Of a stretch of 64,000 nucleotides of DNA, positions 1-64,000 are shown piece after piece. Position 1 is the first letter of the stretch; each line of letters opens with the position of its first letter. Below the pieces are notes generated by a model. The model saw only the letters and a list, made by a program, of their open reading frames with translations. It was not told where the DNA came from and did not search any database. This DNA is from Nonlabens sp. (GTDB lineage: Bacteria > Bacteroidota > Bacteroidia > Flavobacteriales > Flavobacteriaceae). The translations under genes were made by a program, and so were the position numbers. Location of the stretch: NCBI GenBank assembly GCA_020630715.1, contig JAHDIQ010000001.1, forward strand, positions 492,513-556,512. The letters are read 5' to 3'.

Positions 1-2946
1 AAAAATAAGCATGGATGCGTTTTCAGGATTTGCTTTGCGGTTGCCACGTCGCCAGTATGGATAATCCATATAGATGATTTTACCAGTGGCGTGACCAGAT
101 TTAGGATCGCGCACTCTTACAAGATAGCGTCCCCAGTCGTTTTCATTATTAGTGTAAGAGAATGATCCCATACCATTTGAAGATGTTGAAATCGTGGTGC
201 TATAGACTTCTTCTTTATAACGTTCTGACTCGTATCTAGATAAACTACCTGAACTAGATTGCCACCACCAGCGCCATCTTACTTTATATACTTTTACTTC
301 TAGGTTTTCAACTTTTTTAGGCGAACCGGATTGATCTAGCGATACCACGTTAAAATTGTGTTTTTTACCAGATTCTAACCAGCCGTAACCTTGATCACCT
401 TCTGGTGCGTCCAGTCCTATATAGGTTTCATAAGGCGAATAGTTCTTTGTGGTGACATTAGTACTAAAATCACCACCGTTTTCAAATACTTTAGTGAGGA
501 AACTAGCTCGCAACATTCCTGGAGCTTGTTTTGCCATTCCTGGATCAAATTTGAAACTAGCTTCTCCTAGGTTATTTACGGTTCCTTTAAAAGCTTGAAT
601 TTCTTCTGTTTCATAACGACGTGATGGATCGTCAAAGATGTAATTCGTAAAGGATTCAAAACTCGTTTTAGTAGGATATAGCTTTGCAGTAACCTCTGCT
701 TTTAGTCCTTTTGCAATAGCGCCATGTAGCCACATACTTTTTAAATCCACAGTACTGGTCTGACCAGACTTAAGCACGTCATCCTCAAAACTTAAGGTTA
801 CTTTTAAACGATTAGGTTTTATGGTTTCTATTTTTAATCGTTTGTTAAAAGTAACGCCACCTACTTCTACACGCGCATTCCAGTTTCCAGTAGGTGCATC
901 TTCATCTGTTTTAAGGTCAAATTGATAGAAGTTGTTTAATCCTTTTTTAAGGACTTCGCGATGTGTGATTTTACCATTAGGATTGCGCAATTCTAGTTTA
1001 ATGGGATGATCACTAGGTAAGTCATTATCAGTGTCATTTAACACAAAGGTTAAAAAGATATGATCTCCAGGACGCCACACACCACGCTCGCCATAGATGT
1101 AGCCTTTAATTCCTTTTTGTAATTTTTTACCTGAGGTATCAAATTTACTAATTGGCAATGCGTTTCCGTCTTCCAGCCGAACATAGCCAAATTGATTATT
1201 AAAGGTCACCTGTGCAAAAAATGCTTGTTGATCGTGTAAGTCGATATTGAGCAGTCCATTACTACCAGTACGGCCATCATAAATTTTCTGTTGCTGGAAG
1301 TTGAATAATTCTACTTTGGCGCCACCTAGTGGTTTTGTAGTAACGATGTTACTTACAGCTATTAAATAAGTATTGTTTTCTCCTTTTTTAACGGTAATTC
1401 CTAAATCACTGGCCAGCACATTTGTACTTACGGTGTTATTACGGTAGTAGCTTGTATTACATGGATTATCACGTTCACTCCAGTCATAATCATAGTAGTA
1501 ATCATCATAATAGTAATTTTGATAGCCGTCCCAATTTGCGGTTTCTAGTGGTTCATCAAAATTGATAGGTTCTTTCTCGCTCGTTCCTTCATCTGCGCTA
1601 TCACAGGTATAAGCGCTGTAGGTGTATTTATATTTTAACTCTACGCGGTAGATCGCACCAGGATCTGGAATGATAATTTCGCTTAAATTAATAGCATAGG
1701 TATTCCATCTGGTGACGTCTTTTACCTCAGATTTAAGATCAATGACTTTACGTGCCACTGGTCTACCTACATTACGGATATTACTCGTAGTGTTGAGGTT
1801 ATTATTCTGTAAAAACTGAAACACATTATTAGTATAAATCTTATAAACCCAAACATCAACAGCGTTTAAATTCACCGCTCTAAAGTTGATTTTTAAGTTT
1901 TGAGAAGATGGTAAAATAGCTCCATTACTTATCAATTCTACAGATGGAGCGACCTGTTCGAAAGCGATAAAACTGCTAAAACCTTGTTTTAACTTATAAT
2001 CATTGTCACTTTTGATTCCTGTAAATACATCAACTTTTTTACTTCCTGTAACCGCTTTACTAGGGTAGATTTTTAATTCATTGCCGTTAACATTATAGCG
2101 GTATTTTTCTACACCTTCTATTTGAACTAAACCGTCTAAATTCTGTCCTTTTTTTAAGGGATCAGAAAAGTTGATTAGAATGTATTGTCCATCATCATTG
2201 TACAAGGCGACATCAGTAACCGTAAAACTATTTTTACCAGGTAATGTGATGGTGTTTTCACCTTTTTCATCAGTTCCTATGGCTTGTCCATTCCATGAAA
2301 TAGTGACGTCCTGATCTTCAATAGGTCGTTGAATGCTATCAATTTTAAAGTCAAAATAGCTACCTAGGTTGTTTTCGCCAGAAAATTTAATGTTTAAGTT
2401 GCTTCCTTTAAGACTTGCCTTTACTAGCTGTTCTGCTTTTTCTTTTTCTAGAACATCACTGGTAATAATGCTACCAGAAATGTATTGATAATCACTACCA
2501 TAATTCCCTACTGGTTGTGTACGCACCGTAAAATCTTGTTCTATGGTTTTTAGTTCAAAATTCAGTTCTTTTAAGTCAGCTGGCACTTCTTTTACGGCTC
2601 CTAGATTAAATTGAACTTTGTATACGGTATTTTGTTTGAGAGGTTTTTCTGGTAAGAATGAAACAGCAAATTCGTCCACGGCGATTACTTTTCCTGCGGT
2701 TCTTGGGCTTAGTGTGATCAGATCATTATCTAATTCTGTATCTACACGCCATCCATCTACAGGTTCATTTAATCTAATTACAATAGGATCTCTAGTAGAA
2801 ATGACACCATCTGTCACTTGATTCACATGCTCGCGGAATTTAAAAAACTCGTTGTTGTTTTTCTCAGCATCAACAGTAGCGGTCGTATTGTCTTTACAGC
2901 TGATGACAGCTGTGGCAACAATCAGAAATAACAGAAATTTTTTCAT
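1..2946 (-). CDS. alpha-2-macroglobulin family lipoprotein, C-terminal part beyond window
   Basis: The reading frame is open from an ATG at 2946 to the left edge, giving about 982 codons; the C-terminal part, including any thioester region, lies outside. The N-terminus is a lipoprotein signal (MKKFLLFLIVATAVISC) with Cys17 as the likely lipidated residue. It is followed by beta-sandwich repeats of the bacterial alpha-2-macroglobulin type, including the MG2-type motif GVWRPGD. A Tyr/Asp-rich stretch lies near plus-strand 1480-1560. Bacterial members are large envelope proteins thought to trap proteases and often work beside penicillin-binding protein 1C, which cannot be checked here. The gene is divergent from the envelope protein at 3164. 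The family is clear; the role in this organism is inferred. Confidence 0.85.
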   Translation of the reverse strand, partial: MKKFLLFLIVATAVISCKDNTTATVDAEKNNNEFFKFREHVNQVTDGVISTRDPIVIRLNEPVDGWRVDTELDNDLITLSPRTAGKVIAVDEFAVSFLPEKPLKQNTVYKVQFNLGAVKEVPADLKELNFELKTIEQDFTVRTQPVGNYGSDYQYISGSIITSDVLEKEKAEQLVKASLKGSNLNIKFSGENNLGSYFDFKIDSIQRPIEDQDVTISWNGQAIGTDEKGENTITLPGKNSFTVTDVALYNDDGQYILINFSDPLKKGQNLDGLVQIEGVEKYRYNVNGNELKIYPSKAVTGSKKVDVFTGIKSDNDYKLKQGFSSFIAFEQVAPSVELISNGAILPSSQNLKINFRAVNLNAVDVWVYKIYTNNVFQFLQNNNLNTTSNIRNVGRPVARKVIDLKSEVKDVTRWNTYAINLSEIIIPDPGAIYRVELKYKYTYSAYTCDSADEGTSEKEPINFDEPLETANWDGYQNYYYDDYYYDYDWSERDNPCNTSYYRNNTVSTNVLASDLGITVKKGENNTYLIAVSNIVTTKPLGGAKVELFNFQQQKIYDGRTGSNGLLNIDLHDQQAFFAQVTFNNQFGYVRLEDGNALPISKFDTSGKKLQKGIKGYIYGERGVWRPGDHIFLTFVLNDTDNDLPSDHPIKLELRNPNGKITHREVLKKGLNNFYQFDLKTDEDAPTGNWNARVEVGGVTFNKRLKIETIKPNRLKVTLSFEDDVLKSGQTSTVDLKSMWLHGAIAKGLKAEVTAKLYPTKTSFESFTNYIFDDPSRRYETEEIQAFKGTVNNLGEASFKFDPGMAKQAPGMLRASFLTKVFENGGDFSTNVTTKNYSPYETYIGLDAPEGDQGYGWLESGKKHNFNVVSLDQSGSPKKVENLEVKVYKVRWRWWWQSSSGSLSRYESERYKEEVYSTTISTSSNGMGSFSYTNNENDWGRYLVRVRDPKSGHATGKIIYMDYPYWRRGNRKANPENASMLIF

Positions 2947-3069
2947 AGGTAGGTTGGTGAATGATATTATTACTTCAGAACTCTCTAAAGTTAGGAAAAT
3001 TGAACTAGCTATTAGGTTAAAACGGGAATGAATTGAGGATTATTTTAAGTAACATTGTTTTTGTTATTC

Positions 3070-3085
3070 CGCTTTCGCGAAAGCG
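3070..3085. repeat. dispersed palindrome copy 1 (intergenic)
   Basis: Perfect CGCTTTCGCGAAAGCG between two divergent genes, followed on the right by AAATCC, a flank shared with the copy at 51404. Confidence 0.9.
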
Positions 3086-3133
3086 AAATCCAAAATATCC
3101 CACAGATCCTAAGGTATCTCGTGATTATTAAAA

Positions 3134-3141
3134 TATTTTTG
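3134..3141 (+). promoter_or_regulatory. TAnnTTTG -7 element for the 3164 gene
   Basis: TATTTTTG matches the Bacteroidota -7 consensus and ends 22 bases before the ATG at 3164. No convincing -33 TTTG was picked out. Confidence 0.45.
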
Positions 3142-3163
3142 ATAATCTACTGTTGTATCTAGG

Positions 3164-6100
3164 ATGAGGTGTACCATTGTTTTACTACTACTATTGTTTA
3201 GCGCATTAAGCGTCGCACAAGAATACGAGAATGTGGTTACAAAACGCATCGCAGTAAGAGACAGCGTGCAACTGGATAGCGTGAGTTTAATACCTAGTTA
3301 CTTTAAGGTGAAAGACTTTAAAGGAACGGTTATCGATAGTACGACGTACATCGTCGATTTTCCCAAAGCAGTTATTTATTTCAATCAAAACAAAGCTTTT
3401 TTACCAAATAGTCTTGCGATTTCTTATTTACCAGTTCCAAAGTTTTTAACGCGTTCCTACCAGACCTATGATGAGAGCGTGATTGTTCCTAACGAAAGTA
3501 CTACAGAGCGATTAGTAAAATTGCAAAAGCCAACTATACAGCGCAGTTACGTTCCATTTGATGGATTGAATACTACTGGCTCAATTACTCGTGGATTACG
3601 CGTTGGAAATAACCAAAACAGCGTCGTAGACAGTGAACTAGACTTGCGTATTACGGGACAATTGTCTGATAAGGTGGCCTTGCGCGCCTCTATTCAGGAT
3701 GCAAATGTGCCACAAACCCAAAACGGTTACTCACAACGACTGGATGAATTTGACCAGATTTTTATTGAACTATACAGCGATGAATGGTCTATACGCGCTG
3801 GTGATGTAGACCTACAGCAATCAGGTTCTCATTTCAATAATTTCACAAAACGCGTTCAGGGAATTAGCGGTGCGATTCAATTTAAAGGCGACGATTCTCA
3901 AGGATATGCGCAAGCCGCTGGAGCTTTAGTACGTGGGATTTTTAATATTTCGCGATTTACAGGTCAGGAAGGAAATCAAGGACCGTATAAATTAACGGGT
4001 CGCAATGGTGAATTATTTATTCTAGTAGTTTCTGGAAGTGAGCGTGTGTTTGTAAATGGTGTTCCCTTAACGCGTGGTGAAAATGCAGATTATATTATTG
4101 ATTACAACGCTGGTGAACTGCGATTTAATCCCACATTTCCTATCACTAGTGAAATGCGTATTTCTATAGAATACCAGTACAGCGAGCGTAATTTTACCAG
4201 ATTTGTAGGCTATGGCGCTGGTGGTTATAGCACCGAGAAATTTTCTGTGGAAAGCTATGTGTACACAGAATCTGATGCAAAAAACCAGCCACTACAACAA
4301 AACCTGAGTGAAGATCAAGTTGCCGTTCTTGCAAACGCTGGTGATGATGAAAATCTATTCCTAGCACCTAGCGCGGTAGAAGATACTTTTTCTGAAAATA
4401 AAATCCTGTACCGTCGCGAGATCATAGGTGGTGTGGAACGATTTGTGTTTTCGCAGGATGCAAATGAGCAGTTGTTCAATGTGCGTTTTTCTAATGTAGG
4501 TCCTAATCAAGGAAACTACAGGCTGGTTAATGATCAGGCGATTTCAAATATCTATGAATTTGTAGCACCTATTGCTGGTGTAGCACAAGGAGATTTTGAA
4601 CCTGTGGTGCGACTTTTTGCACCGGAGATTCTGAGTATTGCAGGAGTAAAGGCCAGTTATCAACCTACTGCAACTACTAACATCGCGACAGAACTAGCCG
4701 CTAGTAGCAACGATCTCAACAGATTTTCAAATATAGATGATGGGAATAATCAGGACGTCGCCGCAAAACTTACCGTAGCACAGCGATTGTGGAAAAAGGA
4801 TTCCTTAACCTATGTAAACGCCACCGTAAATGCAGATTATATAGGCGAAAATTTTAGAAACGTAGAGCGTGTTTATAATATTGAGTTTAATCGCGACTGG
4901 AACCTAGAAGAAACACTAGGCAATCAGTTCTTTACCAGTGCTGGTCTAGAGTACGTTCAGGACAGCACCTTACGTGCTAATTATCAACTGCAACACTTGG
5001 AATTTGCAAACACCTACAATGGTAATCGTCATACGGTAGATGGATGGTATCGTAATCGTGGATGGGAATCTCGCTTTCGCGGAAGCGTATTATCCACAAA
5101 CGGTACTGCCCAGAATTCACAATTTAGTCGGGCAACAGCAGATGTGGTGAAGCGACTGAAAAACAAATGGATAGGCGCGCGACTGGATCAAGAAGATAAT
5201 CAGCAACGCATTACAGCAACAGATGAGTTAACGCAATTATCACAGCGATTTCTGGGTTATGAAGTCTATGCTGGAATAGGTGATAGCACCGCAACTTTTG
5301 TAGAAATAGGTTACAGAGATCGTGTGAATGATAGTTTGCGCGATAATCAATTACAGCGCGTGAATCGTTCTAATGATTATTATATGAACGCACAACCTAT
5401 TAAAAATGAATTGAGTAGCCTACGTGTTTTTGCAAATTATAGGATTTTAAAGTCTCAAATAGATGGCGTAGCAGATGAAGTGAGTTTTAATAGCAGGTTG
5501 CAATATCAGCGTAAGTTTTTTGACAAAAAAGTGCTTTTAAATACAGCTTATGAAACCAATAGCGCGACCATACCACGACAGGATTTTACTTATGTTGAGG
5601 TGAATCCTGGTCAGGGAACGTTTACATGGATTGATTATAACAATGATGGTATTCAGGATTTAAACGAATTTGAAGTAGCCCAATTTCAGGATCAAGGTCG
5701 TTACGTACGCGTGCTATTACCTAATCAGGTCTTTTTACCAACGCACCAAAACAAATTTAGCACCACACTTACCATGAATCCTGCTTCATGGAGTGGCAAT
5801 TCTGGTGTAAAAAAACTACTGAGTCATTTTTACAATCAGTCCAGTTATTTAATAGATCGTATGGTGCAACGCGATGGAAATACCTTTGAGCTAAATCCAT
5901 TTACGGCTAGCGATGATCAATTAGGATTGAATTTAAATTTTAGAAATAGTTTGTTTTTTAATCGTGGGAAACAACACTTTACGACTAATTATACCTATTT
6001 AAGTACTGCTACAGAAAACTTGCAAAGCATAGGTAGTTTAAGTAGTGATTTACGCAGTCACCAGCTAGGATTTAATCATAAGATAAAGGAAAGCTGGTTA

Positions 6101-6571
6101 TTTACACTAGATGTACAAACCGGTTTTAATGCTAGCGATAGCGAGAATTTCCCTAATCGTAATTTTAAAATAGAAGAGCAATTATTCCGTCCACAAGTGT
6201 CGTATTTATTTAGCACCAGTAATCGGGTAGATTTCTTTTATGAATGGCAAAGCAAGGAAAACGAAGTCAATGATCTAGCCGTTTTAACACAGCAAAATTT
6301 AGGCGTGAGCTGGTCACTCAATAAAGCACAGAAATACGCTATTAATGGTGAGATAAGGTATATCAATAATGATTTTGAAGGACTTGCTTTTTCACCAGTA
6401 GGTTTTCAAATGCTAGAAGGATTACAACCTGGCACCAATTTTACCTGGAACTTATTATTCCAGAAAAACATCACTACATTCCTAGATTTAAACATAAGCT
6501 ATAACGGTCGTAATTCACCAGATGCTCCTACCATTCATACTGGTAGTGTGCAGTTGAAGGCTTATTTTTAA
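3164..6571 (+). CDS. large secreted envelope protein, predicted beta-rich outer-membrane protein
   Basis: 1135 residues beginning with a signal peptide (MRCTIVLLLLLFSALSVAQ). The rest is rich in alternating polar and hydrophobic strands with many Asn, Gln, Tyr and Phe, as in outer-membrane beta-barrels, and ends in a short aromatic strand (KAYF). Around residues 285-330 there is a block of the type GSERVFVNGVPLTRG followed by DYIIDYNAG, a motif that also recurs in SprA-like and usher-like envelope proteins. No T9SS sorting domain is visible. A degenerate copy of the dispersed palindrome lies inside the gene (RFRGS). The stop overlaps the convergent glyS stop by four bases. I do not recognise a characterised function; outer-membrane location is inferred. 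Confidence 0.75.
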   Translation: MRCTIVLLLLLFSALSVAQEYENVVTKRIAVRDSVQLDSVSLIPSYFKVKDFKGTVIDSTTYIVDFPKAVIYFNQNKAFLPNSLAISYLPVPKFLTRSYQTYDESVIVPNESTTERLVKLQKPTIQRSYVPFDGLNTTGSITRGLRVGNNQNSVVDSELDLRITGQLSDKVALRASIQDANVPQTQNGYSQRLDEFDQIFIELYSDEWSIRAGDVDLQQSGSHFNNFTKRVQGISGAIQFKGDDSQGYAQAAGALVRGIFNISRFTGQEGNQGPYKLTGRNGELFILVVSGSERVFVNGVPLTRGENADYIIDYNAGELRFNPTFPITSEMRISIEYQYSERNFTRFVGYGAGGYSTEKFSVESYVYTESDAKNQPLQQNLSEDQVAVLANAGDDENLFLAPSAVEDTFSENKILYRREIIGGVERFVFSQDANEQLFNVRFSNVGPNQGNYRLVNDQAISNIYEFVAPIAGVAQGDFEPVVRLFAPEILSIAGVKASYQPTATTNIATELAASSNDLNRFSNIDDGNNQDVAAKLTVAQRLWKKDSLTYVNATVNADYIGENFRNVERVYNIEFNRDWNLEETLGNQFFTSAGLEYVQDSTLRANYQLQHLEFANTYNGNRHTVDGWYRNRGWESRFRGSVLSTNGTAQNSQFSRATADVVKRLKNKWIGARLDQEDNQQRITATDELTQLSQRFLGYEVYAGIGDSTATFVEIGYRDRVNDSLRDNQLQRVNRSNDYYMNAQPIKNELSSLRVFANYRILKSQIDGVADEVSFNSRLQYQRKFFDKKVLLNTAYETNSATIPRQDFTYVEVNPGQGTFTWIDYNNDGIQDLNEFEVAQFQDQGRYVRVLLPNQVFLPTHQNKFSTTLTMNPASWSGNSGVKKLLSHFYNQSSYLIDRMVQRDGNTFELNPFTASDDQLGLNLNFRNSLFFNRGKQHFTTNYTYLSTATENLQSIGSLSSDLRSHQLGFNHKIKESWLFTLDVQTGFNASDSENFPNRNFKIEEQLFRPQVSYLFSTSNRVDFFYEWQSKENEVNDLAVLTQQNLGVSWSLNKAQKYAINGEIRYINNDFEGLAFSPVGFQMLEGLQPGTNFTWNLLFQKNITTFLDLNISYNGRNSPDAPTIHTGSVQLKAYF
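5072..5087. repeat. dispersed palindrome copy 2, one-base variant in a gene
   Basis: CGCTTTCGCGGAAGCG differs from the consensus by one base; read in frame as RFRGS in the 3164 gene. Confidence 0.75.
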
Positions 6572-8115
6572 ATTCTCTTCAGCCACTCACTCATTTGAAC
6601 CTTAGGTTCTATATAGGCTTTTAAATCTTTTATAGCGATACGTTCTTGCGTCATGGTATCACGATCGCGCACGGTTACTGCGTGGTCATCCTTTGTATCG
6701 TGATCTATCGTGATACAGTATGGAGTTCCATTAGCATCTGCACGGCGGTAACGACGTCCTATCGCGTCTTTTTCATCATATAAAACATTCATGGACCATT
6801 TTAATTCGTTAATGATCTCGTGAGCAATTTCTGGTAATCCATCTTTTTTCAATAATGGTAGAATCGCTGCTTTAACAGGTGCTAGCGCTGCTGGTAATTT
6901 AAGAACCGTACGAGAGCTTCCATCTTCTAGTGTCTCATCTTGTAATGAATTAGAGAAAATCGCTAAAAACATACGATCTAGTCCTATAGAAGTTTCGATT
7001 ACATAAGGAACGTAGTTCTTGTTTTCTTCATGGTCAAAAAACTGTAATTTTTTACCACTGTGTTCTTCGTGTGCTTTAAGATCAAAATCTGTACGAGAAT
7101 GAATTCCTTCTAGCTCTTTAAAACCAAATGGGAATTTAAATTCTATATCTGTTGCAGCATTTGCATAATGTGCTAGTTTCTCATGATCGTGAAAACGATA
7201 GTTTTCTGATCCTAAACCTAAGGAATTGTGCCATGCCATGCGACGCTCTTTCCATACTTCAAACCATTCTAATTCTGTTCCTGGTTTTACAAAGTATTGC
7301 ATTTCCATTTGTTCAAATTCACGCTGGCGGAATATAAACTGTCGTGCTACAATCTCATTTCTAAATGCCTTACCAGTCTGCGCAATACCGAATGGTATCT
7401 TCATTCTTCCAGTCTTTTGAACGTTTAGAAAGTTGACAAAAATACCTTGTGCCGTTTCTGGTCGTAGGTATAAGTCTGTTGCAGTATCTGCGCTGGCACC
7501 TAGCTTTGTACCAAACATGAGATTAAACTGTCTCACATCTGTCCAGTTCATAGAACCAGATACAGGACATTTAATTTCTAATTCTTCAATCAGTGCTTTA
7601 ACACCAGCTAGATCTTCTGCCTCTAGTAATCTGGCAAGACGCTCTACTGGTTCTTTTGCTTTTTGCAAATAACCCATCACTCGCGGATTAGTCTCGCGAT
7701 ACATCACCGCATCAAAATCATCGCCAAAACGTTTTGCCGCCTTTGCTACTTCTTTTTCGGCTTTTTGTACGTATTTCTCGCAGTAATCTTCTATGAGTAC
7801 ATCTGCACGATAGCGCTTTTTAGAGTCTTTATTATCAATTAATGGATCATTAAAGGCATCTACGTGACCACTTGCTTTCCACGTAGTAGGATGCATAAAA
7901 ATCGCTGCATCTATTCCTACAATTTCTTGGTTTAATTGTGTCATCGCTTGCCACCAGTACTCACGTATGTTTTTCTTAAGCTCTACACCATTTTGTCCGT
8001 AATCATAAACCGCTTGTAAGCCGTCATAGATTTCACTGGATTGAAACACATATCCGTACTCTTTTGCATGTGAGAGTACTTTTTTAAACTGATCCGTATC
8101 GTTGTTATTTGCCAT
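6568..8115 (-). CDS. glyS: glycyl-tRNA synthetase, dimeric type
   Basis: Charges tRNA-Gly with glycine in the cytoplasm. The 515-residue length fits the single-chain alpha2 enzyme rather than the separate alpha/beta type. Class II synthetase signatures are visible: RPETAQGIFVNF at 218-229, the motif 2 region FRNEI (251) with FRQREFEQ (262-269), and motif 3 GLDRMFLA from 378. The C-terminal anticodon-binding domain ends in SEWLKRI. It is convergent with the preceding envelope gene, with four bases of overlap. A TACATTTG promoter-like element ends only five bases before the ATG, so the transcript may have almost no leader. Confidence 0.97.
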   Translation of the reverse strand: MANNNDTDQFKKVLSHAKEYGYVFQSSEIYDGLQAVYDYGQNGVELKKNIREYWWQAMTQLNQEIVGIDAAIFMHPTTWKASGHVDAFNDPLIDNKDSKKRYRADVLIEDYCEKYVQKAEKEVAKAAKRFGDDFDAVMYRETNPRVMGYLQKAKEPVERLARLLEAEDLAGVKALIEELEIKCPVSGSMNWTDVRQFNLMFGTKLGASADTATDLYLRPETAQGIFVNFLNVQKTGRMKIPFGIAQTGKAFRNEIVARQFIFRQREFEQMEMQYFVKPGTELEWFEVWKERRMAWHNSLGLGSENYRFHDHEKLAHYANAATDIEFKFPFGFKELEGIHSRTDFDLKAHEEHSGKKLQFFDHEENKNYVPYVIETSIGLDRMFLAIFSNSLQDETLEDGSSRTVLKLPAALAPVKAAILPLLKKDGLPEIAHEIINELKWSMNVLYDEKDAIGRRYRRADANGTPYCITIDHDTKDDHAVTVRDRDTMTQERIAIKDLKAYIEPKVQMSEWLKRI

Positions 8116-8120
8116 AGTTG

Positions 8121-8128
8121 CAAATGTA
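8121..8128 (-). promoter_or_regulatory. TAnnTTTG element immediately upstream of glyS
   Basis: On the minus strand TACATTTG is followed by caact and then the ATG of glyS. With the element centred near -7, transcription would start at or next to the start codon. Confidence 0.5.
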
Positions 8129-8162
8129 AAAAAAGGCTTTTATAGTAGGACTATGTTGTTAG

Positions 8163-8188
8163 AATTATGCTTTCGCGAAAGCATAATT
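8163..8188. repeat. dispersed palindrome copy 3, longest arms (26 bp)
   Basis: The core TTTCGCGAAA lies inside a perfect 26-bp palindrome with AATTATGC and GCATAATT arms, in the glyS-methyltransferase gap. The outer base pairs differ from the consensus yet stay complementary. Confidence 0.9.
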
Positions 8189-8222
8189 ATCAAATCTAAA
8201 AAACTTAAACCATCTTTGAATC

Positions 8223-9197
8223 ATGAAGCGATACATTACTATAGATGATTTTATAGATACTTACGGTAAATTAAGACAACGTGGTTTAGGTTTTATCACC
8301 TCTAAGTTTTCTACAAATGGGCTTCAAAGAACTCGCAGCGCTTTTAATGATACGGCACATCAAGCGTCTAACTGGTGGCATGTGCCAGCGATCCAGCAAC
8401 GCTGGAATCTCATGATATCAGGCGATACTACTGTGAATTTTAAACAGCATCTAGTAAAAAATCATTTAAAAAATCAGCAAAACTTACATCTTATTTCTTT
8501 TGGATCTGGTGATTGTAGTCATGAGCTAGAATTAGCGCAATATGAATGTTTTAGTGATGTGACTTGCGTGGATATCGCTCCTAATAGATTACAAACTGCA
8601 CGTGATAACGTAAATGAATCGCACAAAGCTCAATTACATTTTATCAATGAAAGTATTTATGATTTTAGACCAGAAACGACTTATGATATTGTGTTTTTTA
8701 ATGCTTCATTGCACCATTTCAAAGAGATTCATGAATTAATAGCTTCGTTTATTATTCCTATTCTTAATAAAAATGGCTTACTGGTGATTAATGAATACGT
8801 AGGTGCAGATCGTCTACAGTTTGCACAACATCAGATGAAAGCGATTAATCAGGCTTTACAATTCATACCCAAAAAATATAGGAAACGTTATAAACGTAAC
8901 GCTTTTAAAAATAAATTTTATGGGTCTGGATTACTACGTATGATCATTGCAGATCCATCAGAGTGTGTGGACTCTAGCAGTATATTACCAGCGATACACA
9001 AACATTTTACCACGATAGAAGAGAAATCTTATGGTGGTAACATTCTAATGAACGCACTTAAGGATATCTCCTATCATTTTGAGGAATTAAATCCAGAAAA
9101 ACAGCAAATTCTTAATGAATTATTTAATCTAGAGGATGCTTATTTAAAAGATCATCAAAGCGATTTTGTGTACGGTGTGTATCAAAAGACCTCTTAA
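8223..9197 (+). CDS. class I SAM-dependent methyltransferase
   Basis: 324 residues with a Rossmann methyltransferase core: motif I ISFGSGDCSHE at 91-101, an acidic ribose-binding end VDIAP at 116-120, and a post-II motif FFNASLHHF at 158-166. The order resembles the methyltransferase 11/25 families, which act on small molecules, lipids or proteins; the substrate cannot be told from the sequence. About 85 N-terminal residues with several Trp precede the domain, and a helical segment follows. It is transcribed away from glyS, and its stop overlaps that of the convergent coiled-coil gene by four bases. Confidence 0.85.
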   Translation: MKRYITIDDFIDTYGKLRQRGLGFITSKFSTNGLQRTRSAFNDTAHQASNWWHVPAIQQRWNLMISGDTTVNFKQHLVKNHLKNQQNLHLISFGSGDCSHELELAQYECFSDVTCVDIAPNRLQTARDNVNESHKAQLHFINESIYDFRPETTYDIVFFNASLHHFKEIHELIASFIIPILNKNGLLVINEYVGADRLQFAQHQMKAINQALQFIPKKYRKRYKRNAFKNKFYGSGLLRMIIADPSECVDSSSILPAIHKHFTTIEEKSYGGNILMNALKDISYHFEELNPEKQQILNELFNLEDAYLKDHQSDFVYGVYQKTS

Positions 9198-10072
9198 CGC
9201 AAGGTCATCTCACCGCTACTTACTCTAATGCCGTTATTGTATAAATTAATACGGTAGGTTCCTTTTATAATATCATCTTCATTTGCATCTACTAACTCAC
9301 AAATGTCTAGTTCCTGTCCTTTATAATTAAAGCTTACCACTTTAGAATAAGTTAATTCCTGATCGCCAAATTGTTCTTTCTTTTTTAATCCCAGTACATT
9401 ATTATCTGGATTAATGACTTGTAAATAAAAAGATTGAACACCGGTAGTTGCCAGTGCATTTTGCGGTAAAGTGAAACACACTTTTACATCATCTACACGA
9501 CGTGCGCGGTCGTTTTCTATTTGCTTACCAGAACTGCGCAGGATCACACCACTAGGTTTAAAATTAGTAGGTATTAATCCAGCCGCGCGTTCCATATTCT
9601 CATTAAGCTGGTCTATCGTAGCAGATTTCTCGCTACTGGCTAGCATTTCTTCATTTAAGGCTTGTAAGGTGCTGTCCTTAACGCGCTCTAATTCTGTGTT
9701 TTCACGTTCTAGAATATAAACTCTGGAAGCAAGTACTTCACGTTCATCTTTAATTTTTACAAGCTCTTTGCGCAGTCGTGCTAGAATAGCGACGTTAGGT
9801 TCTAATCGTTTTACAGAATCTTTAAGTCTAGTGATGCGTTCACGTGCCGCTTCTAGATCTATGGTAATGGCAGTTCCTTTTTCAATTTCCTGAACATATT
9901 CTGCCTCCAGGCGTTCTAGTTGAAGTTCAATTTCATTTTTCTCGCTAGAAAGTGCGGTTTTTATAGATTCATTTTCATGATGTGTTCTATAAGTATAGGT
10001 TCCTAATGCGATTAAAAGCAAAACTGCTAGAGCAAATAGTATTTTATATAAACGGTTGTCTGTAGTTGCCAT
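9194..10072 (-). CDS. single-pass membrane protein with periplasmic coiled coil
   Basis: 292 residues. One transmembrane helix lies near residues 9-26 (ILFALAVLLLIALGTYTY), followed by about 130 residues of Glu/Lys/Leu/Arg heptad-like sequence predicted to form a long coiled coil. A compact beta-rich C-terminal domain (about 185-292) contains FYLQVINPDNNVLG. I do not recognise a named family, although similar proteins are common in flavobacteria. A TACTTTTG promoter element lies 28 bases before the start. A scaffolding role in the envelope is only a guess. Confidence 0.75.
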   Translation of the reverse strand: MATTDNRLYKILFALAVLLLIALGTYTYRTHHENESIKTALSSEKNEIELQLERLEAEYVQEIEKGTAITIDLEAARERITRLKDSVKRLEPNVAILARLRKELVKIKDEREVLASRVYILERENTELERVKDSTLQALNEEMLASSEKSATIDQLNENMERAAGLIPTNFKPSGVILRSSGKQIENDRARRVDDVKVCFTLPQNALATTGVQSFYLQVINPDNNVLGLKKKEQFGDQELTYSKVVSFNYKGQELDICELVDANEDDIIKGTYRINLYNNGIRVSSGEMTLR

Positions 10073-10100
10073 AATGGATGGTTTGTTAGTTCTAACTTGT

Positions 10101-10108
10101 CAAAAGTA
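10101..10108 (-). promoter_or_regulatory. TAnnTTTG -7 element for the coiled-coil gene
   Basis: TACTTTTG on the minus strand, 28 bases before the ATG at 10072. Confidence 0.45.
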
Positions 10109-10143
10109 GAAATATTATATTTAGTAACTTTTAGGATGATACG

Positions 10144-10836
10144 ATGAAAATGCAGTTATGGATGAAAGATTTTTTTGGGCTGTGGTATCCGCCAGTTTGT
10201 GTGGGATGCGACAGCACACTTTCTACCGGTGAAAAAGTATTATGTACCAGTTGTTTATCTAGCTTACCGCTTACTGATTTTCACAAAGGAAATGACCAAT
10301 TATTACGAGATTTATTTTTTGCGCGTATTGAAATTGAGTATGCGACTAGTTTGTTTTACTATGAGAAAATAGGCACTGTACAGCAAATGATGCACCAGTT
10401 AAAATATGGTGGTCAGGAATATATTAGCGATTATTTAGGTACGTGGTTAAGTAGTGAGCTCAATGAATCTTTGAGTTTTCAGGATATTGATCTTGTTATT
10501 CCAGTTCCTGTGCATGAGAAAAGGTTAAAAACTAGAGGCTATAATCAGGTGAGTGGTTTTGGTAAAGCACTGGCTGTAGGTTTAGGTGCACGCTTTCGCG
10601 AAAGCGTCATCACTAAAACCCGTAATACTATAAAACAGGCACAATTGAATCAATCGCAACGTATAGATGAACGTAAATCGCCTTATAAATTAACGGAAGC
10701 CGTAGCTGAAGGAAGTCACATCTTGCTGGTGGATGATGTCGTAACTACTGGAACCACACTGGTATTGTGCGCCAGAGAATTACTCAAAATACCCGATGTA
10801 AAGATTTCTATTGCGACTATGGCGATTGCGGTATAA
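10144..10836 (+). CDS. comF: ComF family phosphoribosyltransferase-like protein
   Basis: 230 residues. The N-terminal zinc-finger cysteines are Cys19, Cys22, Cys34 and Cys37, and a phosphoribosyltransferase domain carries the PRPP loop VDDVVTTGTT at 196-205. In transformable bacteria ComF helps take incoming single-stranded DNA across the inner membrane into the cytoplasm; dprA, another competence gene, lies at 61.8 kb. A perfect dispersed palindrome lies in the gene and encodes ARFRESV around residues 149-155. The Ig-like lipoprotein gene follows 29 bases later, probably in the same transcript. A purely metabolic role remains possible because many non-competent bacteria also keep comF. Confidence 0.92.
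   Translation: MKMQLWMKDFFGLWYPPVCVGCDSTLSTGEKVLCTSCLSSLPLTDFHKGNDQLLRDLFFARIEIEYATSLFYYEKIGTVQQMMHQLKYGGQEYISDYLGTWLSSELNESLSFQDIDLVIPVPVHEKRLKTRGYNQVSGFGKALAVGLGARFRESVITKTRNTIKQAQLNQSQRIDERKSPYKLTEAVAEGSHILLVDDVVTTGTTLVLCARELLKIPDVKISIATMAIAV
10591..10606. repeat. dispersed palindrome copy 4 (in comF)
   Basis: Perfect CGCTTTCGCGAAAGCG inside comF, read as RFRES. Confidence 0.9.
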
Positions 10837-10865
10837 TGATAGTAAATTGCGTGCGTTATTATATT

Positions 10866-12473
10866 ATGACTCAGAAATTCACTTCATATTTATTTGTTGT
10901 AGCGATTCTACTAGCAGTTTTAGTAAGCTGTGCAAAACGTGGTTCACCTACTGGTGGTCCTGTGGATGAAGATCCGCCTGAGATTTTACGGGTTTATCCA
11001 GATAATTTTAGCATTAATTTTAAAGCGACAGAGATAGAAATCACCTTTGACGAATATGTAAAATTACAAGATCTTCAAAAACAACTAGTGATCTCGCCAC
11101 CACTTAAAACGCTACCCATCATTACACCACAAGGTAGTGCGTCTAAAACGGTTACGATCCAAATCACAGATACGTTGAAAGAGAATACGACCTATACGTT
11201 CAACTTTGGTCAAAGTATCGTAGACAACAATGAAGGAAATCCATATCCTTTTTATAGGTACGTTTTTAGCACGGGAACCTACATTGATAGTTTGCAATTA
11301 AAAGGTAAAATTACAGATGCGCTGGATTACAAATCAGAGGAATTTGTAAATGTATTGCTCTATAAAATGGATTCCACGTATACAGATTCTGTTATTTTTA
11401 ATGAACCACCATTGTATGTTTTTAATACGCTAGATAGTCTGGAAACCTTTACGATGGAAAACCTAGCGGCTGGAACCTATCGCATGATAGGATTAAAGGA
11501 AGAAAGTAGCAATTTACGTTTTGATCCAGCACGTGATAAAATAGGTTTTATATCAGATCCTGTTACATTACCTACAGATGAAGAATATGAGTTAAAGCTT
11601 TTTAAACCAGAACTAGATGCAGAAGCTGTAAAAGCAACTCATGAAGCAAAAACTAGATTTCATATAGGTTATAATGGAAGGCTGGATTCTATGAAGATTC
11701 AGTCTTTAAAAGACAATGTTTTTACAAAAACTAGAATTACAAAATTAAAAGATAAGGACACGTTGCAGTTTTGGTTCCTACCAGAACTAGCATTAGAACC
11801 AGATAGTGTGATTCTAAAAACAACTTTTAAGAGCTATGAAAATGAGCTCACTGTAAAGCTCAAAGATTTGTATCAGGATAGTCTTACCGTATCTAAATAT
11901 GGTGGCCATAAACTAGGAAAACCCATACAGTATGAAGCCAGTACGCCTATTGTAAGTTTTAATCAAAGTAAGGTAGAATTGTTAAATAGAGATTCTATAC
12001 CAGTGCCAGTAGAACTGTCTTTAGATGAATTTAAAAACGTTCTATCCATCAATTTTGAACAAGAAGAGAAAGAGCTGTATAAGTTGAAACTATTTCCTGG
12101 CGCGATCACAGATTTTTATGATGAAACCAATGATACCATTTCTGGTAATTTTACGACTAGAGAAACCACAAGTTATGGTAATATAATGGTTACCCTAGAA
12201 CGTGGTACGCAATGGCCAGCGATTGTTCAGATTGTAAAAGAAGATCTAACGGTTGTTGCCCAGCAAATTGCTTTAGAAAACACTACCTATACTTTTGACT
12301 ATTTAGATCCAGATGATTATCTAGTACGTGTGATTTATGATACCAATTCAAATGGTAGGTACGATCCTGGAAATTTCTTAAAAAATAAGCAACCAGAAAA
12401 GGTAGTTTATCTACCAGCAGTAAAGCAATTACTTGCTAATTGGGATCTTAGAGAAACGGTGATTTTAGAATAG
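10866..12473 (+). CDS. lipoprotein with N-terminal Ig-like domain
   Basis: 535 residues from the ATG at 10866. I prefer this start because it gives a clean lipoprotein signal (TSYLFVVAILLAVLVSC) and leaves a gap after comF; frames starting further upstream would overlap comF. After the Cys come GSPTGGPVDEDPPE and a bacterial Ig-like domain of the SbsA/Big_5 type (about residues 35-140, with FNFGQSIVDNNEGN). Further beta-rich domains follow. The protein probably sits on the outer membrane or in the periplasm. This gene commonly follows comF-like genes in flavobacteria, but its function is unknown. Confidence 0.85.
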   Translation: MTQKFTSYLFVVAILLAVLVSCAKRGSPTGGPVDEDPPEILRVYPDNFSINFKATEIEITFDEYVKLQDLQKQLVISPPLKTLPIITPQGSASKTVTIQITDTLKENTTYTFNFGQSIVDNNEGNPYPFYRYVFSTGTYIDSLQLKGKITDALDYKSEEFVNVLLYKMDSTYTDSVIFNEPPLYVFNTLDSLETFTMENLAAGTYRMIGLKEESSNLRFDPARDKIGFISDPVTLPTDEEYELKLFKPELDAEAVKATHEAKTRFHIGYNGRLDSMKIQSLKDNVFTKTRITKLKDKDTLQFWFLPELALEPDSVILKTTFKSYENELTVKLKDLYQDSLTVSKYGGHKLGKPIQYEASTPIVSFNQSKVELLNRDSIPVPVELSLDEFKNVLSINFEQEEKELYKLKLFPGAITDFYDETNDTISGNFTTRETTSYGNIMVTLERGTQWPAIVQIVKEDLTVVAQQIALENTTYTFDYLDPDDYLVRVIYDTNSNGRYDPGNFLKNKQPEKVVYLPAVKQLLANWDLRETVILE

Positions 12474-12542
12474 ACTGTTTTAAGTCTTTAGTGATTCAGT
12501 CTTAAGTCGTGATTTATGATTAATCTTAATTTATAAAGCACA

Positions 12543-13322
12543 TTAAATTAATTCAAATGCATCACGATCTTCTAAAAACCTGAGTTTACTACGGTATTTT
12601 GAAATGTGTGATTTGGATAATTCAACCGTTTTAATACCACTGGTTTCCCATGGATGTTCTACTAGTTCTTTACCTAAAACATCATATACTTGAGAATGAC
12701 CGCAATAGTCCATTCCAGTGCCATCTGTTCCTGAACGATTCACGCCTATGGCATAAGACATATTTTCTATTGCACGTGCTTTGAGTAAGGCATCCCATGC
12801 GTTTACTCTAGGTACTGGCCAGTTTGCAACGTACATTACTACATCATAATTTTGTGTATTTCTCGCAAAAACAGGAAAGCGCAAGTCATAGCATATCTGT
12901 AAATTAAATTTCCAGCCTTTGTAGGATGCAATTACTGGTGCGTTACCAGCATTATAAACTTGATGCTCACCAGCAAGTGTAAAGGTGTGACGTTTATCAT
13001 AGATCGTATAATTTCCATCAGGTCGCATAAAGATGCCACGATTAACGTAGCGATCACCATTTTTAAACATCACGCTACCATAAATTGCAAAATCCCCTTG
13101 TGAAGCGTGTTGTTTTAAGTACTCATAAATGGTTATATCACTAGCGTATTTTTCTGGATTCATAGAAAACCCAGTGGTAAACATTTCTGGTAAAATGACC
13201 AGATCAGTTTGCTGGTATAAGGACGCTAATTGTTTAGAAAATGCCGTTTTATTTGCTTCTGGAGTTTCCCAGATTAAATCTGTCTGAATGAGACTTACTT
13301 TGAGTGATTCTTTGTGTTCCAT
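12543..13322 (-). CDS. omega-amidase, nitrilase superfamily (YafV/Nit2 type)
   Basis: 259 residues with the nitrilase Glu-Lys-Cys triad visible: Glu46 (ILPEMF), Lys110 (YDKRHTF) and Cys144 (QICYDLRFP). YafV/Nit2 enzymes hydrolyse alpha-ketoglutaramate, or the succinamate analogue, to the ketoacid and ammonia. The gene lies three bases behind an aminotransferase of the methionine/glutamine type, which is the expected partner: the aminotransferase makes the ketoglutaramate when glutamine is the amino donor, and this enzyme removes it. The assignment rests on family and context; the exact amide substrate is inferred. Confidence 0.88.
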   Translation of the reverse strand: MEHKESLKVSLIQTDLIWETPEANKTAFSKQLASLYQQTDLVILPEMFTTGFSMNPEKYASDITIYEYLKQHASQGDFAIYGSVMFKNGDRYVNRGIFMRPDGNYTIYDKRHTFTLAGEHQVYNAGNAPVIASYKGWKFNLQICYDLRFPVFARNTQNYDVVMYVANWPVPRVNAWDALLKARAIENMSYAIGVNRSGTDGTGMDYCGHSQVYDVLGKELVEHPWETSGIKTVELSKSHISKYRSKLRFLEDRDAFELI

Positions 13323-13325
13323 AGC

Positions 13326-14462
13326 TTATAATCGGTTTAAAGTCTGAGCCGCTTTGATGAGTTCTTCATCTTCTTTGGCAAAACAAAATCGCAACATATG
13401 TGGATCATGTCCGTCCATAAAAACAGAAATAGGAATAGAAGCAATTTTGTGATTGATGGTTAACGCTTTCGCGAAAGCGAGATCACCTTCATCACGTAAT
13501 CTAGAATAATCAATTAACTGAAAATAAGAACCTTGTGATGGCGTGATCCTCAATTTTTCATTATCTATCATACCGATGAATAAATCACGTTTGCGCTGGT
13601 AAAAGGTTCCTAATTCTAGATAGTGCTTAGGTTCTTGCAAGTATTGAGATAATGCCACCTGACTAGGATGATTGATGCAAAAAACCACCTGCTGGTGAAT
13701 TTTCATAAATTCCTTCATCAGGTGATCAGGCGCAAGACAATAACCTGTTTTCCATCCTGTGATATGAAAGGTTTTACCAAAACTTCCAGTAATAAAACTG
13801 CGTTCTCTTAATCCTGCATATCGTGCAGCGCTGTGGTGTTCACGCTGGTCAAAAATCATGTGCTCATAAACCTCATCACTAATCACGATAAGATCATTTT
13901 TAACAGCAAGTCGTTCTAGTGACAACATATCGTCATGAGTAAATACATAACCACTAGGATTGTGTGGTGAGTTCACGATGATCATTTTAGTACGTGTGGT
14001 AATCGCATCTTTTACTTGGTTCCAGTCGACTTTAAAATCAGGTAAATGGAGTGGCACTTTTATGGTCGTTCCGCCAGCGATGGCGATAGCAGGTTCATAG
14101 CAGTCATAGGCTGGCGTGAGAATAATGACTTCATCACCTTTATGGATACACGCTTGTATAGCTGTAAAAATCGCTTGAGTTGCACCAGCGGTAATGCATA
14201 TTTCCTGATCTGAATGATATAAATGGCCATGTTGTTCTTGCGTCATCGTTGCAATAGCATGTCGCAATTCAGGTACACCAGTCATAGGTGCATACTGATT
14301 ATGATCGTTATCTATAGCCTTTTTAAACAGTTCTTTAAGCGCAAGATCTACTTTAAAACTAGGAAATCCTTGTGATAAGTTCAGCGCATTATGTTCACGA
14401 GCTAGCGCACTCATAGTAGCAAATATGGATGGCGGATTATTAGGAAGTTTTGACTGGATCAT
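13326..14462 (-). CDS. methionine aminotransferase-like (YbdL/KAT type), PLP-dependent
   Basis: 378 residues of a class I/II aminotransferase. The PLP-binding lysine is Lys230 (GSFGKTFHITGWK), with NSPHNPSG at 164-171 and SDEVYE at 195-200. The sequence most resembles YbdL and glutamine transaminase K, which transaminate ketomethiobutyrate (methionine salvage), phenylpyruvate and related ketoacids. It is the first gene of a two-gene operon with the omega-amidase. A dispersed palindrome near the C-terminal end is read as AFAKA. Only about 40 bases separate the start from the lepA terminator. Confidence 0.88.
   Translation of the reverse strand: MIQSKLPNNPPSIFATMSALAREHNALNLSQGFPSFKVDLALKELFKKAIDNDHNQYAPMTGVPELRHAIATMTQEQHGHLYHSDQEICITAGATQAIFTAIQACIHKGDEVIILTPAYDCYEPAIAIAGGTTIKVPLHLPDFKVDWNQVKDAITTRTKMIIVNSPHNPSGYVFTHDDMLSLERLAVKNDLIVISDEVYEHMIFDQREHHSAARYAGLRERSFITGSFGKTFHITGWKTGYCLAPDHLMKEFMKIHQQVVFCINHPSQVALSQYLQEPKHYLELGTFYQRKRDLFIGMIDNEKLRITPSQGSYFQLIDYSRLRDEGDLAFAKALTINHKIASIPISVFMDGHDPHMLRFCFAKEDEELIKAAQTLNRL
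13464..13479. repeat. dispersed palindrome copy 5 (in aminotransferase)
   Basis: Perfect CGCTTTCGCGAAAGCG, read on the minus strand as AFAKA. Confidence 0.9.
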
Positions 14463-14502
14463 GAATGGAATATAAGGAAAAGAGGTTAAATATTGAGCAC
14501 AA

Positions 14503-14532
14503 AAAAAACCTCATCCATGGATGAGGTTTTTT
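14503..14532 (-). terminator. terminator after lepA, symmetric
   Basis: CCTCATCC/GGATGAGG stem flanked by A and T runs on both sides; it lies between lepA and the next minus-strand gene and could act in both directions. Confidence 0.85.
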
Positions 14533-14565
14533 GTTTGGTATATTTTGAGATACATTTTAAATCAA

Positions 14566-16365
14566 TTAATCATTCAATTTCAATACCGCCATAAACGCCT
14601 GTTGAGGTATTTCTACGTTTCCTACCTGGCGCATACGTTTTTTACCTTTCTTTTGCTTTTCTAGCAGTTTGCGTTTACGGGAAATATCACCACCATAACA
14701 CTTTGCAGTAACATCTTTACGTAGTGCTTTTATGGTCTCACGGGCAATAATTTTTGCACCTATCGCCGCTTGTACTGGTATATCAAATTGCTGTCTAGGG
14801 ATTAATTGGCGTAATTTTTCCACCATTTTTTTACCTATGGTATACGCATTATCTGCATGAATTAAGGCACTTAATGCATCTACGGTTTGAGCGTTTAATA
14901 AAACGTCTAATCGTACTAATTTAGACTGACGCATTCCTATAGGAGCATAGTCAAATGATGCATAACCTTTACTCACCGTTTTTAAGCGATCGTAGAAGTC
15001 AAAAACAATCTCGGCCAGTGGCATATCAAAGGTTAGTTCTACACGTTCTGTAGTGAGGTAGGTTTGATTAGTTACCACACCACGTTTTTCTATACATAAC
15101 GACATCACATTACCTACAAACTCTGATTTTGTAATGATGGTTGCTTTTATAAATGGTTCTTCCACACGGTTTAAAGTAGAAGGTTCTGGTAAATCACTAG
15201 GATTATTTACAATAATCGCATCTTCTGGATTTTTATTTGTGTAGGCAAAGTAAGATACGTTAGGAACAGTGGTAATTACCGTCATGTCAAATTCACGCTC
15301 TAGACGTTCTTGAATAATCTCTAAATGTAACATTCCTAAGAATCCACAACGGAATCCAAAACCTAATGCTGCACTACTTTCTGCCTGAAAAACTAGCGAC
15401 GCGTCATTTAATTGCAGTTTTTCCATACTCGCACGCAGGTCTTCATAATCCTCTGTATCTACAGGATAAATACCTGCAAAAACCATAGGTTTTACATCTT
15501 CAAAACCACTAATGGCATTTGTGGTAGGATTTGCATGATCTGTAATGGTATCACCTACTTTTACTTCTTTGGCCTCTTTAATTCCAGTAATTAAATATCC
15601 TACATCTCCAGCTTTAATTTCTTTTTTAGGAACTTGGTTTAACTTTAAAGTTCCTACTTCGTCAGCATAGTAGCTTTCACCAGTAGCGACAAATTTGATA
15701 TGCTGTCCTTTTTTAATAGAACCATTAATAACTCTAAAAATCGTCTCTACACCACGGAACTGATTATACTGTGAGTCAAAAACGAGTGCTTGTAGCGGTT
15801 CATCTTCATTACCTTTTGGTGCTGGAACGCGTTCTACAATAGCATCTAGAATATCTTGAATTCCCAGACCGGTTTTTGCACTGGCAGGAATGACTTCCTC
15901 TGGATCACAGCCTAAAAGATCTACAATATCATCAGTAACTTCTTCTGGATTTGCACTAGGCAGATCTACTTTATTGAGTACAGGAATGATCTCAAGATCA
16001 TTCTCTAGTGCTAGATATAAATTAGAAATGGTTTGTGCTTGTATACTTTGTGCAGCATCTACAATTAATAAAGCGCCTTCACAGGCAGCGATAGATCTAG
16101 AAACTTCATAAGAGAAATCTACGTGACCAGGTGTATCTATTAAATTTAGGACATACTGCTCACCATCTGGTGCGGTATAATCCATCTGGATCGCATGCGA
16201 TTTTATCGTGATGCCGCGCTCACGCTCTAGATCCATATTGTCTAAAAGTTGTGCTTGCGATTCACGTTTTGTCACCGTTTGTGTAGCATCTAACAGTCTG
16301 TCTGCCAGTGTGCTTTTACCGTGATCAATGTGTGCGATGATACAAAAGTTACGTATATTCTTCAT
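14566..16365 (-). CDS. lepA: elongation factor 4 (LepA), ribosome back-translocating GTPase
   Basis: 599 residues from the ATG at 16365, chosen because [19 protein letters not shown] is the canonical start; an upstream ATG would add seven unconserved residues. GTPase motifs are AHIDHGKST (G1), the switch region [16 protein letters not shown] (G3) and NKVD (G4). The characteristic C-terminal domain ends with [15 protein letters not shown] and AFMAVLKL. The protein binds ribosomes and acts on stalled or mistranslocated complexes or in initiation. An AGGA ribosome-binding-like sequence lies just before the start and a TATATTTG promoter element lies 18 bases upstream. Confidence 0.97.
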
Positions 16366-16383
16366 AGTCCTGCTTATGCATTG

Positions 16384-16391
16384 CAAATATA
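16384..16391 (-). promoter_or_regulatory. TAnnTTTG -7 element for lepA
   Basis: TATATTTG on the minus strand ends 18 bases before the lepA ATG. Confidence 0.5.
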
Positions 16392-16452
16392 ATCTAAAAC
16401 ATATGCCTATGATTTAGACAAGTTTGCTATTTTTATCAGGTAATTTCTTACT

Positions 16453-18867
16453 ATGAAATACTTAAAAATAGCTATGTTATTATTGCTACCATTATGTTCG
16501 GTAGCGCAGCATAATCTTACAGCACGTCTGGTGGATAAGGATACACAGCCTGTTGCGTTTGCAAATGCATTGCTATTTCAAATGCCTGATTCTACTTTTT
16601 ACAAGGCGACCACTTCAGATGAATTAGGAAAGTTGTCATTTACAGATGTAGTGGACGGCGACTATGCTCTTATGATTTCTTCAGTGGGATATGTTACGCT
16701 TTCGCGAAAGCTAACCATCAACAGCTCTACAGATTTAAATGATCTTGTGATGTCCATAGATCAAGAACAGTTAGATGCGGTAACTGTAACTGCCAAAAGA
16801 CCAACCGTACAACGCAAGCCAGATCGTATTATTTTTAATGTAGAAAACACGAGTGTAAGTACTGGTAATGCAGCACAAATTTTAAGATCTACACCAGGTA
16901 TTTTTGAAATGAATGGTTCTTATACTGTAAAAGGAAGCACTGCTCAAGTATATATTAATAATAAAAGAGTTTTTCTCACTGATGATGAGTTGCAGCAATT
17001 ACTTAATGGCTATAATGGCGATAATGTAAAAAGTGTTGAAGTTATTTTTAATCCACCAGCTATGTATGATGCAGATGGTGGCGCAGTTATTAATATCATA
17101 ACTAGTAAAAATGTTTCTTTGGGGTACAAAGGTTCTGTAACAGGTAACTGGCAAATAGATGAATTTGCTAAGTATCAGATAGGAACCAGTCAATTTTATA
17201 AAAAAGATTGGTTAAGTGTCTATGCAAACTATAATTATAATCCACGTAAAGATTTAACCCTTCAAGAGTCTGAAGTAGGTTTTTTTAATAGCGATGGAAC
17301 GAGAAACTCTCGTTGGTTTACAGATGTGGAAGCTATTTCTAGATCAGATGCCCATGCTCTTAACAGCATTATAGACATTACACTAGATGAAAAGAATACT
17401 TTGTCATTTATGGGATACCTAGGTCTTAATAATGATAGAGAATTAGATAGGGATGTAAGTACTACAATAGTACCTCAAGGTGCTACCATGTTTAGTGGCT
17501 TTGATACAGCATCTAGAATAGGACAGGATTATTCTAGTGGTCATGCAAATTTATCGTGGTTGAGTGTGCTAAATGATAATGGTGGTAACCTAAAAGTAGA
17601 AGGAACCTATATTTTTACGAATAACGAGAATACTCAGAATTTTGCCAGCCGTTTCTTTGATAATACTCAAACCACAACTAGAATAAATAATTTTAGAACT
17701 ATAGGATTTCAAAAAGCAAATATTTTTTCTGGAAAAGTAGATTATATAGATTTATTGGGGTCCTACGTTTTTTCAACAGGATTAAAGTTTACAAACATAT
17801 CTAACCAAAGTAATCAAGACTTTTTTGATACTGATATGGGAGCAGTACGAGATCCATCACTATCTGATAATTTTCTTTATGATGAACAGATTTATGCAGC
17901 ATACTCTCAGTTGTCACGAGACTGGGATAAATGGGCTTTTAGCGCCGGATTGAGATTAGAACAAACGAACGTAGAAGGTAATAGTGTTTCACTAGGATTG
18001 GTTAATAAGCAAAACTATTTAGGTGTTTTCCCTAATCTATCTATTAGCAATAATTTAAATGATAAAAACTATCTAAACTTAAGTTATAAACGCTCTATAG
18101 AACGTCCTGGTGCTGGAGATTTAAATCCGTTCAACAACTTTATTAATGATAATAACTTAAGTACTGGAACTCCAGACTTAATTCCTGCTTTTACTAACAA
18201 AATAACGCTGGGCTGGGTTTATAATAATGAGCTTTTTATAGATGCCTATTATATACATACAGAGAATATGATAAATACTGTTGCTTTTCAAAATAACGAT
18301 ACTAATGTACTTGAACAGCGGTCTATTAATTTGAATTATGAATTCCAATACAGTATAGATGCAATGCTTTATAAAGACTTAAGCGATAGCTGGAGTAATA
18401 CTACTTCAGTAAGTATGTTTTATATGGAAAACGAAGTTAACGCCTTGCAATCTCCCATCAGACCGCAACAATCAAATACAATAGGATTTTATATTGATAT
18501 GTATAATAATTTTGAATTATCTAAAGATAAAAGTCTAAAAATGAATATTAATACTTCATACGTGTCAAGTATTCTATTTGGTACATATCTGTATAAAAAT
18601 CTTTTTACGAGTGAAATAGGTTTTTCTAAAAGTATATGGAATAAGCGTGCTTTACTAACTGCCAGTTATAGGGATATTTTTAATACAGCAAACCAACCTT
18701 TCACTACTAGATATCAAAATCAAGATAACAGTGAGTTTATTATAGCAGAGACGCAATTATTTAGTTTAGGATTCACTTATAAATTTGGAAACTTTAGATT
18801 AGAAAGTCGTGAACCCGAACCTTTAGAGGAGCAAGAACGTACTGGTAAAAAAACCAAAGGATTTTAA
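16453..18867 (+). CDS. TonB-dependent receptor family outer-membrane beta-barrel protein
   Basis: 804 residues. A signal peptide ending at CSVAQ is followed by a carboxypeptidase-regulatory-like beta-sandwich (about 22-100, with ARLVDKDTQPVAFANALLFQ and ISSVGY). A plug-like region (RPTVQRKPDRIIFNV, NPPAMYDADGGAVINIIT) and a long beta-barrel of the OMP_b-brl_3 type come next. Proteins of this group import unknown nutrients or act as barrel-only transporters. No SusD partner lies next to it. A dispersed palindrome lies at the end of the regulatory domain and is read as LSRK. It is probably a single-gene transcript. Confidence 0.9.
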   Translation: MKYLKIAMLLLLPLCSVAQHNLTARLVDKDTQPVAFANALLFQMPDSTFYKATTSDELGKLSFTDVVDGDYALMISSVGYVTLSRKLTINSSTDLNDLVMSIDQEQLDAVTVTAKRPTVQRKPDRIIFNVENTSVSTGNAAQILRSTPGIFEMNGSYTVKGSTAQVYINNKRVFLTDDELQQLLNGYNGDNVKSVEVIFNPPAMYDADGGAVINIITSKNVSLGYKGSVTGNWQIDEFAKYQIGTSQFYKKDWLSVYANYNYNPRKDLTLQESEVGFFNSDGTRNSRWFTDVEAISRSDAHALNSIIDITLDEKNTLSFMGYLGLNNDRELDRDVSTTIVPQGATMFSGFDTASRIGQDYSSGHANLSWLSVLNDNGGNLKVEGTYIFTNNENTQNFASRFFDNTQTTTRINNFRTIGFQKANIFSGKVDYIDLLGSYVFSTGLKFTNISNQSNQDFFDTDMGAVRDPSLSDNFLYDEQIYAAYSQLSRDWDKWAFSAGLRLEQTNVEGNSVSLGLVNKQNYLGVFPNLSISNNLNDKNYLNLSYKRSIERPGAGDLNPFNNFINDNNLSTGTPDLIPAFTNKITLGWVYNNELFIDAYYIHTENMINTVAFQNNDTNVLEQRSINLNYEFQYSIDAMLYKDLSDSWSNTTSVSMFYMENEVNALQSPIRPQQSNTIGFYIDMYNNFELSKDKSLKMNINTSYVSSILFGTYLYKNLFTSEIGFSKSIWNKRALLTASYRDIFNTANQPFTTRYQNQDNSEFIIAETQLFSLGFTYKFGNFRLESREPEPLEEQERTGKKTKGF
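16697..16711. repeat. dispersed palindrome copy 6 (in TonB-type receptor)
   Basis: CGCTTTCGCGAAAGC followed by TAAC rather than G; read as LSRK. Confidence 0.85.
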
Positions 18868-18905
18868 AACATTGCTGTTCTACATTTTGATTTTAATTTA
18901 TATCC

Positions 18906-18913
18906 TATTTTTG
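18906..18913 (+). promoter_or_regulatory. TAnnTTTG element immediately upstream of dusB
   Basis: TATTTTTG, then caac, then the dusB ATG. A TTTG lies about 16 bases further upstream as a possible -33 element. Confidence 0.55.
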
Positions 18914-18917
18914 CAAC

Positions 18918-19907
18918 ATGCCTAAAATAGGAGACATACAACTACCAGATTTCCCACTACTACTTGCACCTATGGAAGATGTGAGTGATCCACCATTCCG
19001 TGCATTATGTAAAGAAAATGGAGCAGATGTGGTGTATACAGAATTCATTTCTAGTGAAGGACTGATACGTGATGCTGCAAAAAGCACCATGAAACTAGAT
19101 ATTTATGAGGCAGAACGTCCTGTGGGAATCCAGATTTTTGGTGCAAATTTGAATTCGATGTTACAGTCTGTAGAGATTGTAGAGCGTACAAAGCCAGATA
19201 TTATTGATATTAACTTTGGTTGTCCTGTAAAAAAAGTCGTTTCAAAAGGTGCTGGTGCTGGAATTCTTAAGGATATCGATTTGATGGTGTCACTTACGGC
19301 TGCTATGGTAAAACATACCAATTTGCCCATTACCGTAAAAACGCGTTTAGGATGGGATCATGATTCTATTAAAATCGTTGAAGTTGCAGAGCGTTTACAG
19401 GATGTAGGAATTAAGGCTATATCTATTCATGGTCGTACTCGCGCACAAATGTATAAAGGTGATGCAGACTGGGCACCTATCGCTGCGGTAAAGAATAATC
19501 CTAGGATGCATATACCAGTTTTTGGCAATGGTGATGTAAATACACCAGAACGTGCTATGGAAATGAGAGATCAATATGGTCTGGATGGTGCCATGATAGG
19601 TCGTGCTAGTATAGGTTACCCATGGTTTTTTAGAGAAGTAAAACACTTTTTTGAACATGGAACCCATCGTGAAAAACCTACGATGCAAGAACGCGTAGAG
19701 GTCGCAAGACGTCATCTAGAAATGTCTATCGCCTGGAAAGGTGAAAAGCTAGGTGTTTTTGAAACTAGAAGGCATTACACAAATTACTTTAAAGGCATTC
19801 CTAACTTTAAAGAACACCGCATGAAAATGGTGACTAGTGATGACTCACAAGGCGTTTTTGATGCTTTTGATGAGGCGCTGGAAAGGTTTAGTAAACATGA
19901 ATTTTAA
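18918..19907 (+). CDS. dusB: tRNA-dihydrouridine synthase
   Basis: 329 residues. This flavoprotein reduces uridines in the tRNA D-loop to dihydrouridine. The FMN-binding TIM-barrel start LLLAPMEDVSDPPFR, the catalytic Cys102 in NFGCPVKKV, the HGRTR motif and FGNGDV are all visible. The sequence fits the DusB branch. A TATTTTTG element ends four bases before the ATG, so translation may begin at the first transcribed codon. Confidence 0.95.
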   Translation: MPKIGDIQLPDFPLLLAPMEDVSDPPFRALCKENGADVVYTEFISSEGLIRDAAKSTMKLDIYEAERPVGIQIFGANLNSMLQSVEIVERTKPDIIDINFGCPVKKVVSKGAGAGILKDIDLMVSLTAAMVKHTNLPITVKTRLGWDHDSIKIVEVAERLQDVGIKAISIHGRTRAQMYKGDADWAPIAAVKNNPRMHIPVFGNGDVNTPERAMEMRDQYGLDGAMIGRASIGYPWFFREVKHFFEHGTHREKPTMQERVEVARRHLEMSIAWKGEKLGVFETRRHYTNYFKGIPNFKEHRMKMVTSDDSQGVFDAFDEALERFSKHEF

Positions 19908-19960
19908 AAAAATCACATTATATTTAAAAATATTAATTAGCGATGGATGTGCATCAATAA

Positions 19961-20203
19961 CTAAAAACCATGCCCTCTTCTTATTTGACCAGATCTGGTA
20001 TTGTGAGCTGCATCAATACAACTCTGTGAATTACATGACATTAGATGAGCTCTGTTAGCTATATCTTTCTTTCTGATATTTTTTGTTTCTGGGGTATTCT
20101 TAAATTCATATTCCTTCTGTTCGTAATGATTAGCAAAAGCCATGGTTGATATCAAGCATACACCAATGAATGAAGCGAATAATATTTGTTTAACTGATTT
20201 CAT
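19961..20203 (-). CDS. small secreted protein of unknown function
   Basis: 80 residues: a clear signal peptide (MKSVKQILFASFIGVCLISTMAFA) followed by about 56 charged, polar residues with two Cys (SCNSQSC) that could form a disulphide. The A-rich sequence upstream of the ATG is typical of flavobacterial starts. No family is recognised. It lies alone between convergent dusB and the LolC-type gene. Confidence 0.6.
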   Translation of the reverse strand: MKSVKQILFASFIGVCLISTMAFANHYEQKEYEFKNTPETKNIRKKDIANRAHLMSCNSQSCIDAAHNTRSGQIRRGHGF

Positions 20204-20263
20204 AAAAAAAGATTTATTTATAAATGTAGTACTTTTTTTTAAAACGGAAACTTCAGACGGTAA

Positions 20264-21481
20264 TTATAATTTTGCCTGAGCAATTAAGGTCTCATTAATT
20301 CTTTTTGAGGCTACATAGCTAGCTAAGATTCCTAGAACAGATATCGTACCTAACGCAATCACAATATTGCTAAACTGCATTGCAAACGGATATGGTAACT
20401 CTGGAGCGATGTGCACAATTTTGAAGTGTATTTGTGCACTAACAATAGCAATACCTATTAATAGACCTATAATTCCACCTATAATAGTCATTAAACTGCC
20501 TTGAATAAAAAATACACGCCTTAAATCTGTAATGCTAGCGCCTAGATCTAGTAATGTTTTAAGGTTCTTTTTCTTATCTAGAATCATCATTATGATAGAT
20601 CCTATGACGTTAAATAGTGCAATGATTAAAACTAAAGTGAATATCAAATAAACCGCTAGATTCTCTGAATTAAGCATTTTATAAAGCGCGTCATTAAGTT
20701 GTAATTTATTTTTAATGACTATGTCATCACCCATAATTGCGGTGATCGCGGCTCTTACCTCATCTTCATTTGCACTAGGTGCTAGTTTAAAAGCGACACC
20801 ACTTGCAGTAGTTTCTGAGTAATTAAGTAAGGTTTGCGCAGCAGTAATGGTAGAAAATATATAATTGCTATCTAAATTTTCATTCACACTGAACAGATCT
20901 GATACAAGCACATCGATTTGTGAGAATGAATTTTTATAATTCATTAAATTGATGGCGTTTTTACCAGGCTTAGGCACCATAATTTGTAAATAATCACTGT
21001 AATTATTTACCGTTAGTGATAATTCATCTGCAATCGCAGCGCCTACGACTACCTGCACATCTGTAGATCCTAGCCAGTTACCATAAAAGGTTATAGAATC
21101 GGTGCGTATGATTTTTTGGTAATCTGCGTCTACACCTTTAATGTAGGCGATGTCATTTTTACCGTTATAATTTAAAAACACCTTCTCTTCTACATAAACA
21201 CTTACTTCTTCTATACCAGTAATATCTTGTAGTTTACGCTTTCGCGAAAGCGGCATCTCTACAACCTTTCCCGTTAAAGGAGTCACCTGTAGATCTGGAT
21301 CAAAATAACTGCTAAAAGCGGTACTAAAATCTTTAAGTCCAGAAAAACCGGAAAGGACGATAAACAACGCTGCTGTACCTACGATGGTAATAATGAAACT
21401 GAGGATATTAATGATATTAATGGCGTTCTTGCCATTTTTAGACACGAGATACCTGCGCGCTATGTAGAACGAAAAGCTCAC
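20264..21481 (-). CDS. LolC/FtsX-type ABC transporter permease
   Basis: 405 residues with the MacB/FtsX permease layout: one N-terminal membrane helix (about 21-43), a large periplasmic domain, and three C-terminal helices (LAVYLIFTLVLIIALFNVIG, MTIIGGIIGLLIGIAIV, IVIALGTISVLGILASYVA). Such permeases move lipoproteins or regulate cell-wall enzymes; the LolC/LolE lipoprotein-release type is the best fit, and no ATPase gene is adjacent. The start is a GTG sharing one base with the rbfA TAG stop, which suggests translational coupling. A dispersed palindrome in the periplasmic domain is read as LSRKR. Confidence 0.88.
   Translation of the reverse strand: MSFSFYIARRYLVSKNGKNAINIINILSFIITIVGTAALFIVLSGFSGLKDFSTAFSSYFDPDLQVTPLTGKVVEMPLSRKRKLQDITGIEEVSVYVEEKVFLNYNGKNDIAYIKGVDADYQKIIRTDSITFYGNWLGSTDVQVVVGAAIADELSLTVNNYSDYLQIMVPKPGKNAINLMNYKNSFSQIDVLVSDLFSVNENLDSNYIFSTITAAQTLLNYSETTASGVAFKLAPSANEDEVRAAITAIMGDDIVIKNKLQLNDALYKMLNSENLAVYLIFTLVLIIALFNVIGSIIMMILDKKKNLKTLLDLGASITDLRRVFFIQGSLMTIIGGIIGLLIGIAIVSAQIHFKIVHIAPELPYPFAMQFSNIVIALGTISVLGILASYVASKRINETLIAQAKL
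21237..21252. repeat. dispersed palindrome copy 7 (in LolC-type permease)
   Basis: Perfect CGCTTTCGCGAAAGCG, read on the minus strand as LSRKR. Confidence 0.9.
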
Positions 21482-21876
21482 TAGGATTTTTTTCTACGTG
21501 GTAAAATATCTGGATTTTCAATCGGGTTATTCTCACCTTTAAGCTCGCGGTCTATTTGATCCATATGCTCTAGAGAATCGTCATTATGGAATTGAAGCTC
21601 TGGCATGCGACGCAGTTGGTTTCTAACTTTTGCTGCTACCTCATGACGTATAGTACTGGTCATTTCTTGAATTTCCTTAATAACAGGAGATGCCTTATCT
21701 GCTGGAAAAATAGATAGATAAGCTTTTGCATATCCTAAATCTGCGGTTACGTGAACTTTTGTAACAGATACTAGCAAATTATTCACAGCATTCTTTCTCA
21801 AATGATTCTGAATAACCGTAGAAATATCCTCTTGTAAGATACCTGCAATTTTTTTCTGTCTATTAGTTTCTTCCAT
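21481..21876 (-). CDS. rbfA: 30S ribosome-binding factor A
   Basis: 131 residues from the ATG at 21876, because METNRQKKI-like N-termini are usual and the extra upstream codons would overlap the divergent mce promoter. The fold shows RQKKIAGILQEDIS, VTKVHVTADLGYAKAYLS and NQLRRMPELQFHNDDS, the RbfA signature. It matures the 16S rRNA 5' end and is needed for cold adaptation. It is followed without a gap by the LolC-type permease. A TACCTTTG element ends four bases before the ATG. Confidence 0.95.
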   Translation of the reverse strand: MEETNRQKKIAGILQEDISTVIQNHLRKNAVNNLLVSVTKVHVTADLGYAKAYLSIFPADKASPVIKEIQEMTSTIRHEVAAKVRNQLRRMPELQFHNDDSLEHMDQIDRELKGENNPIENPDILPRRKKS

Positions 21877-21880
21877 AGTA

Positions 21881-21888
21881 CAAAGGTA
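21881..21888 (-). promoter_or_regulatory. TAnnTTTG element immediately upstream of rbfA
   Basis: TACCTTTG on the minus strand, then tact, then the ATG. It lies 17 bases from the oppositely oriented mce element. Confidence 0.5.
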
Positions 21889-21905
21889 CGCAAATGGAAT
21901 TGTGA

Positions 21906-21913
21906 TATTTTTG
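21906..21913 (+). promoter_or_regulatory. TAnnTTTG -7 element for mce
   Basis: TATTTTTG ends 18 bases before the mce ATG; divergent from the rbfA element. Confidence 0.5.
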
Positions 21914-21931
21914 TAGTTAGATAATAAAACC

Positions 21932-22339
21932 ATGTTTGGAAAAATTGAACACTTAGGAATTGCGGTAAAAAATTTACAAGAAGCAAATAGTACTTATGAA
22001 AAATTACTAGGCAGGCCACCTTATAAAGAAGAATTAGTCCCTAGCGAGCATGTTGCTACAAGTTTTTTTATGAGTGGTGAGAACAAAATTGAATTACTAG
22101 CTGCTACAGATCCACAAAGTGCTATTGCAAAATATATAGACAAAAGAGGTGAAGGAATTCATCATGTCGCTTTTGCTGTAGATGATATTAGGGCAGAGCT
22201 AGCACGACTAGAAAAAGAAGGTTTTACAATTCTAAATAAAGAACCTAAACGTGGTGCAGATCAAAAATTAGTGGCTTTTGTGCATCCTAAGGGCGCGCAT
22301 GGTGTGCTAGTAGAGTTATGTCAGGAAATCACAGAATAG
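21932..22339 (+). CDS. mce: methylmalonyl-CoA epimerase
   Basis: 135 residues of the glyoxalase/VOC fold. Metal-ligand candidates are His7 (IEHLGIAVKN), His77 or His78 (GIHHVAFAVDD) and Glu128 (VLVELCQ). It interconverts the S and R forms of methylmalonyl-CoA, linking propionyl-CoA and succinyl-CoA metabolism. The mutase and carboxylase partners are not in this window. It is divergent from rbfA, and the tRNA follows 59 bases later. Confidence 0.95.
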   Translation: MFGKIEHLGIAVKNLQEANSTYEKLLGRPPYKEELVPSEHVATSFFMSGENKIELLAATDPQSAIAKYIDKRGEGIHHVAFAVDDIRAELARLEKEGFTILNKEPKRGADQKLVAFVHPKGAHGVLVELCQEITE

Positions 22340-22398
22340 TTTGCAGAATGTTTAATATAGTTTAAATTTGCACACTTTTTAAGACATTATATAATGTC

Positions 22399-22472
22399 GG
22401 GCCTATAACTCAGTTGGTTAGAGTATCTGACTCATAATCAGAAAGTCCCTGGTTCGAGCCCAGGTGGGCCCA
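22399..22472 (+). tRNA. tRNA with CAT anticodon (Met, or Ile2 after lysidine modification)
   Basis: 74 nt cloverleaf without encoded CCA. The acceptor stem is GGGCCTA/TGGGCCC, the anticodon loop CTCATAA lies in a TCTGA/TCAGA stem, and the T-arm is CCTGG-TTCGAGC-CCAGG. The CAT anticodon alone cannot separate elongator Met from Ile2. The D-stem has A10-T25 in place of the usual G10-C25, a compensated change. Confidence 0.93.
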
Positions 22473-22474
22473 CA

Positions 22475-22506
22475 AAATCCTCAGTTTGCGCTGGGGATTT
22501 TTTATT
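22475..22506 (+). terminator. terminator after the tRNA
   Basis: AAATCCTCAG/CTGGGGATTT stem with one wobble pair, followed by a T run. Confidence 0.8.
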
Positions 22507-22804
22507 ATGGTTATTTTAGAGCTTCTATTTTTCAGCGTGTTTCTCTTTCATCTCATTGTGATTCGTTTAAATAACTAAAAGCAAAAAGCACCGATTTATC
22601 TCAAATCAGCAGATTTTGTGTTCTTTAACTGTTGATTTTCGTTTAAAAATAAATCGTTAAAAAACCATTCAGATACGCTATAAATTCAAAAATCATCGAT
22701 GAAATGCATAAATATTAATTTTTTTGTACAGTTAATCTTAGTTTTTTGTTGTGGTGACTTTAAATATATACATTCGCATCTGACTTAAAAAGAATGTTTA
22801 ACCT
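22507..22804. other. AT-rich intergenic stretch, no gene seen
   Basis: About 300 bases between the tRNA terminator and the small PID-type gene. It is rich in A/T runs and holds no open frame, clear hairpin or consensus TAnnTTTG element that I can support. It may contain the promoter of the 22805 gene or a small RNA. Confidence 0.4.
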
Positions 22805-22987
22805 ATGCTTTCACTTTCCCTAATGGTGATCATGCAAAATGTGCCATTTCCACCGGCACCTAACAATATTCCACCACCACCCGTGGGAGATGTTCCTATT
22901 GACAGCAATATAGGGATACTTATAGCGGTAGGTCTGAGTATAGCATTCTGGGTTTTAAGAAAGAAAGTACTTTCTTTAAAATCATAA
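22805..22987 (+). CDS. small PID-type C-terminal sorting protein
   Basis: 60 residues. A short hydrophobic N-terminus (MLSLSLMVIM) is followed by a proline stretch (NIPPPPVGD), then VPIDSNIG, a hydrophobic helix and a basic end (LRKK). This Pro-Ile-Asp, transmembrane helix, Lys/Arg tail layout matches the PID-CTERM sorting-signal type known in Bacteroidota, where almost the whole mature protein is the signal. The 48630 gene is a second example. The N-terminal signal is unusually short, so the exact start is uncertain. It overlaps the convergent ribE gene by six bases. Confidence 0.6.
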   Translation: MLSLSLMVIMQNVPFPPAPNNIPPPPVGDVPIDSNIGILIAVGLSIAFWVLRKKVLSLKS

Positions 22988-23566
22988 ATTCATTAATCGT
23001 TTAACGTATTTACCTATTACATCAAATTCAAGATTAATGGTGTCTCCTACTTTCATATTTTTAAATCCTGTATGCTCATAGGTGTAAGGTATAATAGCAA
23101 CAGAAAAACTATTCTTCTTTGAGTTTACCACAGTTAGGCTTACACCATTAATACAGATACTTCCTTTTTCTATGGTTACGTTGTTTGCGTTTGAATCATA
23201 CTCAAATGTGAAAGTCCATGAGCCATCTTGATTAATGACTTCCGTACAGGTTCCAGTTTGATCCACATGACCTTGAACGATATGACCATCTAGTCTCGCA
23301 TTCATTAGCATAGCGCGCTCTAAGTTTACAGTATCACCTACTTTTAGTTTTCCAATGTTTGTTTTTTCTAAAGTTTCATCAATCGCAGTCACCGTATAGC
23401 TAGAATCTTTTATAGCAACTACAGTTAAACATACACCGTTGTGGGCAACGCTTTGATCTATTTTAAGCTCTGAAGTAATATTAGAAGATAGAGTGAGATG
23501 TAAATTAGTTTGTTCTTGATTTAGCGCTTCTACTGTCGCGGTAGTTTCTATGATTCCTGTAAACAT
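22982..23566 (-). CDS. ribE: riboflavin synthase alpha chain
   Basis: 194 residues with the two tandem lumazine-binding repeats of the family: MFTGIIETTATVEAL and NGVCLTV in the first, INGVSLTV in the second, with LDGHIVQGHVD between them. It dismutates two 6,7-dimethyl-8-ribityllumazine molecules to riboflavin. It is divergent from pdxA. The 60-base gap is too short for an FMN riboswitch, and a TATTTTTG element lies 32 bases before the start. Confidence 0.96.
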   Translation of the reverse strand: MFTGIIETTATVEALNQEQTNLHLTLSSNITSELKIDQSVAHNGVCLTVVAIKDSSYTVTAIDETLEKTNIGKLKVGDTVNLERAMLMNARLDGHIVQGHVDQTGTCTEVINQDGSWTFTFEYDSNANNVTIEKGSICINGVSLTVVNSKKNSFSVAIIPYTYEHTGFKNMKVGDTINLEFDVIGKYVKRLMNL

Positions 23567-23598
23567 AAGTGTGAAAAAAACAGTTACTTTTATACTTT

Positions 23599-23606
23599 CA
23601 AAAATA
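23599..23606 (-). promoter_or_regulatory. TAnnTTTG -7 element for ribE
   Basis: TATTTTTG on the minus strand, 32 bases before the ribE ATG, within the ribE-pdxA divergent gap. Confidence 0.45.
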
Positions 23607-23626
23607 CATTATATTAAGTCTAGCAC

Positions 23627-24676
23627 ATGGGTAAATCAGATCAAATAAAAGTTGGAATAAGTATAGGTGACCCTAATGGAATAGGTGGTGAGATTATACT
23701 CAAAGCTTTTGAAGATACTAGAATGCTAGAGTTATATACACCAGTGATTTATGGTAGCACCAAGTTACTTTCTCATTACATTAAAGTATTTAAATTAAAA
23801 ACTAAAATTCATGGTATTACTTCAATAGACCAAGTGATTCCAGGAAAACTTAATGTAATGCGCCTTTTCAAGGAGCCATTCATAGTTAAATGGGGAGAAG
23901 TTTCTAAGGAAGCTGGTGAAATTGCTGTGAAAAGTTTTCAAACAGTGACGGCAGCATTAAAAAATAGTGAAATTGACGTTTTAGTAACAGCGCCTATTCA
24001 TAAAGAATCTATACAATCTGAGGATTTTAATTTTCCTGGTCATACAGATTATCTCAATCAAGAGTTAGAAGGAGAGAGTTTAATGTTTATGGTGGCAGAT
24101 AATTTACGAGTAGGATTATTGACAGATCACCTTCCTATTAGTGAAGTACCAAAAAATATTACGGCAAAGCTGATTAAAACTAAAATAGGAACGATTAAGG
24201 ACTCGCTTAAAAAGGATTTTGGAATTGTAAAGCCTAAAATAGCAGTTTTAGGAATCAATCCTCATGTAGGTGATAATGGAGTTATAGGGACAGATGATCA
24301 AGAAACGCTGATACCAGCACTAGAAGATTTAAGAAATGATGGTACATTGATTTTTGGACCTTATGCGGCAGACACCTTTTTCGGAAATAAGAATCATGAA
24401 AATTTTGATGCAGTTTTAGCATCGTATCATGATCAGGGATTAGTGCCATTTAAGACCATCACCTTTGGTAATGGAGTAAATTATACTGCTGGATTAAGTC
24501 ACGTGCGTACCAGTCCTGATCATGGTACTGGCTTTGATATAGCTGGAAAGGGTGAAGCAGATCCGTCATCTTTTATTGAGGCAATTCATAAAGCAGCAAC
24601 TATTTTTAAAAACAGATCCTCTTACGAGGAGTTGGCAACAAATCCTCTCAAAAATCTATCTCGCAAACGCAGATGA
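23627..24676 (+). CDS. pdxA: 4-hydroxythreonine-4-phosphate dehydrogenase
   Basis: 349 residues. PdxA oxidises 4-phospho-hydroxythreonine in the DXP-dependent route to pyridoxal phosphate. Visible motifs are ISIGDPNGIGGE at the start, FPGHTDYL (metal His), the region around SYHDQGLVPFKT, and VRTSPDHGTGFDIAGKG. A short gap with a TATCTTTG element separates it from the DUF177-rpmF pair, so that pair can be transcribed on its own. Confidence 0.96.
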   Translation: MGKSDQIKVGISIGDPNGIGGEIILKAFEDTRMLELYTPVIYGSTKLLSHYIKVFKLKTKIHGITSIDQVIPGKLNVMRLFKEPFIVKWGEVSKEAGEIAVKSFQTVTAALKNSEIDVLVTAPIHKESIQSEDFNFPGHTDYLNQELEGESLMFMVADNLRVGLLTDHLPISEVPKNITAKLIKTKIGTIKDSLKKDFGIVKPKIAVLGINPHVGDNGVIGTDDQETLIPALEDLRNDGTLIFGPYAADTFFGNKNHENFDAVLASYHDQGLVPFKTITFGNGVNYTAGLSHVRTSPDHGTGFDIAGKGEADPSSFIEAIHKAATIFKNRSSYEELATNPLKNLSRKRR

Positions 24677-24706
24677 TATTAACAATGGATTTTTAATAAC
24701 TTTTAT

Positions 24707-24714
24707 TATCTTTG
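24707..24714 (+). promoter_or_regulatory. TAnnTTTG -7 element for DUF177-rpmF
   Basis: TATCTTTG ends 23 bases before the ATG at 24738. Confidence 0.5.
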
Positions 24715-24737
24715 CGCGCTCGTTGAACGAGATAATT

Positions 24738-25283
24738 ATGACACTCAAAGCTTTTAAAATATCCTTTTCAGGATTAAAAGAAGGTAAACATCAGTTTGAT
24801 TTTGAGGTAGATCATACGTTTTTTGAAAATTTTGGTTTTGAAGATTTTAATAGTGCTACGTTAAATGTGGTTGCTCACTTAGATAAAAAATCTACAATTA
24901 TGGGACTGTTGCTAGAAGTTAGTGGTACCGTTAATGTGAATTGTGATGTAACTAATGAGCCTTTTAATATGCCTATTGAATCACAGATGGAACTTGTTGT
25001 TAAATTTGGAGAAGAATTTAATGATGATAATGAGGAGTTACTCATATTACCACATGGTGCTTATGAGTTTAACATAGCTCAATATATTTATGAGTTTGTT
25101 GTTCTTGCGGTTCCATTTAAAAGAGTACATCCTGGTGTAGAAGACGGTTCATTAGAATCTGAAATACTAGATAAACTAGAAGAATTAAAACCAACAGTTC
25201 AACCAGAAGAAAAAGAAGATTTAGATAGTATAGATCCCAGATGGGACGCATTAAAAAAGTTAAAAACGGATAATAATTTATAG
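24738..25283 (+). CDS. DUF177 (YceD-type) protein linked to L32
   Basis: 181 residues from the ATG at 24738, which follows the promoter element; codons further upstream belong to the pdxA tail in another frame. The YceD-like core contains [14 protein letters not shown]; the usual second Cys pair is reduced here. The C-terminal tail is acidic and ends [12 protein letters not shown], a common YceD ending. YceD is linked to 23S rRNA accumulation and nearly always precedes rpmF, as here, two bases upstream. Confidence 0.9.
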
Positions 25284-25285
25284 CC

Positions 25286-25483
25286 ATGGCGCATCCTAAG
25301 AGAAAAATCTCGAAAACAAGAAGAGATAAAAGAAGAACTCACTACAAAGCTAGTGTACCACAAATTGCAACAGATAGCACAACCGGTGAGGCACACCTTT
25401 ACCATAGAGCTCACTGGCATGAAGGAAAATTATATTACCGCGGTAATGTGCTAATTGACAGAACTGAAGAAGTAGAAGCGTAA
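25286..25483 (+). CDS. rpmF: 50S ribosomal protein L32
   Basis: 65 residues starting [20 protein letters not shown], typical of L32. It contains no cysteine at all, so it is a zinc-independent version. Co-transcribed with DUF177 and followed by a strong hairpin. Confidence 0.97.
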
Positions 25484-25534
25484 TCGCTTTGTTTTAATTC
25501 TTTAGAAAACGTCAGTTTTCATTAAATAATCACA

Positions 25535-25573
25535 AAAAATGACACGTTTTAATTAAAAACGTGTCATTTTTAG
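25535..25573 (+). terminator. terminator after rpmF
   Basis: Long stem AATGACACGTTTT/AAAACGTGTCATT with a short AATT loop and a T run, separating rpmF from fabH. Confidence 0.88.
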
Positions 25574-25633
25574 TTATTTCTAAGAGTTTTTCTGTAGCTT
25601 TCCCGTCTCTAAAAAATTCAACAATCACCCGAT

Positions 25634-26629
25634 ATGAGTAACATCAATGCGGCGATTACTGCTGTAGGTGGCTACGTGCCAGACTACAAATTAACAAACG
25701 CCATTCTTGAAACAATGGTAGATACTAATGACGAGTGGATCACCACTCGCACAGGTATTAAGGAACGCAGAATTTTAAAGGATCCTGAAAAAGGAACCTC
25801 CTATCTTGCAATTCAAGCGGCTCAAGATTTGATCAACAAGAAAAATCTTGATGCATCTACTATAGATTTAGTAATAGTAGCTACCACTACACCAGACATG
25901 CCAGTCGCATCTACGGCTGCTTACGTTGCTAGTGAAATAGGAGCTGTGAACGCTTTCTCTTATGATTTACAGGCTGCTTGCTCCTCTTTTTTATATGGGA
26001 TGAGTACTGCCAGTAGTTACATAGAATCTGGCCGATATCAAAAAATACTATTAATAGGTGCTGATAAAATGTCAAGCATCATAGATTATACAGACCGTGC
26101 CACGTGCATCATTTTTGGAGATGGCGCTGGCGCGGTTCTTTTTGAACCTACTCAAGAAAAAGTAGGTCTAGAAGATGAACTATTACGTAGTGATGGTATA
26201 GGAAGAGATTTTCTTAAAATTAAAGCTGGTGGATCATTGATGCCAGCATCTCAAGACACCATCGATCAGAAATTACACTATGTAGTTCAAGACGGAAAAA
26301 ACGTTTTCAAATACGCAGTTTCTAATATGGCAGATGTGTCAGAACAAATCGTAAAACGCAATAGCCTTACTAATGAAGATATAGACTGGTTAGTACCACA
26401 TCAGGCTAATAAGCGTATTATAGATGCTACTGCAAAAAGAGTCAACTTACCTAGTGAAAAAGTAATGATGAATATAGATCGCTATGGGAATACTACTAGC
26501 GCGACATTACCATTATTATTAAATGAATACGAAACTCAATTAAAAAAAGGCGACAAGTTGGTCTTCGCAGCATTTGGCGGTGGATTTACTTGGGGCTCAA
26601 TTTTATTAACATGGGCTTATAACAGCTAA
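25634..26629 (+). CDS. fabH: beta-ketoacyl-ACP synthase III
   Basis: 331 residues. The Cys-His-Asn triad is Cys116 (QAACSSF), His256 (VPHQANKR) and Asn286 (GNTTSAT). It condenses acetyl-CoA, or a branched acyl-CoA, with malonyl-ACP to start fatty acid synthesis. accB and accC follow, so the operon covers malonyl-CoA supply and the first condensation. plsX, often found between rpmF and fabH in other bacteria, is absent here. Confidence 0.97.
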   Translation: MSNINAAITAVGGYVPDYKLTNAILETMVDTNDEWITTRTGIKERRILKDPEKGTSYLAIQAAQDLINKKNLDASTIDLVIVATTTPDMPVASTAAYVASEIGAVNAFSYDLQAACSSFLYGMSTASSYIESGRYQKILLIGADKMSSIIDYTDRATCIIFGDGAGAVLFEPTQEKVGLEDELLRSDGIGRDFLKIKAGGSLMPASQDTIDQKLHYVVQDGKNVFKYAVSNMADVSEQIVKRNSLTNEDIDWLVPHQANKRIIDATAKRVNLPSEKVMMNIDRYGNTTSATLPLLLNEYETQLKKGDKLVFAAFGGGFTWGSILLTWAYNS

Positions 26630-26646
26630 TTTAACCACCCTAAATT

Positions 26647-27132
26647 ATGGATATTAAAGAAATTCAAAACTTAATCAAGTTTGTAGCAAAATCTGGAGCT
26701 AGCGAGGTAAAGCTAGAAATGGATGATGTAAAAATTACCATTAGAACAGGATCAGATCAAGAGATCACTTATGTGCAACAAGCTGCTCCTATGCAAGCAG
26801 CACCTGCACAACAAGCGGCAGCACCTGCCACGGCTCAAGCACCAGCAGCACCTGCTACTCCAGCAGCGCCAGCAGTTACTGAGAATGATAAATACATTAC
26901 TGTAAAATCACCTATCATAGGTACTTTCTATAGAAAACCATCTCCAGACAAACCTACATTTGTAGAGGTAGGAGATTCTATTAAAGAAGGTGATACTTTA
27001 TGTATCATTGAAGCTATGAAACTCTTTAATGAGATAGAAAGTGAGGTATCCGGTACGATTGTAAAAGTACTGATTGATGATTCTTCACCAGTAGAATTTG
27101 ACCAGCCACTATTCTTAGTGGACCCATCTTAA
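26647..27132 (+). CDS. accB: biotin carboxyl carrier protein of acetyl-CoA carboxylase
   Basis: 161 residues. A short N-terminal domain is followed by an Ala/Pro/Gln-rich linker (about 44-76) and a biotinyl domain with Lys125 in EAMKLFNE. It carries CO2 on biotin between AccC and the transcarboxylase. It follows fabH by 17 bases, and accC follows after a 96-base gap that holds a dispersed palindrome. Confidence 0.97.
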
Positions 27133-27176
27133 TATAAAGATCGGTAAAATTTGTGCGTTTACGTTTTTAATAATTT

Positions 27177-27192
27177 CGCTTTCGCGAAAGCG
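27177..27192. repeat. dispersed palindrome copy 8 (accB-accC gap)
   Basis: Perfect CGCTTTCGCGAAAGCG inside an operon gap. No T run follows, so it is unlikely to be a terminator. Confidence 0.9.
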
Positions 27193-27228
27193 TAATCTTC
27201 ACAACAATTCTAACTAAAAAAACATATC

Positions 27229-28575
27229 ATGTTTAAAAAAATATTGATAGCAAATCGTGGTGAAATCGCTCTACGAGTAATTAGAACCTGTAAAGAAATG
27301 GGCATCAAAACAGTAGCCGTTTATTCTACTGCAGATGCTGATAGCTTACACGTGAAATTTGCAGATGAAGCTGTATGTATAGGTCCACCATCCAGTGCCG
27401 AATCTTACCTTAAAGTTTCAAACATCATTAGTGCTGCAGAAATTACTAATGCAGATGCCATTCATCCTGGTTATGGATTCCTATCAGAGAATGCAGATTT
27501 CTCACGCATTTGTGGCGAGCACGATATTAAATTCATCGGTGCTAGTCCAGAGATGATCGCAAAAATGGGTGATAAGGCAACTGCAAAAGAAACCATGAAA
27601 GCAGCTGGCGTTCCTTGTGTTCCTGGATCTGAAGGAATCATTGAAGACTTTGAAGATTGTAAAAAAGTTGCAAAAGCTACCGGATATCCAGTAATGCTTA
27701 AGGCAACTGCCGGTGGTGGTGGTAAAGGAATGCGTGCTGTATGGAGTGAAGATGACCTTCTTGACGCATGGGAAAGTGCTAGACAGGAAAGTAAAGCAGC
27801 TTTTGGCAATGACGATATGTATATGGAAAAGCTTATTGAAGAGCCACGCCATATAGAAATTCAAATAGTAGGTGATAGTTATGGAAAAGCATGTCATTTA
27901 AGTGAACGTGACTGTTCCATACAACGTCGTCACCAGAAACTTACAGAAGAGGTACCATCACCTTTTATGACTAAAAAGTTACGTAAGGATATGGGTGAAG
28001 CGGCTGTAAAAGCTGCAGAATACATTAAGTATGAAGGTGCTGGAACGGTTGAATTCTTAGTAGATAAGCATCGCAATTTCTACTTTATGGAGATGAATAC
28101 ACGTATCCAGGTAGAACATCCAATTACAGAACAAGTAATTGATTTTGATTTGATCCGTGAGCAAATTCTTGTTGCAGCTGGAGTAAAAATATCGGGTAAG
28201 AATTATGAGCCTACACTGCATTCTATAGAATGTCGTATCAATGCAGAGGATCCATTCCATGATTTTAGACCATCGCCAGGAAAAATCACCGTGCTTCATG
28301 CACCAGGTGGACACGGAGTTCGTTTAGACACTCATGTTTATGCTGATTATACAATACCACCTAATTATGATTCTATGATCGCAAAGTTGATTACTACCGC
28401 GCGTACACGTCAGGAAGCCATAGATAAAATGAAACGTGCATTAGATGAGTTTCATATTGAAGGAATAAAAACTACTATTCCGTTTCACAGACAATTAATG
28501 GATCATCCTGATTATGTTGCTGGTAACTATACAACAGCGTTTATGAATGATTTTGAAATGAAGAAACCTAAATAG
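27229..28575 (+). CDS. accC: acetyl-CoA carboxylase biotin carboxylase subunit
   Basis: 448 residues, the normal length for AccC. It carboxylates biotin on AccB using ATP and bicarbonate. The ATP-grasp glycine loop GGGGKGMR and the motif [15 protein letters not shown] are visible, as is the start [19 protein letters not shown]. Last gene of the fabH-accB-accC group, followed by a terminator. Confidence 0.98.
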
Positions 28576-28591
28576 GAACGTAATCAATATT

Positions 28592-28632
28592 AAAAATCCC
28601 TGAGAACTTCTGTTTTCAGGGATTTTTTTTGG
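28592..28632 (+). terminator. terminator after accC
   Basis: AAATCCCTGA/TCAGGGATTT stem with an 11-base loop and eight T residues; the next gene is convergent. Confidence 0.88.
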
Positions 28633-28646
28633 CTAATTAAAGTTCT

Positions 28647-29264
28647 TTATTGATTACAAGTTTCTTGAACTTCTAACGCGCGATTTTTTCCCCATGATGG
28701 TACAAAACCAGTGGTTTTTTCTTTTTCAAAAAGAGTTACGGCACGATCAATCTCACCACAATATGGAGTGATATCTTTCCCAAAATACTTAGCACTTCCC
28801 ATTAACCATTCTGCATTTGATAAAACCACACGTGGATTTTCTGGTGCGATTTGTAATGCTTTTTTATATAAAGCAGTAGTAGGTCCAGATAGCTTCATTC
28901 CGTATACTTGCCCATCATAATTGATCCAGCAGGTATTCAGCATTCCCTGTAGTACCATTATCTCAGGATTTTCTGGCGAGATCGTAGCAGCATCATTGAT
29001 ATAATCTTGTGCTTTTTTCATATAAAGCTGGGTTTTTTCTTTAGAAAATTGTCCCCATGAGCTATGAATGTTACACAGTGCAACGTAATAAGCAGGTTCC
29101 CATTTTTCAGGTTCGGCGGTAGCTACACGTTCTAGTTGTTGTGATGCAGCTTGTAGATCTGTTTTCATCAGTTCTAGACCTTGAAGCATGGCTTTTTCAT
29201 AAGAACTTTGTGCTGTTATCGTCAGGCTTAAAAATGCGATACATAAGGTGGCGATAGTTTTCAT
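28647..29264 (-). CDS. periplasmic TPR-like protein
   Basis: 205 residues with a signal peptide (MKTIATLCIAFLSLTITAQ) and degenerate TPR-like helical repeats (AYYVALCNIHSSWG, ALQIAPENPRVVLSNAEW). It follows the TonB-dependent receptor gene on the same strand after about 100 bases that hold a dispersed palindrome. TPR proteins next to receptors may serve as periplasmic partners; the function is not known. Confidence 0.8.
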   Translation of the reverse strand: MKTIATLCIAFLSLTITAQSSYEKAMLQGLELMKTDLQAASQQLERVATAEPEKWEPAYYVALCNIHSSWGQFSKEKTQLYMKKAQDYINDAATISPENPEIMVLQGMLNTCWINYDGQVYGMKLSGPTTALYKKALQIAPENPRVVLSNAEWLMGSAKYFGKDITPYCGEIDRAVTLFEKEKTTGFVPSWGKNRALEVQETCNQ

Positions 29265-29307
29265 AAGAATAGATTTAGTTTGTTATATATGGTAAAGATG
29301 CTAGTGA

Positions 29308-29329
29308 TTACGCTTTCGCGAAAGCGTAA
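29308..29329. repeat. dispersed palindrome copy 9 (intergenic, 22-bp arms)
   Basis: The 16-bp core is extended by TTA and TAA to a perfect 22-bp palindrome between the TPR gene and its receptor. Confidence 0.9.
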
Positions 29330-29367
29330 CCTACCCAACTGTTATTTTCTTGTACCCAATTGTGATT

Positions 29368-31512
29368 TTAAAGATTATCTAGCTGATTATCGTTACCACC
29401 TATGGTCCAGAAGAAGCCTACAAACACAAAACGATCTGCAGCCTGAGTGATCGCTCTACGATCAAAATTCCCCATTGCGTTAGCTGTATTGCTATACTGA
29501 TAACCAAAAATGTTTTCACGTCCCAGTACATTTGAAACAGAAAAAAACAAGATTTTTTGCTGGTCGATCAGGTATGCCCAGTTGAAATCTAGACTTTGAA
29601 AAGAGCCAGTCTGATCATTTAGAAAACCTGACTGATTAGGATTTGTAAAACTTCTACCACTGGTGTAATTATAGGTCATGCCTACCTGTGATCTTAAGTC
29701 ATCTATCCAGTATTTTGTCACAACACTTAGGTTATGCTTTGCAGCAAAATTAGGCCTCGCTCTTTCTGGGAAATTACCATCCAGTCGCTGTGTATCTAAG
29801 AAGCTATAACTTACCCAATAATCTAGGTTTTTAACACTAGTTTCATCTCTCCAAAACAAGTCTAATCCAGTTGCATAACCGTTACCATCATTAGTAAATT
29901 CACTATTAAATTCTGGTCGTTGCGTATTAAAAGTGATGAGATCATCATAGGATTTATAAAAAGCCTCTGCACGCAACATGCGCTTATTTTTACGGTATAG
30001 GAAATTAAGAATGTAATGATCTGCGTTTTGTGGTGCCAGTTGAGCACTATACTGCAATATGTTATTTTGACCTTGCTGAAAGAATTGTCCGTAGGCTACA
30101 GATGTTTGCAAATGTTCACTTATAGTTACTGCTGCACTTAGCCTAGGTGATACTTTAAATTGATCGCTTAAACCATAGTAATCACCTCTTAATCCAGCTT
30201 TAAATGCTACTTTTTTAGAAAGGAACAGTTCAGCTTCTGTAAATAAACCTGAGTTTGTTGGTTGTACTTCAGTGTCAAATATTCCTGATGCAGTTGTTGC
30301 ATTCTCGCTATAGTTTACCAGAAACTGCTCTGCACCATAATTGATTTTAAAGTAGTTGTTATAGCGTTTACGCAGTTTTAATTTAGCGTGTAATCCAGTT
30401 TCACGTGCTTTTATTTGAGTATCTGCAATAGTAAATTCATTACGATCATGCGCTAGACTAATTCCCGTATCGATTTTCCAGCCGTTTCCTAAAGTTCCTT
30501 TATAATCTAGATTGCTGTAATAGTTATCATTTTGAATACCTATAAAAAAGCCATCTGACAGATTGATATCTTCTTGAATAATGCTAAAATTAGAGTGAGA
30601 ATATGCTCCATAGGCTTTAAATATTCCATCGTCTGTTTTATGACGGTACACTAATTCACCGCTTAAACTTTGAAACGGATCTTCAAACTGATTGTTTTGC
30701 GGAATGATCTCATTATATGGCGCAAGGTTTACGTAGGTGGCGTTTGCACTGATGCTGTTATCGCCCCAAATTTCTGTACGGCCAGCTCCAGCACCTACGG
30801 TCATGAATTGGAATTCTGTTTTTTCTTCTTGTGGGAAATCAGTAGTGTTTAATAATAAAACGCTGGATAATGCATCTCCATATTCTGCACTATAACCACC
30901 AGTAGAAAAGGTAATACCATCAAATAAAAATGGCGAAAACCGACCACGTGTAGGAATGTTACCAGTTACTGGTTGAAATGGACTAAAAACACGGTTTCCA
31001 TCTATAAATGTTTGCATTTCTTCACCACGACCACCGCGCACAAATAGTCTTCCATCATCAGGATTTGCCGTTGTGCCAGGTAGTGTTTGTAGTGCACCTA
31101 TTAAATCACCAGCGGCACCAGCAGTAGTTACAATATCCAGTGGTTTAAGCGTGCTCGCCTTAGAGCTATCGCCAGCTTCTAGACTACCAGCTGTTAGGAT
31201 TACAGAGTTGAGACTGTTTACGCTTTCGCGAAAGCGTATTTCCACATCTTTAAAAGTACTTACAGCACCAGTCTGAATATAATCTTCATAACCTACAAAA
31301 CTAACAATGAGCGTTACCGTACCAGACTCGCCGGTGGTAAAATTAAAGGCCCCATCAATAGCTGTGGTGGCGCCATCATAAGTTCCTTCTACATATACAT
31401 TTGCGCCCATTACGGGCTTGTTTTTTTGATCTTTTACAGTTCCTGAGATTTGTTGCTGCGAGTGGCATAAAAGGCTAACAAAACATGCGATGGATAGAAA
31501 TATACTTTTCAT
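29368..31512 (-). CDS. TonB-dependent receptor with carboxypeptidase-regulatory domain
   Basis: 714 residues. A signal peptide ending at CHSQ is followed by a carboxypeptidase-regulatory-like domain (about 22-92, with ISGTVKDQKNKPVMGANVYVEG). The plug contains LPGTTANPDDGRLFVRGGRGEE and a YSAEYGDALS segment, and the barrel ends near GFFWTIGG. It imports an unidentified substrate using TonB energy. A dispersed palindrome at the end of the regulatory domain is read as IRFRESV. It is probably transcribed with the downstream TPR gene. Confidence 0.92.
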   Translation of the reverse strand: MKSIFLSIACFVSLLCHSQQQISGTVKDQKNKPVMGANVYVEGTYDGATTAIDGAFNFTTGESGTVTLIVSFVGYEDYIQTGAVSTFKDVEIRFRESVNSLNSVILTAGSLEAGDSSKASTLKPLDIVTTAGAAGDLIGALQTLPGTTANPDDGRLFVRGGRGEEMQTFIDGNRVFSPFQPVTGNIPTRGRFSPFLFDGITFSTGGYSAEYGDALSSVLLLNTTDFPQEEKTEFQFMTVGAGAGRTEIWGDNSISANATYVNLAPYNEIIPQNNQFEDPFQSLSGELVYRHKTDDGIFKAYGAYSHSNFSIIQEDINLSDGFFIGIQNDNYYSNLDYKGTLGNGWKIDTGISLAHDRNEFTIADTQIKARETGLHAKLKLRKRYNNYFKINYGAEQFLVNYSENATTASGIFDTEVQPTNSGLFTEAELFLSKKVAFKAGLRGDYYGLSDQFKVSPRLSAAVTISEHLQTSVAYGQFFQQGQNNILQYSAQLAPQNADHYILNFLYRKNKRMLRAEAFYKSYDDLITFNTQRPEFNSEFTNDGNGYATGLDLFWRDETSVKNLDYWVSYSFLDTQRLDGNFPERARPNFAAKHNLSVVTKYWIDDLRSQVGMTYNYTSGRSFTNPNQSGFLNDQTGSFQSLDFNWAYLIDQQKILFFSVSNVLGRENIFGYQYSNTANAMGNFDRRAITQAADRFVFVGFFWTIGGNDNQLDNL
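31221..31236. repeat. dispersed palindrome copy 10 (in TonB receptor)
   Basis: Perfect CGCTTTCGCGAAAGCG, read on the minus strand as RFRES, in the linker after the regulatory domain. Confidence 0.9.
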
Positions 31513-31601
31513 AAGTCCTGGTTTGATGATACAAAAATGAACTTATGTGACTGATGAAAAAATTAGGAATTACTGAACTGTAGTTAAAATGAACTGGATT
31601 G

Positions 31602-32528
31602 TCATTTTAAATCAATATGGTAATTACTTCCAGATTCTAATTCTGTACGGTGGTTAAAATAAAAGATATGATTTTCATAAGTCGCTTCAATCAAATAATA
31701 GCTTCCTTTAAAATAGCAATTAGTAACTGCGATGGGTAGTCCATTTTTTGAAATCACTAATTGTTCTGGATAGCATAAAAGCTCATTCTGGTTATGAATC
31801 CATCCTTTCTTTATGATGTTGACATCATTAAATAATGAAGCACCGTAATGGTTTAACGGTTGATGATAAACGGCTCTGGTAGATCTATGGTCTATGATTT
31901 TACCATGGCGCATGATGATGGTTTCATCTGTAAAAGAAAGCACATCATTGCGGTCATGAGTGGCGATAAGGCACGAGATGTTTTCTTGTTTTAAATACTT
32001 AAAAATACTACGGCGCAAGTCGTTTTTTCTAAAATTATCGATATTAGAAAAAGGCTCGTCTAGTAGGAAAATTTTAGGTTGTTGTGCTAGAGCTTTTGCA
32101 ATCGCGACACGTTGTTTTTGTCCGCCGCTTAAGGTTTTTACTTTACGATCTTTAAAATCCATCATGTCTACTACTTCTAGTAGTTTTAGGATTTGGCTTG
32201 CTCTTGAGTCGTCTTGAATAGAAAGATACTCTCCTACATTTTCATAAACAGTCGTAAATGGCATAAGGTTATATTCTTGTGGTACATATTTCATCATCTC
32301 GTGTCCTGGTACTAGATGATGATCTGATCCTAATAGTTGTTTGCCGTCATAAGCAACGCTACCAGAATCCTCTTGTACTAAACCGTAAATCAAGTTGAGC
32401 AACGTACTTTTTCCACATCCACTTTCTCCTATAATGGCGATGGTAGTTCCTGAATTTAGGGTGAGATCAATTTCTTTTAAGATCTGATGATCGCCGTAGG
32501 AAAAATATACGTTTTTTAATTGCAACAT
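31602..32528 (-). CDS. ABC transporter ATP-binding protein
   Basis: 308 residues from the ATG at 32528, chosen because MLQLKNVYFSYGDHQ begins the ATPase fold. Walker A is GESGCGKST at 34-42, the signature LSGGQ at 133-137 and Walker B IFLLDEP at 153-159; a short C-terminal beta domain follows residue 230. This layout resembles PotA/FbpC-type importer ATPases, but no permease or binding protein is adjacent. A TACCTTTG element ends four bases before the ATG. Confidence 0.9.
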   Translation of the reverse strand: MLQLKNVYFSYGDHQILKEIDLTLNSGTTIAIIGESGCGKSTLLNLIYGLVQEDSGSVAYDGKQLLGSDHHLVPGHEMMKYVPQEYNLMPFTTVYENVGEYLSIQDDSRASQILKLLEVVDMMDFKDRKVKTLSGGQKQRVAIAKALAQQPKIFLLDEPFSNIDNFRKNDLRRSIFKYLKQENISCLIATHDRNDVLSFTDETIIMRHGKIIDHRSTRAVYHQPLNHYGASLFNDVNIIKKGWIHNQNELLCYPEQLVISKNGLPIAVTNCYFKGSYYLIEATYENHIFYFNHRTELESGSNYHIDLK

Positions 32529-32532
32529 GATG

Positions 32533-32540
32533 CAAAGGTA
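32533..32540 (-). promoter_or_regulatory. TAnnTTTG element immediately upstream of the ABC ATPase
   Basis: TACCTTTG, then catc, then the ATG on the minus strand. Confidence 0.5.
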
Positions 32541-32553
32541 TTTGCTAGGTATT

Positions 32554-32581
32554 AAAAAACCCATGTTGTTCACATGGGTTT
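32554..32581 (-). terminator. terminator after the prolyl oligopeptidase gene
   Basis: AACCCATGT/ACATGGGTT stem with a five-base loop and a minus-strand T run; it lies directly above the next gene's promoter element. Confidence 0.85.
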
Positions 32582-32604
32582 AGTAATCTGTTTAGGATTT
32601 AGAT

Positions 32605-34761
32605 CTACATCTTTACTCGTTCATCCACTTTAGGTAATTCTTCAAAACCCATATTGTAAAGCGTAAAACTGTACACATCTGTGAGTTCGTCAATTTGTTG
32701 AGCAGTAGATTTTCCAGCGCCATGACCAGCATCTACTGCGATACGTATTAAAGTAGGATTATCGCCTGCTTGATTCTCTTGTAAGGTTGCGGCAAACTTA
32801 AAAGAGTGCGCTGGCACCACACGATCATCATGATCACCAGTGGTTACCATGGTTGCTGGATATTCTACACCTTTTTTAATGTTGTGTAATGGTGAGTATC
32901 CTTTTAAATATTCAAACATTTCTGGACTGTCTTGTGCTGTTCCATAATCATAAGCCCAACCTGCACCAGCTGTAAACTCGTGGTAACGTAACATGTCTAA
33001 AACACCTACTGCTGGTAAAGCAACACCGGCAAGATCTGGTCGCTGGGTCATCGTAGCTCCTACTAATAATCCACCATTTGATCCACCTTGAATGGCTAGA
33101 TAATCTGTGCTGGTATAGTTATTTTCTTTAAGCCATTCTCCTGCAGCGATAAAATCGTCAAAAACGTTTTGCTTTTGCATTTTAGTTCCTGCATCATGCC
33201 ATTTTTTACCGTATTCTCCACCACCGCGTAGGTTTGCAACGGCATAAATACCACCCATTTCCATCCACGCAGCACGTGAAACACTAAATCCAGGATTTAA
33301 TGAAATATTGAAACCACCATAACCGTATAGGATCGTTGGGTTTTTCCCATCTAGTGGTAAGCCTTTCTTATGTGAGATGATCATCGGGATTTTAGTACCA
33401 TCTTTTGAAGTGTAAAACACTTGAGTACTGGTATAATCGTCACTATTAAATTTCACTTCTGGCTTGCGGTATAATTCAGAAGTTCCTTTTTCTATATCAT
33501 ATAAATAAGTACTTCCAGGTGTTACATAGTTAGTAAAACTGTAATACAGCGTTTGATCTTTTTCTTTTGCACTAAAACCGCCAGCATTTCCTATTCCAGG
33601 TAAATTCACCTCACGTACTAAACTTCCATCGTAGTTAAACTGCTTAATTTGAGAAACGGCATCTACCATATATTCTGCAAAAATGTAGCCACCACCAGTA
33701 GATGGAGAAAGTACATTTTCCTGTTCTGGTATCACATCTACCCAAGTATCTGGTGTAGGGTTTGAGAAGTCTGTGGTTACGATACGTTTATTAGGTGCGT
33801 TATAATCTGTTACCAGCCATAGTTTGCTACCTTCATTATGTAATAAATAGGTGTTAGTATCAAAATTATCTAGTACTGTTACTAGTGGTGCTTGTGGATT
33901 ATTAAGATCCTTCATAAACATTTTACCACCATTAGTAGACGTGCTAGCAGATATGGCTAGAAATCGCATATCGTCTGTAACGCCACCACCTACATAACGG
34001 TATTTTTGATCTTCTGTATCGCCAAAAATCACCTTATCTTCGCTTTGAGGCGTTCCTAATTTATGGTAGTACAATTTATGTTGGTCTGTTTTTGCACTCA
34101 ACTCACTTCCATCTGGTTTATCATAACTAGAATAGTAAAAACCGTCATTACCGTACCATGACATTCCAGAGAACTTAACGTCTACAATCGTATCTCCTAT
34201 TTGCTTCATGGATTTTGAATCTAGCACAATCACCTTGCGCCAGTCGCTTCCACCTTCTGATATTGCATAGGCAAATAATGATCCATCTTTAGTAAAGGAT
34301 GCTCCACCTAGAGATGTTGTTCCATCTTCAGAAAAACTGTTAGGATCTAGAAATACTTCGGCATCATCTATAGAACCATCGTTAGGAAATCTATAGATCA
34401 CATATTGATTTTGTAAACCATCATTTTTATAGAAATAGGTGTAATCACCTTCTATAAATGGCGAACTCACCTTTTCATAATTCCATAACTCAGTGAGTCT
34501 GTTTTTTACGCTTTCGCGAAAGCGTATTTCATCCAGATAAGAGTTAGTTACTTCATTTTGTGCAGTTACCCATTTACCAGTTTCTTCACTCATATCATCT
34601 TCCAGCCAGCGATATGGATCTGCTACTTCAACACCATGATAGGTATCTACATGTTCCATTTGGGTGGTTTCAGGATAGGTCATAGTGGTACTACTTTCTT
34701 TAGGGTTGTTACAAGAAACAACAAGCAATGCGGCTAATGCCACAGGAATAATAAATTTCAT
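32605..34761 (-). CDS. prolyl oligopeptidase family (S9) lipoprotein peptidase
   Basis: 718 residues with a lipoprotein signal ending LLVVSC (Cys17). The seven-bladed propeller (about 70-430) is followed by an alpha/beta-hydrolase with nucleophile motif GGSNGG, an Asp in GDHDDRVVP and a His in DAGHGAG, the prolyl oligopeptidase triad. It cleaves short proline-containing peptides and probably faces the periplasm. A dispersed palindrome near the N-terminus is read as IRFRESVKN. A terminator lies downstream. Confidence 0.93.
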   Translation of the reverse strand: MKFIIPVALAALLVVSCNNPKESSTTMTYPETTQMEHVDTYHGVEVADPYRWLEDDMSEETGKWVTAQNEVTNSYLDEIRFRESVKNRLTELWNYEKVSSPFIEGDYTYFYKNDGLQNQYVIYRFPNDGSIDDAEVFLDPNSFSEDGTTSLGGASFTKDGSLFAYAISEGGSDWRKVIVLDSKSMKQIGDTIVDVKFSGMSWYGNDGFYYSSYDKPDGSELSAKTDQHKLYYHKLGTPQSEDKVIFGDTEDQKYRYVGGGVTDDMRFLAISASTSTNGGKMFMKDLNNPQAPLVTVLDNFDTNTYLLHNEGSKLWLVTDYNAPNKRIVTTDFSNPTPDTWVDVIPEQENVLSPSTGGGYIFAEYMVDAVSQIKQFNYDGSLVREVNLPGIGNAGGFSAKEKDQTLYYSFTNYVTPGSTYLYDIEKGTSELYRKPEVKFNSDDYTSTQVFYTSKDGTKIPMIISHKKGLPLDGKNPTILYGYGGFNISLNPGFSVSRAAWMEMGGIYAVANLRGGGEYGKKWHDAGTKMQKQNVFDDFIAAGEWLKENNYTSTDYLAIQGGSNGGLLVGATMTQRPDLAGVALPAVGVLDMLRYHEFTAGAGWAYDYGTAQDSPEMFEYLKGYSPLHNIKKGVEYPATMVTTGDHDDRVVPAHSFKFAATLQENQAGDNPTLIRIAVDAGHGAGKSTAQQIDELTDVYSFTLYNMGFEELPKVDERVKM
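34509..34524. repeat. dispersed palindrome copy 11 (in prolyl oligopeptidase)
   Basis: Perfect CGCTTTCGCGAAAGCG with TA on both sides; read on the minus strand as RFRES. Confidence 0.9.
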
Positions 34762-34839
34762 AGAATCTATTTAAAACGGTTTGAATCCCTAAAAATCAGA
34801 TATTAAGCTCGTATTCTTACTTAAATAATTGCTAAACTC

Positions 34840-35829
34840 TTAAACTAAATCGTTCTTAATGAGGTAATCTGCGATTTGTACGGCGTTAGTTGCGGCACCT
34901 TTACGCAGGTTATCTGCAACGATCCACATATTAAGAGCGTTTGCTCTAGAGTGGTCACGACGTATGCGACCTACAAACACCTCATCTTTACCATGTGCCA
35001 TCAATGGCATAGGATATACATTCACATCTGTGTTATCCTGAACGACAACACCATCTGTTTTTGATAATAACTTACGAATGTCTTTTTCTACAAAATCGTT
35101 TTCAAATTCAATATTCACAGATTCAGAATGGCCACCGACTACGGGAATACGTACTGCGGTTGCGGTAACAGCGATGGTACGATCGTCTAAAATCTTTTGA
35201 GTTTCACGTATGAGTTTTAGTTCTTCTTTAGTGTATCCGTTTTCTTCAAAAACGTCACAATGCGGTATCGCGTTTCTATGGATGGCATAAGGATATGCCA
35301 TATCACCAGATTCACCACGATATTCATTTTCTAGTTGTTTTACCGCTTTAACACCAGTACCTGTTATGGATTGATAGGTAGAGATAATCACGCGTTTCAT
35401 GCGGTATTTTTTATGCAACGGCGCTAGTGCTAAAACTAATTGTATGGTAGAGCAATTAGGATTTGCAATGATTTTGTCATCTTTAGAAAGTTCACTTGCA
35501 TTAATCTCTGGAATGACTAATTTTTTATCTACATCCATTCTAAATGCACTAGAATTGTCAATAACAGTAGTTCCTACTGCTGCAAATTGTGGTGCAAATT
35601 CTAGACTTACAGATCCACCAGCGCTAAATAACGCAATATCTGGTTTCATATCAATAGCCTGTTTCACAGAAACCACCTTGTGTGATTTACCTTTAAATTG
35701 AATTTCAGTTCCTACAGATTTTTCTGAGGCTACTGGAATTAAGGTTGAAACGTTAATGTTGCGTTCTTCTAGTACTTGCAACATCACCTGACCTACCATA
35801 CCGGTAACGCCTACTACAGCTATTTTCAT
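34840..35829 (-). CDS. asd: aspartate-semialdehyde dehydrogenase
   Basis: 329 residues. The NADP-binding start KIAVVGVTGMVGQVML, the catalytic Cys126 in NPNCSTIQ and GGHSE are visible. It reduces aspartyl phosphate to the semialdehyde on the way to Lys/DAP, Met and Thr. A TACTTTTG promoter element lies 20 bases before the start. It is separated from mscL by a terminator. Confidence 0.96.
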   Translation of the reverse strand: MKIAVVGVTGMVGQVMLQVLEERNINVSTLIPVASEKSVGTEIQFKGKSHKVVSVKQAIDMKPDIALFSAGGSVSLEFAPQFAAVGTTVIDNSSAFRMDVDKKLVIPEINASELSKDDKIIANPNCSTIQLVLALAPLHKKYRMKRVIISTYQSITGTGVKAVKQLENEYRGESGDMAYPYAIHRNAIPHCDVFEENGYTKEELKLIRETQKILDDRTIAVTATAVRIPVVGGHSESVNIEFENDFVEKDIRKLLSKTDGVVVQDNTDVNVYPMPLMAHGKDEVFVGRIRRDHSRANALNMWIVADNLRKGAATNAVQIADYLIKNDLV

Positions 35830-35849
35830 GATGTTATTGTTTTAAGATT

Positions 35850-35857
35850 CAAAAGTA
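35850..35857 (-). promoter_or_regulatory. TAnnTTTG -7 element for asd
   Basis: TACTTTTG on the minus strand, 20 bases upstream of the ATG. Confidence 0.45.
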
Positions 35858-35904
35858 ATAACAGTTAAGTAGTGCTGGCTTTTAATTAAGTAGATTTTAA
35901 GAAT

Positions 35905-35935
35905 GAAAAAAGCCACTTCGGTTAGAAGTGGCTTT
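35905..35935 (-). terminator. terminator after mscL
   Basis: AAAGCCACTTC/GAAGTGGCTTT stem with a five-base loop and a minus-strand T run. Confidence 0.88.
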
Positions 35936-35960
35936 AGGTTTAAGTAAAAGGCTTACTTAA

Positions 35961-36368
35961 TTAGTTTTGAGCTTTAATTGCATCACGGATTTCTGCAAGA
36001 AGATCTTCTTGACTAGGTCCTGCTGGAGCTTCTTCTACAGGAGCTTTTGTTTTGTTGTATGCTTTAACAATAAGGAACATCACAAAACCGATGATGATTA
36101 AACTTATGATCGTGTTGATCCATTCTCCATAAGCAATAACTGCTGCACCAGCTTCCTGCGCTGCTGCCATAGTTTCATACTGCTTATCGCCCATAACGAT
36201 ATGAAGCTTTGAAAAGTCCATTCCACCAGCAAAGTAACCTATAAATGGCATTGCGATGTTGTTTACAAAACCAGTAATAACTGCGCCTAAAGCACCAGCC
36301 ATTATAACTGCTACTGCAAAATCAATGACATTTCCTGTCATTATAAAATCCTTAAATTCTTTTAACAT
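35961..36368 (-). CDS. mscL: large-conductance mechanosensitive channel
   Basis: 135 residues, two membrane helices (about 15-45 and 80-105) and an acidic C-terminal helix. The N-terminal FKDFIMTGNVIDFAVAVIMAGALG is the MscL signature. It opens under turgor to release solutes. A TACATTTG element with an upstream TTTG about 17 bases away gives the best-formed promoter in the window. Confidence 0.97.
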   Translation of the reverse strand: MLKEFKDFIMTGNVIDFAVAVIMAGALGAVITGFVNNIAMPFIGYFAGGMDFSKLHIVMGDKQYETMAAAQEAGAAVIAYGEWINTIISLIIIGFVMFLIVKAYNKTKAPVEEAPAGPSQEDLLAEIRDAIKAQN

Positions 36369-36398
36369 GATTGATAAATATTTTGTTTGTTATAACGG

Positions 36399-36406
36399 CA
36401 AATGTA
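36399..36406 (-). promoter_or_regulatory. TAnnTTTG -7 element for mscL
   Basis: TACATTTG on the minus strand, 30 bases before the ATG, with a TTTTTG about 17 bases further upstream as a -33 candidate. Confidence 0.6.
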
Positions 36407-36497
36407 TGTTTTGATTCCTATAACAAAAATTTTGTAAAAACTTTTCTTAAGAAAAATTTAAAACATCGACAGTAAGTATTTTTTACCGATGTAACAA

Positions 36498-37598
36498 CTA
36501 GTTAATGTAAATTCGAGGGACGCGTTTCTGAATTCCCGTTAACAATTCATAAGAAATGGTTCCAGCATGTTCTGCAAAATCACGTGCATTGTGTAATGGA
36601 TCAAAAATAATTACCTCATCACCTGCTTCACATTCTATATGTGTCACATCTACCATAAACATATCCATACAGATGATGCCTAGAGTAGGAACTGCTGTAC
36701 CGTTGATGTAAACTACGGCATTTCCATGACCGTAAATACGGTTAATACCGTCGCCATGTCCTAGTGCGATTACGGCATATCGCATTCTGTTTTTTGCGAT
36801 GAATTGCCTATTGTAACTTACGCTATCTCCAGCCTCTATCCATCGAGTTTGAGAAATAACAGATTTTAAGGTAGCTACTGGTTGTAGTTCTTTGTCAAAT
36901 TTTAAGTCGTTCCCGTAACCATATAAACCTATACCACTGCGCACCATATTAAAATGAGCACTAGGATAATTTAAAATTCCGCTGGTATTAGATTCATGTG
37001 TGATGAAATCGTAAGTTAATGCTGTTTTTAGTTTGCGCTTTATTTCAATAAAACTGTCTATTTGATTTTGAGTAAACGAGTCTTCACTTAAATCTTCACT
37101 TGCTGCTAGATGCGATTGTAAACCGCGCACTTTCACAGATGGATTTTCCTGTACTTTTTTAATGACTTTTTCTAAATCTTTGGGATCTATTCCTATACGG
37201 TTTAATCCAGTGTTGAATTCTAAATGAATCGGGTAGGATTGTTGTTTTTTTGCTTTCGCGAAAGCGATAAAAGCATCCAGCATTTCCACACTATAAATCA
37301 CCGGTTCTAGACATCGATCTATACAAATAGGTAACATGTGTTGTTGCGCATGAAGTACTAAAATAGGTGTAACAATACCGTGATCGCGTAATTCAGTTGC
37401 CTCATCCACATAAGCAGTAGCAAAATAATCTGCGCCTAATTCTTGAAGTTTTTGAGCAATAGGAATGCTACCATGACCGTAAGCATTTGCCTTAACAACG
37501 GCCATGAATAAGGTTTCTGGAGCTAGTTTACTTTTTAAATAATGAAAGTTATGCGCTAGCGCCTTAAGATTGACCTCTAATCTGGTGCCTTTATGCAT
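36498..37598 (-). CDS. alr: alanine racemase
   Basis: 366 residues. The PLP lysine is Lys36 in VVKANAYGHG, and the RSGIGLYGYG and DSVSYNRQF regions carry further conserved residues. It makes D-alanine for peptidoglycan. Its ATG shares one base with the tdk stop (TAATG), so the two are translationally coupled. A dispersed palindrome in an Ala/Lys-rich helix is read as AFAKA. Confidence 0.96.
   Translation of the reverse strand: MHKGTRLEVNLKALAHNFHYLKSKLAPETLFMAVVKANAYGHGSIPIAQKLQELGADYFATAYVDEATELRDHGIVTPILVLHAQQHMLPICIDRCLEPVIYSVEMLDAFIAFAKAKKQQSYPIHLEFNTGLNRIGIDPKDLEKVIKKVQENPSVKVRGLQSHLAASEDLSEDSFTQNQIDSFIEIKRKLKTALTYDFITHESNTSGILNYPSAHFNMVRSGIGLYGYGNDLKFDKELQPVATLKSVISQTRWIEAGDSVSYNRQFIAKNRMRYAVIALGHGDGINRIYGHGNAVVYINGTAVPTLGIICMDMFMVDVTHIECEAGDEVIIFDPLHNARDFAEHAGTISYELLTGIQKRVPRIYIN
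37252..37265. repeat. dispersed palindrome copy 12 (in alr)
   Basis: 14-bp core GCTTTCGCGAAAGC with T in place of the first C; read as AFAKA. Confidence 0.85.
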
Positions 37599-38236
37599 TA
37601 GGATTTTGCTTTATCATTGATTTCTTGAGCGTCATCTACTTGCATGGCTTTAACCCTTTGATCTAGCATTGCTTTATAGAAAGCACCGCGACTTAATGGC
37701 TCATACTCTTGTTGTTCACCTAACATCACTACGTTTTCATTATTAGTTTTACGATAGCTGTATTGTGCAAGATTGCCTGTGCGTGTGCATACGGCGTGAA
37801 CTTTCGTAACATACTCTGCAGTTGCCATAAGTGCAGGCATCGGGCCGAATGGATTTCCTTTAAAATCCATATCTAATCCGGCAACGATCACACGTATACC
37901 ACGATTTGCTAGATCATTACATACGGCCACGATCTCATCATCAAAGAATTGTGCCTCATCTATTCCTACTACTTCACAATCATTTGCTAGTAAGGGAATA
38001 TTTGCAGCTGCTGGTACTGGTGTGCTAGGAATTTCATTAGCATCATGAGAAACTACCATTTCTTCATCATACCTAACGTCTATAGCTGGTTTGAAAATTT
38101 CAACCTTTTGTTGTGCAAATTGAGCTCTTTTTAAGCGTCGTATCAATTCCTCTGTCTTTCCAGAAAACATGGATCCACAAATGACTTCTATCCAGCCAAA
38201 TTGCTCTTTATGATTTACGGTGTTTTCTAGAAACAT
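37598..38236 (-). CDS. tdk: thymidine kinase, type II
   Basis: 212 residues with P-loop GSMFSGKT at 21-28, IDEAQFF and [16 protein letters not shown]. It phosphorylates thymidine in salvage. The zinc ribbon is degenerate: only one Cys remains (AVCTRTG) where CxxC is usual, and the second CxxC is replaced in [11 protein letters not shown]. It is the first gene of a tdk-alr operon and divergent from the 38329 gene. Confidence 0.95.
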
Positions 38237-38328
38237 TTTGTACTTTACAGGCGTTAAAAAATGAGATGCTCAATATCGAGAATGAGTCTCAAAAATACAA
38301 TAAATCAACGGGCATATTTATACCAGTT

Positions 38329-39108
38329 ATGAAAAAGAAACTTGCTGCAGATCTTACGAGCCTAGCACATCGTATTCTTCAAATGAAGAATAAAGAAGAT
38401 ATTACAGAATTACATTCACTTTCTAAAGAAGTGTATGAAAAATTAACCGTACTTGCTTTTACAGAAAAGCATTTTGGAGACACGCAACCTACTGCCGGAT
38501 CTAAAGAAATAGAAGAAAAACTGGCAGAAAGTGTAGAACAAGTTGAGGAAGAAACTGCTACTACTGCTACAGAAATAGAACAGGTCATAGAAACTGCAAA
38601 AACCAGTGCAGATGATGCTTTTTCTAATCCTAATTTAAGTGATCTATTTGTTCCAGCAGATGAGGATGAACGTGAAGAAATGGATTTACCAGGAATTGCG
38701 ACCATTCATAAAATGGTAGATGAATTCCCTGAGGAAGAAATTAAACTTCCAGAACCACCACAGCGATATGAAAAAAATGACCTTGAAGATGTCACCGCAG
38801 ATTTTCAAGAGCTACCAGAATTTGAACGTAAAGTAAATAATCAACAAGAAAAACAACTCTCTTTAAATGATCGTTTGAAATCAAGTATTAAAATAGGAAT
38901 GAATGATCGCCTAGGCTTTATAAAACACCTATTTAATGGCAGTGATCAGGATTACAATCGTGTATTATCTCAATTAAATACCATGGAAGATAAAGCCGCT
39001 GCACAAGATTTTATTGAACAGATGGTGAAACCAGATTATAATAACTGGTCTGGAAAAGAATCTTACGAGGAACGTTTTAAGGAAGTAATCGCAACACGAT
39101 TTGAATAA
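38329..39108 (+). CDS. acidic conserved protein of unknown function
   Basis: 259 residues if the start is the ATG at 38329 (MKKKLAADLTSLAHRILQMK); an upstream ATG at 38266 would add 21 residues that do not look conserved. The N-terminal helix is followed by a long acidic, low-complexity middle (Glu/Thr/Ala, then EDEREEMDLPG) and a compact C-terminal region (LNDRLKSSIKIGMNDRLGFIKHLF) with many aromatic and basic residues. No named family is recognised. The gene overlaps the following DoxX-like gene by eight bases. Confidence 0.75.
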   Translation: MKKKLAADLTSLAHRILQMKNKEDITELHSLSKEVYEKLTVLAFTEKHFGDTQPTAGSKEIEEKLAESVEQVEEETATTATEIEQVIETAKTSADDAFSNPNLSDLFVPADEDEREEMDLPGIATIHKMVDEFPEEEIKLPEPPQRYEKNDLEDVTADFQELPEFERKVNNQQEKQLSLNDRLKSSIKIGMNDRLGFIKHLFNGSDQDYNRVLSQLNTMEDKAAAQDFIEQMVKPDYNNWSGKESYEERFKEVIATRFE

Positions 39109-39490
39109 GCTATTGCCTTATATTTATTGGATTGCTACTATTTTAATAGTCGCCGTCATGTGCTATTCTGCACAGATGTATTTTTTTAATACTGCTGGAA
39201 TAAAAGACATTTTTGTAGCCTATGGTTACCCAGCTTATCTGGTTATACCGCTTGCTATTGCAAAGGTAGTAGGAGTGATCGTTATCTTATGGAGACCGTT
39301 GCGATGGATTACAGAATGGGCTTATGCAGGTTTTTTCTTTGATTTAATTTTAGCCGTGACGGGACATTATATGGCTGGAGATGGCAGCTGGCTTTTTCCA
39401 TTGCTAGGGATTATTTTTCTTATTGTTTCGCATATGCTAGGTGGCCGAGTACGTGGTGGTAAGTACGCTTTCGCGAAAGCGAAACACTAA
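39101..39490 (+). CDS. DoxX-like integral membrane protein
   Basis: 129 residues with four membrane helices (about 7-28, 45-63, 72-90 and 97-112), as in the DoxX/DoxD family of small quinone-linked membrane proteins. The start is a TTG overlapping the previous gene by eight bases; the next Met lies inside the first helix, so TTG is preferred. The last codons are made by a dispersed palindrome, giving the tail KYAFAKAKH. Its function is uncertain. Confidence 0.75.
   Translation: MNKLLPYIYWIATILIVAVMCYSAQMYFFNTAGIKDIFVAYGYPAYLVIPLAIAKVVGVIVILWRPLRWITEWAYAGFFFDLILAVTGHYMAGDGSWLFPLLGIIFLIVSHMLGGRVRGGKYAFAKAKH
39466..39481. repeat. dispersed palindrome copy 13 (C-terminus of DoxX-like gene)
   Basis: Perfect CGCTTTCGCGAAAGCG read as AFAKA, ending eight codon positions before the stop region and forming the protein's tail. 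Confidence 0.9.
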
Positions 39491-42400
39491 TAATTAATAT
39501 AAATCCATCCTACTCTAGGTGCTGTTCCATCATTAAGATTAAGATACCAAAAATAGGTTCCCGTAGGTAGTAAGGTGGAATTATTATGTAGTAGCCCAGT
39601 ATTAGGTCTTCCATCCCAATCATTTAAATAACCTCGCGCTATGAATACTTCATCACCATAGCGATTGAAAATTTTAAATTCATTATCTGGATATAACTCT
39701 AGACATTCTATGACTAAAGTGTCATTAACGCCATCGTTATTAGGTGAAAAGCCTTCTGGAATTTTTAAACAATCTGGTCGTGTAAACGCGCTTGCTGTAT
39801 TGTTTTCTAGATTCATGTCTTCTAAAACTCCATCGCTGTAAACCGTAACTACATTTATAAAATCTCCAGGAATATTGATGGATACGGTAATTTCTAAACT
39901 CTCTAATTCACCTGGATTTAAGGATGGAATATTCCATAAACCGGTGTTGTTATCAAAAACTCCATCGCTGGTAGTATGTGAAATATAAGAGTAACCACTA
40001 GGTAAAAATTCTTCTACGATAATAATAGTTGCTGCTACATTTCCTAGATTTTGAATAGTAATGGTAAAGGTTACTACACCGTTTTCATCAGGTTCTAGGG
40101 TATCTACGGTTTTTTCTATAGCCAAATCTATAAATGGCAATACTTCTAGTGTGCTGAAAGCTGTAGAAACGTCTATATTATTTAGATTAGAGAAGTTAGT
40201 AAAGTCATTAACGTAAAAACCAGGTGTTGAACTTGTAACTTCTACAGAAAAACTAATCTCGTCTGTTCCCTGTGGGAAGCTTAAATCCTGAATCCCTATA
40301 GCACTGGATCCTATGACGTCTATAAATGTTCCTGAGGCGCCATTTTGATTTTCCCAGCTGGCGTTACTACTTAATGTTATCTCTGCTGGTAGGTTATCAA
40401 CAAAGCTAATATTGTTTTGTGCAGGTTGCCCGTTTGAGTTTACTAGTGTAAACGTTAAGATTGAAGTCTCACCACTAGTTATTACTGCTGGATCAAATGA
40501 TTTTGTGGTTTGGGTAGTAAGGACAAAAAGGCTAGAGGTAGATATGTTAGAATCTGGAGTGTTTTCTCCACGTTCGTCAAAATCAGGTTGCGCTTCGGCT
40601 CTATTTTCAAAACTTCCACCGTAACTAGGTGCGTTCACGGGAATTCTAATTTGTATCGTAGAATTAGCTTCCATAAATGGTATGATCGCATCTATTTGAT
40701 TCCCAGTAATCGTGAAATTAGAAATACATGTTGCATTTCCTGAGGTAAATGTACAGGTAGGAGTTCCTGTGATTACAAAGTCAGGATGAAGTAAATCATT
40801 AAACACTAGATTACTAGCATCATCACTTATGTTAGAGTTAGTAACATCAATGATCCATTCAAGGCTTTCATTAATATTAGACGACGTGACAGATGGATAG
40901 GTTTGTACCACTAAATCTACACAACTTACTAGTTGTGAACCAACTCCTGCACTAGCTTGAGCTATCTCAACTAGGTTTGCATCTATAGCAAAAAGACTTA
41001 GATTATCAGATACGCTAACAGGATCAATATCACATATAGGTTTCCAGTTAATTACCTTTTCAAAAGTTATCGAACTATTAGCAGGCATAATGATACCATC
41101 CGTGTCTAATATTTGCCAAAACAGATCTCCTGCACCATTAGACACTCCTATGTTAGCATTTAAATTAGTAGGACATGTAGCACCACCTGTTGTACCTGTA
41201 CAAACTATAGACTGTAAAATCCCAGTACCATCAGATAATTGTGCGTCTGTATATTTAATTCTATGCGCTAAAGTATCTACGTTTTTCATCACAATTTCAT
41301 AAGTAATATTACCGTAGGGATGTGGAGCTGTATTAGGATTAGGTGATGTTTGTAACTCTGTCAATTCAATAATAGGATCCAGGATAACATCTACACATGG
41401 TATTATATTCAAACCATTTATGCTAGCTCCGCTTATATTGTTTGTTAAATCACAATCTATTAAGTTAGGATCGTTTTCAAAGGCTGCGCCACGTACACTG
41501 CATAACGGCGCAAGACCTTGAGGTGTGCAATCTGGTGGTATAAATCGTACCGTCGTACGTACTGTAACGCTTGAGTTTGATGGAAAAAGAAACTCATCTG
41601 TAATCCACCTTAAATTAGGTGTTATGGTAATATTAATATCATTACACGTGATCGAACCTGTGGTATTGATACATGTAGCACTTAAGATCTCAATATCGGT
41701 TTGGAAATTACTAGAATTTATAAGAAAAGCACCACCATTAATATCTAGTGGACCATTATTTGAAAACGTATAATCAAAGGTTATGATATCATTCCAGCTA
41801 GTTATTGTATTTGCTAAAGGACTAACCTTTGTAACAACAGATTCTAGATCTGTACATGGACAATCTATGTTAGTTAATGCGTCTGTTTCTATAAGATCTG
41901 AAGTTGGAGATACGTTATTAATATCTGTAGGAAGAAGGATAGTCGCTCTGCTTCCTAGTTCAAGAGGTTCATTAGGATTTAAGTTACTACAATCTCCTTC
42001 TTCGATTTTATAAGTGGCCTCTAAGGTAAAAGAGGCACCAGCGTCAAAAACGATTTGTTCATTATGAGTATAAAAACTACCTATAGGCGCAGTATTTATT
42101 GCTCCTGTATTTAAGGTGCCATTTAAAGCTGGACAACTCATACCATTACTTGCGATGCAACTTAGAGATTCTAAGGTTACAATGGCACTGCCGGCTCCAT
42201 TTAGGTTTTGATATCTTAAATCAAAATTTTCAATAGGATATTCTATGGTAGAATTATTTGTTATTGTGATTTCATAAGTAACTGTATCGCCCCAATTTGT
42301 TATTCCAGCGCCACCTGAAGGAATTGTTTGAATTTGATTAATTTGAAAATCTATAGGCACCGCTGTCATGATGATACTAATAATGGAGCTATTAGTAGAT

Positions 42401-42843
42401 GGATTTGTATCTGCAGTTCCAGATGGAGGATTTACAATTGCAGTAGCAGTTGCACCGCCTAAAAAGTTAACATTTGCCCTTATAATGATGAGGATTTCAA
42501 CACTAGCAGAGTTAGGCATATTAGGAAGAATACCAGTAACGGTATCATTCTGGATCGTAATGCCATTAGGATTGCTTGCTCCACCTATAACATTTTGCAC
42601 TTGTGCAGATTCAATATTTTCTAGCGAACTAAAATTAACAGAGAAATCTGCATTAGACACCGGAGCACCTGTATTACTTATAGTTACTAAGTAGCTATAA
42701 CGTTCATAATAATGCGCTTGAGAAATTGAATTTCCATTTAAGTCTTGAGCTTCTAGGGTAATTGCTAGATCAGTTGTTTGGCTATATAAACTCGATATAG
42801 AAGCAAAGAAGCATAAAAAGATAAAATGACATTTCAAACGCAT
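39487..42843 (-). CDS. large DUF11-repeat surface protein with gliding-type C-terminal domain
   Basis: 1118 residues: a signal peptide (about 1-22), then repeated Ig-like DUF11 domains with Asn/Thr/Ser-rich strands and paired cysteines. The C-terminal domain (about 1030-1118) contains IPEGFSPNNDGVNDTL, FKIFNRYGDEVF and LPTGTYFWYLNL, the gliding-motility-associated/CHU_C type used by T9SS substrates. It is predicted to be exported by T9SS and displayed at the surface; adhesion is a guess. It is convergent with the DoxX-like gene by four bases. A palindrome lies upstream. Confidence 0.9.
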   Translation of the reverse strand: MRLKCHFIFLCFFASISSLYSQTTDLAITLEAQDLNGNSISQAHYYERYSYLVTISNTGAPVSNADFSVNFSSLENIESAQVQNVIGGASNPNGITIQNDTVTGILPNMPNSASVEILIIIRANVNFLGGATATAIVNPPSGTADTNPSTNSSIISIIMTAVPIDFQINQIQTIPSGGAGITNWGDTVTYEITITNNSTIEYPIENFDLRYQNLNGAGSAIVTLESLSCIASNGMSCPALNGTLNTGAINTAPIGSFYTHNEQIVFDAGASFTLEATYKIEEGDCSNLNPNEPLELGSRATILLPTDINNVSPTSDLIETDALTNIDCPCTDLESVVTKVSPLANTITSWNDIITFDYTFSNNGPLDINGGAFLINSSNFQTDIEILSATCINTTGSITCNDINITITPNLRWITDEFLFPSNSSVTVRTTVRFIPPDCTPQGLAPLCSVRGAAFENDPNLIDCDLTNNISGASINGLNIIPCVDVILDPIIELTELQTSPNPNTAPHPYGNITYEIVMKNVDTLAHRIKYTDAQLSDGTGILQSIVCTGTTGGATCPTNLNANIGVSNGAGDLFWQILDTDGIIMPANSSITFEKVINWKPICDIDPVSVSDNLSLFAIDANLVEIAQASAGVGSQLVSCVDLVVQTYPSVTSSNINESLEWIIDVTNSNISDDASNLVFNDLLHPDFVITGTPTCTFTSGNATCISNFTITGNQIDAIIPFMEANSTIQIRIPVNAPSYGGSFENRAEAQPDFDERGENTPDSNISTSSLFVLTTQTTKSFDPAVITSGETSILTFTLVNSNGQPAQNNISFVDNLPAEITLSSNASWENQNGASGTFIDVIGSSAIGIQDLSFPQGTDEISFSVEVTSSTPGFYVNDFTNFSNLNNIDVSTAFSTLEVLPFIDLAIEKTVDTLEPDENGVVTFTITIQNLGNVAATIIIVEEFLPSGYSYISHTTSDGVFDNNTGLWNIPSLNPGELESLEITVSINIPGDFINVVTVYSDGVLEDMNLENNTASAFTRPDCLKIPEGFSPNNDGVNDTLVIECLELYPDNEFKIFNRYGDEVFIARGYLNDWDGRPNTGLLHNNSTLLPTGTYFWYLNLNDGTAPRVGWIYINY

Positions 42844-42915
42844 ACTATTTTTCTGACATTTTTAAACATACAAAATTGTAAGCATTTTGAAATATAAAAA
42901 TTACGAATTATTGAG

Positions 42916-42939
42916 ATTACGCTTTCGCGAAAGCGTAAT
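42916..42939. repeat. dispersed palindrome copy 14 (intergenic, 24-bp arms)
   Basis: Perfect 24-bp palindrome: the 16-bp core flanked by ATTA and TAAT, in the divergent gap between the surface protein and rsmI. Confidence 0.9.
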
Positions 42940-42975
42940 TACCACGACATTTACCACATCCATAAAACTAATAGT

Positions 42976-43641
42976 ATGCTATATCTAGTCCCAACTCCTG
43001 TAGGAAATCTAAAAGACATGACCTATCGCGCGGTAGAGGTTCTTAATACAGTAGATGTAATCCTGGCAGAAGATACACGGACTAGTGGGAAATTGTTACA
43101 GCATTACGGCATTACAACTACGATGCAGTCCTACCACATGCACAATGAGCATAAAATAAGTGACGGGATTTTGGCCAGAATAGAAGCTGGCGAGACCATG
43201 GCGTTAATCACAGATGCTGGTAGTCCAGGAATTAGCGATCCAGGCTATTTAATCACGCGCAAGGCCATAGAGAAAGGAATCAAGGTTGAAGCACTTCCTG
43301 GAGCAACCGCTTTTGTACCAGCACTTACCGTTTCTGGATTGCCTAGTGATAAATTTGTTTTTGAAGGTTTTTTACCAGTTAAAAAAGGTCGTAAAAAACG
43401 ATTAGAATTCCTAAAAGAAGAAACACGTAGTATCATTTTTTATGAATCACCACATAAGTTACCACGTACGCTACTAGACTTTAAAGAATACTATGGTGAA
43501 AACTCACAAGTTTCCATTTCTCGTGAAATTTCAAAAATGTATGAACAGCATGTTAGAGGAACCGTTGCAGATGCTATTGCTCATTTTGAAATACATAAAC
43601 CTAAAGGTGAATTTGTAATCATATTATCTATACCTTATTAG
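42976..43641 (+). CDS. rsmI: 16S rRNA 2'-O-ribose methyltransferase (C1402)
   Basis: 221 residues with MLYLVPTPVGNLKDMTYRAVEVL, EDTRTSGKLLQHY, ITDAGSPGISDPGY and LPGATAFVPAL, the RsmI/SIROHEME-methylase-like signature. It methylates the ribose of C1402 in the decoding centre. It converges with trhO five bases away. No clear promoter was seen; the palindrome lies 37 bases upstream. Confidence 0.96.
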   Translation: MLYLVPTPVGNLKDMTYRAVEVLNTVDVILAEDTRTSGKLLQHYGITTTMQSYHMHNEHKISDGILARIEAGETMALITDAGSPGISDPGYLITRKAIEKGIKVEALPGATAFVPALTVSGLPSDKFVFEGFLPVKKGRKKRLEFLKEETRSIIFYESPHKLPRTLLDFKEYYGENSQVSISREISKMYEQHVRGTVADAIAHFEIHKPKGEFVIILSIPY

Positions 43642-43646
43642 GGAAC

Positions 43647-44696
43647 TTACACCTTAGAAGAATTGTGTTTTTTGAATTTAAGCTTTTCAGATTTCCCTTT
43701 CTTAAAAATATTGTTGCTATTGTAATGTCCTGCGCGTAACTTCTTTTGTTCTTCAAAAGGCAGTTGAATGATATCCTGACATTCTGGACTACAACAGTTT
43801 TCTAATTTTTCCATACAATCTTCACATTGAATAAACAGTAAATGACAGGCATCATTTGCGCAGTTAGTATGCGTATCACAAGGATTACCGCACTGATGGC
43901 AATTTGCAATGACTTCATCACCTATTTTTTCGGCAAGTCTGTGGTCAAAGACGAAGTTCTTTCCCTTGAATTTGTTTTCTAATCCTTTTTCTGACACCTG
44001 TCTGTGATATTCAATGATTCCACCTTCTAGTTGGTACACATCTTTAAAACCTTTATGCTTATAATATGCACTCGCTTTTTCACAACGTATACCACCAGTG
44101 CAATACATCACTAGTTTTTTCTTTTCCTTATGTGCCTTTATTTCTTCTTCTATAATGGGTAAGCTTTCGCGAAAGGTGTCCACATCTGGCGTCCACGCAT
44201 TTTCAAAATGACCTATTTCTGTCTCATAGTGATTGCGCATATCAACCAGAATAGTATCTGGATCTTCAATAAGTTCATTAAATGTTACAGCATCTACATG
44301 TTGTCCTTTATTAGTAACGTCAAAGGTGTTGTCATCCAGTCCATCTGCAACAATTTTGTTGCGCACTTTTACCTTAAGTTTTAAAAAGCTCTCATTATCT
44401 TGTTCTCTAGCGATGTTAAGCCTAACGCCATTTAAGAAATCGATACTATCTAAAAATGTTTTGAACTCCTCAAAACGGTCCCCAGGAACGGATAGTTGCG
44501 CATTAACACCTTCATGAGCTACATAAATACGGCCTAGCACATCCATAGGATTCCAGTGCAGGAATAAATAGTCTCTAAAAAGTTGAGGATTTCCTAATTG
44601 ATGGTACTGATAAAAAGATATCGTGAGCCTTTCTTTACCTGCCTCACGAATTAATTCACGTCTTTCATCAGCACTTAATTTGTTATACAGTTGCAT
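43647..44696 (-). CDS. trhO: tRNA uridine(34) hydroxylase, rhodanese-like
   Basis: 349 residues of the YceA/TrhO family. The N-terminal region is followed by a rhodanese domain with the active-site loop CTGGIRCEKAS; the C-terminal tail is rich in Cys (CHQCGNPCDTHTNC, CEDCMEKLENCC), probably binding metal. It is needed for oxygen-dependent 5-hydroxyuridine formation at tRNA position 34. A shortened palindrome is read as FRES. A TAACTTTG element lies 29 bases before the ATG. Confidence 0.93.
   Translation of the reverse strand: MQLYNKLSADERRELIREAGKERLTISFYQYHQLGNPQLFRDYLFLHWNPMDVLGRIYVAHEGVNAQLSVPGDRFEEFKTFLDSIDFLNGVRLNIAREQDNESFLKLKVKVRNKIVADGLDDNTFDVTNKGQHVDAVTFNELIEDPDTILVDMRNHYETEIGHFENAWTPDVDTFRESLPIIEEEIKAHKEKKKLVMYCTGGIRCEKASAYYKHKGFKDVYQLEGGIIEYHRQVSEKGLENKFKGKNFVFDHRLAEKIGDEVIANCHQCGNPCDTHTNCANDACHLLFIQCEDCMEKLENCCSPECQDIIQLPFEEQKKLRAGHYNSNNIFKKGKSEKLKFKKHNSSKV
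44163..44175. repeat. dispersed palindrome copy 15, shortened (in trhO)
   Basis: GCTTTCGCGAAAG; the perfect part is 12 bp. Read on the minus strand as FRES. Confidence 0.65.
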
Positions 44697-44725
44697 GCTA
44701 TAAACCTTATAAGGTATTGAGGTTG

Positions 44726-44733
44726 CAAAGTTA
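44726..44733 (-). promoter_or_regulatory. TAnnTTTG -7 element for trhO
   Basis: TAACTTTG on the minus strand, 29 bases before the ATG. Confidence 0.45.
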
Positions 44734-44931
44734 ATAATTTGATAAGGAAATAAGGTGTTGATACATTATAAGTAAAACAGTTGATTTTATATAAATGATA
44801 ATCAGAGCATTGCGTTTAAACGATTTTCTACTGCAGATCGTCTAAAACCTTAATCATTTGTTAAAGAACTTCTTTTATTTTTCATTTCTTTAACATTCGT
44901 CTGTTTTATATGACGAATTAAAAATTTACTT

Positions 44932-47900
44932 ATGAAAACAAAATTATTTTTATGTATTGCATTTTTTGCATCAATTGTAATGTGCGCTCAATCTACTATC
45001 AATATTACTACATCAGGTGGCTCTTATGCCACTGAAAAATGGGTTAGTATCACTACTGGTGTGGATGGTAGCGGCACACAAGTTTGGGGTCAAGGAGATG
45101 GAACTTATGGTAATGGTCAAGGGCTTATCAATCAGGATGTTTCAATAGCACCAGGAACTTATTATGTTAATTGTTATGATCGTTATTCCGATGGTTGGGA
45201 TGGAACACTCATTTCGGTTACCGCTTACGGAGCCGTAATTGGTGATAATGGTGGAGTTTCGCCTAGCGATCCTTCAACAGTAGATTCAACTGGTTCATGG
45301 GAAACACCTGCGGATGAGCTAGAGGCATCCTTTCAGATAATTGTCCCTATGCCACCATCATGTACTTTACCTGTTGGTATTTCTAATGCTTCGGTTACAT
45401 CAACTTCCGCTGATTTTTCATGGACAGATTCTTCAACAGAAGATGATGGTTACAATTGGGAAGTGGTTCCTGCAGGAAATGGTCAAGGTGTAGGAGTTGT
45501 TGTAAGCGGAACAACAGGTGCAAATGCAATAATGGTTTCAGTTAGTGGACTTTCTGCTAATACAGATTATGATTTCTATGTTCAGTCAAATTGTGGCGCA
45601 AGTACAAGTTCTTGGTCATCTGCAACAAATTTCTTTACCGGTTATTGTGCTTCTCAACCATCTTCAAATGACGGCCAAGGTATAGGCCAAGTAGATCTAG
45701 CTGGAACAGTGTTTTCTAGCGGTGGTGATTTAACTTATGAGGACTTTACCGCAACAGCAGTATCAGTTGATAATAGCGTATCTATGAGTGTTGAGTTCCA
45801 GACTGGCTATACTTACGACACGAATATCTGGATTGATTTTAATAATGATTTAGTTTATGATAGTTCTGAAATAGTTTTTGACGGTGTTTCAACTAGTGCT
45901 AATCCAACTACTTTGGACACTTCTTTTAATATTCCAGGAACTGTAATTGCAGGTATTTACGGTATGCGTGTAGGCACGGCAGATAGTGGTCAAAGTACTC
46001 CTAATCCTTGTTATAATGGCTCTTATGGTGTTACTATTGATATGCGTATTAATTTCACACCAGCGTCTTGTATTAATGTATCAGGAATAGCTTTAGATAG
46101 CGCTACAAGCGATTCTATCACAATAGGTTGGACGGAAAATAACCTGCCTGCCTTAATGGACTGGGAGGTTCGTGTGTTGCCCGCAGGTAGTCCAGCTCCT
46201 ATGGTTGGTTCAGTTAATACAACGATGAATCCTTATACTGAAAATGGTTTATCTTCTTCCACTGCCTATGATGTGTACGTTAGAACTGAATGCGCAACAG
46301 ATTTTGTCTCTCTATTAAATATATTCACGTCACCAGATTACTGTGCGGGTGATCTTGCTACAGATTCTGGAGGAGAAATGGGAGATTATGGGAATAATGA
46401 AAATATTACTTACACAATTTGTCCTGATAACCCAGGTGATTCTGTTGTAGTTACTTTTTCTGAGTTTAGTTTTGAAAACAACAGTTTCTCAGGTAGTTGT
46501 TATGATGGTTTAACCATTTACGATGGTGACGTTGCTACGGGAACTATAGTTCCACCAGCCACAGGAACCATCTGGTGTTGGGATCGAAATGATGCTACGC
46601 CAGCGGGAACAGGAGATTTACTAGGTGTTTCTATAGCAGGAACTACGGCGTCTGGATGTATAACAATTGTTTTAACATCAGACAGTAGTGCTACTAGAGA
46701 TGGGTTTACAGCAAATGTTTCTTGCGAGTCTACAGTTTACATGTGGGACGGTACTGCATGGAGTAATACTCCTGAAGGAAGTATTACTACTAGTGATAAT
46801 ATGTACGTTAATGGTACAGGTGCTTTTTTAACCAACGCTGTAAGTGCAGAAAATGTTTACGTTAGTCCAGGTGCATCTTTAGAGGCTAGCTCAGGAGATG
46901 TTACAATTATGGGTGACTTAGTTAATAATGGTGATATTACAGGATCTGATGAGATAATTATCTCAGGTAGCGCTTCAACGCTTTCTGGAACCGGTAGCAT
47001 GAGCAACTTAACGGTAGGTACTGCTGGTTTTGTAACAGCTACGGATAGCCAGTCCATTACAGGTACTTTAGATGTAGGCCCAGCTGGTATTTTGGATGCA
47101 GGTGGTGCTATTACATTAGTTTCAAATGCTATGGGAACTGCGAGAGTTGACGCAGTTGAGCCAGGATCTATTTTAGGTGACGTGAATGTAGAACGTTATA
47201 TTCCAGCCACTAATAGATCATTTAGATTTTTAGGCTCGTCTGTTACAGGACCTACAGTTTTTGATAGCTGGCAAGAAGCTGGTGCAAATGCTGCAGGTTT
47301 TGGTATACAAGTAACAGGTGTAGTAGGTATTGTAGGAAATAACGATGCGGCAACAGGTCTAGATGAAACCTTAACCGGTAATCCTAGTATGTTCTCATGG
47401 AATGAAGCAGGTCAGAGTTGGGATGCTGTTACTAATACAACTACTGAAGTATTAAACGCAGGTGATTTCTACAGAGTATTTGTACGTGGAGATCGTATGA
47501 CAGATTTATCCAGTAATACAAGTGCTGCCACGGCGACTACGTTAAGAGCTACAGGTTCACTATTAACTGGACCATACGCGGTTTCACCTAGCGCTGCTAG
47601 TGGTGAGTTTTTTGCAGTAGCAAATCCTTACCAGTCTAAATTAGATATGGGAGCAGTTGCTCCTGCTAACGTAGCGACAGATATGTACTACTGGGATCCA
47701 TCAATAGGTCCTAATGGTGATTACTCTAATATTAATATAGCTACTGGTACAGGAACCGTAGGTAGTGCTACAAATGTTTTAGATCCAGGACAGGCAGTTT
47801 TCTTTGCCTCTACAGGTTCTTCATCGGTAAATATTGATGAGGCGGATAAAGTAGGAGGAACAATGAATGCAGCAGTATTCTCAACGCCTACTATGAATCA

Positions 47901-48618
47901 AATGTTACGTGTGAAGTTATACCAAACTTCTAGATACCAGAATAATCAAACTGAAAGTGACGGAATGTACATTCATTTTGATAATACATTTAATGACGCT
48001 GTTACTTCTAACGATGCTATCAAATGGGATGGTTTAAACACGAATATTTCTATCGATAAAGCAACAGGAGATAAATTATCTGTAGAGCGTAGAACTTTAC
48101 CTACTGCAAATGAAAGTGTACCGTTACATATTAGCAATCATTTAGTGACAGATTATACCATGACAGTAGAGTTAGATATGTTGCCAGGATTAGATGTATT
48201 TGTAAAAGATAATTTAACTAATACATTAACGCCAGTTGCTAATAATGGTATAACAGCGGTTAACTTTTTAGTAGATGCTAATGACGCAGCTAGTATAGAT
48301 CCTAATCGTTTTGAGATTGTATTCCAGATGGTAACTTTAGGATTGAATGATGAAAATCTATTGTCTCAAGTAAGATTGTATCCTAATCCAGTAACAGGAG
48401 ATCAAATACAATTAGATTTGGGTAGCATAGACACTACTAGTGATATAGGAGTAACTATTTATAACACTTTAGGACAACAAGTAAAATCTTATCAATATGA
48501 CTCAGGTGTTTCAAATACTATCACTATTAATAACTTAAACAGTTTAAGCAGTGGAGTCTATATCTTGAGTTTATCAATGGATGATACAACCGTTACTCGT
48601 AGATTTATTAAAAAATAA
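44932..48618 (+). CDS. T9SS-exported multidomain surface protein (FnIII, GEVED, CUB)
   Basis: 1228 residues. After the signal peptide comes a beta domain (INITTSGGSY, GTYYVNCYDRYSDGWDG). Next are a fibronectin-III-like domain (about 140-235), a GEVED-type domain (about 266-378, with YTYDTNIWIDFNNDLVYD), a second FnIII-like domain, a CUB-like domain from about 470 to 600, and a long Gly/Thr/Asn-rich region. The end is a type A T9SS sorting domain (VRLYPNPV, YNTLGQQV, LSSGVYILSL, RRFIKK). The first 380 or so residues closely match the 49106 protein. Probably displayed on the surface; ligand unknown. Confidence 0.92.
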   Translation: MKTKLFLCIAFFASIVMCAQSTINITTSGGSYATEKWVSITTGVDGSGTQVWGQGDGTYGNGQGLINQDVSIAPGTYYVNCYDRYSDGWDGTLISVTAYGAVIGDNGGVSPSDPSTVDSTGSWETPADELEASFQIIVPMPPSCTLPVGISNASVTSTSADFSWTDSSTEDDGYNWEVVPAGNGQGVGVVVSGTTGANAIMVSVSGLSANTDYDFYVQSNCGASTSSWSSATNFFTGYCASQPSSNDGQGIGQVDLAGTVFSSGGDLTYEDFTATAVSVDNSVSMSVEFQTGYTYDTNIWIDFNNDLVYDSSEIVFDGVSTSANPTTLDTSFNIPGTVIAGIYGMRVGTADSGQSTPNPCYNGSYGVTIDMRINFTPASCINVSGIALDSATSDSITIGWTENNLPALMDWEVRVLPAGSPAPMVGSVNTTMNPYTENGLSSSTAYDVYVRTECATDFVSLLNIFTSPDYCAGDLATDSGGEMGDYGNNENITYTICPDNPGDSVVVTFSEFSFENNSFSGSCYDGLTIYDGDVATGTIVPPATGTIWCWDRNDATPAGTGDLLGVSIAGTTASGCITIVLTSDSSATRDGFTANVSCESTVYMWDGTAWSNTPEGSITTSDNMYVNGTGAFLTNAVSAENVYVSPGASLEASSGDVTIMGDLVNNGDITGSDEIIISGSASTLSGTGSMSNLTVGTAGFVTATDSQSITGTLDVGPAGILDAGGAITLVSNAMGTARVDAVEPGSILGDVNVERYIPATNRSFRFLGSSVTGPTVFDSWQEAGANAAGFGIQVTGVVGIVGNNDAATGLDETLTGNPSMFSWNEAGQSWDAVTNTTTEVLNAGDFYRVFVRGDRMTDLSSNTSAATATTLRATGSLLTGPYAVSPSAASGEFFAVANPYQSKLDMGAVAPANVATDMYYWDPSIGPNGDYSNINIATGTGTVGSATNVLDPGQAVFFASTGSSSVNIDEADKVGGTMNAAVFSTPTMNQMLRVKLYQTSRYQNNQTESDGMYIHFDNTFNDAVTSNDAIKWDGLNTNISIDKATGDKLSVERRTLPTANESVPLHISNHLVTDYTMTVELDMLPGLDVFVKDNLTNTLTPVANNGITAVNFLVDANDAASIDPNRFEIVFQMVTLGLNDENLLSQVRLYPNPVTGDQIQLDLGSIDTTSDIGVTIYNTLGQQVKSYQYDSGVSNTITINNLNSLSSGVYILSLSMDDTTVTRRFIKK

Positions 48619-48629
48619 AAACAACAGAA

Positions 48630-48815
48630 ATGAAAAATTATAAATTAAATAGTGCTTTAGTAGTTACACTTCTTATTTCTGTGTGTTCTTATGCACAAGG
48701 ACCTGGATTTGCAGATGATGTGGATGATGTAGCACCTATTCCAGGAATAGTGCTTGCCATTATCAGTGCTTTATGTATAGGAGTTTATTCTTTGAGAAAG
48801 AAGAAGGATTCTTAA
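48630..48815 (+). CDS. small PID-like sorting protein
   Basis: 61 residues. A signal peptide (MKNYKLNSALVVTLLISVCSYAQ) is followed by an acidic segment (FADDVDDV), APIPGIV, a hydrophobic helix and a basic end (LRKKKDS). It resembles the PID-type sorting layout seen at 22805, with PIP in place of PID. It lies 11 bases behind the T9SS gene, before the shared terminator, so it is probably co-transcribed. Confidence 0.6.
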   Translation: MKNYKLNSALVVTLLISVCSYAQGPGFADDVDDVAPIPGIVLAIISALCIGVYSLRKKKDS

Positions 48816-48835
48816 TCTAAGGTCATAAGATTAAT

Positions 48836-48867
48836 AAGGCTGTCTCGAAATAGACAGCCTTTTTTAT
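48836..48867 (+). terminator. terminator after the first T9SS unit
   Basis: AAGGCTGTCT/AGACAGCCTT stem with a six-base loop and T run. A homologous hairpin follows the second T9SS gene at 51369. Confidence 0.88.
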
Positions 48868-48869
48868 TT

Positions 48870-48884
48870 CGCTTTCGCGAAAGC
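48870..48884. repeat. dispersed palindrome copy 16 (after terminator)
   Basis: CGCTTTCGCGAAAGC, nine bases past the hairpin; the last base differs from the 16-mer consensus. Confidence 0.85.
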
Positions 48885-49105
48885 ATACTATTAAAACAAA
48901 ATGATCAATATATGGGTGCTTCCTTACAATAGGTAAGTTTAATTTTAAAGCGAAACCTCATTTCCTTTTGATCAAAAATCAAGTTTTTATCCTTTACGTA
49001 AATAATCGTTGAAAAAAGTATTTTGTCGTAAAACAGGAATAAATTTAGTGTCAGCTTTTTATTTAATAAATAATTAACGTTCTTCACTTTTCAAATAAAA
49101 TTTTT

Positions 49106-51346
49106 ATGAAAACAAAATTACTTTTACTTGCATTAGTTGTAGGAACTACAATCGCTTTTGCACAATCTACGATAAATATAACTACCTCTGGTGGTTCTTA
49201 TCCAACTGAGAAATGGGTTAGTATCACTACAGGTGTGGATGGTTCTGGTACACAAATATGGGGTCAAGGAAATGGAACTCAGTGTGACGGTTCTGGATTA
49301 ATTAATCAAGATATAATGTTACCAGCAGGCACCTATTATGTGAACTGTTATGATCAATACGATGATAGCTGGGATGGCACTCTAATTTCTGTAGCTGCTT
49401 ATGGAGCTATCATAGGAAATAATGGTGGCGTTACTCCAGATGACGGTGCAGATGATGACGTAGACTTTACTTGTGAAGGAACTCCAGAAGAATTAGAAGC
49501 ATCTTTTCAAATTGTTGTCCCTGCACCACCATCTTGTTTACTGCCTACTGCAATAGCAAATGATGCAGTTACCTTAACAACAGCAGACTTTTCGTGGGTA
49601 GATGCCTCTACAGAAGATGCTGGTTATAATTGGGAAGTAGTTCCTGCAGGTAATGCTCAAGGAACTGGTGTTGTAGCAAATGGAACTACTGCTACTGATG
49701 CTGTTAGTGCATCAGTTACAGGATTGACTGCAGCAACAGATTACGATTTTTATATTCAGTCTAATTGTGGTGGATCTACAAGTACTTGGTCAGCGCCTTT
49801 AAATTTCTTTACAGGTTATTGCGCATCTGTTCCATCATCAAATGATGGAAATGGTATAGGTCAGATAGACATTGAAGGAACTGTTCTAACTAGTGCAGGA
49901 GATGTTACTTATGAAGATTTTAGAGCAACTCAAGTTGCTGTAGATAATAGTGTTACAATGAACATAGAGTTTCAAACTGGATACACTTATGATACGAATA
50001 TTTGGATTGATTTTAATGATGATTTAGTATATGATTCTTCAGAATTAGTATTTGACGGTGTATCTGGGTCTGCAGACCCTACAACACTAGATACTAGTTT
50101 TATTATTCCAGGTACGGTTGTCGCTGGCGTATATTCAATGAGAGTAGGAACCGCAGATAGTGGACAAGCTACACCTGATCCTTGTTATAACGGAAGTTAT
50201 GGTGTAACAATAGATATGGTTATTAATTTCACACCAGCTGCTTGTATAGATGTTTCTAATATCATCATAGATTCAGTAACATCAGATTCTATCGCGGTAA
50301 GCTGGACAGAGAACAATGTTACCCCAGCCACAGACTGGGAAGTGGTTGCTGTTGCTAGTGGTGCCGGAGCACCAGCAGTAGGAACAACTAATGCAACTTC
50401 TATTCCCTATACAATAGGATCATTATCACCACAAACTGACTATGATGTATATGTAAGAGTAGATTGTAGAACTAGCTTTGCAGGTCCAGTTGTTGCTACA
50501 ACGGCTTGTGCTCCAGTTGCTTCTTTCCCATCTACCACAGATTTTACGACAAATGTTCCTAATGCTTGCTGGGATGAAGCTGGTGATGGAGAAATCGCTA
50601 CTGGCCCTACAGGATTAGGCGCGTCAAACTGGAAAGCTGGTCGTGCTTATACTAATTATGATGATGTAGTTGTAAACAGTAATGTTATTAATCTATATAC
50701 TCAAGGATTTCGCGAGTGGTTAATTTCTGAAACTTATGACCTATCTGCATTAACTACAAAGGTGTTAACCGTAGAAGTTGCAGTAACAGATTACACCTTT
50801 TCAGGTACTTCTACAGCAACAGATACCGCTACTATGGGAGCTGATGACTCAGTAGACTTGTTAATAACAACTGATGGAGGTTCAACATGGACATCTTTAG
50901 AGACATGGAACGCTGCTAATCAACCTCTAGTTACTGGTGTGAGAAGTACTTATGATCTTGCTAGTTATTCAGGAAATGTTCAGTTTGCTTTTATGGCTAG
51001 TGACGGTTTAGTTGATGATCCTGAGGATTATGATTTTCATGTGGGAGCTTTTGTAGTAGATAGCACCGCTGGATTAAACGATATTAATGAAAGCACTACC
51101 ATCAGCTTATATCCTAACCCAGTTTCTGGTAATAGTATGAATGTATTAGTAAATAATACTACTGGTGATAGTTTAAACGCTACTATATACAATACTTTAG
51201 GACAGCAAGTACTTTCTCGATCTATTGAAAATTTAAATGGTAGAGAATTTATGGTAAATGGTTTAGATCAACTTAATTCCGGTTTATATATTCTTAGAAT
51301 TACTAATGGAGACCAGTCTTTTACACAACGATTTGTAAAGAAATAG
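49106..51346 (+). CDS. T9SS-exported surface protein, paralogue of the 44932 protein
   Basis: 746 residues. The order repeats that of its neighbour: signal peptide, ITTSGGSY beta domain, FnIII-like domain, GEVED-type domain (about 265-377), second FnIII-like domain. A distinct C-terminal half then carries a region containing FRATQ-unrelated Ser/Thr-rich strands and NWKAGRAYTNYDDVVV, before a type A sorting domain (ISLYPNPVSGN, IYNTLGQQV, LYILRI, RFVKK). The CUB-like domain of the neighbour is absent. The start ATGAAAACAAAATTA is identical in the two genes. It has its own terminator and palindrome. Confidence 0.92.
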   Translation: MKTKLLLLALVVGTTIAFAQSTINITTSGGSYPTEKWVSITTGVDGSGTQIWGQGNGTQCDGSGLINQDIMLPAGTYYVNCYDQYDDSWDGTLISVAAYGAIIGNNGGVTPDDGADDDVDFTCEGTPEELEASFQIVVPAPPSCLLPTAIANDAVTLTTADFSWVDASTEDAGYNWEVVPAGNAQGTGVVANGTTATDAVSASVTGLTAATDYDFYIQSNCGGSTSTWSAPLNFFTGYCASVPSSNDGNGIGQIDIEGTVLTSAGDVTYEDFRATQVAVDNSVTMNIEFQTGYTYDTNIWIDFNDDLVYDSSELVFDGVSGSADPTTLDTSFIIPGTVVAGVYSMRVGTADSGQATPDPCYNGSYGVTIDMVINFTPAACIDVSNIIIDSVTSDSIAVSWTENNVTPATDWEVVAVASGAGAPAVGTTNATSIPYTIGSLSPQTDYDVYVRVDCRTSFAGPVVATTACAPVASFPSTTDFTTNVPNACWDEAGDGEIATGPTGLGASNWKAGRAYTNYDDVVVNSNVINLYTQGFREWLISETYDLSALTTKVLTVEVAVTDYTFSGTSTATDTATMGADDSVDLLITTDGGSTWTSLETWNAANQPLVTGVRSTYDLASYSGNVQFAFMASDGLVDDPEDYDFHVGAFVVDSTAGLNDINESTTISLYPNPVSGNSMNVLVNNTTGDSLNATIYNTLGQQVLSRSIENLNGREFMVNGLDQLNSGLYILRITNGDQSFTQRFVKK

Positions 51347-51368
51347 ATACTTTTTGAAGTGTTTAATA

Positions 51369-51399
51369 AAGGCTGTCTAGAAATAGGCAGTCTTTTTTT
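51369..51399 (+). terminator. terminator after the second T9SS gene
   Basis: AAGGCTGTCT/AGGCAGTCTT stem kept by two wobble pairs, with a T run; clearly related to the one at 48836. Confidence 0.85.
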
Positions 51400-51403
51400 A
51401 TTA

Positions 51404-51419
51404 CGCTTTCGCGAAAGCG
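51404..51419. repeat. dispersed palindrome copy 17 (after terminator)
   Basis: Perfect CGCTTTCGCGAAAGCG, ten bases past the hairpin, followed by AAATCC as at 3070. Confidence 0.9.
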
Positions 51420-51525
51420 AAATCCTAACCTCTGTATCTCTAAAATTAAGATCAGTTAATAACACAATAACTTTTTAATTGTTTACTCAAGTACCACATC
51501 GTATTTTTACCATAAATAGAGAAAA

Positions 51526-52539
51526 ATGGCAGACAATAAAGAGAAAGAAGCAAAATTAAAAGCCCTTAAATTAACCATGGATAAGCTAGACAAGGCTTAT
51601 GGTAAAGGTGCCGTAATGAAAATGGGTGATCGACAAATTGTAGATGTAGAAAGCATTCCTACAGGATCACTAGCTTTAAATGCCGCATTAGGAGTTGGTG
51701 GTTATCCGCGTGGTAGAGTAGTTGAAATTTACGGTCCAGAATCGTCAGGAAAAACGACATTAACCTTACACGCAATTGCCGAGGCTCAAAAAGCAGGTGG
51801 GATTGCAGCTTTTATTGATGCAGAGCATGCTTTTGACCGTTTTTATGCAGAGAAATTAGGAGTAGATATTGATAATCTAATCATTTCACAACCTGATCAT
51901 GGGGAACAAGCACTTGAAATTGCAGAGAATTTAATACGTTCTGGAGCCATAGATATTATTGTGATAGACTCCGTTGCCGCTTTAACTCCTAAAAGTGAGA
52001 TTGAAGGTGAAATGGGTGATAGTAAAATGGGACTTCACGCTAGATTAATGTCACAAGCATTACGTAAAATGACAGGTACCATTTCTAAGACTAATTGTAC
52101 GGTGATATTTATCAATCAGTTGCGCGAGAAGATCGGTGTCATGTTTGGAAATCCTGAGACTACTACAGGTGGTAACGCATTGAAATTCTATTGCTCTGTA
52201 AGATTAGATATTAGAAGAAGTACTCAAATAAAAGATACTTCTGGAAACGTTTTAGGTAATAAGACTCGTGTGAAAGTAGTAAAGAATAAAGTAGCACCAC
52301 CATTTAGAATGGCCGAGTTTGACATCATGTACGGTGAAGGAGTCTCTATTCTAGGAGAGATTATAGATTTAGGTGTAGAATATGAAATTGTCAATAAAGC
52401 AGGTTCATGGTTCTCTTATGGTGATACTAAACTAGGTCAAGGTAGAGATGCCGTAAAGAATATCCTTAAAGATAATCCAGATCTAGTAGATGAATTGCAA
52501 GCTAAAATTATGGAAGCTATTAAAATTGCAAATAGCTAA
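51526..52539 (+). CDS. recA: recombinase RecA
   Basis: 337 residues. Walker [10 protein letters not shown], the IDAEHAFD loop, [20 protein letters not shown] and [21 protein letters not shown] are all as in RecA. It drives homologous recombination and SOS induction. No LexA-type operator was identified upstream. A strong symmetric hairpin follows. Confidence 0.99.
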
Positions 52540-52563
52540 TTCACAAATAGGAACAAGTTATTT

Positions 52564-52599
52564 AAATCGCTTTGAAATTAATTTCAAAGCGATTTTTTA
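52564..52599 (+). terminator. terminator after recA, 32-bp perfect palindrome
   Basis: AAATCGCTTTGAAAT and its complement with TA at the centre, followed by a T run. The arms contain CGCTTTG but not the dispersed TTTCGCGAAA core. Confidence 0.9.
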
Positions 52600-52655
52600 T
52601 TTTGACGCAACCTTTTAAAAATAGTTGCATCTTTAAAGTGTTAATTCATTTTATT

Positions 52656-53075
52656 ATGAGAATTGGAACAATAATAATCCTATGTTTAGTTTTTTTAGTG
52701 AGTAGTTGTGAACTGTCAGATGATGGTCTACGTGTTACTTATGAAGCGATTCCTATAGATAGTGTTCAGATGCCACAGACCTTTGTATTTGGAGAGCAGT
52801 ATGACATTCCTGTATACTATGATCGCCCTACTAGTTGCCATGTTTTTGAAGGTTTTAATGTAGAAGCTAGATTAAATGAACGTATCATCACAGTAATTAA
52901 TGCTAGATTAGATGCAGGTGAGTGTTTAGATGAGAACGTGCAAGAGGAACAGTTTTTAAGATTTACAGCGGCTAGTAATGGTACTTATATCTTTAGATTT
53001 TTAACAGATGAGGATGTGAATGGAGATAATATGGGTCCTGACTATTTAGAATATGAAATTCAGGTGACGGAATAA
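52656..53075 (+). CDS. small lipoprotein in the sigma-factor operon
   Basis: 139 residues from the ATG at 52656, chosen because it gives the lipoprotein signal MRIGTIIILCLVFLVSSC; earlier in-frame codons overlap the recA terminator. The mature part is beta-rich and acidic with two further Cys (TSCHVF, GECLDENV). No family is recognised. The stop lies four bases before the sigma factor ATG, so it is probably the first gene of the operon and may be an envelope-stress sensor or target. Confidence 0.75.
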   Translation: MRIGTIIILCLVFLVSSCELSDDGLRVTYEAIPIDSVQMPQTFVFGEQYDIPVYYDRPTSCHVFEGFNVEARLNERIITVINARLDAGECLDENVQEEQFLRFTAASNGTYIFRFLTDEDVNGDNMGPDYLEYEIQVTE

Positions 53076-53079
53076 TTAA

Positions 53080-53634
53080 ATGAAAAATGTGGTTCTTAAG
53101 GAGCTTATACATGAATGCAAACAAAATAACCGTAAAGCGCAACGAGAACTCTATGATAGATTATCGTCTAAGCTTTTTGCGAGTTGTTTAAAGTATGCGC
53201 CTAATTATCAGGAAGCGCAAGATATATTACAAGATTCTTTCATCACGATTTATAAAAAGATAGATCAGTTTAAAGACGAAGGATCTTTTGAAGGATGGTG
53301 TAGAAGGATTACGGTAAATACTGCTTTAATGAGGTATAGAGGTACTAAAGTAGTAGACCTAGTAAATGAAGGACAAATTAAAGATGAAGCAATTGAAGTA
53401 GAAGAAATTGAAGATGTGGATTTAAACACCATGCTTTCTATGATACAACAATTGCCAGATAGATATAGAATGGTTTTTTCAATGTACGCATTAGATGATT
53501 ACTCGCATAGAGAAATTGCAAATATGATGAATATTACAGAAGGTACTTCAAAATCTAACCTAGCTAGAGCTAGACAACATTTAAAAAAAGCAATAACACA
53601 ATGGCGTGAAGAAAATAATTCCACCGCTAGTTAA
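53080..53634 (+). CDS. ECF-type RNA polymerase sigma factor
   Basis: 184 residues with sigma region 2 (LYDRLSSKLFASCLKYAP, AQDILQDSFITIYKKIDQF) and region 4 (LPDRYRMVFSMYALDDYSHREIA, a helix-turn-helix with EGTSKSNLARAR). Region 3 is missing, as in ECF factors. The gene that follows after two bases starts with an anti-sigma-like segment and is its likely regulator. Targets are not known. Confidence 0.93.
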   Translation: MKNVVLKELIHECKQNNRKAQRELYDRLSSKLFASCLKYAPNYQEAQDILQDSFITIYKKIDQFKDEGSFEGWCRRITVNTALMRYRGTKVVDLVNEGQIKDEAIEVEEIEDVDLNTMLSMIQQLPDRYRMVFSMYALDDYSHREIANMMNITEGTSKSNLARARQHLKKAITQWREENNSTAS

Positions 53635-53636
53635 GT

Positions 53637-55295
53637 ATGAGTGATAAAAAAAACATAGATAGAATCTTTAAAGAAAAGTTTAAAGACTTTGAGGCTGCGC
53701 CACCTGCAGGCTTATGGGATGCTATTGAAAATAATCTAGAACAACCGGCTCAAAGACCTAAAAAGATTTTACCACTATGGTTAAAATTAGCTGGAATTGC
53801 TGCTGGAGTTGCATTACTTCTGGGAACATATTACACGTTGAATACATATCAATTTTCTAAAACTAGCATTGAGCAGCAAGTAGTAGATTCAAAAGACGTT
53901 GATAGTAATGAGTCTCAGAATTCAACCACGAATTCAGTAAACAAGAAAACAGAAAGCAACATTGTTAGTGATACAGACCATACACCAACTAATGAGCAAA
54001 TAAAAACAAACGATTCAGAGCTTGCTTCTACCTCAAATCAAAGTGGTAAATCAACTGATAATGAGTTGAAAAAATCTTCAGAAGGTGAAAAATTAAACAC
54101 ATCTAATACTTCTGGAATTGTTAATCGTGGTGCTAAGATCCTTAAAACAAATAGTTCAATACTTAATCAGAATTCAGTTAAAGATCCTTTAGGTGAATTA
54201 CCTACTCTTAAGCAAACCACATCTCAAAAAGATCAAGCAGTTGCGACTACTAATAATTCAAAAGACATGTCATCTAGTAAGTTGAGATCTAATGATCTTA
54301 ATAAAACGATGACCACTCCACAGAATAAGCCTTTGGAAAATAATTCTGAGGTTACTGCTAGCAATAAAACGTCAAATACAGGTCTCGATGCAGATGTGAA
54401 TAAAGCAAACCCTAACACACAAATTGTTGATCCAGTTAAAAAACAGCCTTCAACATCAGATGTCGCACAGGTAGATGTTGATTCTACAAAAACCCAGCAA
54501 CCTACGCTAGATGCTCTTGCACAACAACAAAATGAACAGCAAGAAAAGATAAAAGATCCAGAAGACACCTTCCAGAAAGCATGGACCGCAACCAGTATGA
54601 TCGCACCCGTATTTTCTAATACATCTGCTGGATCATCTATAGGCGAGGATTTTGTAGATAATGGTAAAGTAGGTGGTGTAAATTTAAGTTATGGTGTAGC
54701 AGTAGGTTATGAAGTTTCTCCTAGATTATCTGTAAGAACAGGAGTTCATCGTGTGGACATGAGTTATACTACTAATGATGTGGTGTATAAACAACCTTTT
54801 GATCCTGGTGTTCAACTGGTATCTATTAGCAATTTTAATCCTACAGCAGTTTCAGACGCTGGTAGCACAACTGCAAGTGATATAGGAAGTTCTTTCTCAC
54901 AAGAATTTCTGGCAGATAATACGTTCTCTGGTTTTCAAGGTGGTATCACACAGCGTTTAGGTTATTTAGAAGTACCACTAGAATTGCGTTATAAGGTGAT
55001 TGATAGTAAGTTTAGTCTTAATGTGATAGGTGGAATGAGTGCGCTGTTTTTAACAGATAATAATATCGCGATCACAGATAATAATACCAGATTAGATTTA
55101 GGCGCAGATAATAATTTTAATGACTTTAATCAGAGTGCAAACTTTGGTCTAGGTATAGATTATTCCTTTACCAGTCAGTTAGGCTTTAGTATAGAGCCCG
55201 TTTTTAAGTATCAATTAAGTCCATTACGCAATAACATTGCTGGATTTAGACCTTACAACATCGGTGTCTACAGCGGTATTACGTATCGTTTTTAA
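53637..55295 (+). CDS. envelope-spanning protein: anti-sigma-like N-terminus plus beta-barrel
   Basis: 552 residues. The N-terminus (KNIDRIFKEKFKDFEAAPPAGLWDAIENNL) is the short segment that flavobacterial proteins downstream of ECF sigma genes share. One membrane helix lies at about 47-66, followed by about 250 Ser/Thr/Asn/Gln/Lys-rich residues. The C-terminal domain (about 335-552) is an Asn/Phe-rich porin-like barrel with LSVRTGVHRVDMSY and YGVAVGYEVSPR. A sigma regulator that reads the outer membrane is plausible. If the last part is a true barrel, one chain would link both membranes. Function not shown. Confidence 0.8.
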   Translation: MSDKKNIDRIFKEKFKDFEAAPPAGLWDAIENNLEQPAQRPKKILPLWLKLAGIAAGVALLLGTYYTLNTYQFSKTSIEQQVVDSKDVDSNESQNSTTNSVNKKTESNIVSDTDHTPTNEQIKTNDSELASTSNQSGKSTDNELKKSSEGEKLNTSNTSGIVNRGAKILKTNSSILNQNSVKDPLGELPTLKQTTSQKDQAVATTNNSKDMSSSKLRSNDLNKTMTTPQNKPLENNSEVTASNKTSNTGLDADVNKANPNTQIVDPVKKQPSTSDVAQVDVDSTKTQQPTLDALAQQQNEQQEKIKDPEDTFQKAWTATSMIAPVFSNTSAGSSIGEDFVDNGKVGGVNLSYGVAVGYEVSPRLSVRTGVHRVDMSYTTNDVVYKQPFDPGVQLVSISNFNPTAVSDAGSTTASDIGSSFSQEFLADNTFSGFQGGITQRLGYLEVPLELRYKVIDSKFSLNVIGGMSALFLTDNNIAITDNNTRLDLGADNNFNDFNQSANFGLGIDYSFTSQLGFSIEPVFKYQLSPLRNNIAGFRPYNIGVYSGITYRF

Positions 55296-55382
55296 AATAT
55301 AAGGACCTTAAAGTCCGCAACTTCTTTGAAAGAGGAAAATTTTGAGGTTGGTTAAATAAACTCAATTTTTTGCAATGATGAT

Positions 55383-55414
55383 GAAAACCGTTCCTGTGCC
55401 ATGGAGCGGTTTTC
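55383..55414. terminator. bidirectional terminator, barrel gene and plsC-like gene
   Basis: GAAAACCGTTCC/GGAGCGGTTTTC stem with one wobble pair between convergent genes; it overlaps the last base of the plsC-like stop. Confidence 0.8.
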
Positions 55415-56157
55415 TATTTCATATCGTTTTGTAGCGTAGTGAGGATGATGTTTTTTACGCTTTCGCGAAAGCGTACTTTATCATCAGGTAACTTCATACC
55501 ATCAGTAGCAATAGAAACATGCGTTAGAGCGCGCATCCTTCCAGGACCACCATGAAAAAAATGAAACGGAAAACGTTTTTTATTATCAAATAAAGTAACA
55601 GGAAGTACCGGAATTTGATGTTCAATAGCAAGCCTAAAAGCACCATCTTTAAATGTATCCAGTACCACATCTAGATCATCTGGAACGCCACCTTCTGGAA
55701 AAATGCAAATGCTTACACCAGCATCTAGTCTAGCACTCGCACGGTCAAAAACCGCTTTTCTACTCCTAGGATTACTGCGATCTACTAGAATGTTAGTGCG
55801 TTTGTAGAAAAACCCAAATAACGGAATCTTTGCCAGTTCTGCCTTACCTACAAATACAAATGGATTTTTTGAAATAAGCAACATCATCATGATATCTGTC
55901 ATGCTGGTATGATTTGCTACAAGCATATAACTTTGACCTTTTACCATTTCTTGTTCACGCTTAATGACTGGCCAGCATCCCATCCCATAAATAATAATCG
56001 CACTCCATAGTCGCGCCATCTTATAAAAATAGGAATAGGTTTTCTCTGATAAAACAGACAACACTAAAAAAGGAAAAAGAACAATAATAGGTAGCGCGAC
56101 CAGTATATAAAACCATACACGGTATAGTGGCATTAGAATATATCGCAACCAGTTCAC
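55414..56157 (-). CDS. 1-acyl-sn-glycerol-3-phosphate acyltransferase-like protein
   Basis: 247 residues with an N-terminal membrane helix (about 7-32), the acyltransferase motif NHTSMTD (His83, Asp88) and FPEGG near residue 153. It belongs to the PlsC family, which adds the second acyl chain to lysophosphatidate; ornithine- or serine-lipid acyltransferases look alike. A dispersed palindrome near the C-terminus is read as VRFRESVKN. It lies between convergent and divergent genes and is probably transcribed alone. Confidence 0.9.
   Translation of the reverse strand: MNWLRYILMPLYRVWFYILVALPIIVLFPFLVLSVLSEKTYSYFYKMARLWSAIIIYGMGCWPVIKREQEMVKGQSYMLVANHTSMTDIMMMLLISKNPFVFVGKAELAKIPLFGFFYKRTNILVDRSNPRSRKAVFDRASARLDAGVSICIFPEGGVPDDLDVVLDTFKDGAFRLAIEHQIPVLPVTLFDNKKRFPFHFFHGGPGRMRALTHVSIATDGMKLPDDKVRFRESVKNIILTTLQNDMK
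55458..55473. repeat. dispersed palindrome copy 18 (in acyltransferase)
   Basis: Perfect CGCTTTCGCGAAAGCG with TA on both sides, read on the minus strand as RFRES. Confidence 0.9.
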
Positions 56158-56269
56158 GGCGGTAAAAATAGGTTAATTAAATGGTTCGTAATTTCTTAGA
56201 TGATGCTACCTCATTATTTTTAAACTTAAACTTAAACTTAATACTTTGTACTTAATAGGATAAGGTCTT

Positions 56270-56277
56270 TACCTTTG
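56270..56277 (+). promoter_or_regulatory. TAnnTTTG -7 element for trpS
   Basis: TACCTTTG ends 18 bases before the ATG at 56296; a TTG start inside this element is therefore unlikely. Confidence 0.55.
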
Positions 56278-56295
56278 TTTTTTTTAAAATCTATC

Positions 56296-57264
56296 ATGGC
56301 TAGAATTCTTACCGGCGTACAATCTACAGGAACACCACATTTAGGCAACTTATTAGGTGCTATCTTACCAGCCATAGAAATGGCAAATCAACCAGAAAAT
56401 GATGCTTTCCTATTTATAGCAGATATGCATTCACTAACGCAAATAAAAGATGGCGACCAGTTAAGAGAAAACACATATTCCACGGCAGCGGCATGGCTAG
56501 CTTGTGGATTAGATATTGAAAAAACTACTTTTTACAGACAAAGCGATGTACCACAAGTAACAGAATTAAACTGGTATTTGAATTGTTTTTTTCCTTACCA
56601 GCGATTAACACTAGCACATAGCTTTAAAGATAAATCAGATCGTTTACAAGATGTTAATGCTGGTTTATTCACCTATCCTATGTTAATGGCAGCAGACATT
56701 TTATTGTATGATGCACAAGTAGTTCCCGTAGGAAAAGATCAATTACAACATTTAGAAATTACCAGAGAAGTAGCTGGTAAATTCAACCATGCGATGGGTG
56801 ACACTTTAATAGAACCAGAAGCAAAAATCCAAGAGCACACCATGCTCGTTCCTGGTACAGATGGCGATAAGATGAGTAAGTCTAAAGGGAATATCATCAA
56901 TATATTCTTAGCAGATAAAAAACTGCGCAAGCAAATCATGTCTATTGAGACGGATAGTACTCCACTGGAAGACCCTAAAGATACAGCTACTTGTAATGTA
57001 TTTACTTTATATCAACTAATAGCTAGCGATGCGCAGTTAGAACAAATGCGAGCTAATTATGCTGGTGGTAATTATGGTTATGGACATGCAAAACAAGCCT
57101 TGTATGAATTGATCTTAGAGCGATTTGGCACTATTAGAGAACGCTACAATCACTACATGGATCACAGGCACGAGATTGATGCAGCGCTAGAAGCTGGTGC
57201 TGCAAAAGCTGCCGTTGTAGCAGATGCTACCTTAAAACGTGTGAGAAGTAAAGTTGGGTATTAA
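56296..57264 (+). CDS. trpS: tryptophanyl-tRNA synthetase
   Basis: 322 residues from the ATG at 56296 (MARILTGVQSTGTPHLGNLLG); the longer frame would use a TTG inside the promoter element. The HIGH-type motif PHLGN, the LLYDAQVVPVGKDQLQHLE region and KMSKSKGN are visible. It charges tRNA-Trp. A gap of 167 bases with no recognised element apart from an inverted repeat follows. Confidence 0.96.
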   Translation: MARILTGVQSTGTPHLGNLLGAILPAIEMANQPENDAFLFIADMHSLTQIKDGDQLRENTYSTAAAWLACGLDIEKTTFYRQSDVPQVTELNWYLNCFFPYQRLTLAHSFKDKSDRLQDVNAGLFTYPMLMAADILLYDAQVVPVGKDQLQHLEITREVAGKFNHAMGDTLIEPEAKIQEHTMLVPGTDGDKMSKSKGNIINIFLADKKLRKQIMSIETDSTPLEDPKDTATCNVFTLYQLIASDAQLEQMRANYAGGNYGYGHAKQALYELILERFGTIRERYNHYMDHRHEIDAALEAGAAKAAVVADATLKRVRSKVGY

Positions 57265-57431
57265 AAATGCATCGCTACGGTTAGAGTCAATGGGGCACAG
57301 CGTGGAATGGGTTGAGGTAAAGAAGTTTTTATATCCTAAGGGATTATCTATTTAAGAAAGAAAAAATCTAAACGATTATTTCAATTAAGCCTATTTTTAT
57401 GATCGTCTATTAATTATTAAATCCTTTTTTA

Positions 57432-59156
57432 TTGAGAGTTTTCCACACTTGTATTGTTTTCTTTTTAGTATTGACAACATCATGTAATGATCAAGATCTC
57501 AATACTAAAAAACTCGAATCTCAGGATTACTACAAAATCGCTAACGAAGCTTATCAAGACCAAAACCTAGAACTAGCAAAGAAAAATTATAAACTAGCTA
57601 TAGAAAATAATCAGATAGACAGTGTTTATCCAGTTGGTGATTATTATGTAGGATTAATAGGTGTGTACTTGTTTCAAAATAAATACGGTGATGCCTTAGC
57701 AGAATTACAGGAGTTTGAGGATAGTGATTATTTCACAGAAGACGATAAGTTGCTGTTTTCTCTAGATGTGAAACAAAGTATTATGCTAGAATCAAAAGAG
57801 TTTGAAAAACTTGATTCTATTAATAAAATTTTTTACAAAAAATCAATTGAGTTTAAAGACACCATTAGTGAAGCCAATGCGCTGATTTTCAGATTGAATA
57901 TACATAGGATAAAGGAGGAAAAAGAAGAATATGAAGATCTTTTAAATAGATTGATAGAATCCTCCATATTAAATGATCTAAGAAAGGCAGATTTGTTAAA
58001 TGAAAAAGGGACCCATGATTTTTACAGTGGTAATTATAGAGAGGCAATAAAGGACTATGAAGCTTTTGTAAATTTTTTTAGAGCCACTGATTTAAGCGGT
58101 GCTAAAACTAGTCTTGCACTAGGCTATGCTAACATAGCTGAAGCCTATATTGAATTAAAAGAACACAAAAAAGCAAGAATATATTTGGACTCATTTTATA
58201 GCATTGATCAAAATCATAGTATTGACCAAAATCAGATTAGCAACAATTTAAGAAATAGTGTTTTTAAATATGAATTAAGAATTGCGTCTAAAGATTCAGT
58301 TGATGATATGAATGTGGAGCAAATTATAGATGCGTATGCTGCTCAACAAGATGACTTTTATCAAAAACGATATAATAAAGAAATACAAGCACTCACAGAA
58401 GAAAAGATAAAGTCAGAGTCCTTATTAAAGCAACAACAAGAATCAGAAATAGCACGATTAAAAACACTTACTTACTCTTCTATTGCCGTTTTAATTTTAA
58501 TAATTGCAATCGGATTAGTAAGTTTTATTTTATTTAGATCTAAGAAAGAACAAACCATTAAAGACTTAAATAATCAACAGCGTTTATTGCGAGCGCAAAT
58601 GAATCCGCATTTTATTTTTAATGTGATAGGTAAAATTCAACATTTACTACAAGAGAAGGATCAAAACAGCATTAGTTATCTATCAAAATTTTCAAGATTA
58701 CTGCGTAGCGTATTACAAAACTCAACTAAGGACTATGTTTTACTAGAAGATGAAATTGAAGTATTAAGTGATTATTTATTATTGCAACAATTACGCTTTC
58801 CTAATTTGTTTGAATTTGAAATGAATATTTCAGAGTTGTTACTGGATGAATTTGTAAAAGTTCCACCCATGTTGATTCAACCTTTTGTGGAGAATAGTAT
58901 TGAACATGGCTTTAATAAGCTTCCTCATAAAGGCATCATTCGATTAGAAATTCAACCTTTAAAAGAGGATGATTTATCTAAGGTAAAATGCACGATTGTT
59001 GATAACGGAATAGGTTTTGATGCTTCTCAAAAAAATTCTGAATCGGTATCTTTAGCGTTAATCTCAGATTTTATTAAAAAATCTACAGGTAAAGAACTAG
59101 TGATAGAGAGTAATCATAAAGGAACTAGGGTCTCTTTTCATATAAACACTGCCTAA
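57432..59156 (+). CDS. LytS-type sensor histidine kinase with periplasmic TPR domain
   Basis: 574 residues. The start is a TTG, the only frame start giving the signal MRVFHTCIVFFLVLTTSC; its Cys18 lies in a lipoprotein-like box. A TPR-rich sensor region (about 30-310), a coiled coil, one membrane helix (about 345-366) and a His_kinase domain follow, with His393 in QMNPHFIFN and the ATP-binding boxes PFVENSIEHG and DNGIGFD. It is followed by a LytTR regulator two bases later, so the pair forms a two-component system. The signal sensed is unknown. Confidence 0.9.
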   Translation: MRVFHTCIVFFLVLTTSCNDQDLNTKKLESQDYYKIANEAYQDQNLELAKKNYKLAIENNQIDSVYPVGDYYVGLIGVYLFQNKYGDALAELQEFEDSDYFTEDDKLLFSLDVKQSIMLESKEFEKLDSINKIFYKKSIEFKDTISEANALIFRLNIHRIKEEKEEYEDLLNRLIESSILNDLRKADLLNEKGTHDFYSGNYREAIKDYEAFVNFFRATDLSGAKTSLALGYANIAEAYIELKEHKKARIYLDSFYSIDQNHSIDQNQISNNLRNSVFKYELRIASKDSVDDMNVEQIIDAYAAQQDDFYQKRYNKEIQALTEEKIKSESLLKQQQESEIARLKTLTYSSIAVLILIIAIGLVSFILFRSKKEQTIKDLNNQQRLLRAQMNPHFIFNVIGKIQHLLQEKDQNSISYLSKFSRLLRSVLQNSTKDYVLLEDEIEVLSDYLLLQQLRFPNLFEFEMNISELLLDEFVKVPPMLIQPFVENSIEHGFNKLPHKGIIRLEIQPLKEDDLSKVKCTIVDNGIGFDASQKNSESVSLALISDFIKKSTGKELVIESNHKGTRVSFHINTA

Positions 59157-59158
59157 AT

Positions 59159-59905
59159 ATGTCTTTAAAAATAGCGAGTATTGATGACGAGCCATATATA
59201 TCAGATCAAATTTTTGAATTGATCACTCAAAACTTTAAGGACTTTACTATTGTAGGAAGTGCAGCTAGTGTTTCAAAAGGATTAGAGTTAATCACAAATG
59301 AAACACCTGATTTACTTTTTTTAGACATTCAGATTGAAGAAGGTACTGGTTTTGATCTCATCGAACAGTTAGACGTAATAGATTTTCAAATCATTTTTGT
59401 GACTGGCTATGAGAATAAAGCTATTCAGGCTATACGTGTAGGAGCCTTAGATTATATTTTAAAACCTATAGAGCCTAAAGAACTAATAAATGCTGTGAAT
59501 AAGGCAGTAGAAACTAATTCGCAGAATTTTTACAAAGATTCTAATACAGTAGCATTAGATTATTATCAAAATAACACTCAAAAGACCATAGTTCTTAAAA
59601 CTCTGGATGCTATTCATTTAGTAAAAATCAAGGACATTGTTTATTGTAAATCAGAAGGAAATTATACAACCTTTTACTTATTAACTGGAGATCATATTAT
59701 GATTTCGAGACCTTTGAAACATGCTGTTGAATTACTGCCAGATCCTTTATTTGTAAGATGTCATAGATCTTATATTGTAAATGTAAATCATGTAGATCGC
59801 ATAGTGAGATCAGGAAGTGTGTTTATGAAAAACCAAGAAGAAATTTTAATATCAAGTGTTAGAAAAGATGAAGTGATTAAGGAAATCATGAACAAAATGA
59901 AATAA
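59159..59905 (+). CDS. LytTR-family response regulator
   Basis: 248 residues. The receiver domain has Asp56 as the phosphoacceptor (LLFLDIQIEE), Asp9-Asp10 and Lys102 (ILKPIEP). The DNA-binding LytTR domain (about 148-245) contains IVYCKSEGNYTTFYLL and FVRCHRSYIVNVNHV. It is the partner of the upstream kinase. LytTR proteins bind paired direct repeats about two helical turns apart; such repeats lie at 59915-59943, just after this gene. Confidence 0.95.
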   Translation: MSLKIASIDDEPYISDQIFELITQNFKDFTIVGSAASVSKGLELITNETPDLLFLDIQIEEGTGFDLIEQLDVIDFQIIFVTGYENKAIQAIRVGALDYILKPIEPKELINAVNKAVETNSQNFYKDSNTVALDYYQNNTQKTIVLKTLDAIHLVKIKDIVYCKSEGNYTTFYLLTGDHIMISRPLKHAVELLPDPLFVRCHRSYIVNVNHVDRIVRSGSVFMKNQEEILISSVRKDEVIKEIMNKMK

Positions 59906-59914
59906 ACTTCATTG

Positions 59915-59943
59915 TTCTTGAAGCGAATTCACTAATTCTTGAA
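59915..59943 (+). promoter_or_regulatory. candidate LytTR operator, two TTCTTGAA repeats at 21-bp period
   Basis: TTCTTGAA occurs at 59915 and 59936, 21 bases apart, 51-79 bases before the ATG of the 59994 lipoprotein. The spacing matches LytTR-type sites; no binding has been shown. Confidence 0.5.
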
Positions 59944-59993
59944 ATCTTCAATCTGTCCTTGTGACAATTTATTATTTTTAAAAAAATTCTGTT

Positions 59994-60806
59994 ATGAAAT
60001 ATATGTATTACATTTTATTTTTTGCAATCGCAATTTCGTGTAGTCCAGAAGAATCTATCGAAGGACAAGTCCTAGAATCATCTACTGATGTGATAGAACT
60101 TCAAGGTTTAGCTAAAAGAGGTGGAGTCGCGTCAGAAATTTCTATAGAAGAATTAAGAGATCTACTAGCTAACAATACAGATGTAATTAGTCAAATATTT
60201 GTTGACAATTCCTTCTATAGAAATTTTATAACATCTAATAGAGATCCTAGAACAATGACGGTAAACATGAAAGATTTATTTAGGAATGCAGCTTTTTATT
60301 CGTTTTATGAATCCTATATTACAGCTAGCAGAGTTTACCCTAGAGATCACAGCCATATAGATATTGCTACTTACTATTATTCTAACATGCGATGTTGTTA
60401 TCCTTGTGGAAATCCTGATCATAAACCACCTTGGCCACCTCGAAGACCAGACGTGTCAACTGGTAAGAGTAGTACACAATTTATAAATGATTTAATCGCA
60501 AATGATATTGTAGTTTATATACCAAACAATTACTCTTCACTTAAGGATCGTATTAATTTGTATCATCCCTTAAATGATGTATTATCCGCTCGTGGTTTCA
60601 GAATTTATTCTCAGCCCGAAATAAGTGGAATTTGTGTGACGACTCAAAGTACAGAGATGGTCAATCGACAGCAGGTCGATGATAATGAATTTTTAATCCT
60701 ATCTAGACCTTCGTTAGAGAACAGATCTTATAGTTACATCAACTTTGACATTAAGCGTTTGCTATCTAGAACTGGTTCATCCTCATCCAATTTAAGCGGT
60801 TTTTAA
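59994..60806 (+). CDS. lipoprotein of unknown function with Cys/Pro-rich segment
   Basis: 270 residues with a lipoprotein signal MKYMYYILFFAIAISC. About 110 residues in the middle include MRCCYPCGNP followed by a proline-rich tract (HKPPWPPRRPD); a further Cys lies in ISGICVTT. No family is recognised. It follows the LytTR regulator, has a paired repeat upstream and its own terminator downstream, so it may be a target of that system. Confidence 0.75.
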   Translation: MKYMYYILFFAIAISCSPEESIEGQVLESSTDVIELQGLAKRGGVASEISIEELRDLLANNTDVISQIFVDNSFYRNFITSNRDPRTMTVNMKDLFRNAAFYSFYESYITASRVYPRDHSHIDIATYYYSNMRCCYPCGNPDHKPPWPPRRPDVSTGKSSTQFINDLIANDIVVYIPNNYSSLKDRINLYHPLNDVLSARGFRIYSQPEISGICVTTQSTEMVNRQQVDDNEFLILSRPSLENRSYSYINFDIKRLLSRTGSSSSNLSGF

Positions 60807-60826
60807 ATCGAATTATTTTATTGTTA

Positions 60827-60862
60827 AACACCTTTAGTTCACAAACTAAAGGTGTTTTTTAT
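60827..60862 (+). terminator. terminator after the 59994 lipoprotein gene
   Basis: AACACCTTTAGTT/AACTAAAGGTGTT stem with a four-base loop and a T run. Confidence 0.9.
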
Positions 60863-61187
60863 GTTTAAAATATTCAATGGTTTCCTTATAAATACCGGTT
60901 GTTCTTACTAGAGAATTCATGGTTAAACTGTAGTGCACTGGAATGTATTTCAACATTATTGTTTTCTTTTAAACCATTGAAATTCAAGAATAAAAACAGT
61001 TTTTTTATCGATGTGACAAAATTAAATTGAATTCAAAATTACTATACATGAACTCATTAATACTGTTCTTGAATCCTACGTTTTATAGGTCTTTTTTGAA
61101 TATACATTTACACTGTAGTTCAAATAGATATGAGCTACCGCGGTAACTGAAAAGCGTATGAGTAGGTGTTTTTAAAATTATACAATT
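60863..61187. other. intergenic stretch with repeat candidates, no gene seen
   Basis: 325 bases between the two lipoprotein genes. It holds TTCAAGAA (the inverse of TTCTTGAA) at 60983, TTCTTGAA at 61066 with a 6-of-8 match 21 bases earlier, and the 10-bp palindrome TACCGCGGTA at 61136. No open frame with a good start was found; it probably carries the regulation of the 61188 gene. Confidence 0.5.
61045..61073 (+). promoter_or_regulatory. weaker candidate LytTR operator, TACATGAA-TTCTTGAA at 21-bp period
   Basis: TACATGAA (6 of 8 matches) lies 21 bases before TTCTTGAA, 115-143 bases upstream of the 61188 ATG. Confidence 0.3.
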
Positions 61188-61715
61188 ATGAAAAATGTAT
61201 TCAAATCAATTTTTTTATTGCTTATGGTAATCTCCATAGCGTCTTGTTCACAGGATGATGTTTTAGATAATCTAGAAGCTCAACCTGAGACAAAAATGGA
61301 TCTAGTTCCTGTTGAAGATGTTTCCATTAACTTCCAAACATATTCAGCGACTTTAAGGCCTGTTGACTTAACAATTTGTCCGGCAAATAATCCGATAGGC
61401 TCTGGTAATGCTCCTATAGGAGTTAGAACGGGTAATAGATCAGCTCAGTTTGCAAGTTCTTATTGGTTAAAAGTTAGAAGAACTCAAGATACTGGTTCTT
61501 CTCTAGAAGTTAAGGTTAAAACACAAAGTCCTAACGGTAGTGATATACTAGATGGCTCACAAGACATTATTATTAATGGTTTAGAGTCAGATTGGATCTT
61601 AGTTGAAAGTGGCGAATTAAATAATACTGATCCAGGACGTATAGGTCTAATAATAGAATCAGTATCAGGACTTCAGCTTGGAGCTAGCACAGCATTCAAT
61701 TACGCATGTCAATAA
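61188..61715 (+). CDS. small lipoprotein of unknown function
   Basis: 175 residues. A lipoprotein signal ending VISIASC is followed by an acidic segment (SQDDVLDNLEAQPE) and a beta-rich domain with one Cys in DLTICPAN and one near the C-terminus (NYACQ), which could pair. No family is recognised. It is the last gene of the two-component neighbourhood and ends before its own terminator. Confidence 0.75.
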   Translation: MKNVFKSIFLLLMVISIASCSQDDVLDNLEAQPETKMDLVPVEDVSINFQTYSATLRPVDLTICPANNPIGSGNAPIGVRTGNRSAQFASSYWLKVRRTQDTGSSLEVKVKTQSPNGSDILDGSQDIIINGLESDWILVESGELNNTDPGRIGLIIESVSGLQLGASTAFNYACQ

Positions 61716-61753
61716 TTCACAATTCAGATAAACTGAATCTAAAATAATTGAGT

Positions 61754-61787
61754 AAACGGGATTTCCTTAATGGATTTCCCGTTTTTA
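61754..61787 (+). terminator. terminator after the 61188 lipoprotein gene
   Basis: AACGGGA/TCCCGTT stem with further internal pairing and a T run, before the convergent dprA gene. Confidence 0.85.
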
Positions 61788-61836
61788 TTTACCTTCAATA
61801 GTACAAACCTCTTTTAACATTAAAGTTAAAAACACT

Positions 61837-62934
61837 TTAAACCAGCATAAACTGTTTTCCAGGCAACGGTTTAATCACTCCTTTTAATTCCATGCTCATT
61901 AATAAAGAAGCTACTTGATGTACCGGTTTATTGATTTCTAGGGCGATGATGTCCAGTAGTTCTTTGTCTTTTTTCTTGAGGTGATTAAAAATGAGTTTTT
62001 CATCATCATTTAATTCTACAAAAAGCTGTTTTTGCACGGCGACGTTGCGTTCTTGCCAGCCTAGGATATAAGGAATATCTGCTGCAGTGGTGAGTAAATG
62101 TGCTTTAGATTGTTTGATCAGTTGATTACAGCCAGCACTGTATTTATCGTTCACACGACCAGGCACGGCAAAAACTTCACGATTGTAAGAGTTAGCTAAT
62201 TCTGCGGTGACAAGTGAGCCACCTTTTGCGGCACTTTCTATAACTACCGTGGCTTCACTTAATCCAGCAATAATACGATTGCGTCCTAAAAAATTATTCC
62301 TATCAAAAGTATCTGTATGCCAGAAATCAGTAATAAAACCGCCGTTTTCCATGACTTTCTCATTGTAGGCTTCATGATTACGCGGATAGGTTTGGTTCAA
62401 TCCGTGCGCCATAACTGCAACAGTTTGCAATCCATGTTCTAGTGCTAGTTGATGAGCTAGAATGTCCACACCATAAGCATAACCACTTACGATAATAGGA
62501 TTTAAAGGTGCAATTCCAGCCATAAATTTATCTAGAAAAGCACTACCGTTAGTGGTGATTTGGCGTGTTCCCACGATACTTAAGATATAAGGATTATCCC
62601 AGTGGATGGTTCCTTTTTCAAAATAAACAATCGGGCCATCCACACAGTACTTCAATCGTTCTGGATAATCATCATCAGTAAAAACACGACAGGTGATGTT
62701 GTGATCTGCGGTGTATTTTAATTCTTTATCGGCTTTATGGAATAGATCTTTGTTAGTGACAAAGGCTGCTTTTTTCTCACCTATTCCTTCTATAGAGGCA
62801 ATCGTAGCAGGTTTTTGCTTAAAAACGTCCTGCGCGCTACCATATTCACGGATCAACCGTTTTGCCATGATATCGCCTATAAGCGGTGCTTTTTTAAGGG
62901 CTAGTAATGCGCGTAATTCTTCTGGTGCGATCAT
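61837..62934 (-). CDS. dprA: DNA processing protein, single-stranded DNA-binding RecA loader
   Basis: 365 residues of the DprA/Smf family. The Rossmann-like core has SIVGTRQ, IVSGYAYGVDILAHQ, ETVVIESAAKGGSLVT and REVFAVPGRV, and a helix-turn-helix-like C-terminus follows. DprA protects incoming DNA and loads RecA in transformation. The gene overlaps the upstream M23 gene by four bases (ATGA), so it is co-translated in an operon with it and scoB. Confidence 0.95.
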   Translation of the reverse strand: MIAPEELRALLALKKAPLIGDIMAKRLIREYGSAQDVFKQKPATIASIEGIGEKKAAFVTNKDLFHKADKELKYTADHNITCRVFTDDDYPERLKYCVDGPIVYFEKGTIHWDNPYILSIVGTRQITTNGSAFLDKFMAGIAPLNPIIVSGYAYGVDILAHQLALEHGLQTVAVMAHGLNQTYPRNHEAYNEKVMENGGFITDFWHTDTFDRNNFLGRNRIIAGLSEATVVIESAAKGGSLVTAELANSYNREVFAVPGRVNDKYSAGCNQLIKQSKAHLLTTAADIPYILGWQERNVAVQKQLFVELNDDEKLIFNHLKKKDKELLDIIALEINKPVHQVASLLMSMELKGVIKPLPGKQFMLV

Positions 62935-63575
62935 AGCTCAAAAATAAAAGGATTAGGATCTAGAACGATCTTTTTATAATGATCTAACTCATTACTTGAG
63001 GCAACACCAGGAAAATCACCGTGGTAATCCAGCATACTGTTCATAACCTGAAAATGTAGGTGTGGTGCATAACCTACGTTCTCATGTGGAGCACCTAGAG
63101 TTGCTATTATTTCGCTTTCGCGAAAGCGTAATCCTACTTCCCAGCCATCCATACTATCCACAGAAAGATGACCATACAAACTGTAGAGTTTCTCACCATT
63201 CCAGTCGTGTTCTAGAATTAATGTAGGACCATAATTACCATGATCATCGTTATTTGCAAAACTGTGTATGATGCCATCCATTATGGTATGAACACTTGTG
63301 CCTGCCGGCGCCCATAAATCAATTCCTAGGTGAATATCGCGCACCGCACCTTTTTGAAAACGGTCACTATTGCGGTATAAAGCGCGCTGTTCTAGGTAAC
63401 CGCCATAAGCTATATACCTATCGGTATCTTTACGTTGTTGATCCAGATACTGCTCAAAAACTTCAATGTCACTTACATCATTGTGATCCCAGTGTGGATT
63501 ATCTATAGATAGATCAATCGGGAAATAGCCGTGTTGACCTAAGGCTGGATCGATGAGGTGTTTTTTGAGTTTCAC
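62931..63575 (-). CDS. M23 family metallopeptidase
   Basis: 214 residues with the LytM fold: the metal His and Asp in HLGIDLWAP, the YGHLS segment and the HLHFQV motif. Such enzymes cut peptidoglycan peptides; no signal peptide is seen, so its location is unclear and a cytoplasmic or indirectly exported form must be considered. The start is a GTG sharing one base with the scoB TAG stop. A dispersed palindrome is read as LRFRESEI. Confidence 0.88.
   Translation of the reverse strand: MKLKKHLIDPALGQHGYFPIDLSIDNPHWDHNDVSDIEVFEQYLDQQRKDTDRYIAYGGYLEQRALYRNSDRFQKGAVRDIHLGIDLWAPAGTSVHTIMDGIIHSFANNDDHGNYGPTLILEHDWNGEKLYSLYGHLSVDSMDGWEVGLRFRESEIIATLGAPHENVGYAPHLHFQVMNSMLDYHGDFPGVASSNELDHYKKIVLDPNPFIFEL
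63113..63128. repeat. dispersed palindrome copy 19 (in M23 peptidase)
   Basis: Perfect CGCTTTCGCGAAAGCG, read on the minus strand as RFRES. Confidence 0.9.
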
Positions 63576-64000
63576 TAAAACTGCATTTCTGGAATATCGC
63601 CATTTACGATTAAAGTACCTTCTGTAGCGGCTTTTATATCTTCTACGCTTACGCCAGGTGCACGTTCTAAAAGCACAAAACCTTTATCAGTCACGTCTAG
63701 TACAGCCATATTAGTAACTACTTTAGTAATACAGTTGACGCCAGTAAGTGGTAGGGAACAGCGTTTTAAAAGTTTTGAAGCACCGGCGCGGTTTGTATGC
63801 ATCATTGCTACGATGATATTTTCTGCACTAGCGACTAGATCCATGGCGCCACCCATTCCTTTTACCATTTTACCAGGGATTTTCCAGTTTGCGATATCAC
63901 CATTTTCTGCTACTTCCATAGCTCCTAAAATGGTTAAATCTACATGCTGACCACGTATCATCCCAAAGCTGGTAGCGCTGTCAAAAAAACTTGCTCCTGG
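63575..64000 (-). CDS. scoB: 3-oxoacid CoA-transferase subunit B, N-terminus beyond window
   Basis: The frame is open from the right edge, with 141 codons visible. The sequence ASFFDSATSFGMIRGQHVDL, GKMVKGMGGAMDLV and CITKVVTNMAVLDV is the C-terminal half of the B subunit of succinyl-CoA:3-ketoacid CoA-transferase, which moves CoA between succinate and acetoacetate. The Glu of the active site lies further upstream, outside the window. The subunit A gene is probably just beyond the edge. The stop shares one base with the next gene's GTG. Confidence 0.93.
   Translation of the reverse strand, partial: PGASFFDSATSFGMIRGQHVDLTILGAMEVAENGDIANWKIPGKMVKGMGGAMDLVASAENIIVAMMHTNRAGASKLLKRCSLPLTGVNCITKVVTNMAVLDVTDKGFVLLERAPGVSVEDIKAATEGTLIVNGDIPEMQF

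Follow-up and report, generated by a model that had tools for sequence, protein, structure and literature searches.

The window analysed here, a 64,000-nucleotide stretch of a Nonlabens sp. contig, carries a 16-bp palindrome at 19 places, both within and between ORFs (Table 1). All 19 places proposed in the first-pass annotation are real. Thirteen are exact 16-mers and four deviate by a single base; the copies at 8168 and 44162 carry two and three mismatches, respectively. Of the starts given there, 16 were right, and those at 8169, 37252 and 44163 were one base late, the true starts being 8168, 37251 and 44162. Its estimate of far fewer than one copy by chance likewise held, with dinucleotide shuffles of the window yielding on average 0.10 matches when three mismatches or fewer were allowed (maximum 1), as did its count of seven copies between ORFs and 12 within them when the left-hand flanking DNA was taken into account. 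The copy at 44162 is possibly decayed or fortuitous, because the frequency of three-mismatch matches is close to that for a control palindrome (see below).

Table 1. Copies of the palindrome in the 64,000-nucleotide window, with an example of the extended element; no strand is assigned.
Feature	Position	Context
Exact copy	3070..3085	Between divergent ORFs; 78 bp ahead of ORF 3164-6571
One-mismatch copy CGCTTTCGCGGAAGCG	5072..5087	Within ORF 3164-6571; identical variant in 10/12 aligned Nonlabens orthologues
Two-mismatch copy, both outer bases altered	8168..8183	Between divergent glycine--tRNA ligase 6568-8115 and ORF 8223-9197
Exact copy	10591..10606	Within ORF 10144-10836; at most 1 mismatch in 13/17 aligned orthologues (11 exact), missing in 4
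Exact copy	13464..13479	Within ORF 13326-14462 (methionine aminotransferase); kept in 7/11 aligned orthologues
One-mismatch copy	16697..16712	Within ORF 16453-18867 (outer-membrane beta-barrel); 0 orthologues aligned over the site
Exact copy	21237..21252	Within ORF 20264-21481 (LolC/E-like permease, under the model's curated cut-off)
Exact copy	27177..27192	Intergenic
Exact copy	29311..29326	Intergenic
Exact copy	31221..31236	Within ORF 29368-31512 (TonB-dependent receptor)
Exact copy	34509..34524	Within ORF 32605-34761 (prolyl oligopeptidase)
One-mismatch copy	37251..37266	Within ORF 36498-37598
Exact copy	39466..39481	ORF 39101-39490, close to its end
Exact copy	42920..42935	Divergent genes on either side
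Three-mismatch copy	44162..44177	Within ORF 43647-44696
One-mismatch copy	48870..48885	Intergenic
Exact copy	51404..51419	Intergenic
Exact copy	55458..55473	Within ORF 55414-56157
Exact copy	63113..63128	Within ORF 62931-63575
Extended element, example	27162..27207	About 46 bp: G/T-rich arm, ATTW-like, 16-bp palindrome, WAAT-like, A/C-rich arm

The core of the element is the 14-bp GCTTYCGCGRAAGC, with C and G preferred as outer bases. Copies at zero to four mismatches in 464 kb number 73, 33, 8, 9 and 8, respectively, as against 0, 0, 0, 5 and 33 for a control palindrome, and the single change in 79 one-mismatch sites falls on the outermost base in 49, on the third base from the dyad in 22 and elsewhere in eight. 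Half-sites outside palindromes number 44 vs. 32 expected for GAAAGCG, 2 vs. 1.7 for CGAAAGCG and 13 vs. 13.2 for GGAAGCG. The element exceeds 16 bp: its dyad-symmetric arms, inside genes as well, show a preference for WAAT followed by one for A/C, and on either strand, the core is preceded by a G/T-rich arm. This arm bias is similar in ORFs (0.735) and gaps (0.719), weaker but visible in islands (0.675) and virus contigs (0.651), and the arms differ between lineages; no arm periodicity rose above the 95% null. Covariation between left and right arms is absent over 20 pairs (7.44 vs. 7.43 expected), and duplex DNA is therefore favoured over a long hairpin, which we rejected. Slight covariation is seen among the four arm pairs nearest the core (2.40 vs. 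2.17 expected, sd 0.07).

Across the window's genome, there are 448 exact 16-mers and none of a reversed-letter control; the palindrome is therefore neither a product of chance nor limited to the window, the two points on which the first-pass annotation had asked for a genome-wide count. The 22 other Nonlabens genomes searched, in line with its call to look at relatives, display 180-737 exact copies each, and within the genus, the genomes at least 90% complete span 255 to 737, a threefold range. Among 397 Flavobacteriaceae genomes from 237 genera, three genera alone show high density, namely Nonlabens, Dokdonia and one other; among the 80 listed of 108 matching genome stretches, sorted to genus by record title, 36 are from Dokdonia, 31 from Nonlabens (including BBFL7) and 13 from others. 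In 18 stretches of about 20 kb from other genera (L205-L222), the 14-mer is absent, and no 14-bp palindrome is repeated except for an AT run in one. A literature search with the letters of the 16-mer or 14-mer found no publication carrying either. In Nonlabens G019, each of 20 sampled stretches, one of which contains 8,095 masked bases, features 2-10 sites.

The placement of the palindrome is not random. Neighbouring copies are typically a few kb apart and seldom less than 1,500 bp: pairs closer than 1.5 kb number 0 vs. 36 expected for 106 sites, one-mismatch forms included, in 464 kb, 8 vs. 37.5 in G019, 7 vs. 34.5 in one stretch per genome from 20 Nonlabens and 1 vs. 6.9 in two other dense genomes, the spacing and mismatch data sets sharing some 12 kb (L187 and L233, both G019). 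One-mismatch variants are probably functional because they fill gaps, the coefficient of variation of gap length in 464 kb being 0.72 for exact sites alone and 0.43 with these variants. We rejected a one-site-per-gene artefact as the source of the spacing, since a null model that allows each gene or gap no more than one site gives 24 gaps below 1.5 kb (minimum 13 in 2,000 runs) vs. 0 observed. Close pairs do occur (259 and 270 bp), and in one stretch of G019, 10 copies fall within 20 kb.

With respect to genes, 68 of 98 sites lie within ORFs, in all three frames, while the other 30 are intergenic, a four-fold enrichment given that 7.6% of bases are intergenic. A single intergenic site falls between convergent genes, although such gaps make up 4,818 of the 35,412 intergenic bases; this, along with the majority inside ORFs, agrees with the earlier view that the copies are not terminators. 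The sites are also conserved to a much higher degree than the sequence around them: in orthologue alignments, they are kept in 186/252 cases at 65-70% flank identity (control 16-mers 2.9%) and in 150/166 at 70-75% (controls 4.0%), where alignments had to reach 50-60 bp past the site on each side, an identical 16-mer still aids BLAST extension, and the comparison pairs, like those of the phage contigs below, are not independent of each other. Alignments of an orthologue with the site to one without it are gap-free in 79/103 cases, where forms with two mismatches count as lacking the site and, among the 24 gapped alignments, some are shifted ones of a site that is present. By these alignments, the sites change mainly by substitution. 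Between Dokdonia and Nonlabens, the site is found in 2/6 orthologue alignments, six being too few to judge.

The palindrome is further present in temperate-phage-like contigs and metal-resistance islands, and absent from two related lytic Nonlabens phages, whose annotations include Erf and YqaJ proteins of their own. The 14 virus records studied were chosen by eye from 41 matching virus stretches, with many high-G+C singletons omitted, so that their palindrome density is biased upward; phage genes were searched for in three of the 14, and the hosts are presumably of the Nonlabens/Dokdonia type. In these contigs, the site is kept in 34/34 alignments at 0.85-0.97 flank identity (control 100/179), in 0/1 at 0.80-0.85 (control 11/16) and in 4/10 below 0.70 (control 0/123), where the alignments are doubtful.

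We posit that the copies are putative binding sites of a dimeric protein, probably for chromosome organisation or maintenance, and give this reading a probability of about 0.45. One sequence-specific dimeric DNA-binding protein would bind each copy as double strand, and each site would serve about 2 kb on either side, such that a second site close by would bring no gain and would not be kept, while DNA devoid of a site would gain one by point mutation; this range and this turnover are suggested by the exclusion of close pairs and the mostly gap-free alignments. Most likely, the sites would act as regularly placed landmarks in DNA maintenance or nucleoid architecture, e.g., as loading or anchoring points of a spreading or bridging protein, and the function would be intracellular, acting on any resident DNA, be it the chromosome, temperate-phage-like DNA or islands. 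The first-pass annotation had offered chromosome organisation or segregation as one role: organisation is possible and favoured by the even spacing and chromosome-wide spread, whereas segregation at the origin or terminus is unsupported, as parS is present separately from the palindrome and the halves of one chromosome are alike (51 sites in the origin half vs. 48 in the terminus half over the 20 G019 stretches, the origin being placed by parS). A ParB/parS system was rejected: a ParB of about 300 aa occurs once in each of 24/24 genomes, as in other genera, and extra copies of 602-616 aa only in G019, G033 and G075. The element resembles ParB/Noc sites as a strictly specified 14-16-bp palindrome with a kilobase-range effect and differs from them in the separate parS and in its hundreds of copies, which in one chromosome favour neither the origin nor the terminus.

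Few iterated genomic motifs are known, HIP1, uptake sequences and Chi among them. The second role offered earlier, DNA uptake, would have the palindrome act as a self-recognition sequence built up by biased uptake and recombination, with some uptake machinery distinct from the type IV pilus reading it; this we regard as unlikely. Lineage limitation, hundreds of copies in and between genes, change by substitution and even spacing would all suit it, redundancy inside a recombining fragment could exclude close pairs, and the window encodes DprA, though this is unspecific evidence. Own-DNA preference is described for another flavobacterium, Riemerella columbina, in PMC7965970. The lineage-varying arms and the copies in both genes and gaps are likewise shared with the DUS/USS of Neisseriaceae and Pasteurellaceae, for which even spacing is reported; unlike the palindrome, however, those sequences are non-palindromic and display a graded mismatch excess (PMC1939737). 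Here, copy numbers instead drop steeply, to about control level by three mismatches, and temperate-phage-like contigs bear the palindrome. Uptake of the known pilus type was rejected, since the PilB/PilT/GspE-type ATPase (PF00437) is missing above cut-off in 8/9 dense genomes (found in 1/7 Nonlabens, G006, and 0/2 others; 2/24 genomes overall, with weak sub-cut-off matches widespread). Our literature search found no publication joining Nonlabens and natural transformation.

A Chi-like recombination site for the AddAB helicase-nuclease, two-directional as a palindrome and with the G/T-rich 5′ arm of each strand being the first single strand for RecA, is rather improbable. RecA prefers GT-rich DNA, E. 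coli Chi is located in GT-rich islands, and the palindrome recalls Chi in its genome-wide density of about one per 4-5 kb and in the G/T-rich arm 5′ of the core on both strands; an AddB-type nuclease (PF12705) is found in 24/24 genomes, and the absence from the two lytic phages with their own Erf and YqaJ would also fit. However, PF12705 is equally present in genera devoid of the palindrome, known Chi motifs span 5-8 nt and lack palindromic symmetry, and close repeats, which should help Chi, are excluded here. The half-sites by themselves are hardly enriched, and on that ground a half-site Chi was rejected.

Improbable, too, is an iterated palindrome of the HIP1 kind, linked to a DNA methyltransferase through methylation signalling or a bias in mutation and repair. 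Like the palindrome, HIP1 (GCGATCGC, of cyanobacteria) is spread by base substitutions, and most of its deviations fall on the end positions. The two are also alike in being exact, lineage-limited palindromes found genome-wide in genes and gaps. HIP1 is reported alongside cognate methyltransferases, its function being still under debate (PMC4390886). Differences lie in the length (14-16 vs. 8 bp), the copy number (hundreds vs. thousands), the spacing exclusion, where creation by mutation would predict random spacing, and the long dyad arms. Furthermore, a site for a modification enzyme, the third earlier suggestion, is disfavoured as neither of two methyltransferase families, C5 (PF00145) and N6/N4 (PF01555), is common to all nine dense genomes: Nonlabens G006, with 664 copies, has matches to neither, C5 is missing in G022 and G248, and N6/N4 in G000, G003 and G264.

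The operator of a global transcription regulator is very improbable: dimeric regulators typically recognise palindromes of this length, 16 bp, and the intergenic enrichment (30/98) is in keeping with such a regulator, but the 68 sites within ORFs and the exclusion over 1.5-2 kb are not. A mobile palindromic element (REP, BIME or MITE) would account for hundreds of copies but is scarcely credible, given the mostly gap-free alignments, flanks that differ beyond the arms and sites in coding frames.

Returning to the proposed landmark, no binding protein for the palindrome was found and no gene was seen to track it, which counts against that reading, as do the close pairs, the crowded G019 stretch, the slight covariation of the arm pairs nearest the core and a copy-number variation exceeding expectation for an essential scaffold; drive by DNA transfer could likewise yield conservation and spacing. 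According to PMC1939737, the even spacing of uptake sequences was once taken to point to replication, repair or compaction, an interpretation that later met with doubt. In a fuller form that we hold a little more tentatively, a dedicated hypothetical protein would read the long palindromic element every few kb round the whole chromosome, about 2 kb each way, with resident mobile DNA acquiring the same landmarks. If so, a bacterial chromosome would be marked out at even intervals by one fixed sequence, an arrangement for which we know of no precedent. The system offers a measurable length scale, namely pair exclusion over about 1.5-2 kb, along with a strict sequence and a defined taxonomic border, and one short duplex provides an easy biochemical handle by which the function of a genome-wide palindrome can be tested in cultivable marine bacteria. 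The palindrome may also mark DNA once resident in Nonlabens or Dokdonia, e.g., islands in other genera.

We found that the 16-bp palindrome CGCTTTCGCGAAAGCG occurs 19 times in the window, as the first-pass annotation had claimed, with 13 exact copies and none exceeding three mismatches, against 0.10 matches expected at that tolerance from shuffled window sequence; all the listed copies are real, three of the start coordinates being one base late. The reported split between gaps and genes also stands, with seven copies between ORFs and 12 inside them. A whole-genome count, which that annotation had proposed beforehand, returned 448 exact 16-mers in the 17 contigs (2.98 Mb) and 0 for a reversed-letter control. 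The 22 other Nonlabens genomes searched hold 180-737 copies each, and the 16-mer is absent from 35 of 36 searched genomes of other genera, the remaining one (G033) having four copies, all on a single contig. Among 397 Flavobacteriaceae genomes (237 genera) surveyed with the 14-bp core, the palindrome is dense only in Nonlabens (551-664 copies in four sampled genomes, including the window's own) and in representatives of two further genera (G248, 408; G264, 857), with 1-19 copies in 74 others and none in 317. One of these further genera is likely Dokdonia, G264 apparently matching D. sinensis. A scan of bacteria and archaea, with one genome per species, recovered at least 80 palindrome-bearing stretches; among the 80 matches listed, 67 belong to Nonlabens or Dokdonia and 13 to others, two of which (L051, L061) resemble by eye the G033-type metal islands (see below).

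Across 464 contiguous kb of the window's genome, 98 of 105 TTCGCGAA octamers fall within GCTTTCGCGAAAGC. In 79 one-mismatch copies, pooled from four slightly overlapping data sets, the change lies at the outermost base in 49, at the third base from the dyad in 22 (A to G in 20) and elsewhere in eight. The element extends to both sides of the palindrome: WAAT adjoins it, followed by A/C-rich sequence to about +15 (the 5′ side being accordingly G/T-rich), a weaker bias toward A/T between +21 and +30, and residual signal as far as about +50, in statistics that pool related genomes whose arms are not independent. This bias is similar inside and between genes; left and right arms show no covariation over 20 pairs, the first four pairs covary slightly, and the Dokdonia arms differ in detail from those of Nonlabens.

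For the glycyl-tRNA synthetase region, 638 orthologue alignments show that sites with at most one mismatch are kept in 41/49 cases below 65% flank identity (random 16-mers, 13.5%, n=37), 186/252 at 65-70% (2.9%) and 150/166 at 70-75% (4.0%). Where one partner lacks the site, 79 of 103 alignments are gap-free, which points to gain and loss mainly by substitution, the 103 including two-mismatch forms and some gapped ones being shifted alignments of a present site. Sites inside ORFs use all three frames (28 AFAKA, 24 RFRES, 16 LSRK), several lying at signal-peptide cleavage positions as judged by eye, and sites are enriched fourfold between genes (30/98 vs 7.6% of bases); accordingly, they appear to settle where protein constraint permits.

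The copies also repel each other. With one-mismatch sites counted, gaps in the 464 kb average 4.4 kb with a CV of 0.43, and there are no pairs closer than 1.5 kb (36 expected), two at 1.5-2 kb (11.9 expected) and about the expected number beyond 2 kb. Exact copies alone give a CV of 0.72, so the one-mismatch variants occupy the gaps between exact copies; they are probably functional. Elsewhere the exclusion is also seen but is less absolute: pairs below 1.5 kb number 8 vs 37.5 expected in the Nonlabens genome G019, 7 vs 34.5 in 20 Nonlabens genomes sampled by a single stretch apiece, and 1 vs 6.9 in G248 and G264 together. A null that allows each gene or gap a single site fails to explain it. 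Along the G019 chromosome, each of the 20 stretches sampled holds sites; the half surrounding parS has 51 and the opposite half 48, one stretch being partly masked.

The palindrome is also displayed by mobile DNA. Fourteen selected virus records carry 50 copies in 367 kb; five have an integrase, and the three tested for phage genes encode portal, head, tape-measure or terminase proteins. Among temperate-phage-like contigs (L171, L174 and relatives), a copy just upstream of the tape-measure gene recurs in two. The Nonlabens phages P12024L and P12024S, which we take to be lytic, have no copies in 35 kb each (about 7 expected at host density), and their annotations include Erf and YqaJ genes of their own; sharing gene order, they count as about one observation. 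The G033 island encodes heavy-metal efflux, P-type ATPase and multicopper (copper) oxidase genes, and its relatives at ten loci (L249-L258) in seven genomes of other genera, 71-97% identical in parts at the DNA level, all carry the palindrome; in four genera a pair of copies recurs 933 bp apart. Island copies have arms of similar type (A/C fraction 0.675, 38 sites) and are kept in 72/127 pairs at 70-80% flank identity (controls, 18/373) and 6/26 below 70% (controls, 2/55).

The strict dyad with both halves needed, the duplex arms, the kilobase-scale exclusion, the purifying selection at fixed positions, the presence in phage-like and island DNA, and the absence of the known uptake machine together suggest that a dimeric protein inside the cell would use the element as a regular landmark. 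We tentatively favor a role in chromosome organization or maintenance (probability about 0.45), and posit that close pairs are excluded because each site would serve about 2 kb each way, rendering a second one nearby redundant. An uptake sequence read by a machine other than the type IV pilus is unlikely. Uptake sequences too have been called evenly spaced (PMC1939737), such that spacing alone does not decide. Type IV pilus or secretion ATPases over the cut-off are missing from six of the seven Nonlabens, G248 and G264, i.e., eight of nine dense genomes, which rejects pilus-type uptake. A Chi-like site is less likely still, as half-sites are barely enriched, although an AddAB-type nuclease is present in 24/24 genomes tested. 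A methylation-linked palindrome is improbable; of the two methyltransferase families searched, C5 and N6/N4, no member is common to the nine dense genomes, and G006 has neither. The remaining rivals considered rank lower. A ParB-type site was rejected: parS exists separately, and a second ParB occurs in just three genomes, as forms of 602-616 aa.

Locations of individual features
Feature	Location	Observation
One-mismatch copy	window 5072	this form itself kept in 10/12 aligned orthologues, codon third positions included
parS pair	G000 (window's genome) C15:446357 and 448249	an exact site and a second with one mismatch, separated by 1.9 kb
Densest stretch sampled (L229)	G019 C1:291600-311599	20 kb with 10 copies, two of whose gaps (270 and 655 bp) run counter to the usual exclusion
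PilB/GspE-type ATPase, strong	G006 (Nonlabens) C8:126205-127296	not in the other six Nonlabens tested
Metal island (L223, L224)	G033 C18	
First adjacent protein	window 44932-48618	palindrome copy follows at 48870
Second adjacent protein	window 49106-51346	palindrome copy follows at 51404

The parS pair, some 44 kb to the left of the window, suggests proximity to the replication origin region; most of the 24 genomes tested have similar pairs. In the same 464 kb, which include the window, the HIP1 octamer GCGATCGC is mildly enriched (16 vs 7.6 expected, both strands) and GGTGGTGG occurs 46 times vs 29 expected. The two adjacent window proteins combine fibronectin type III, GEVED and type IX sorting domains and resemble duplicates.
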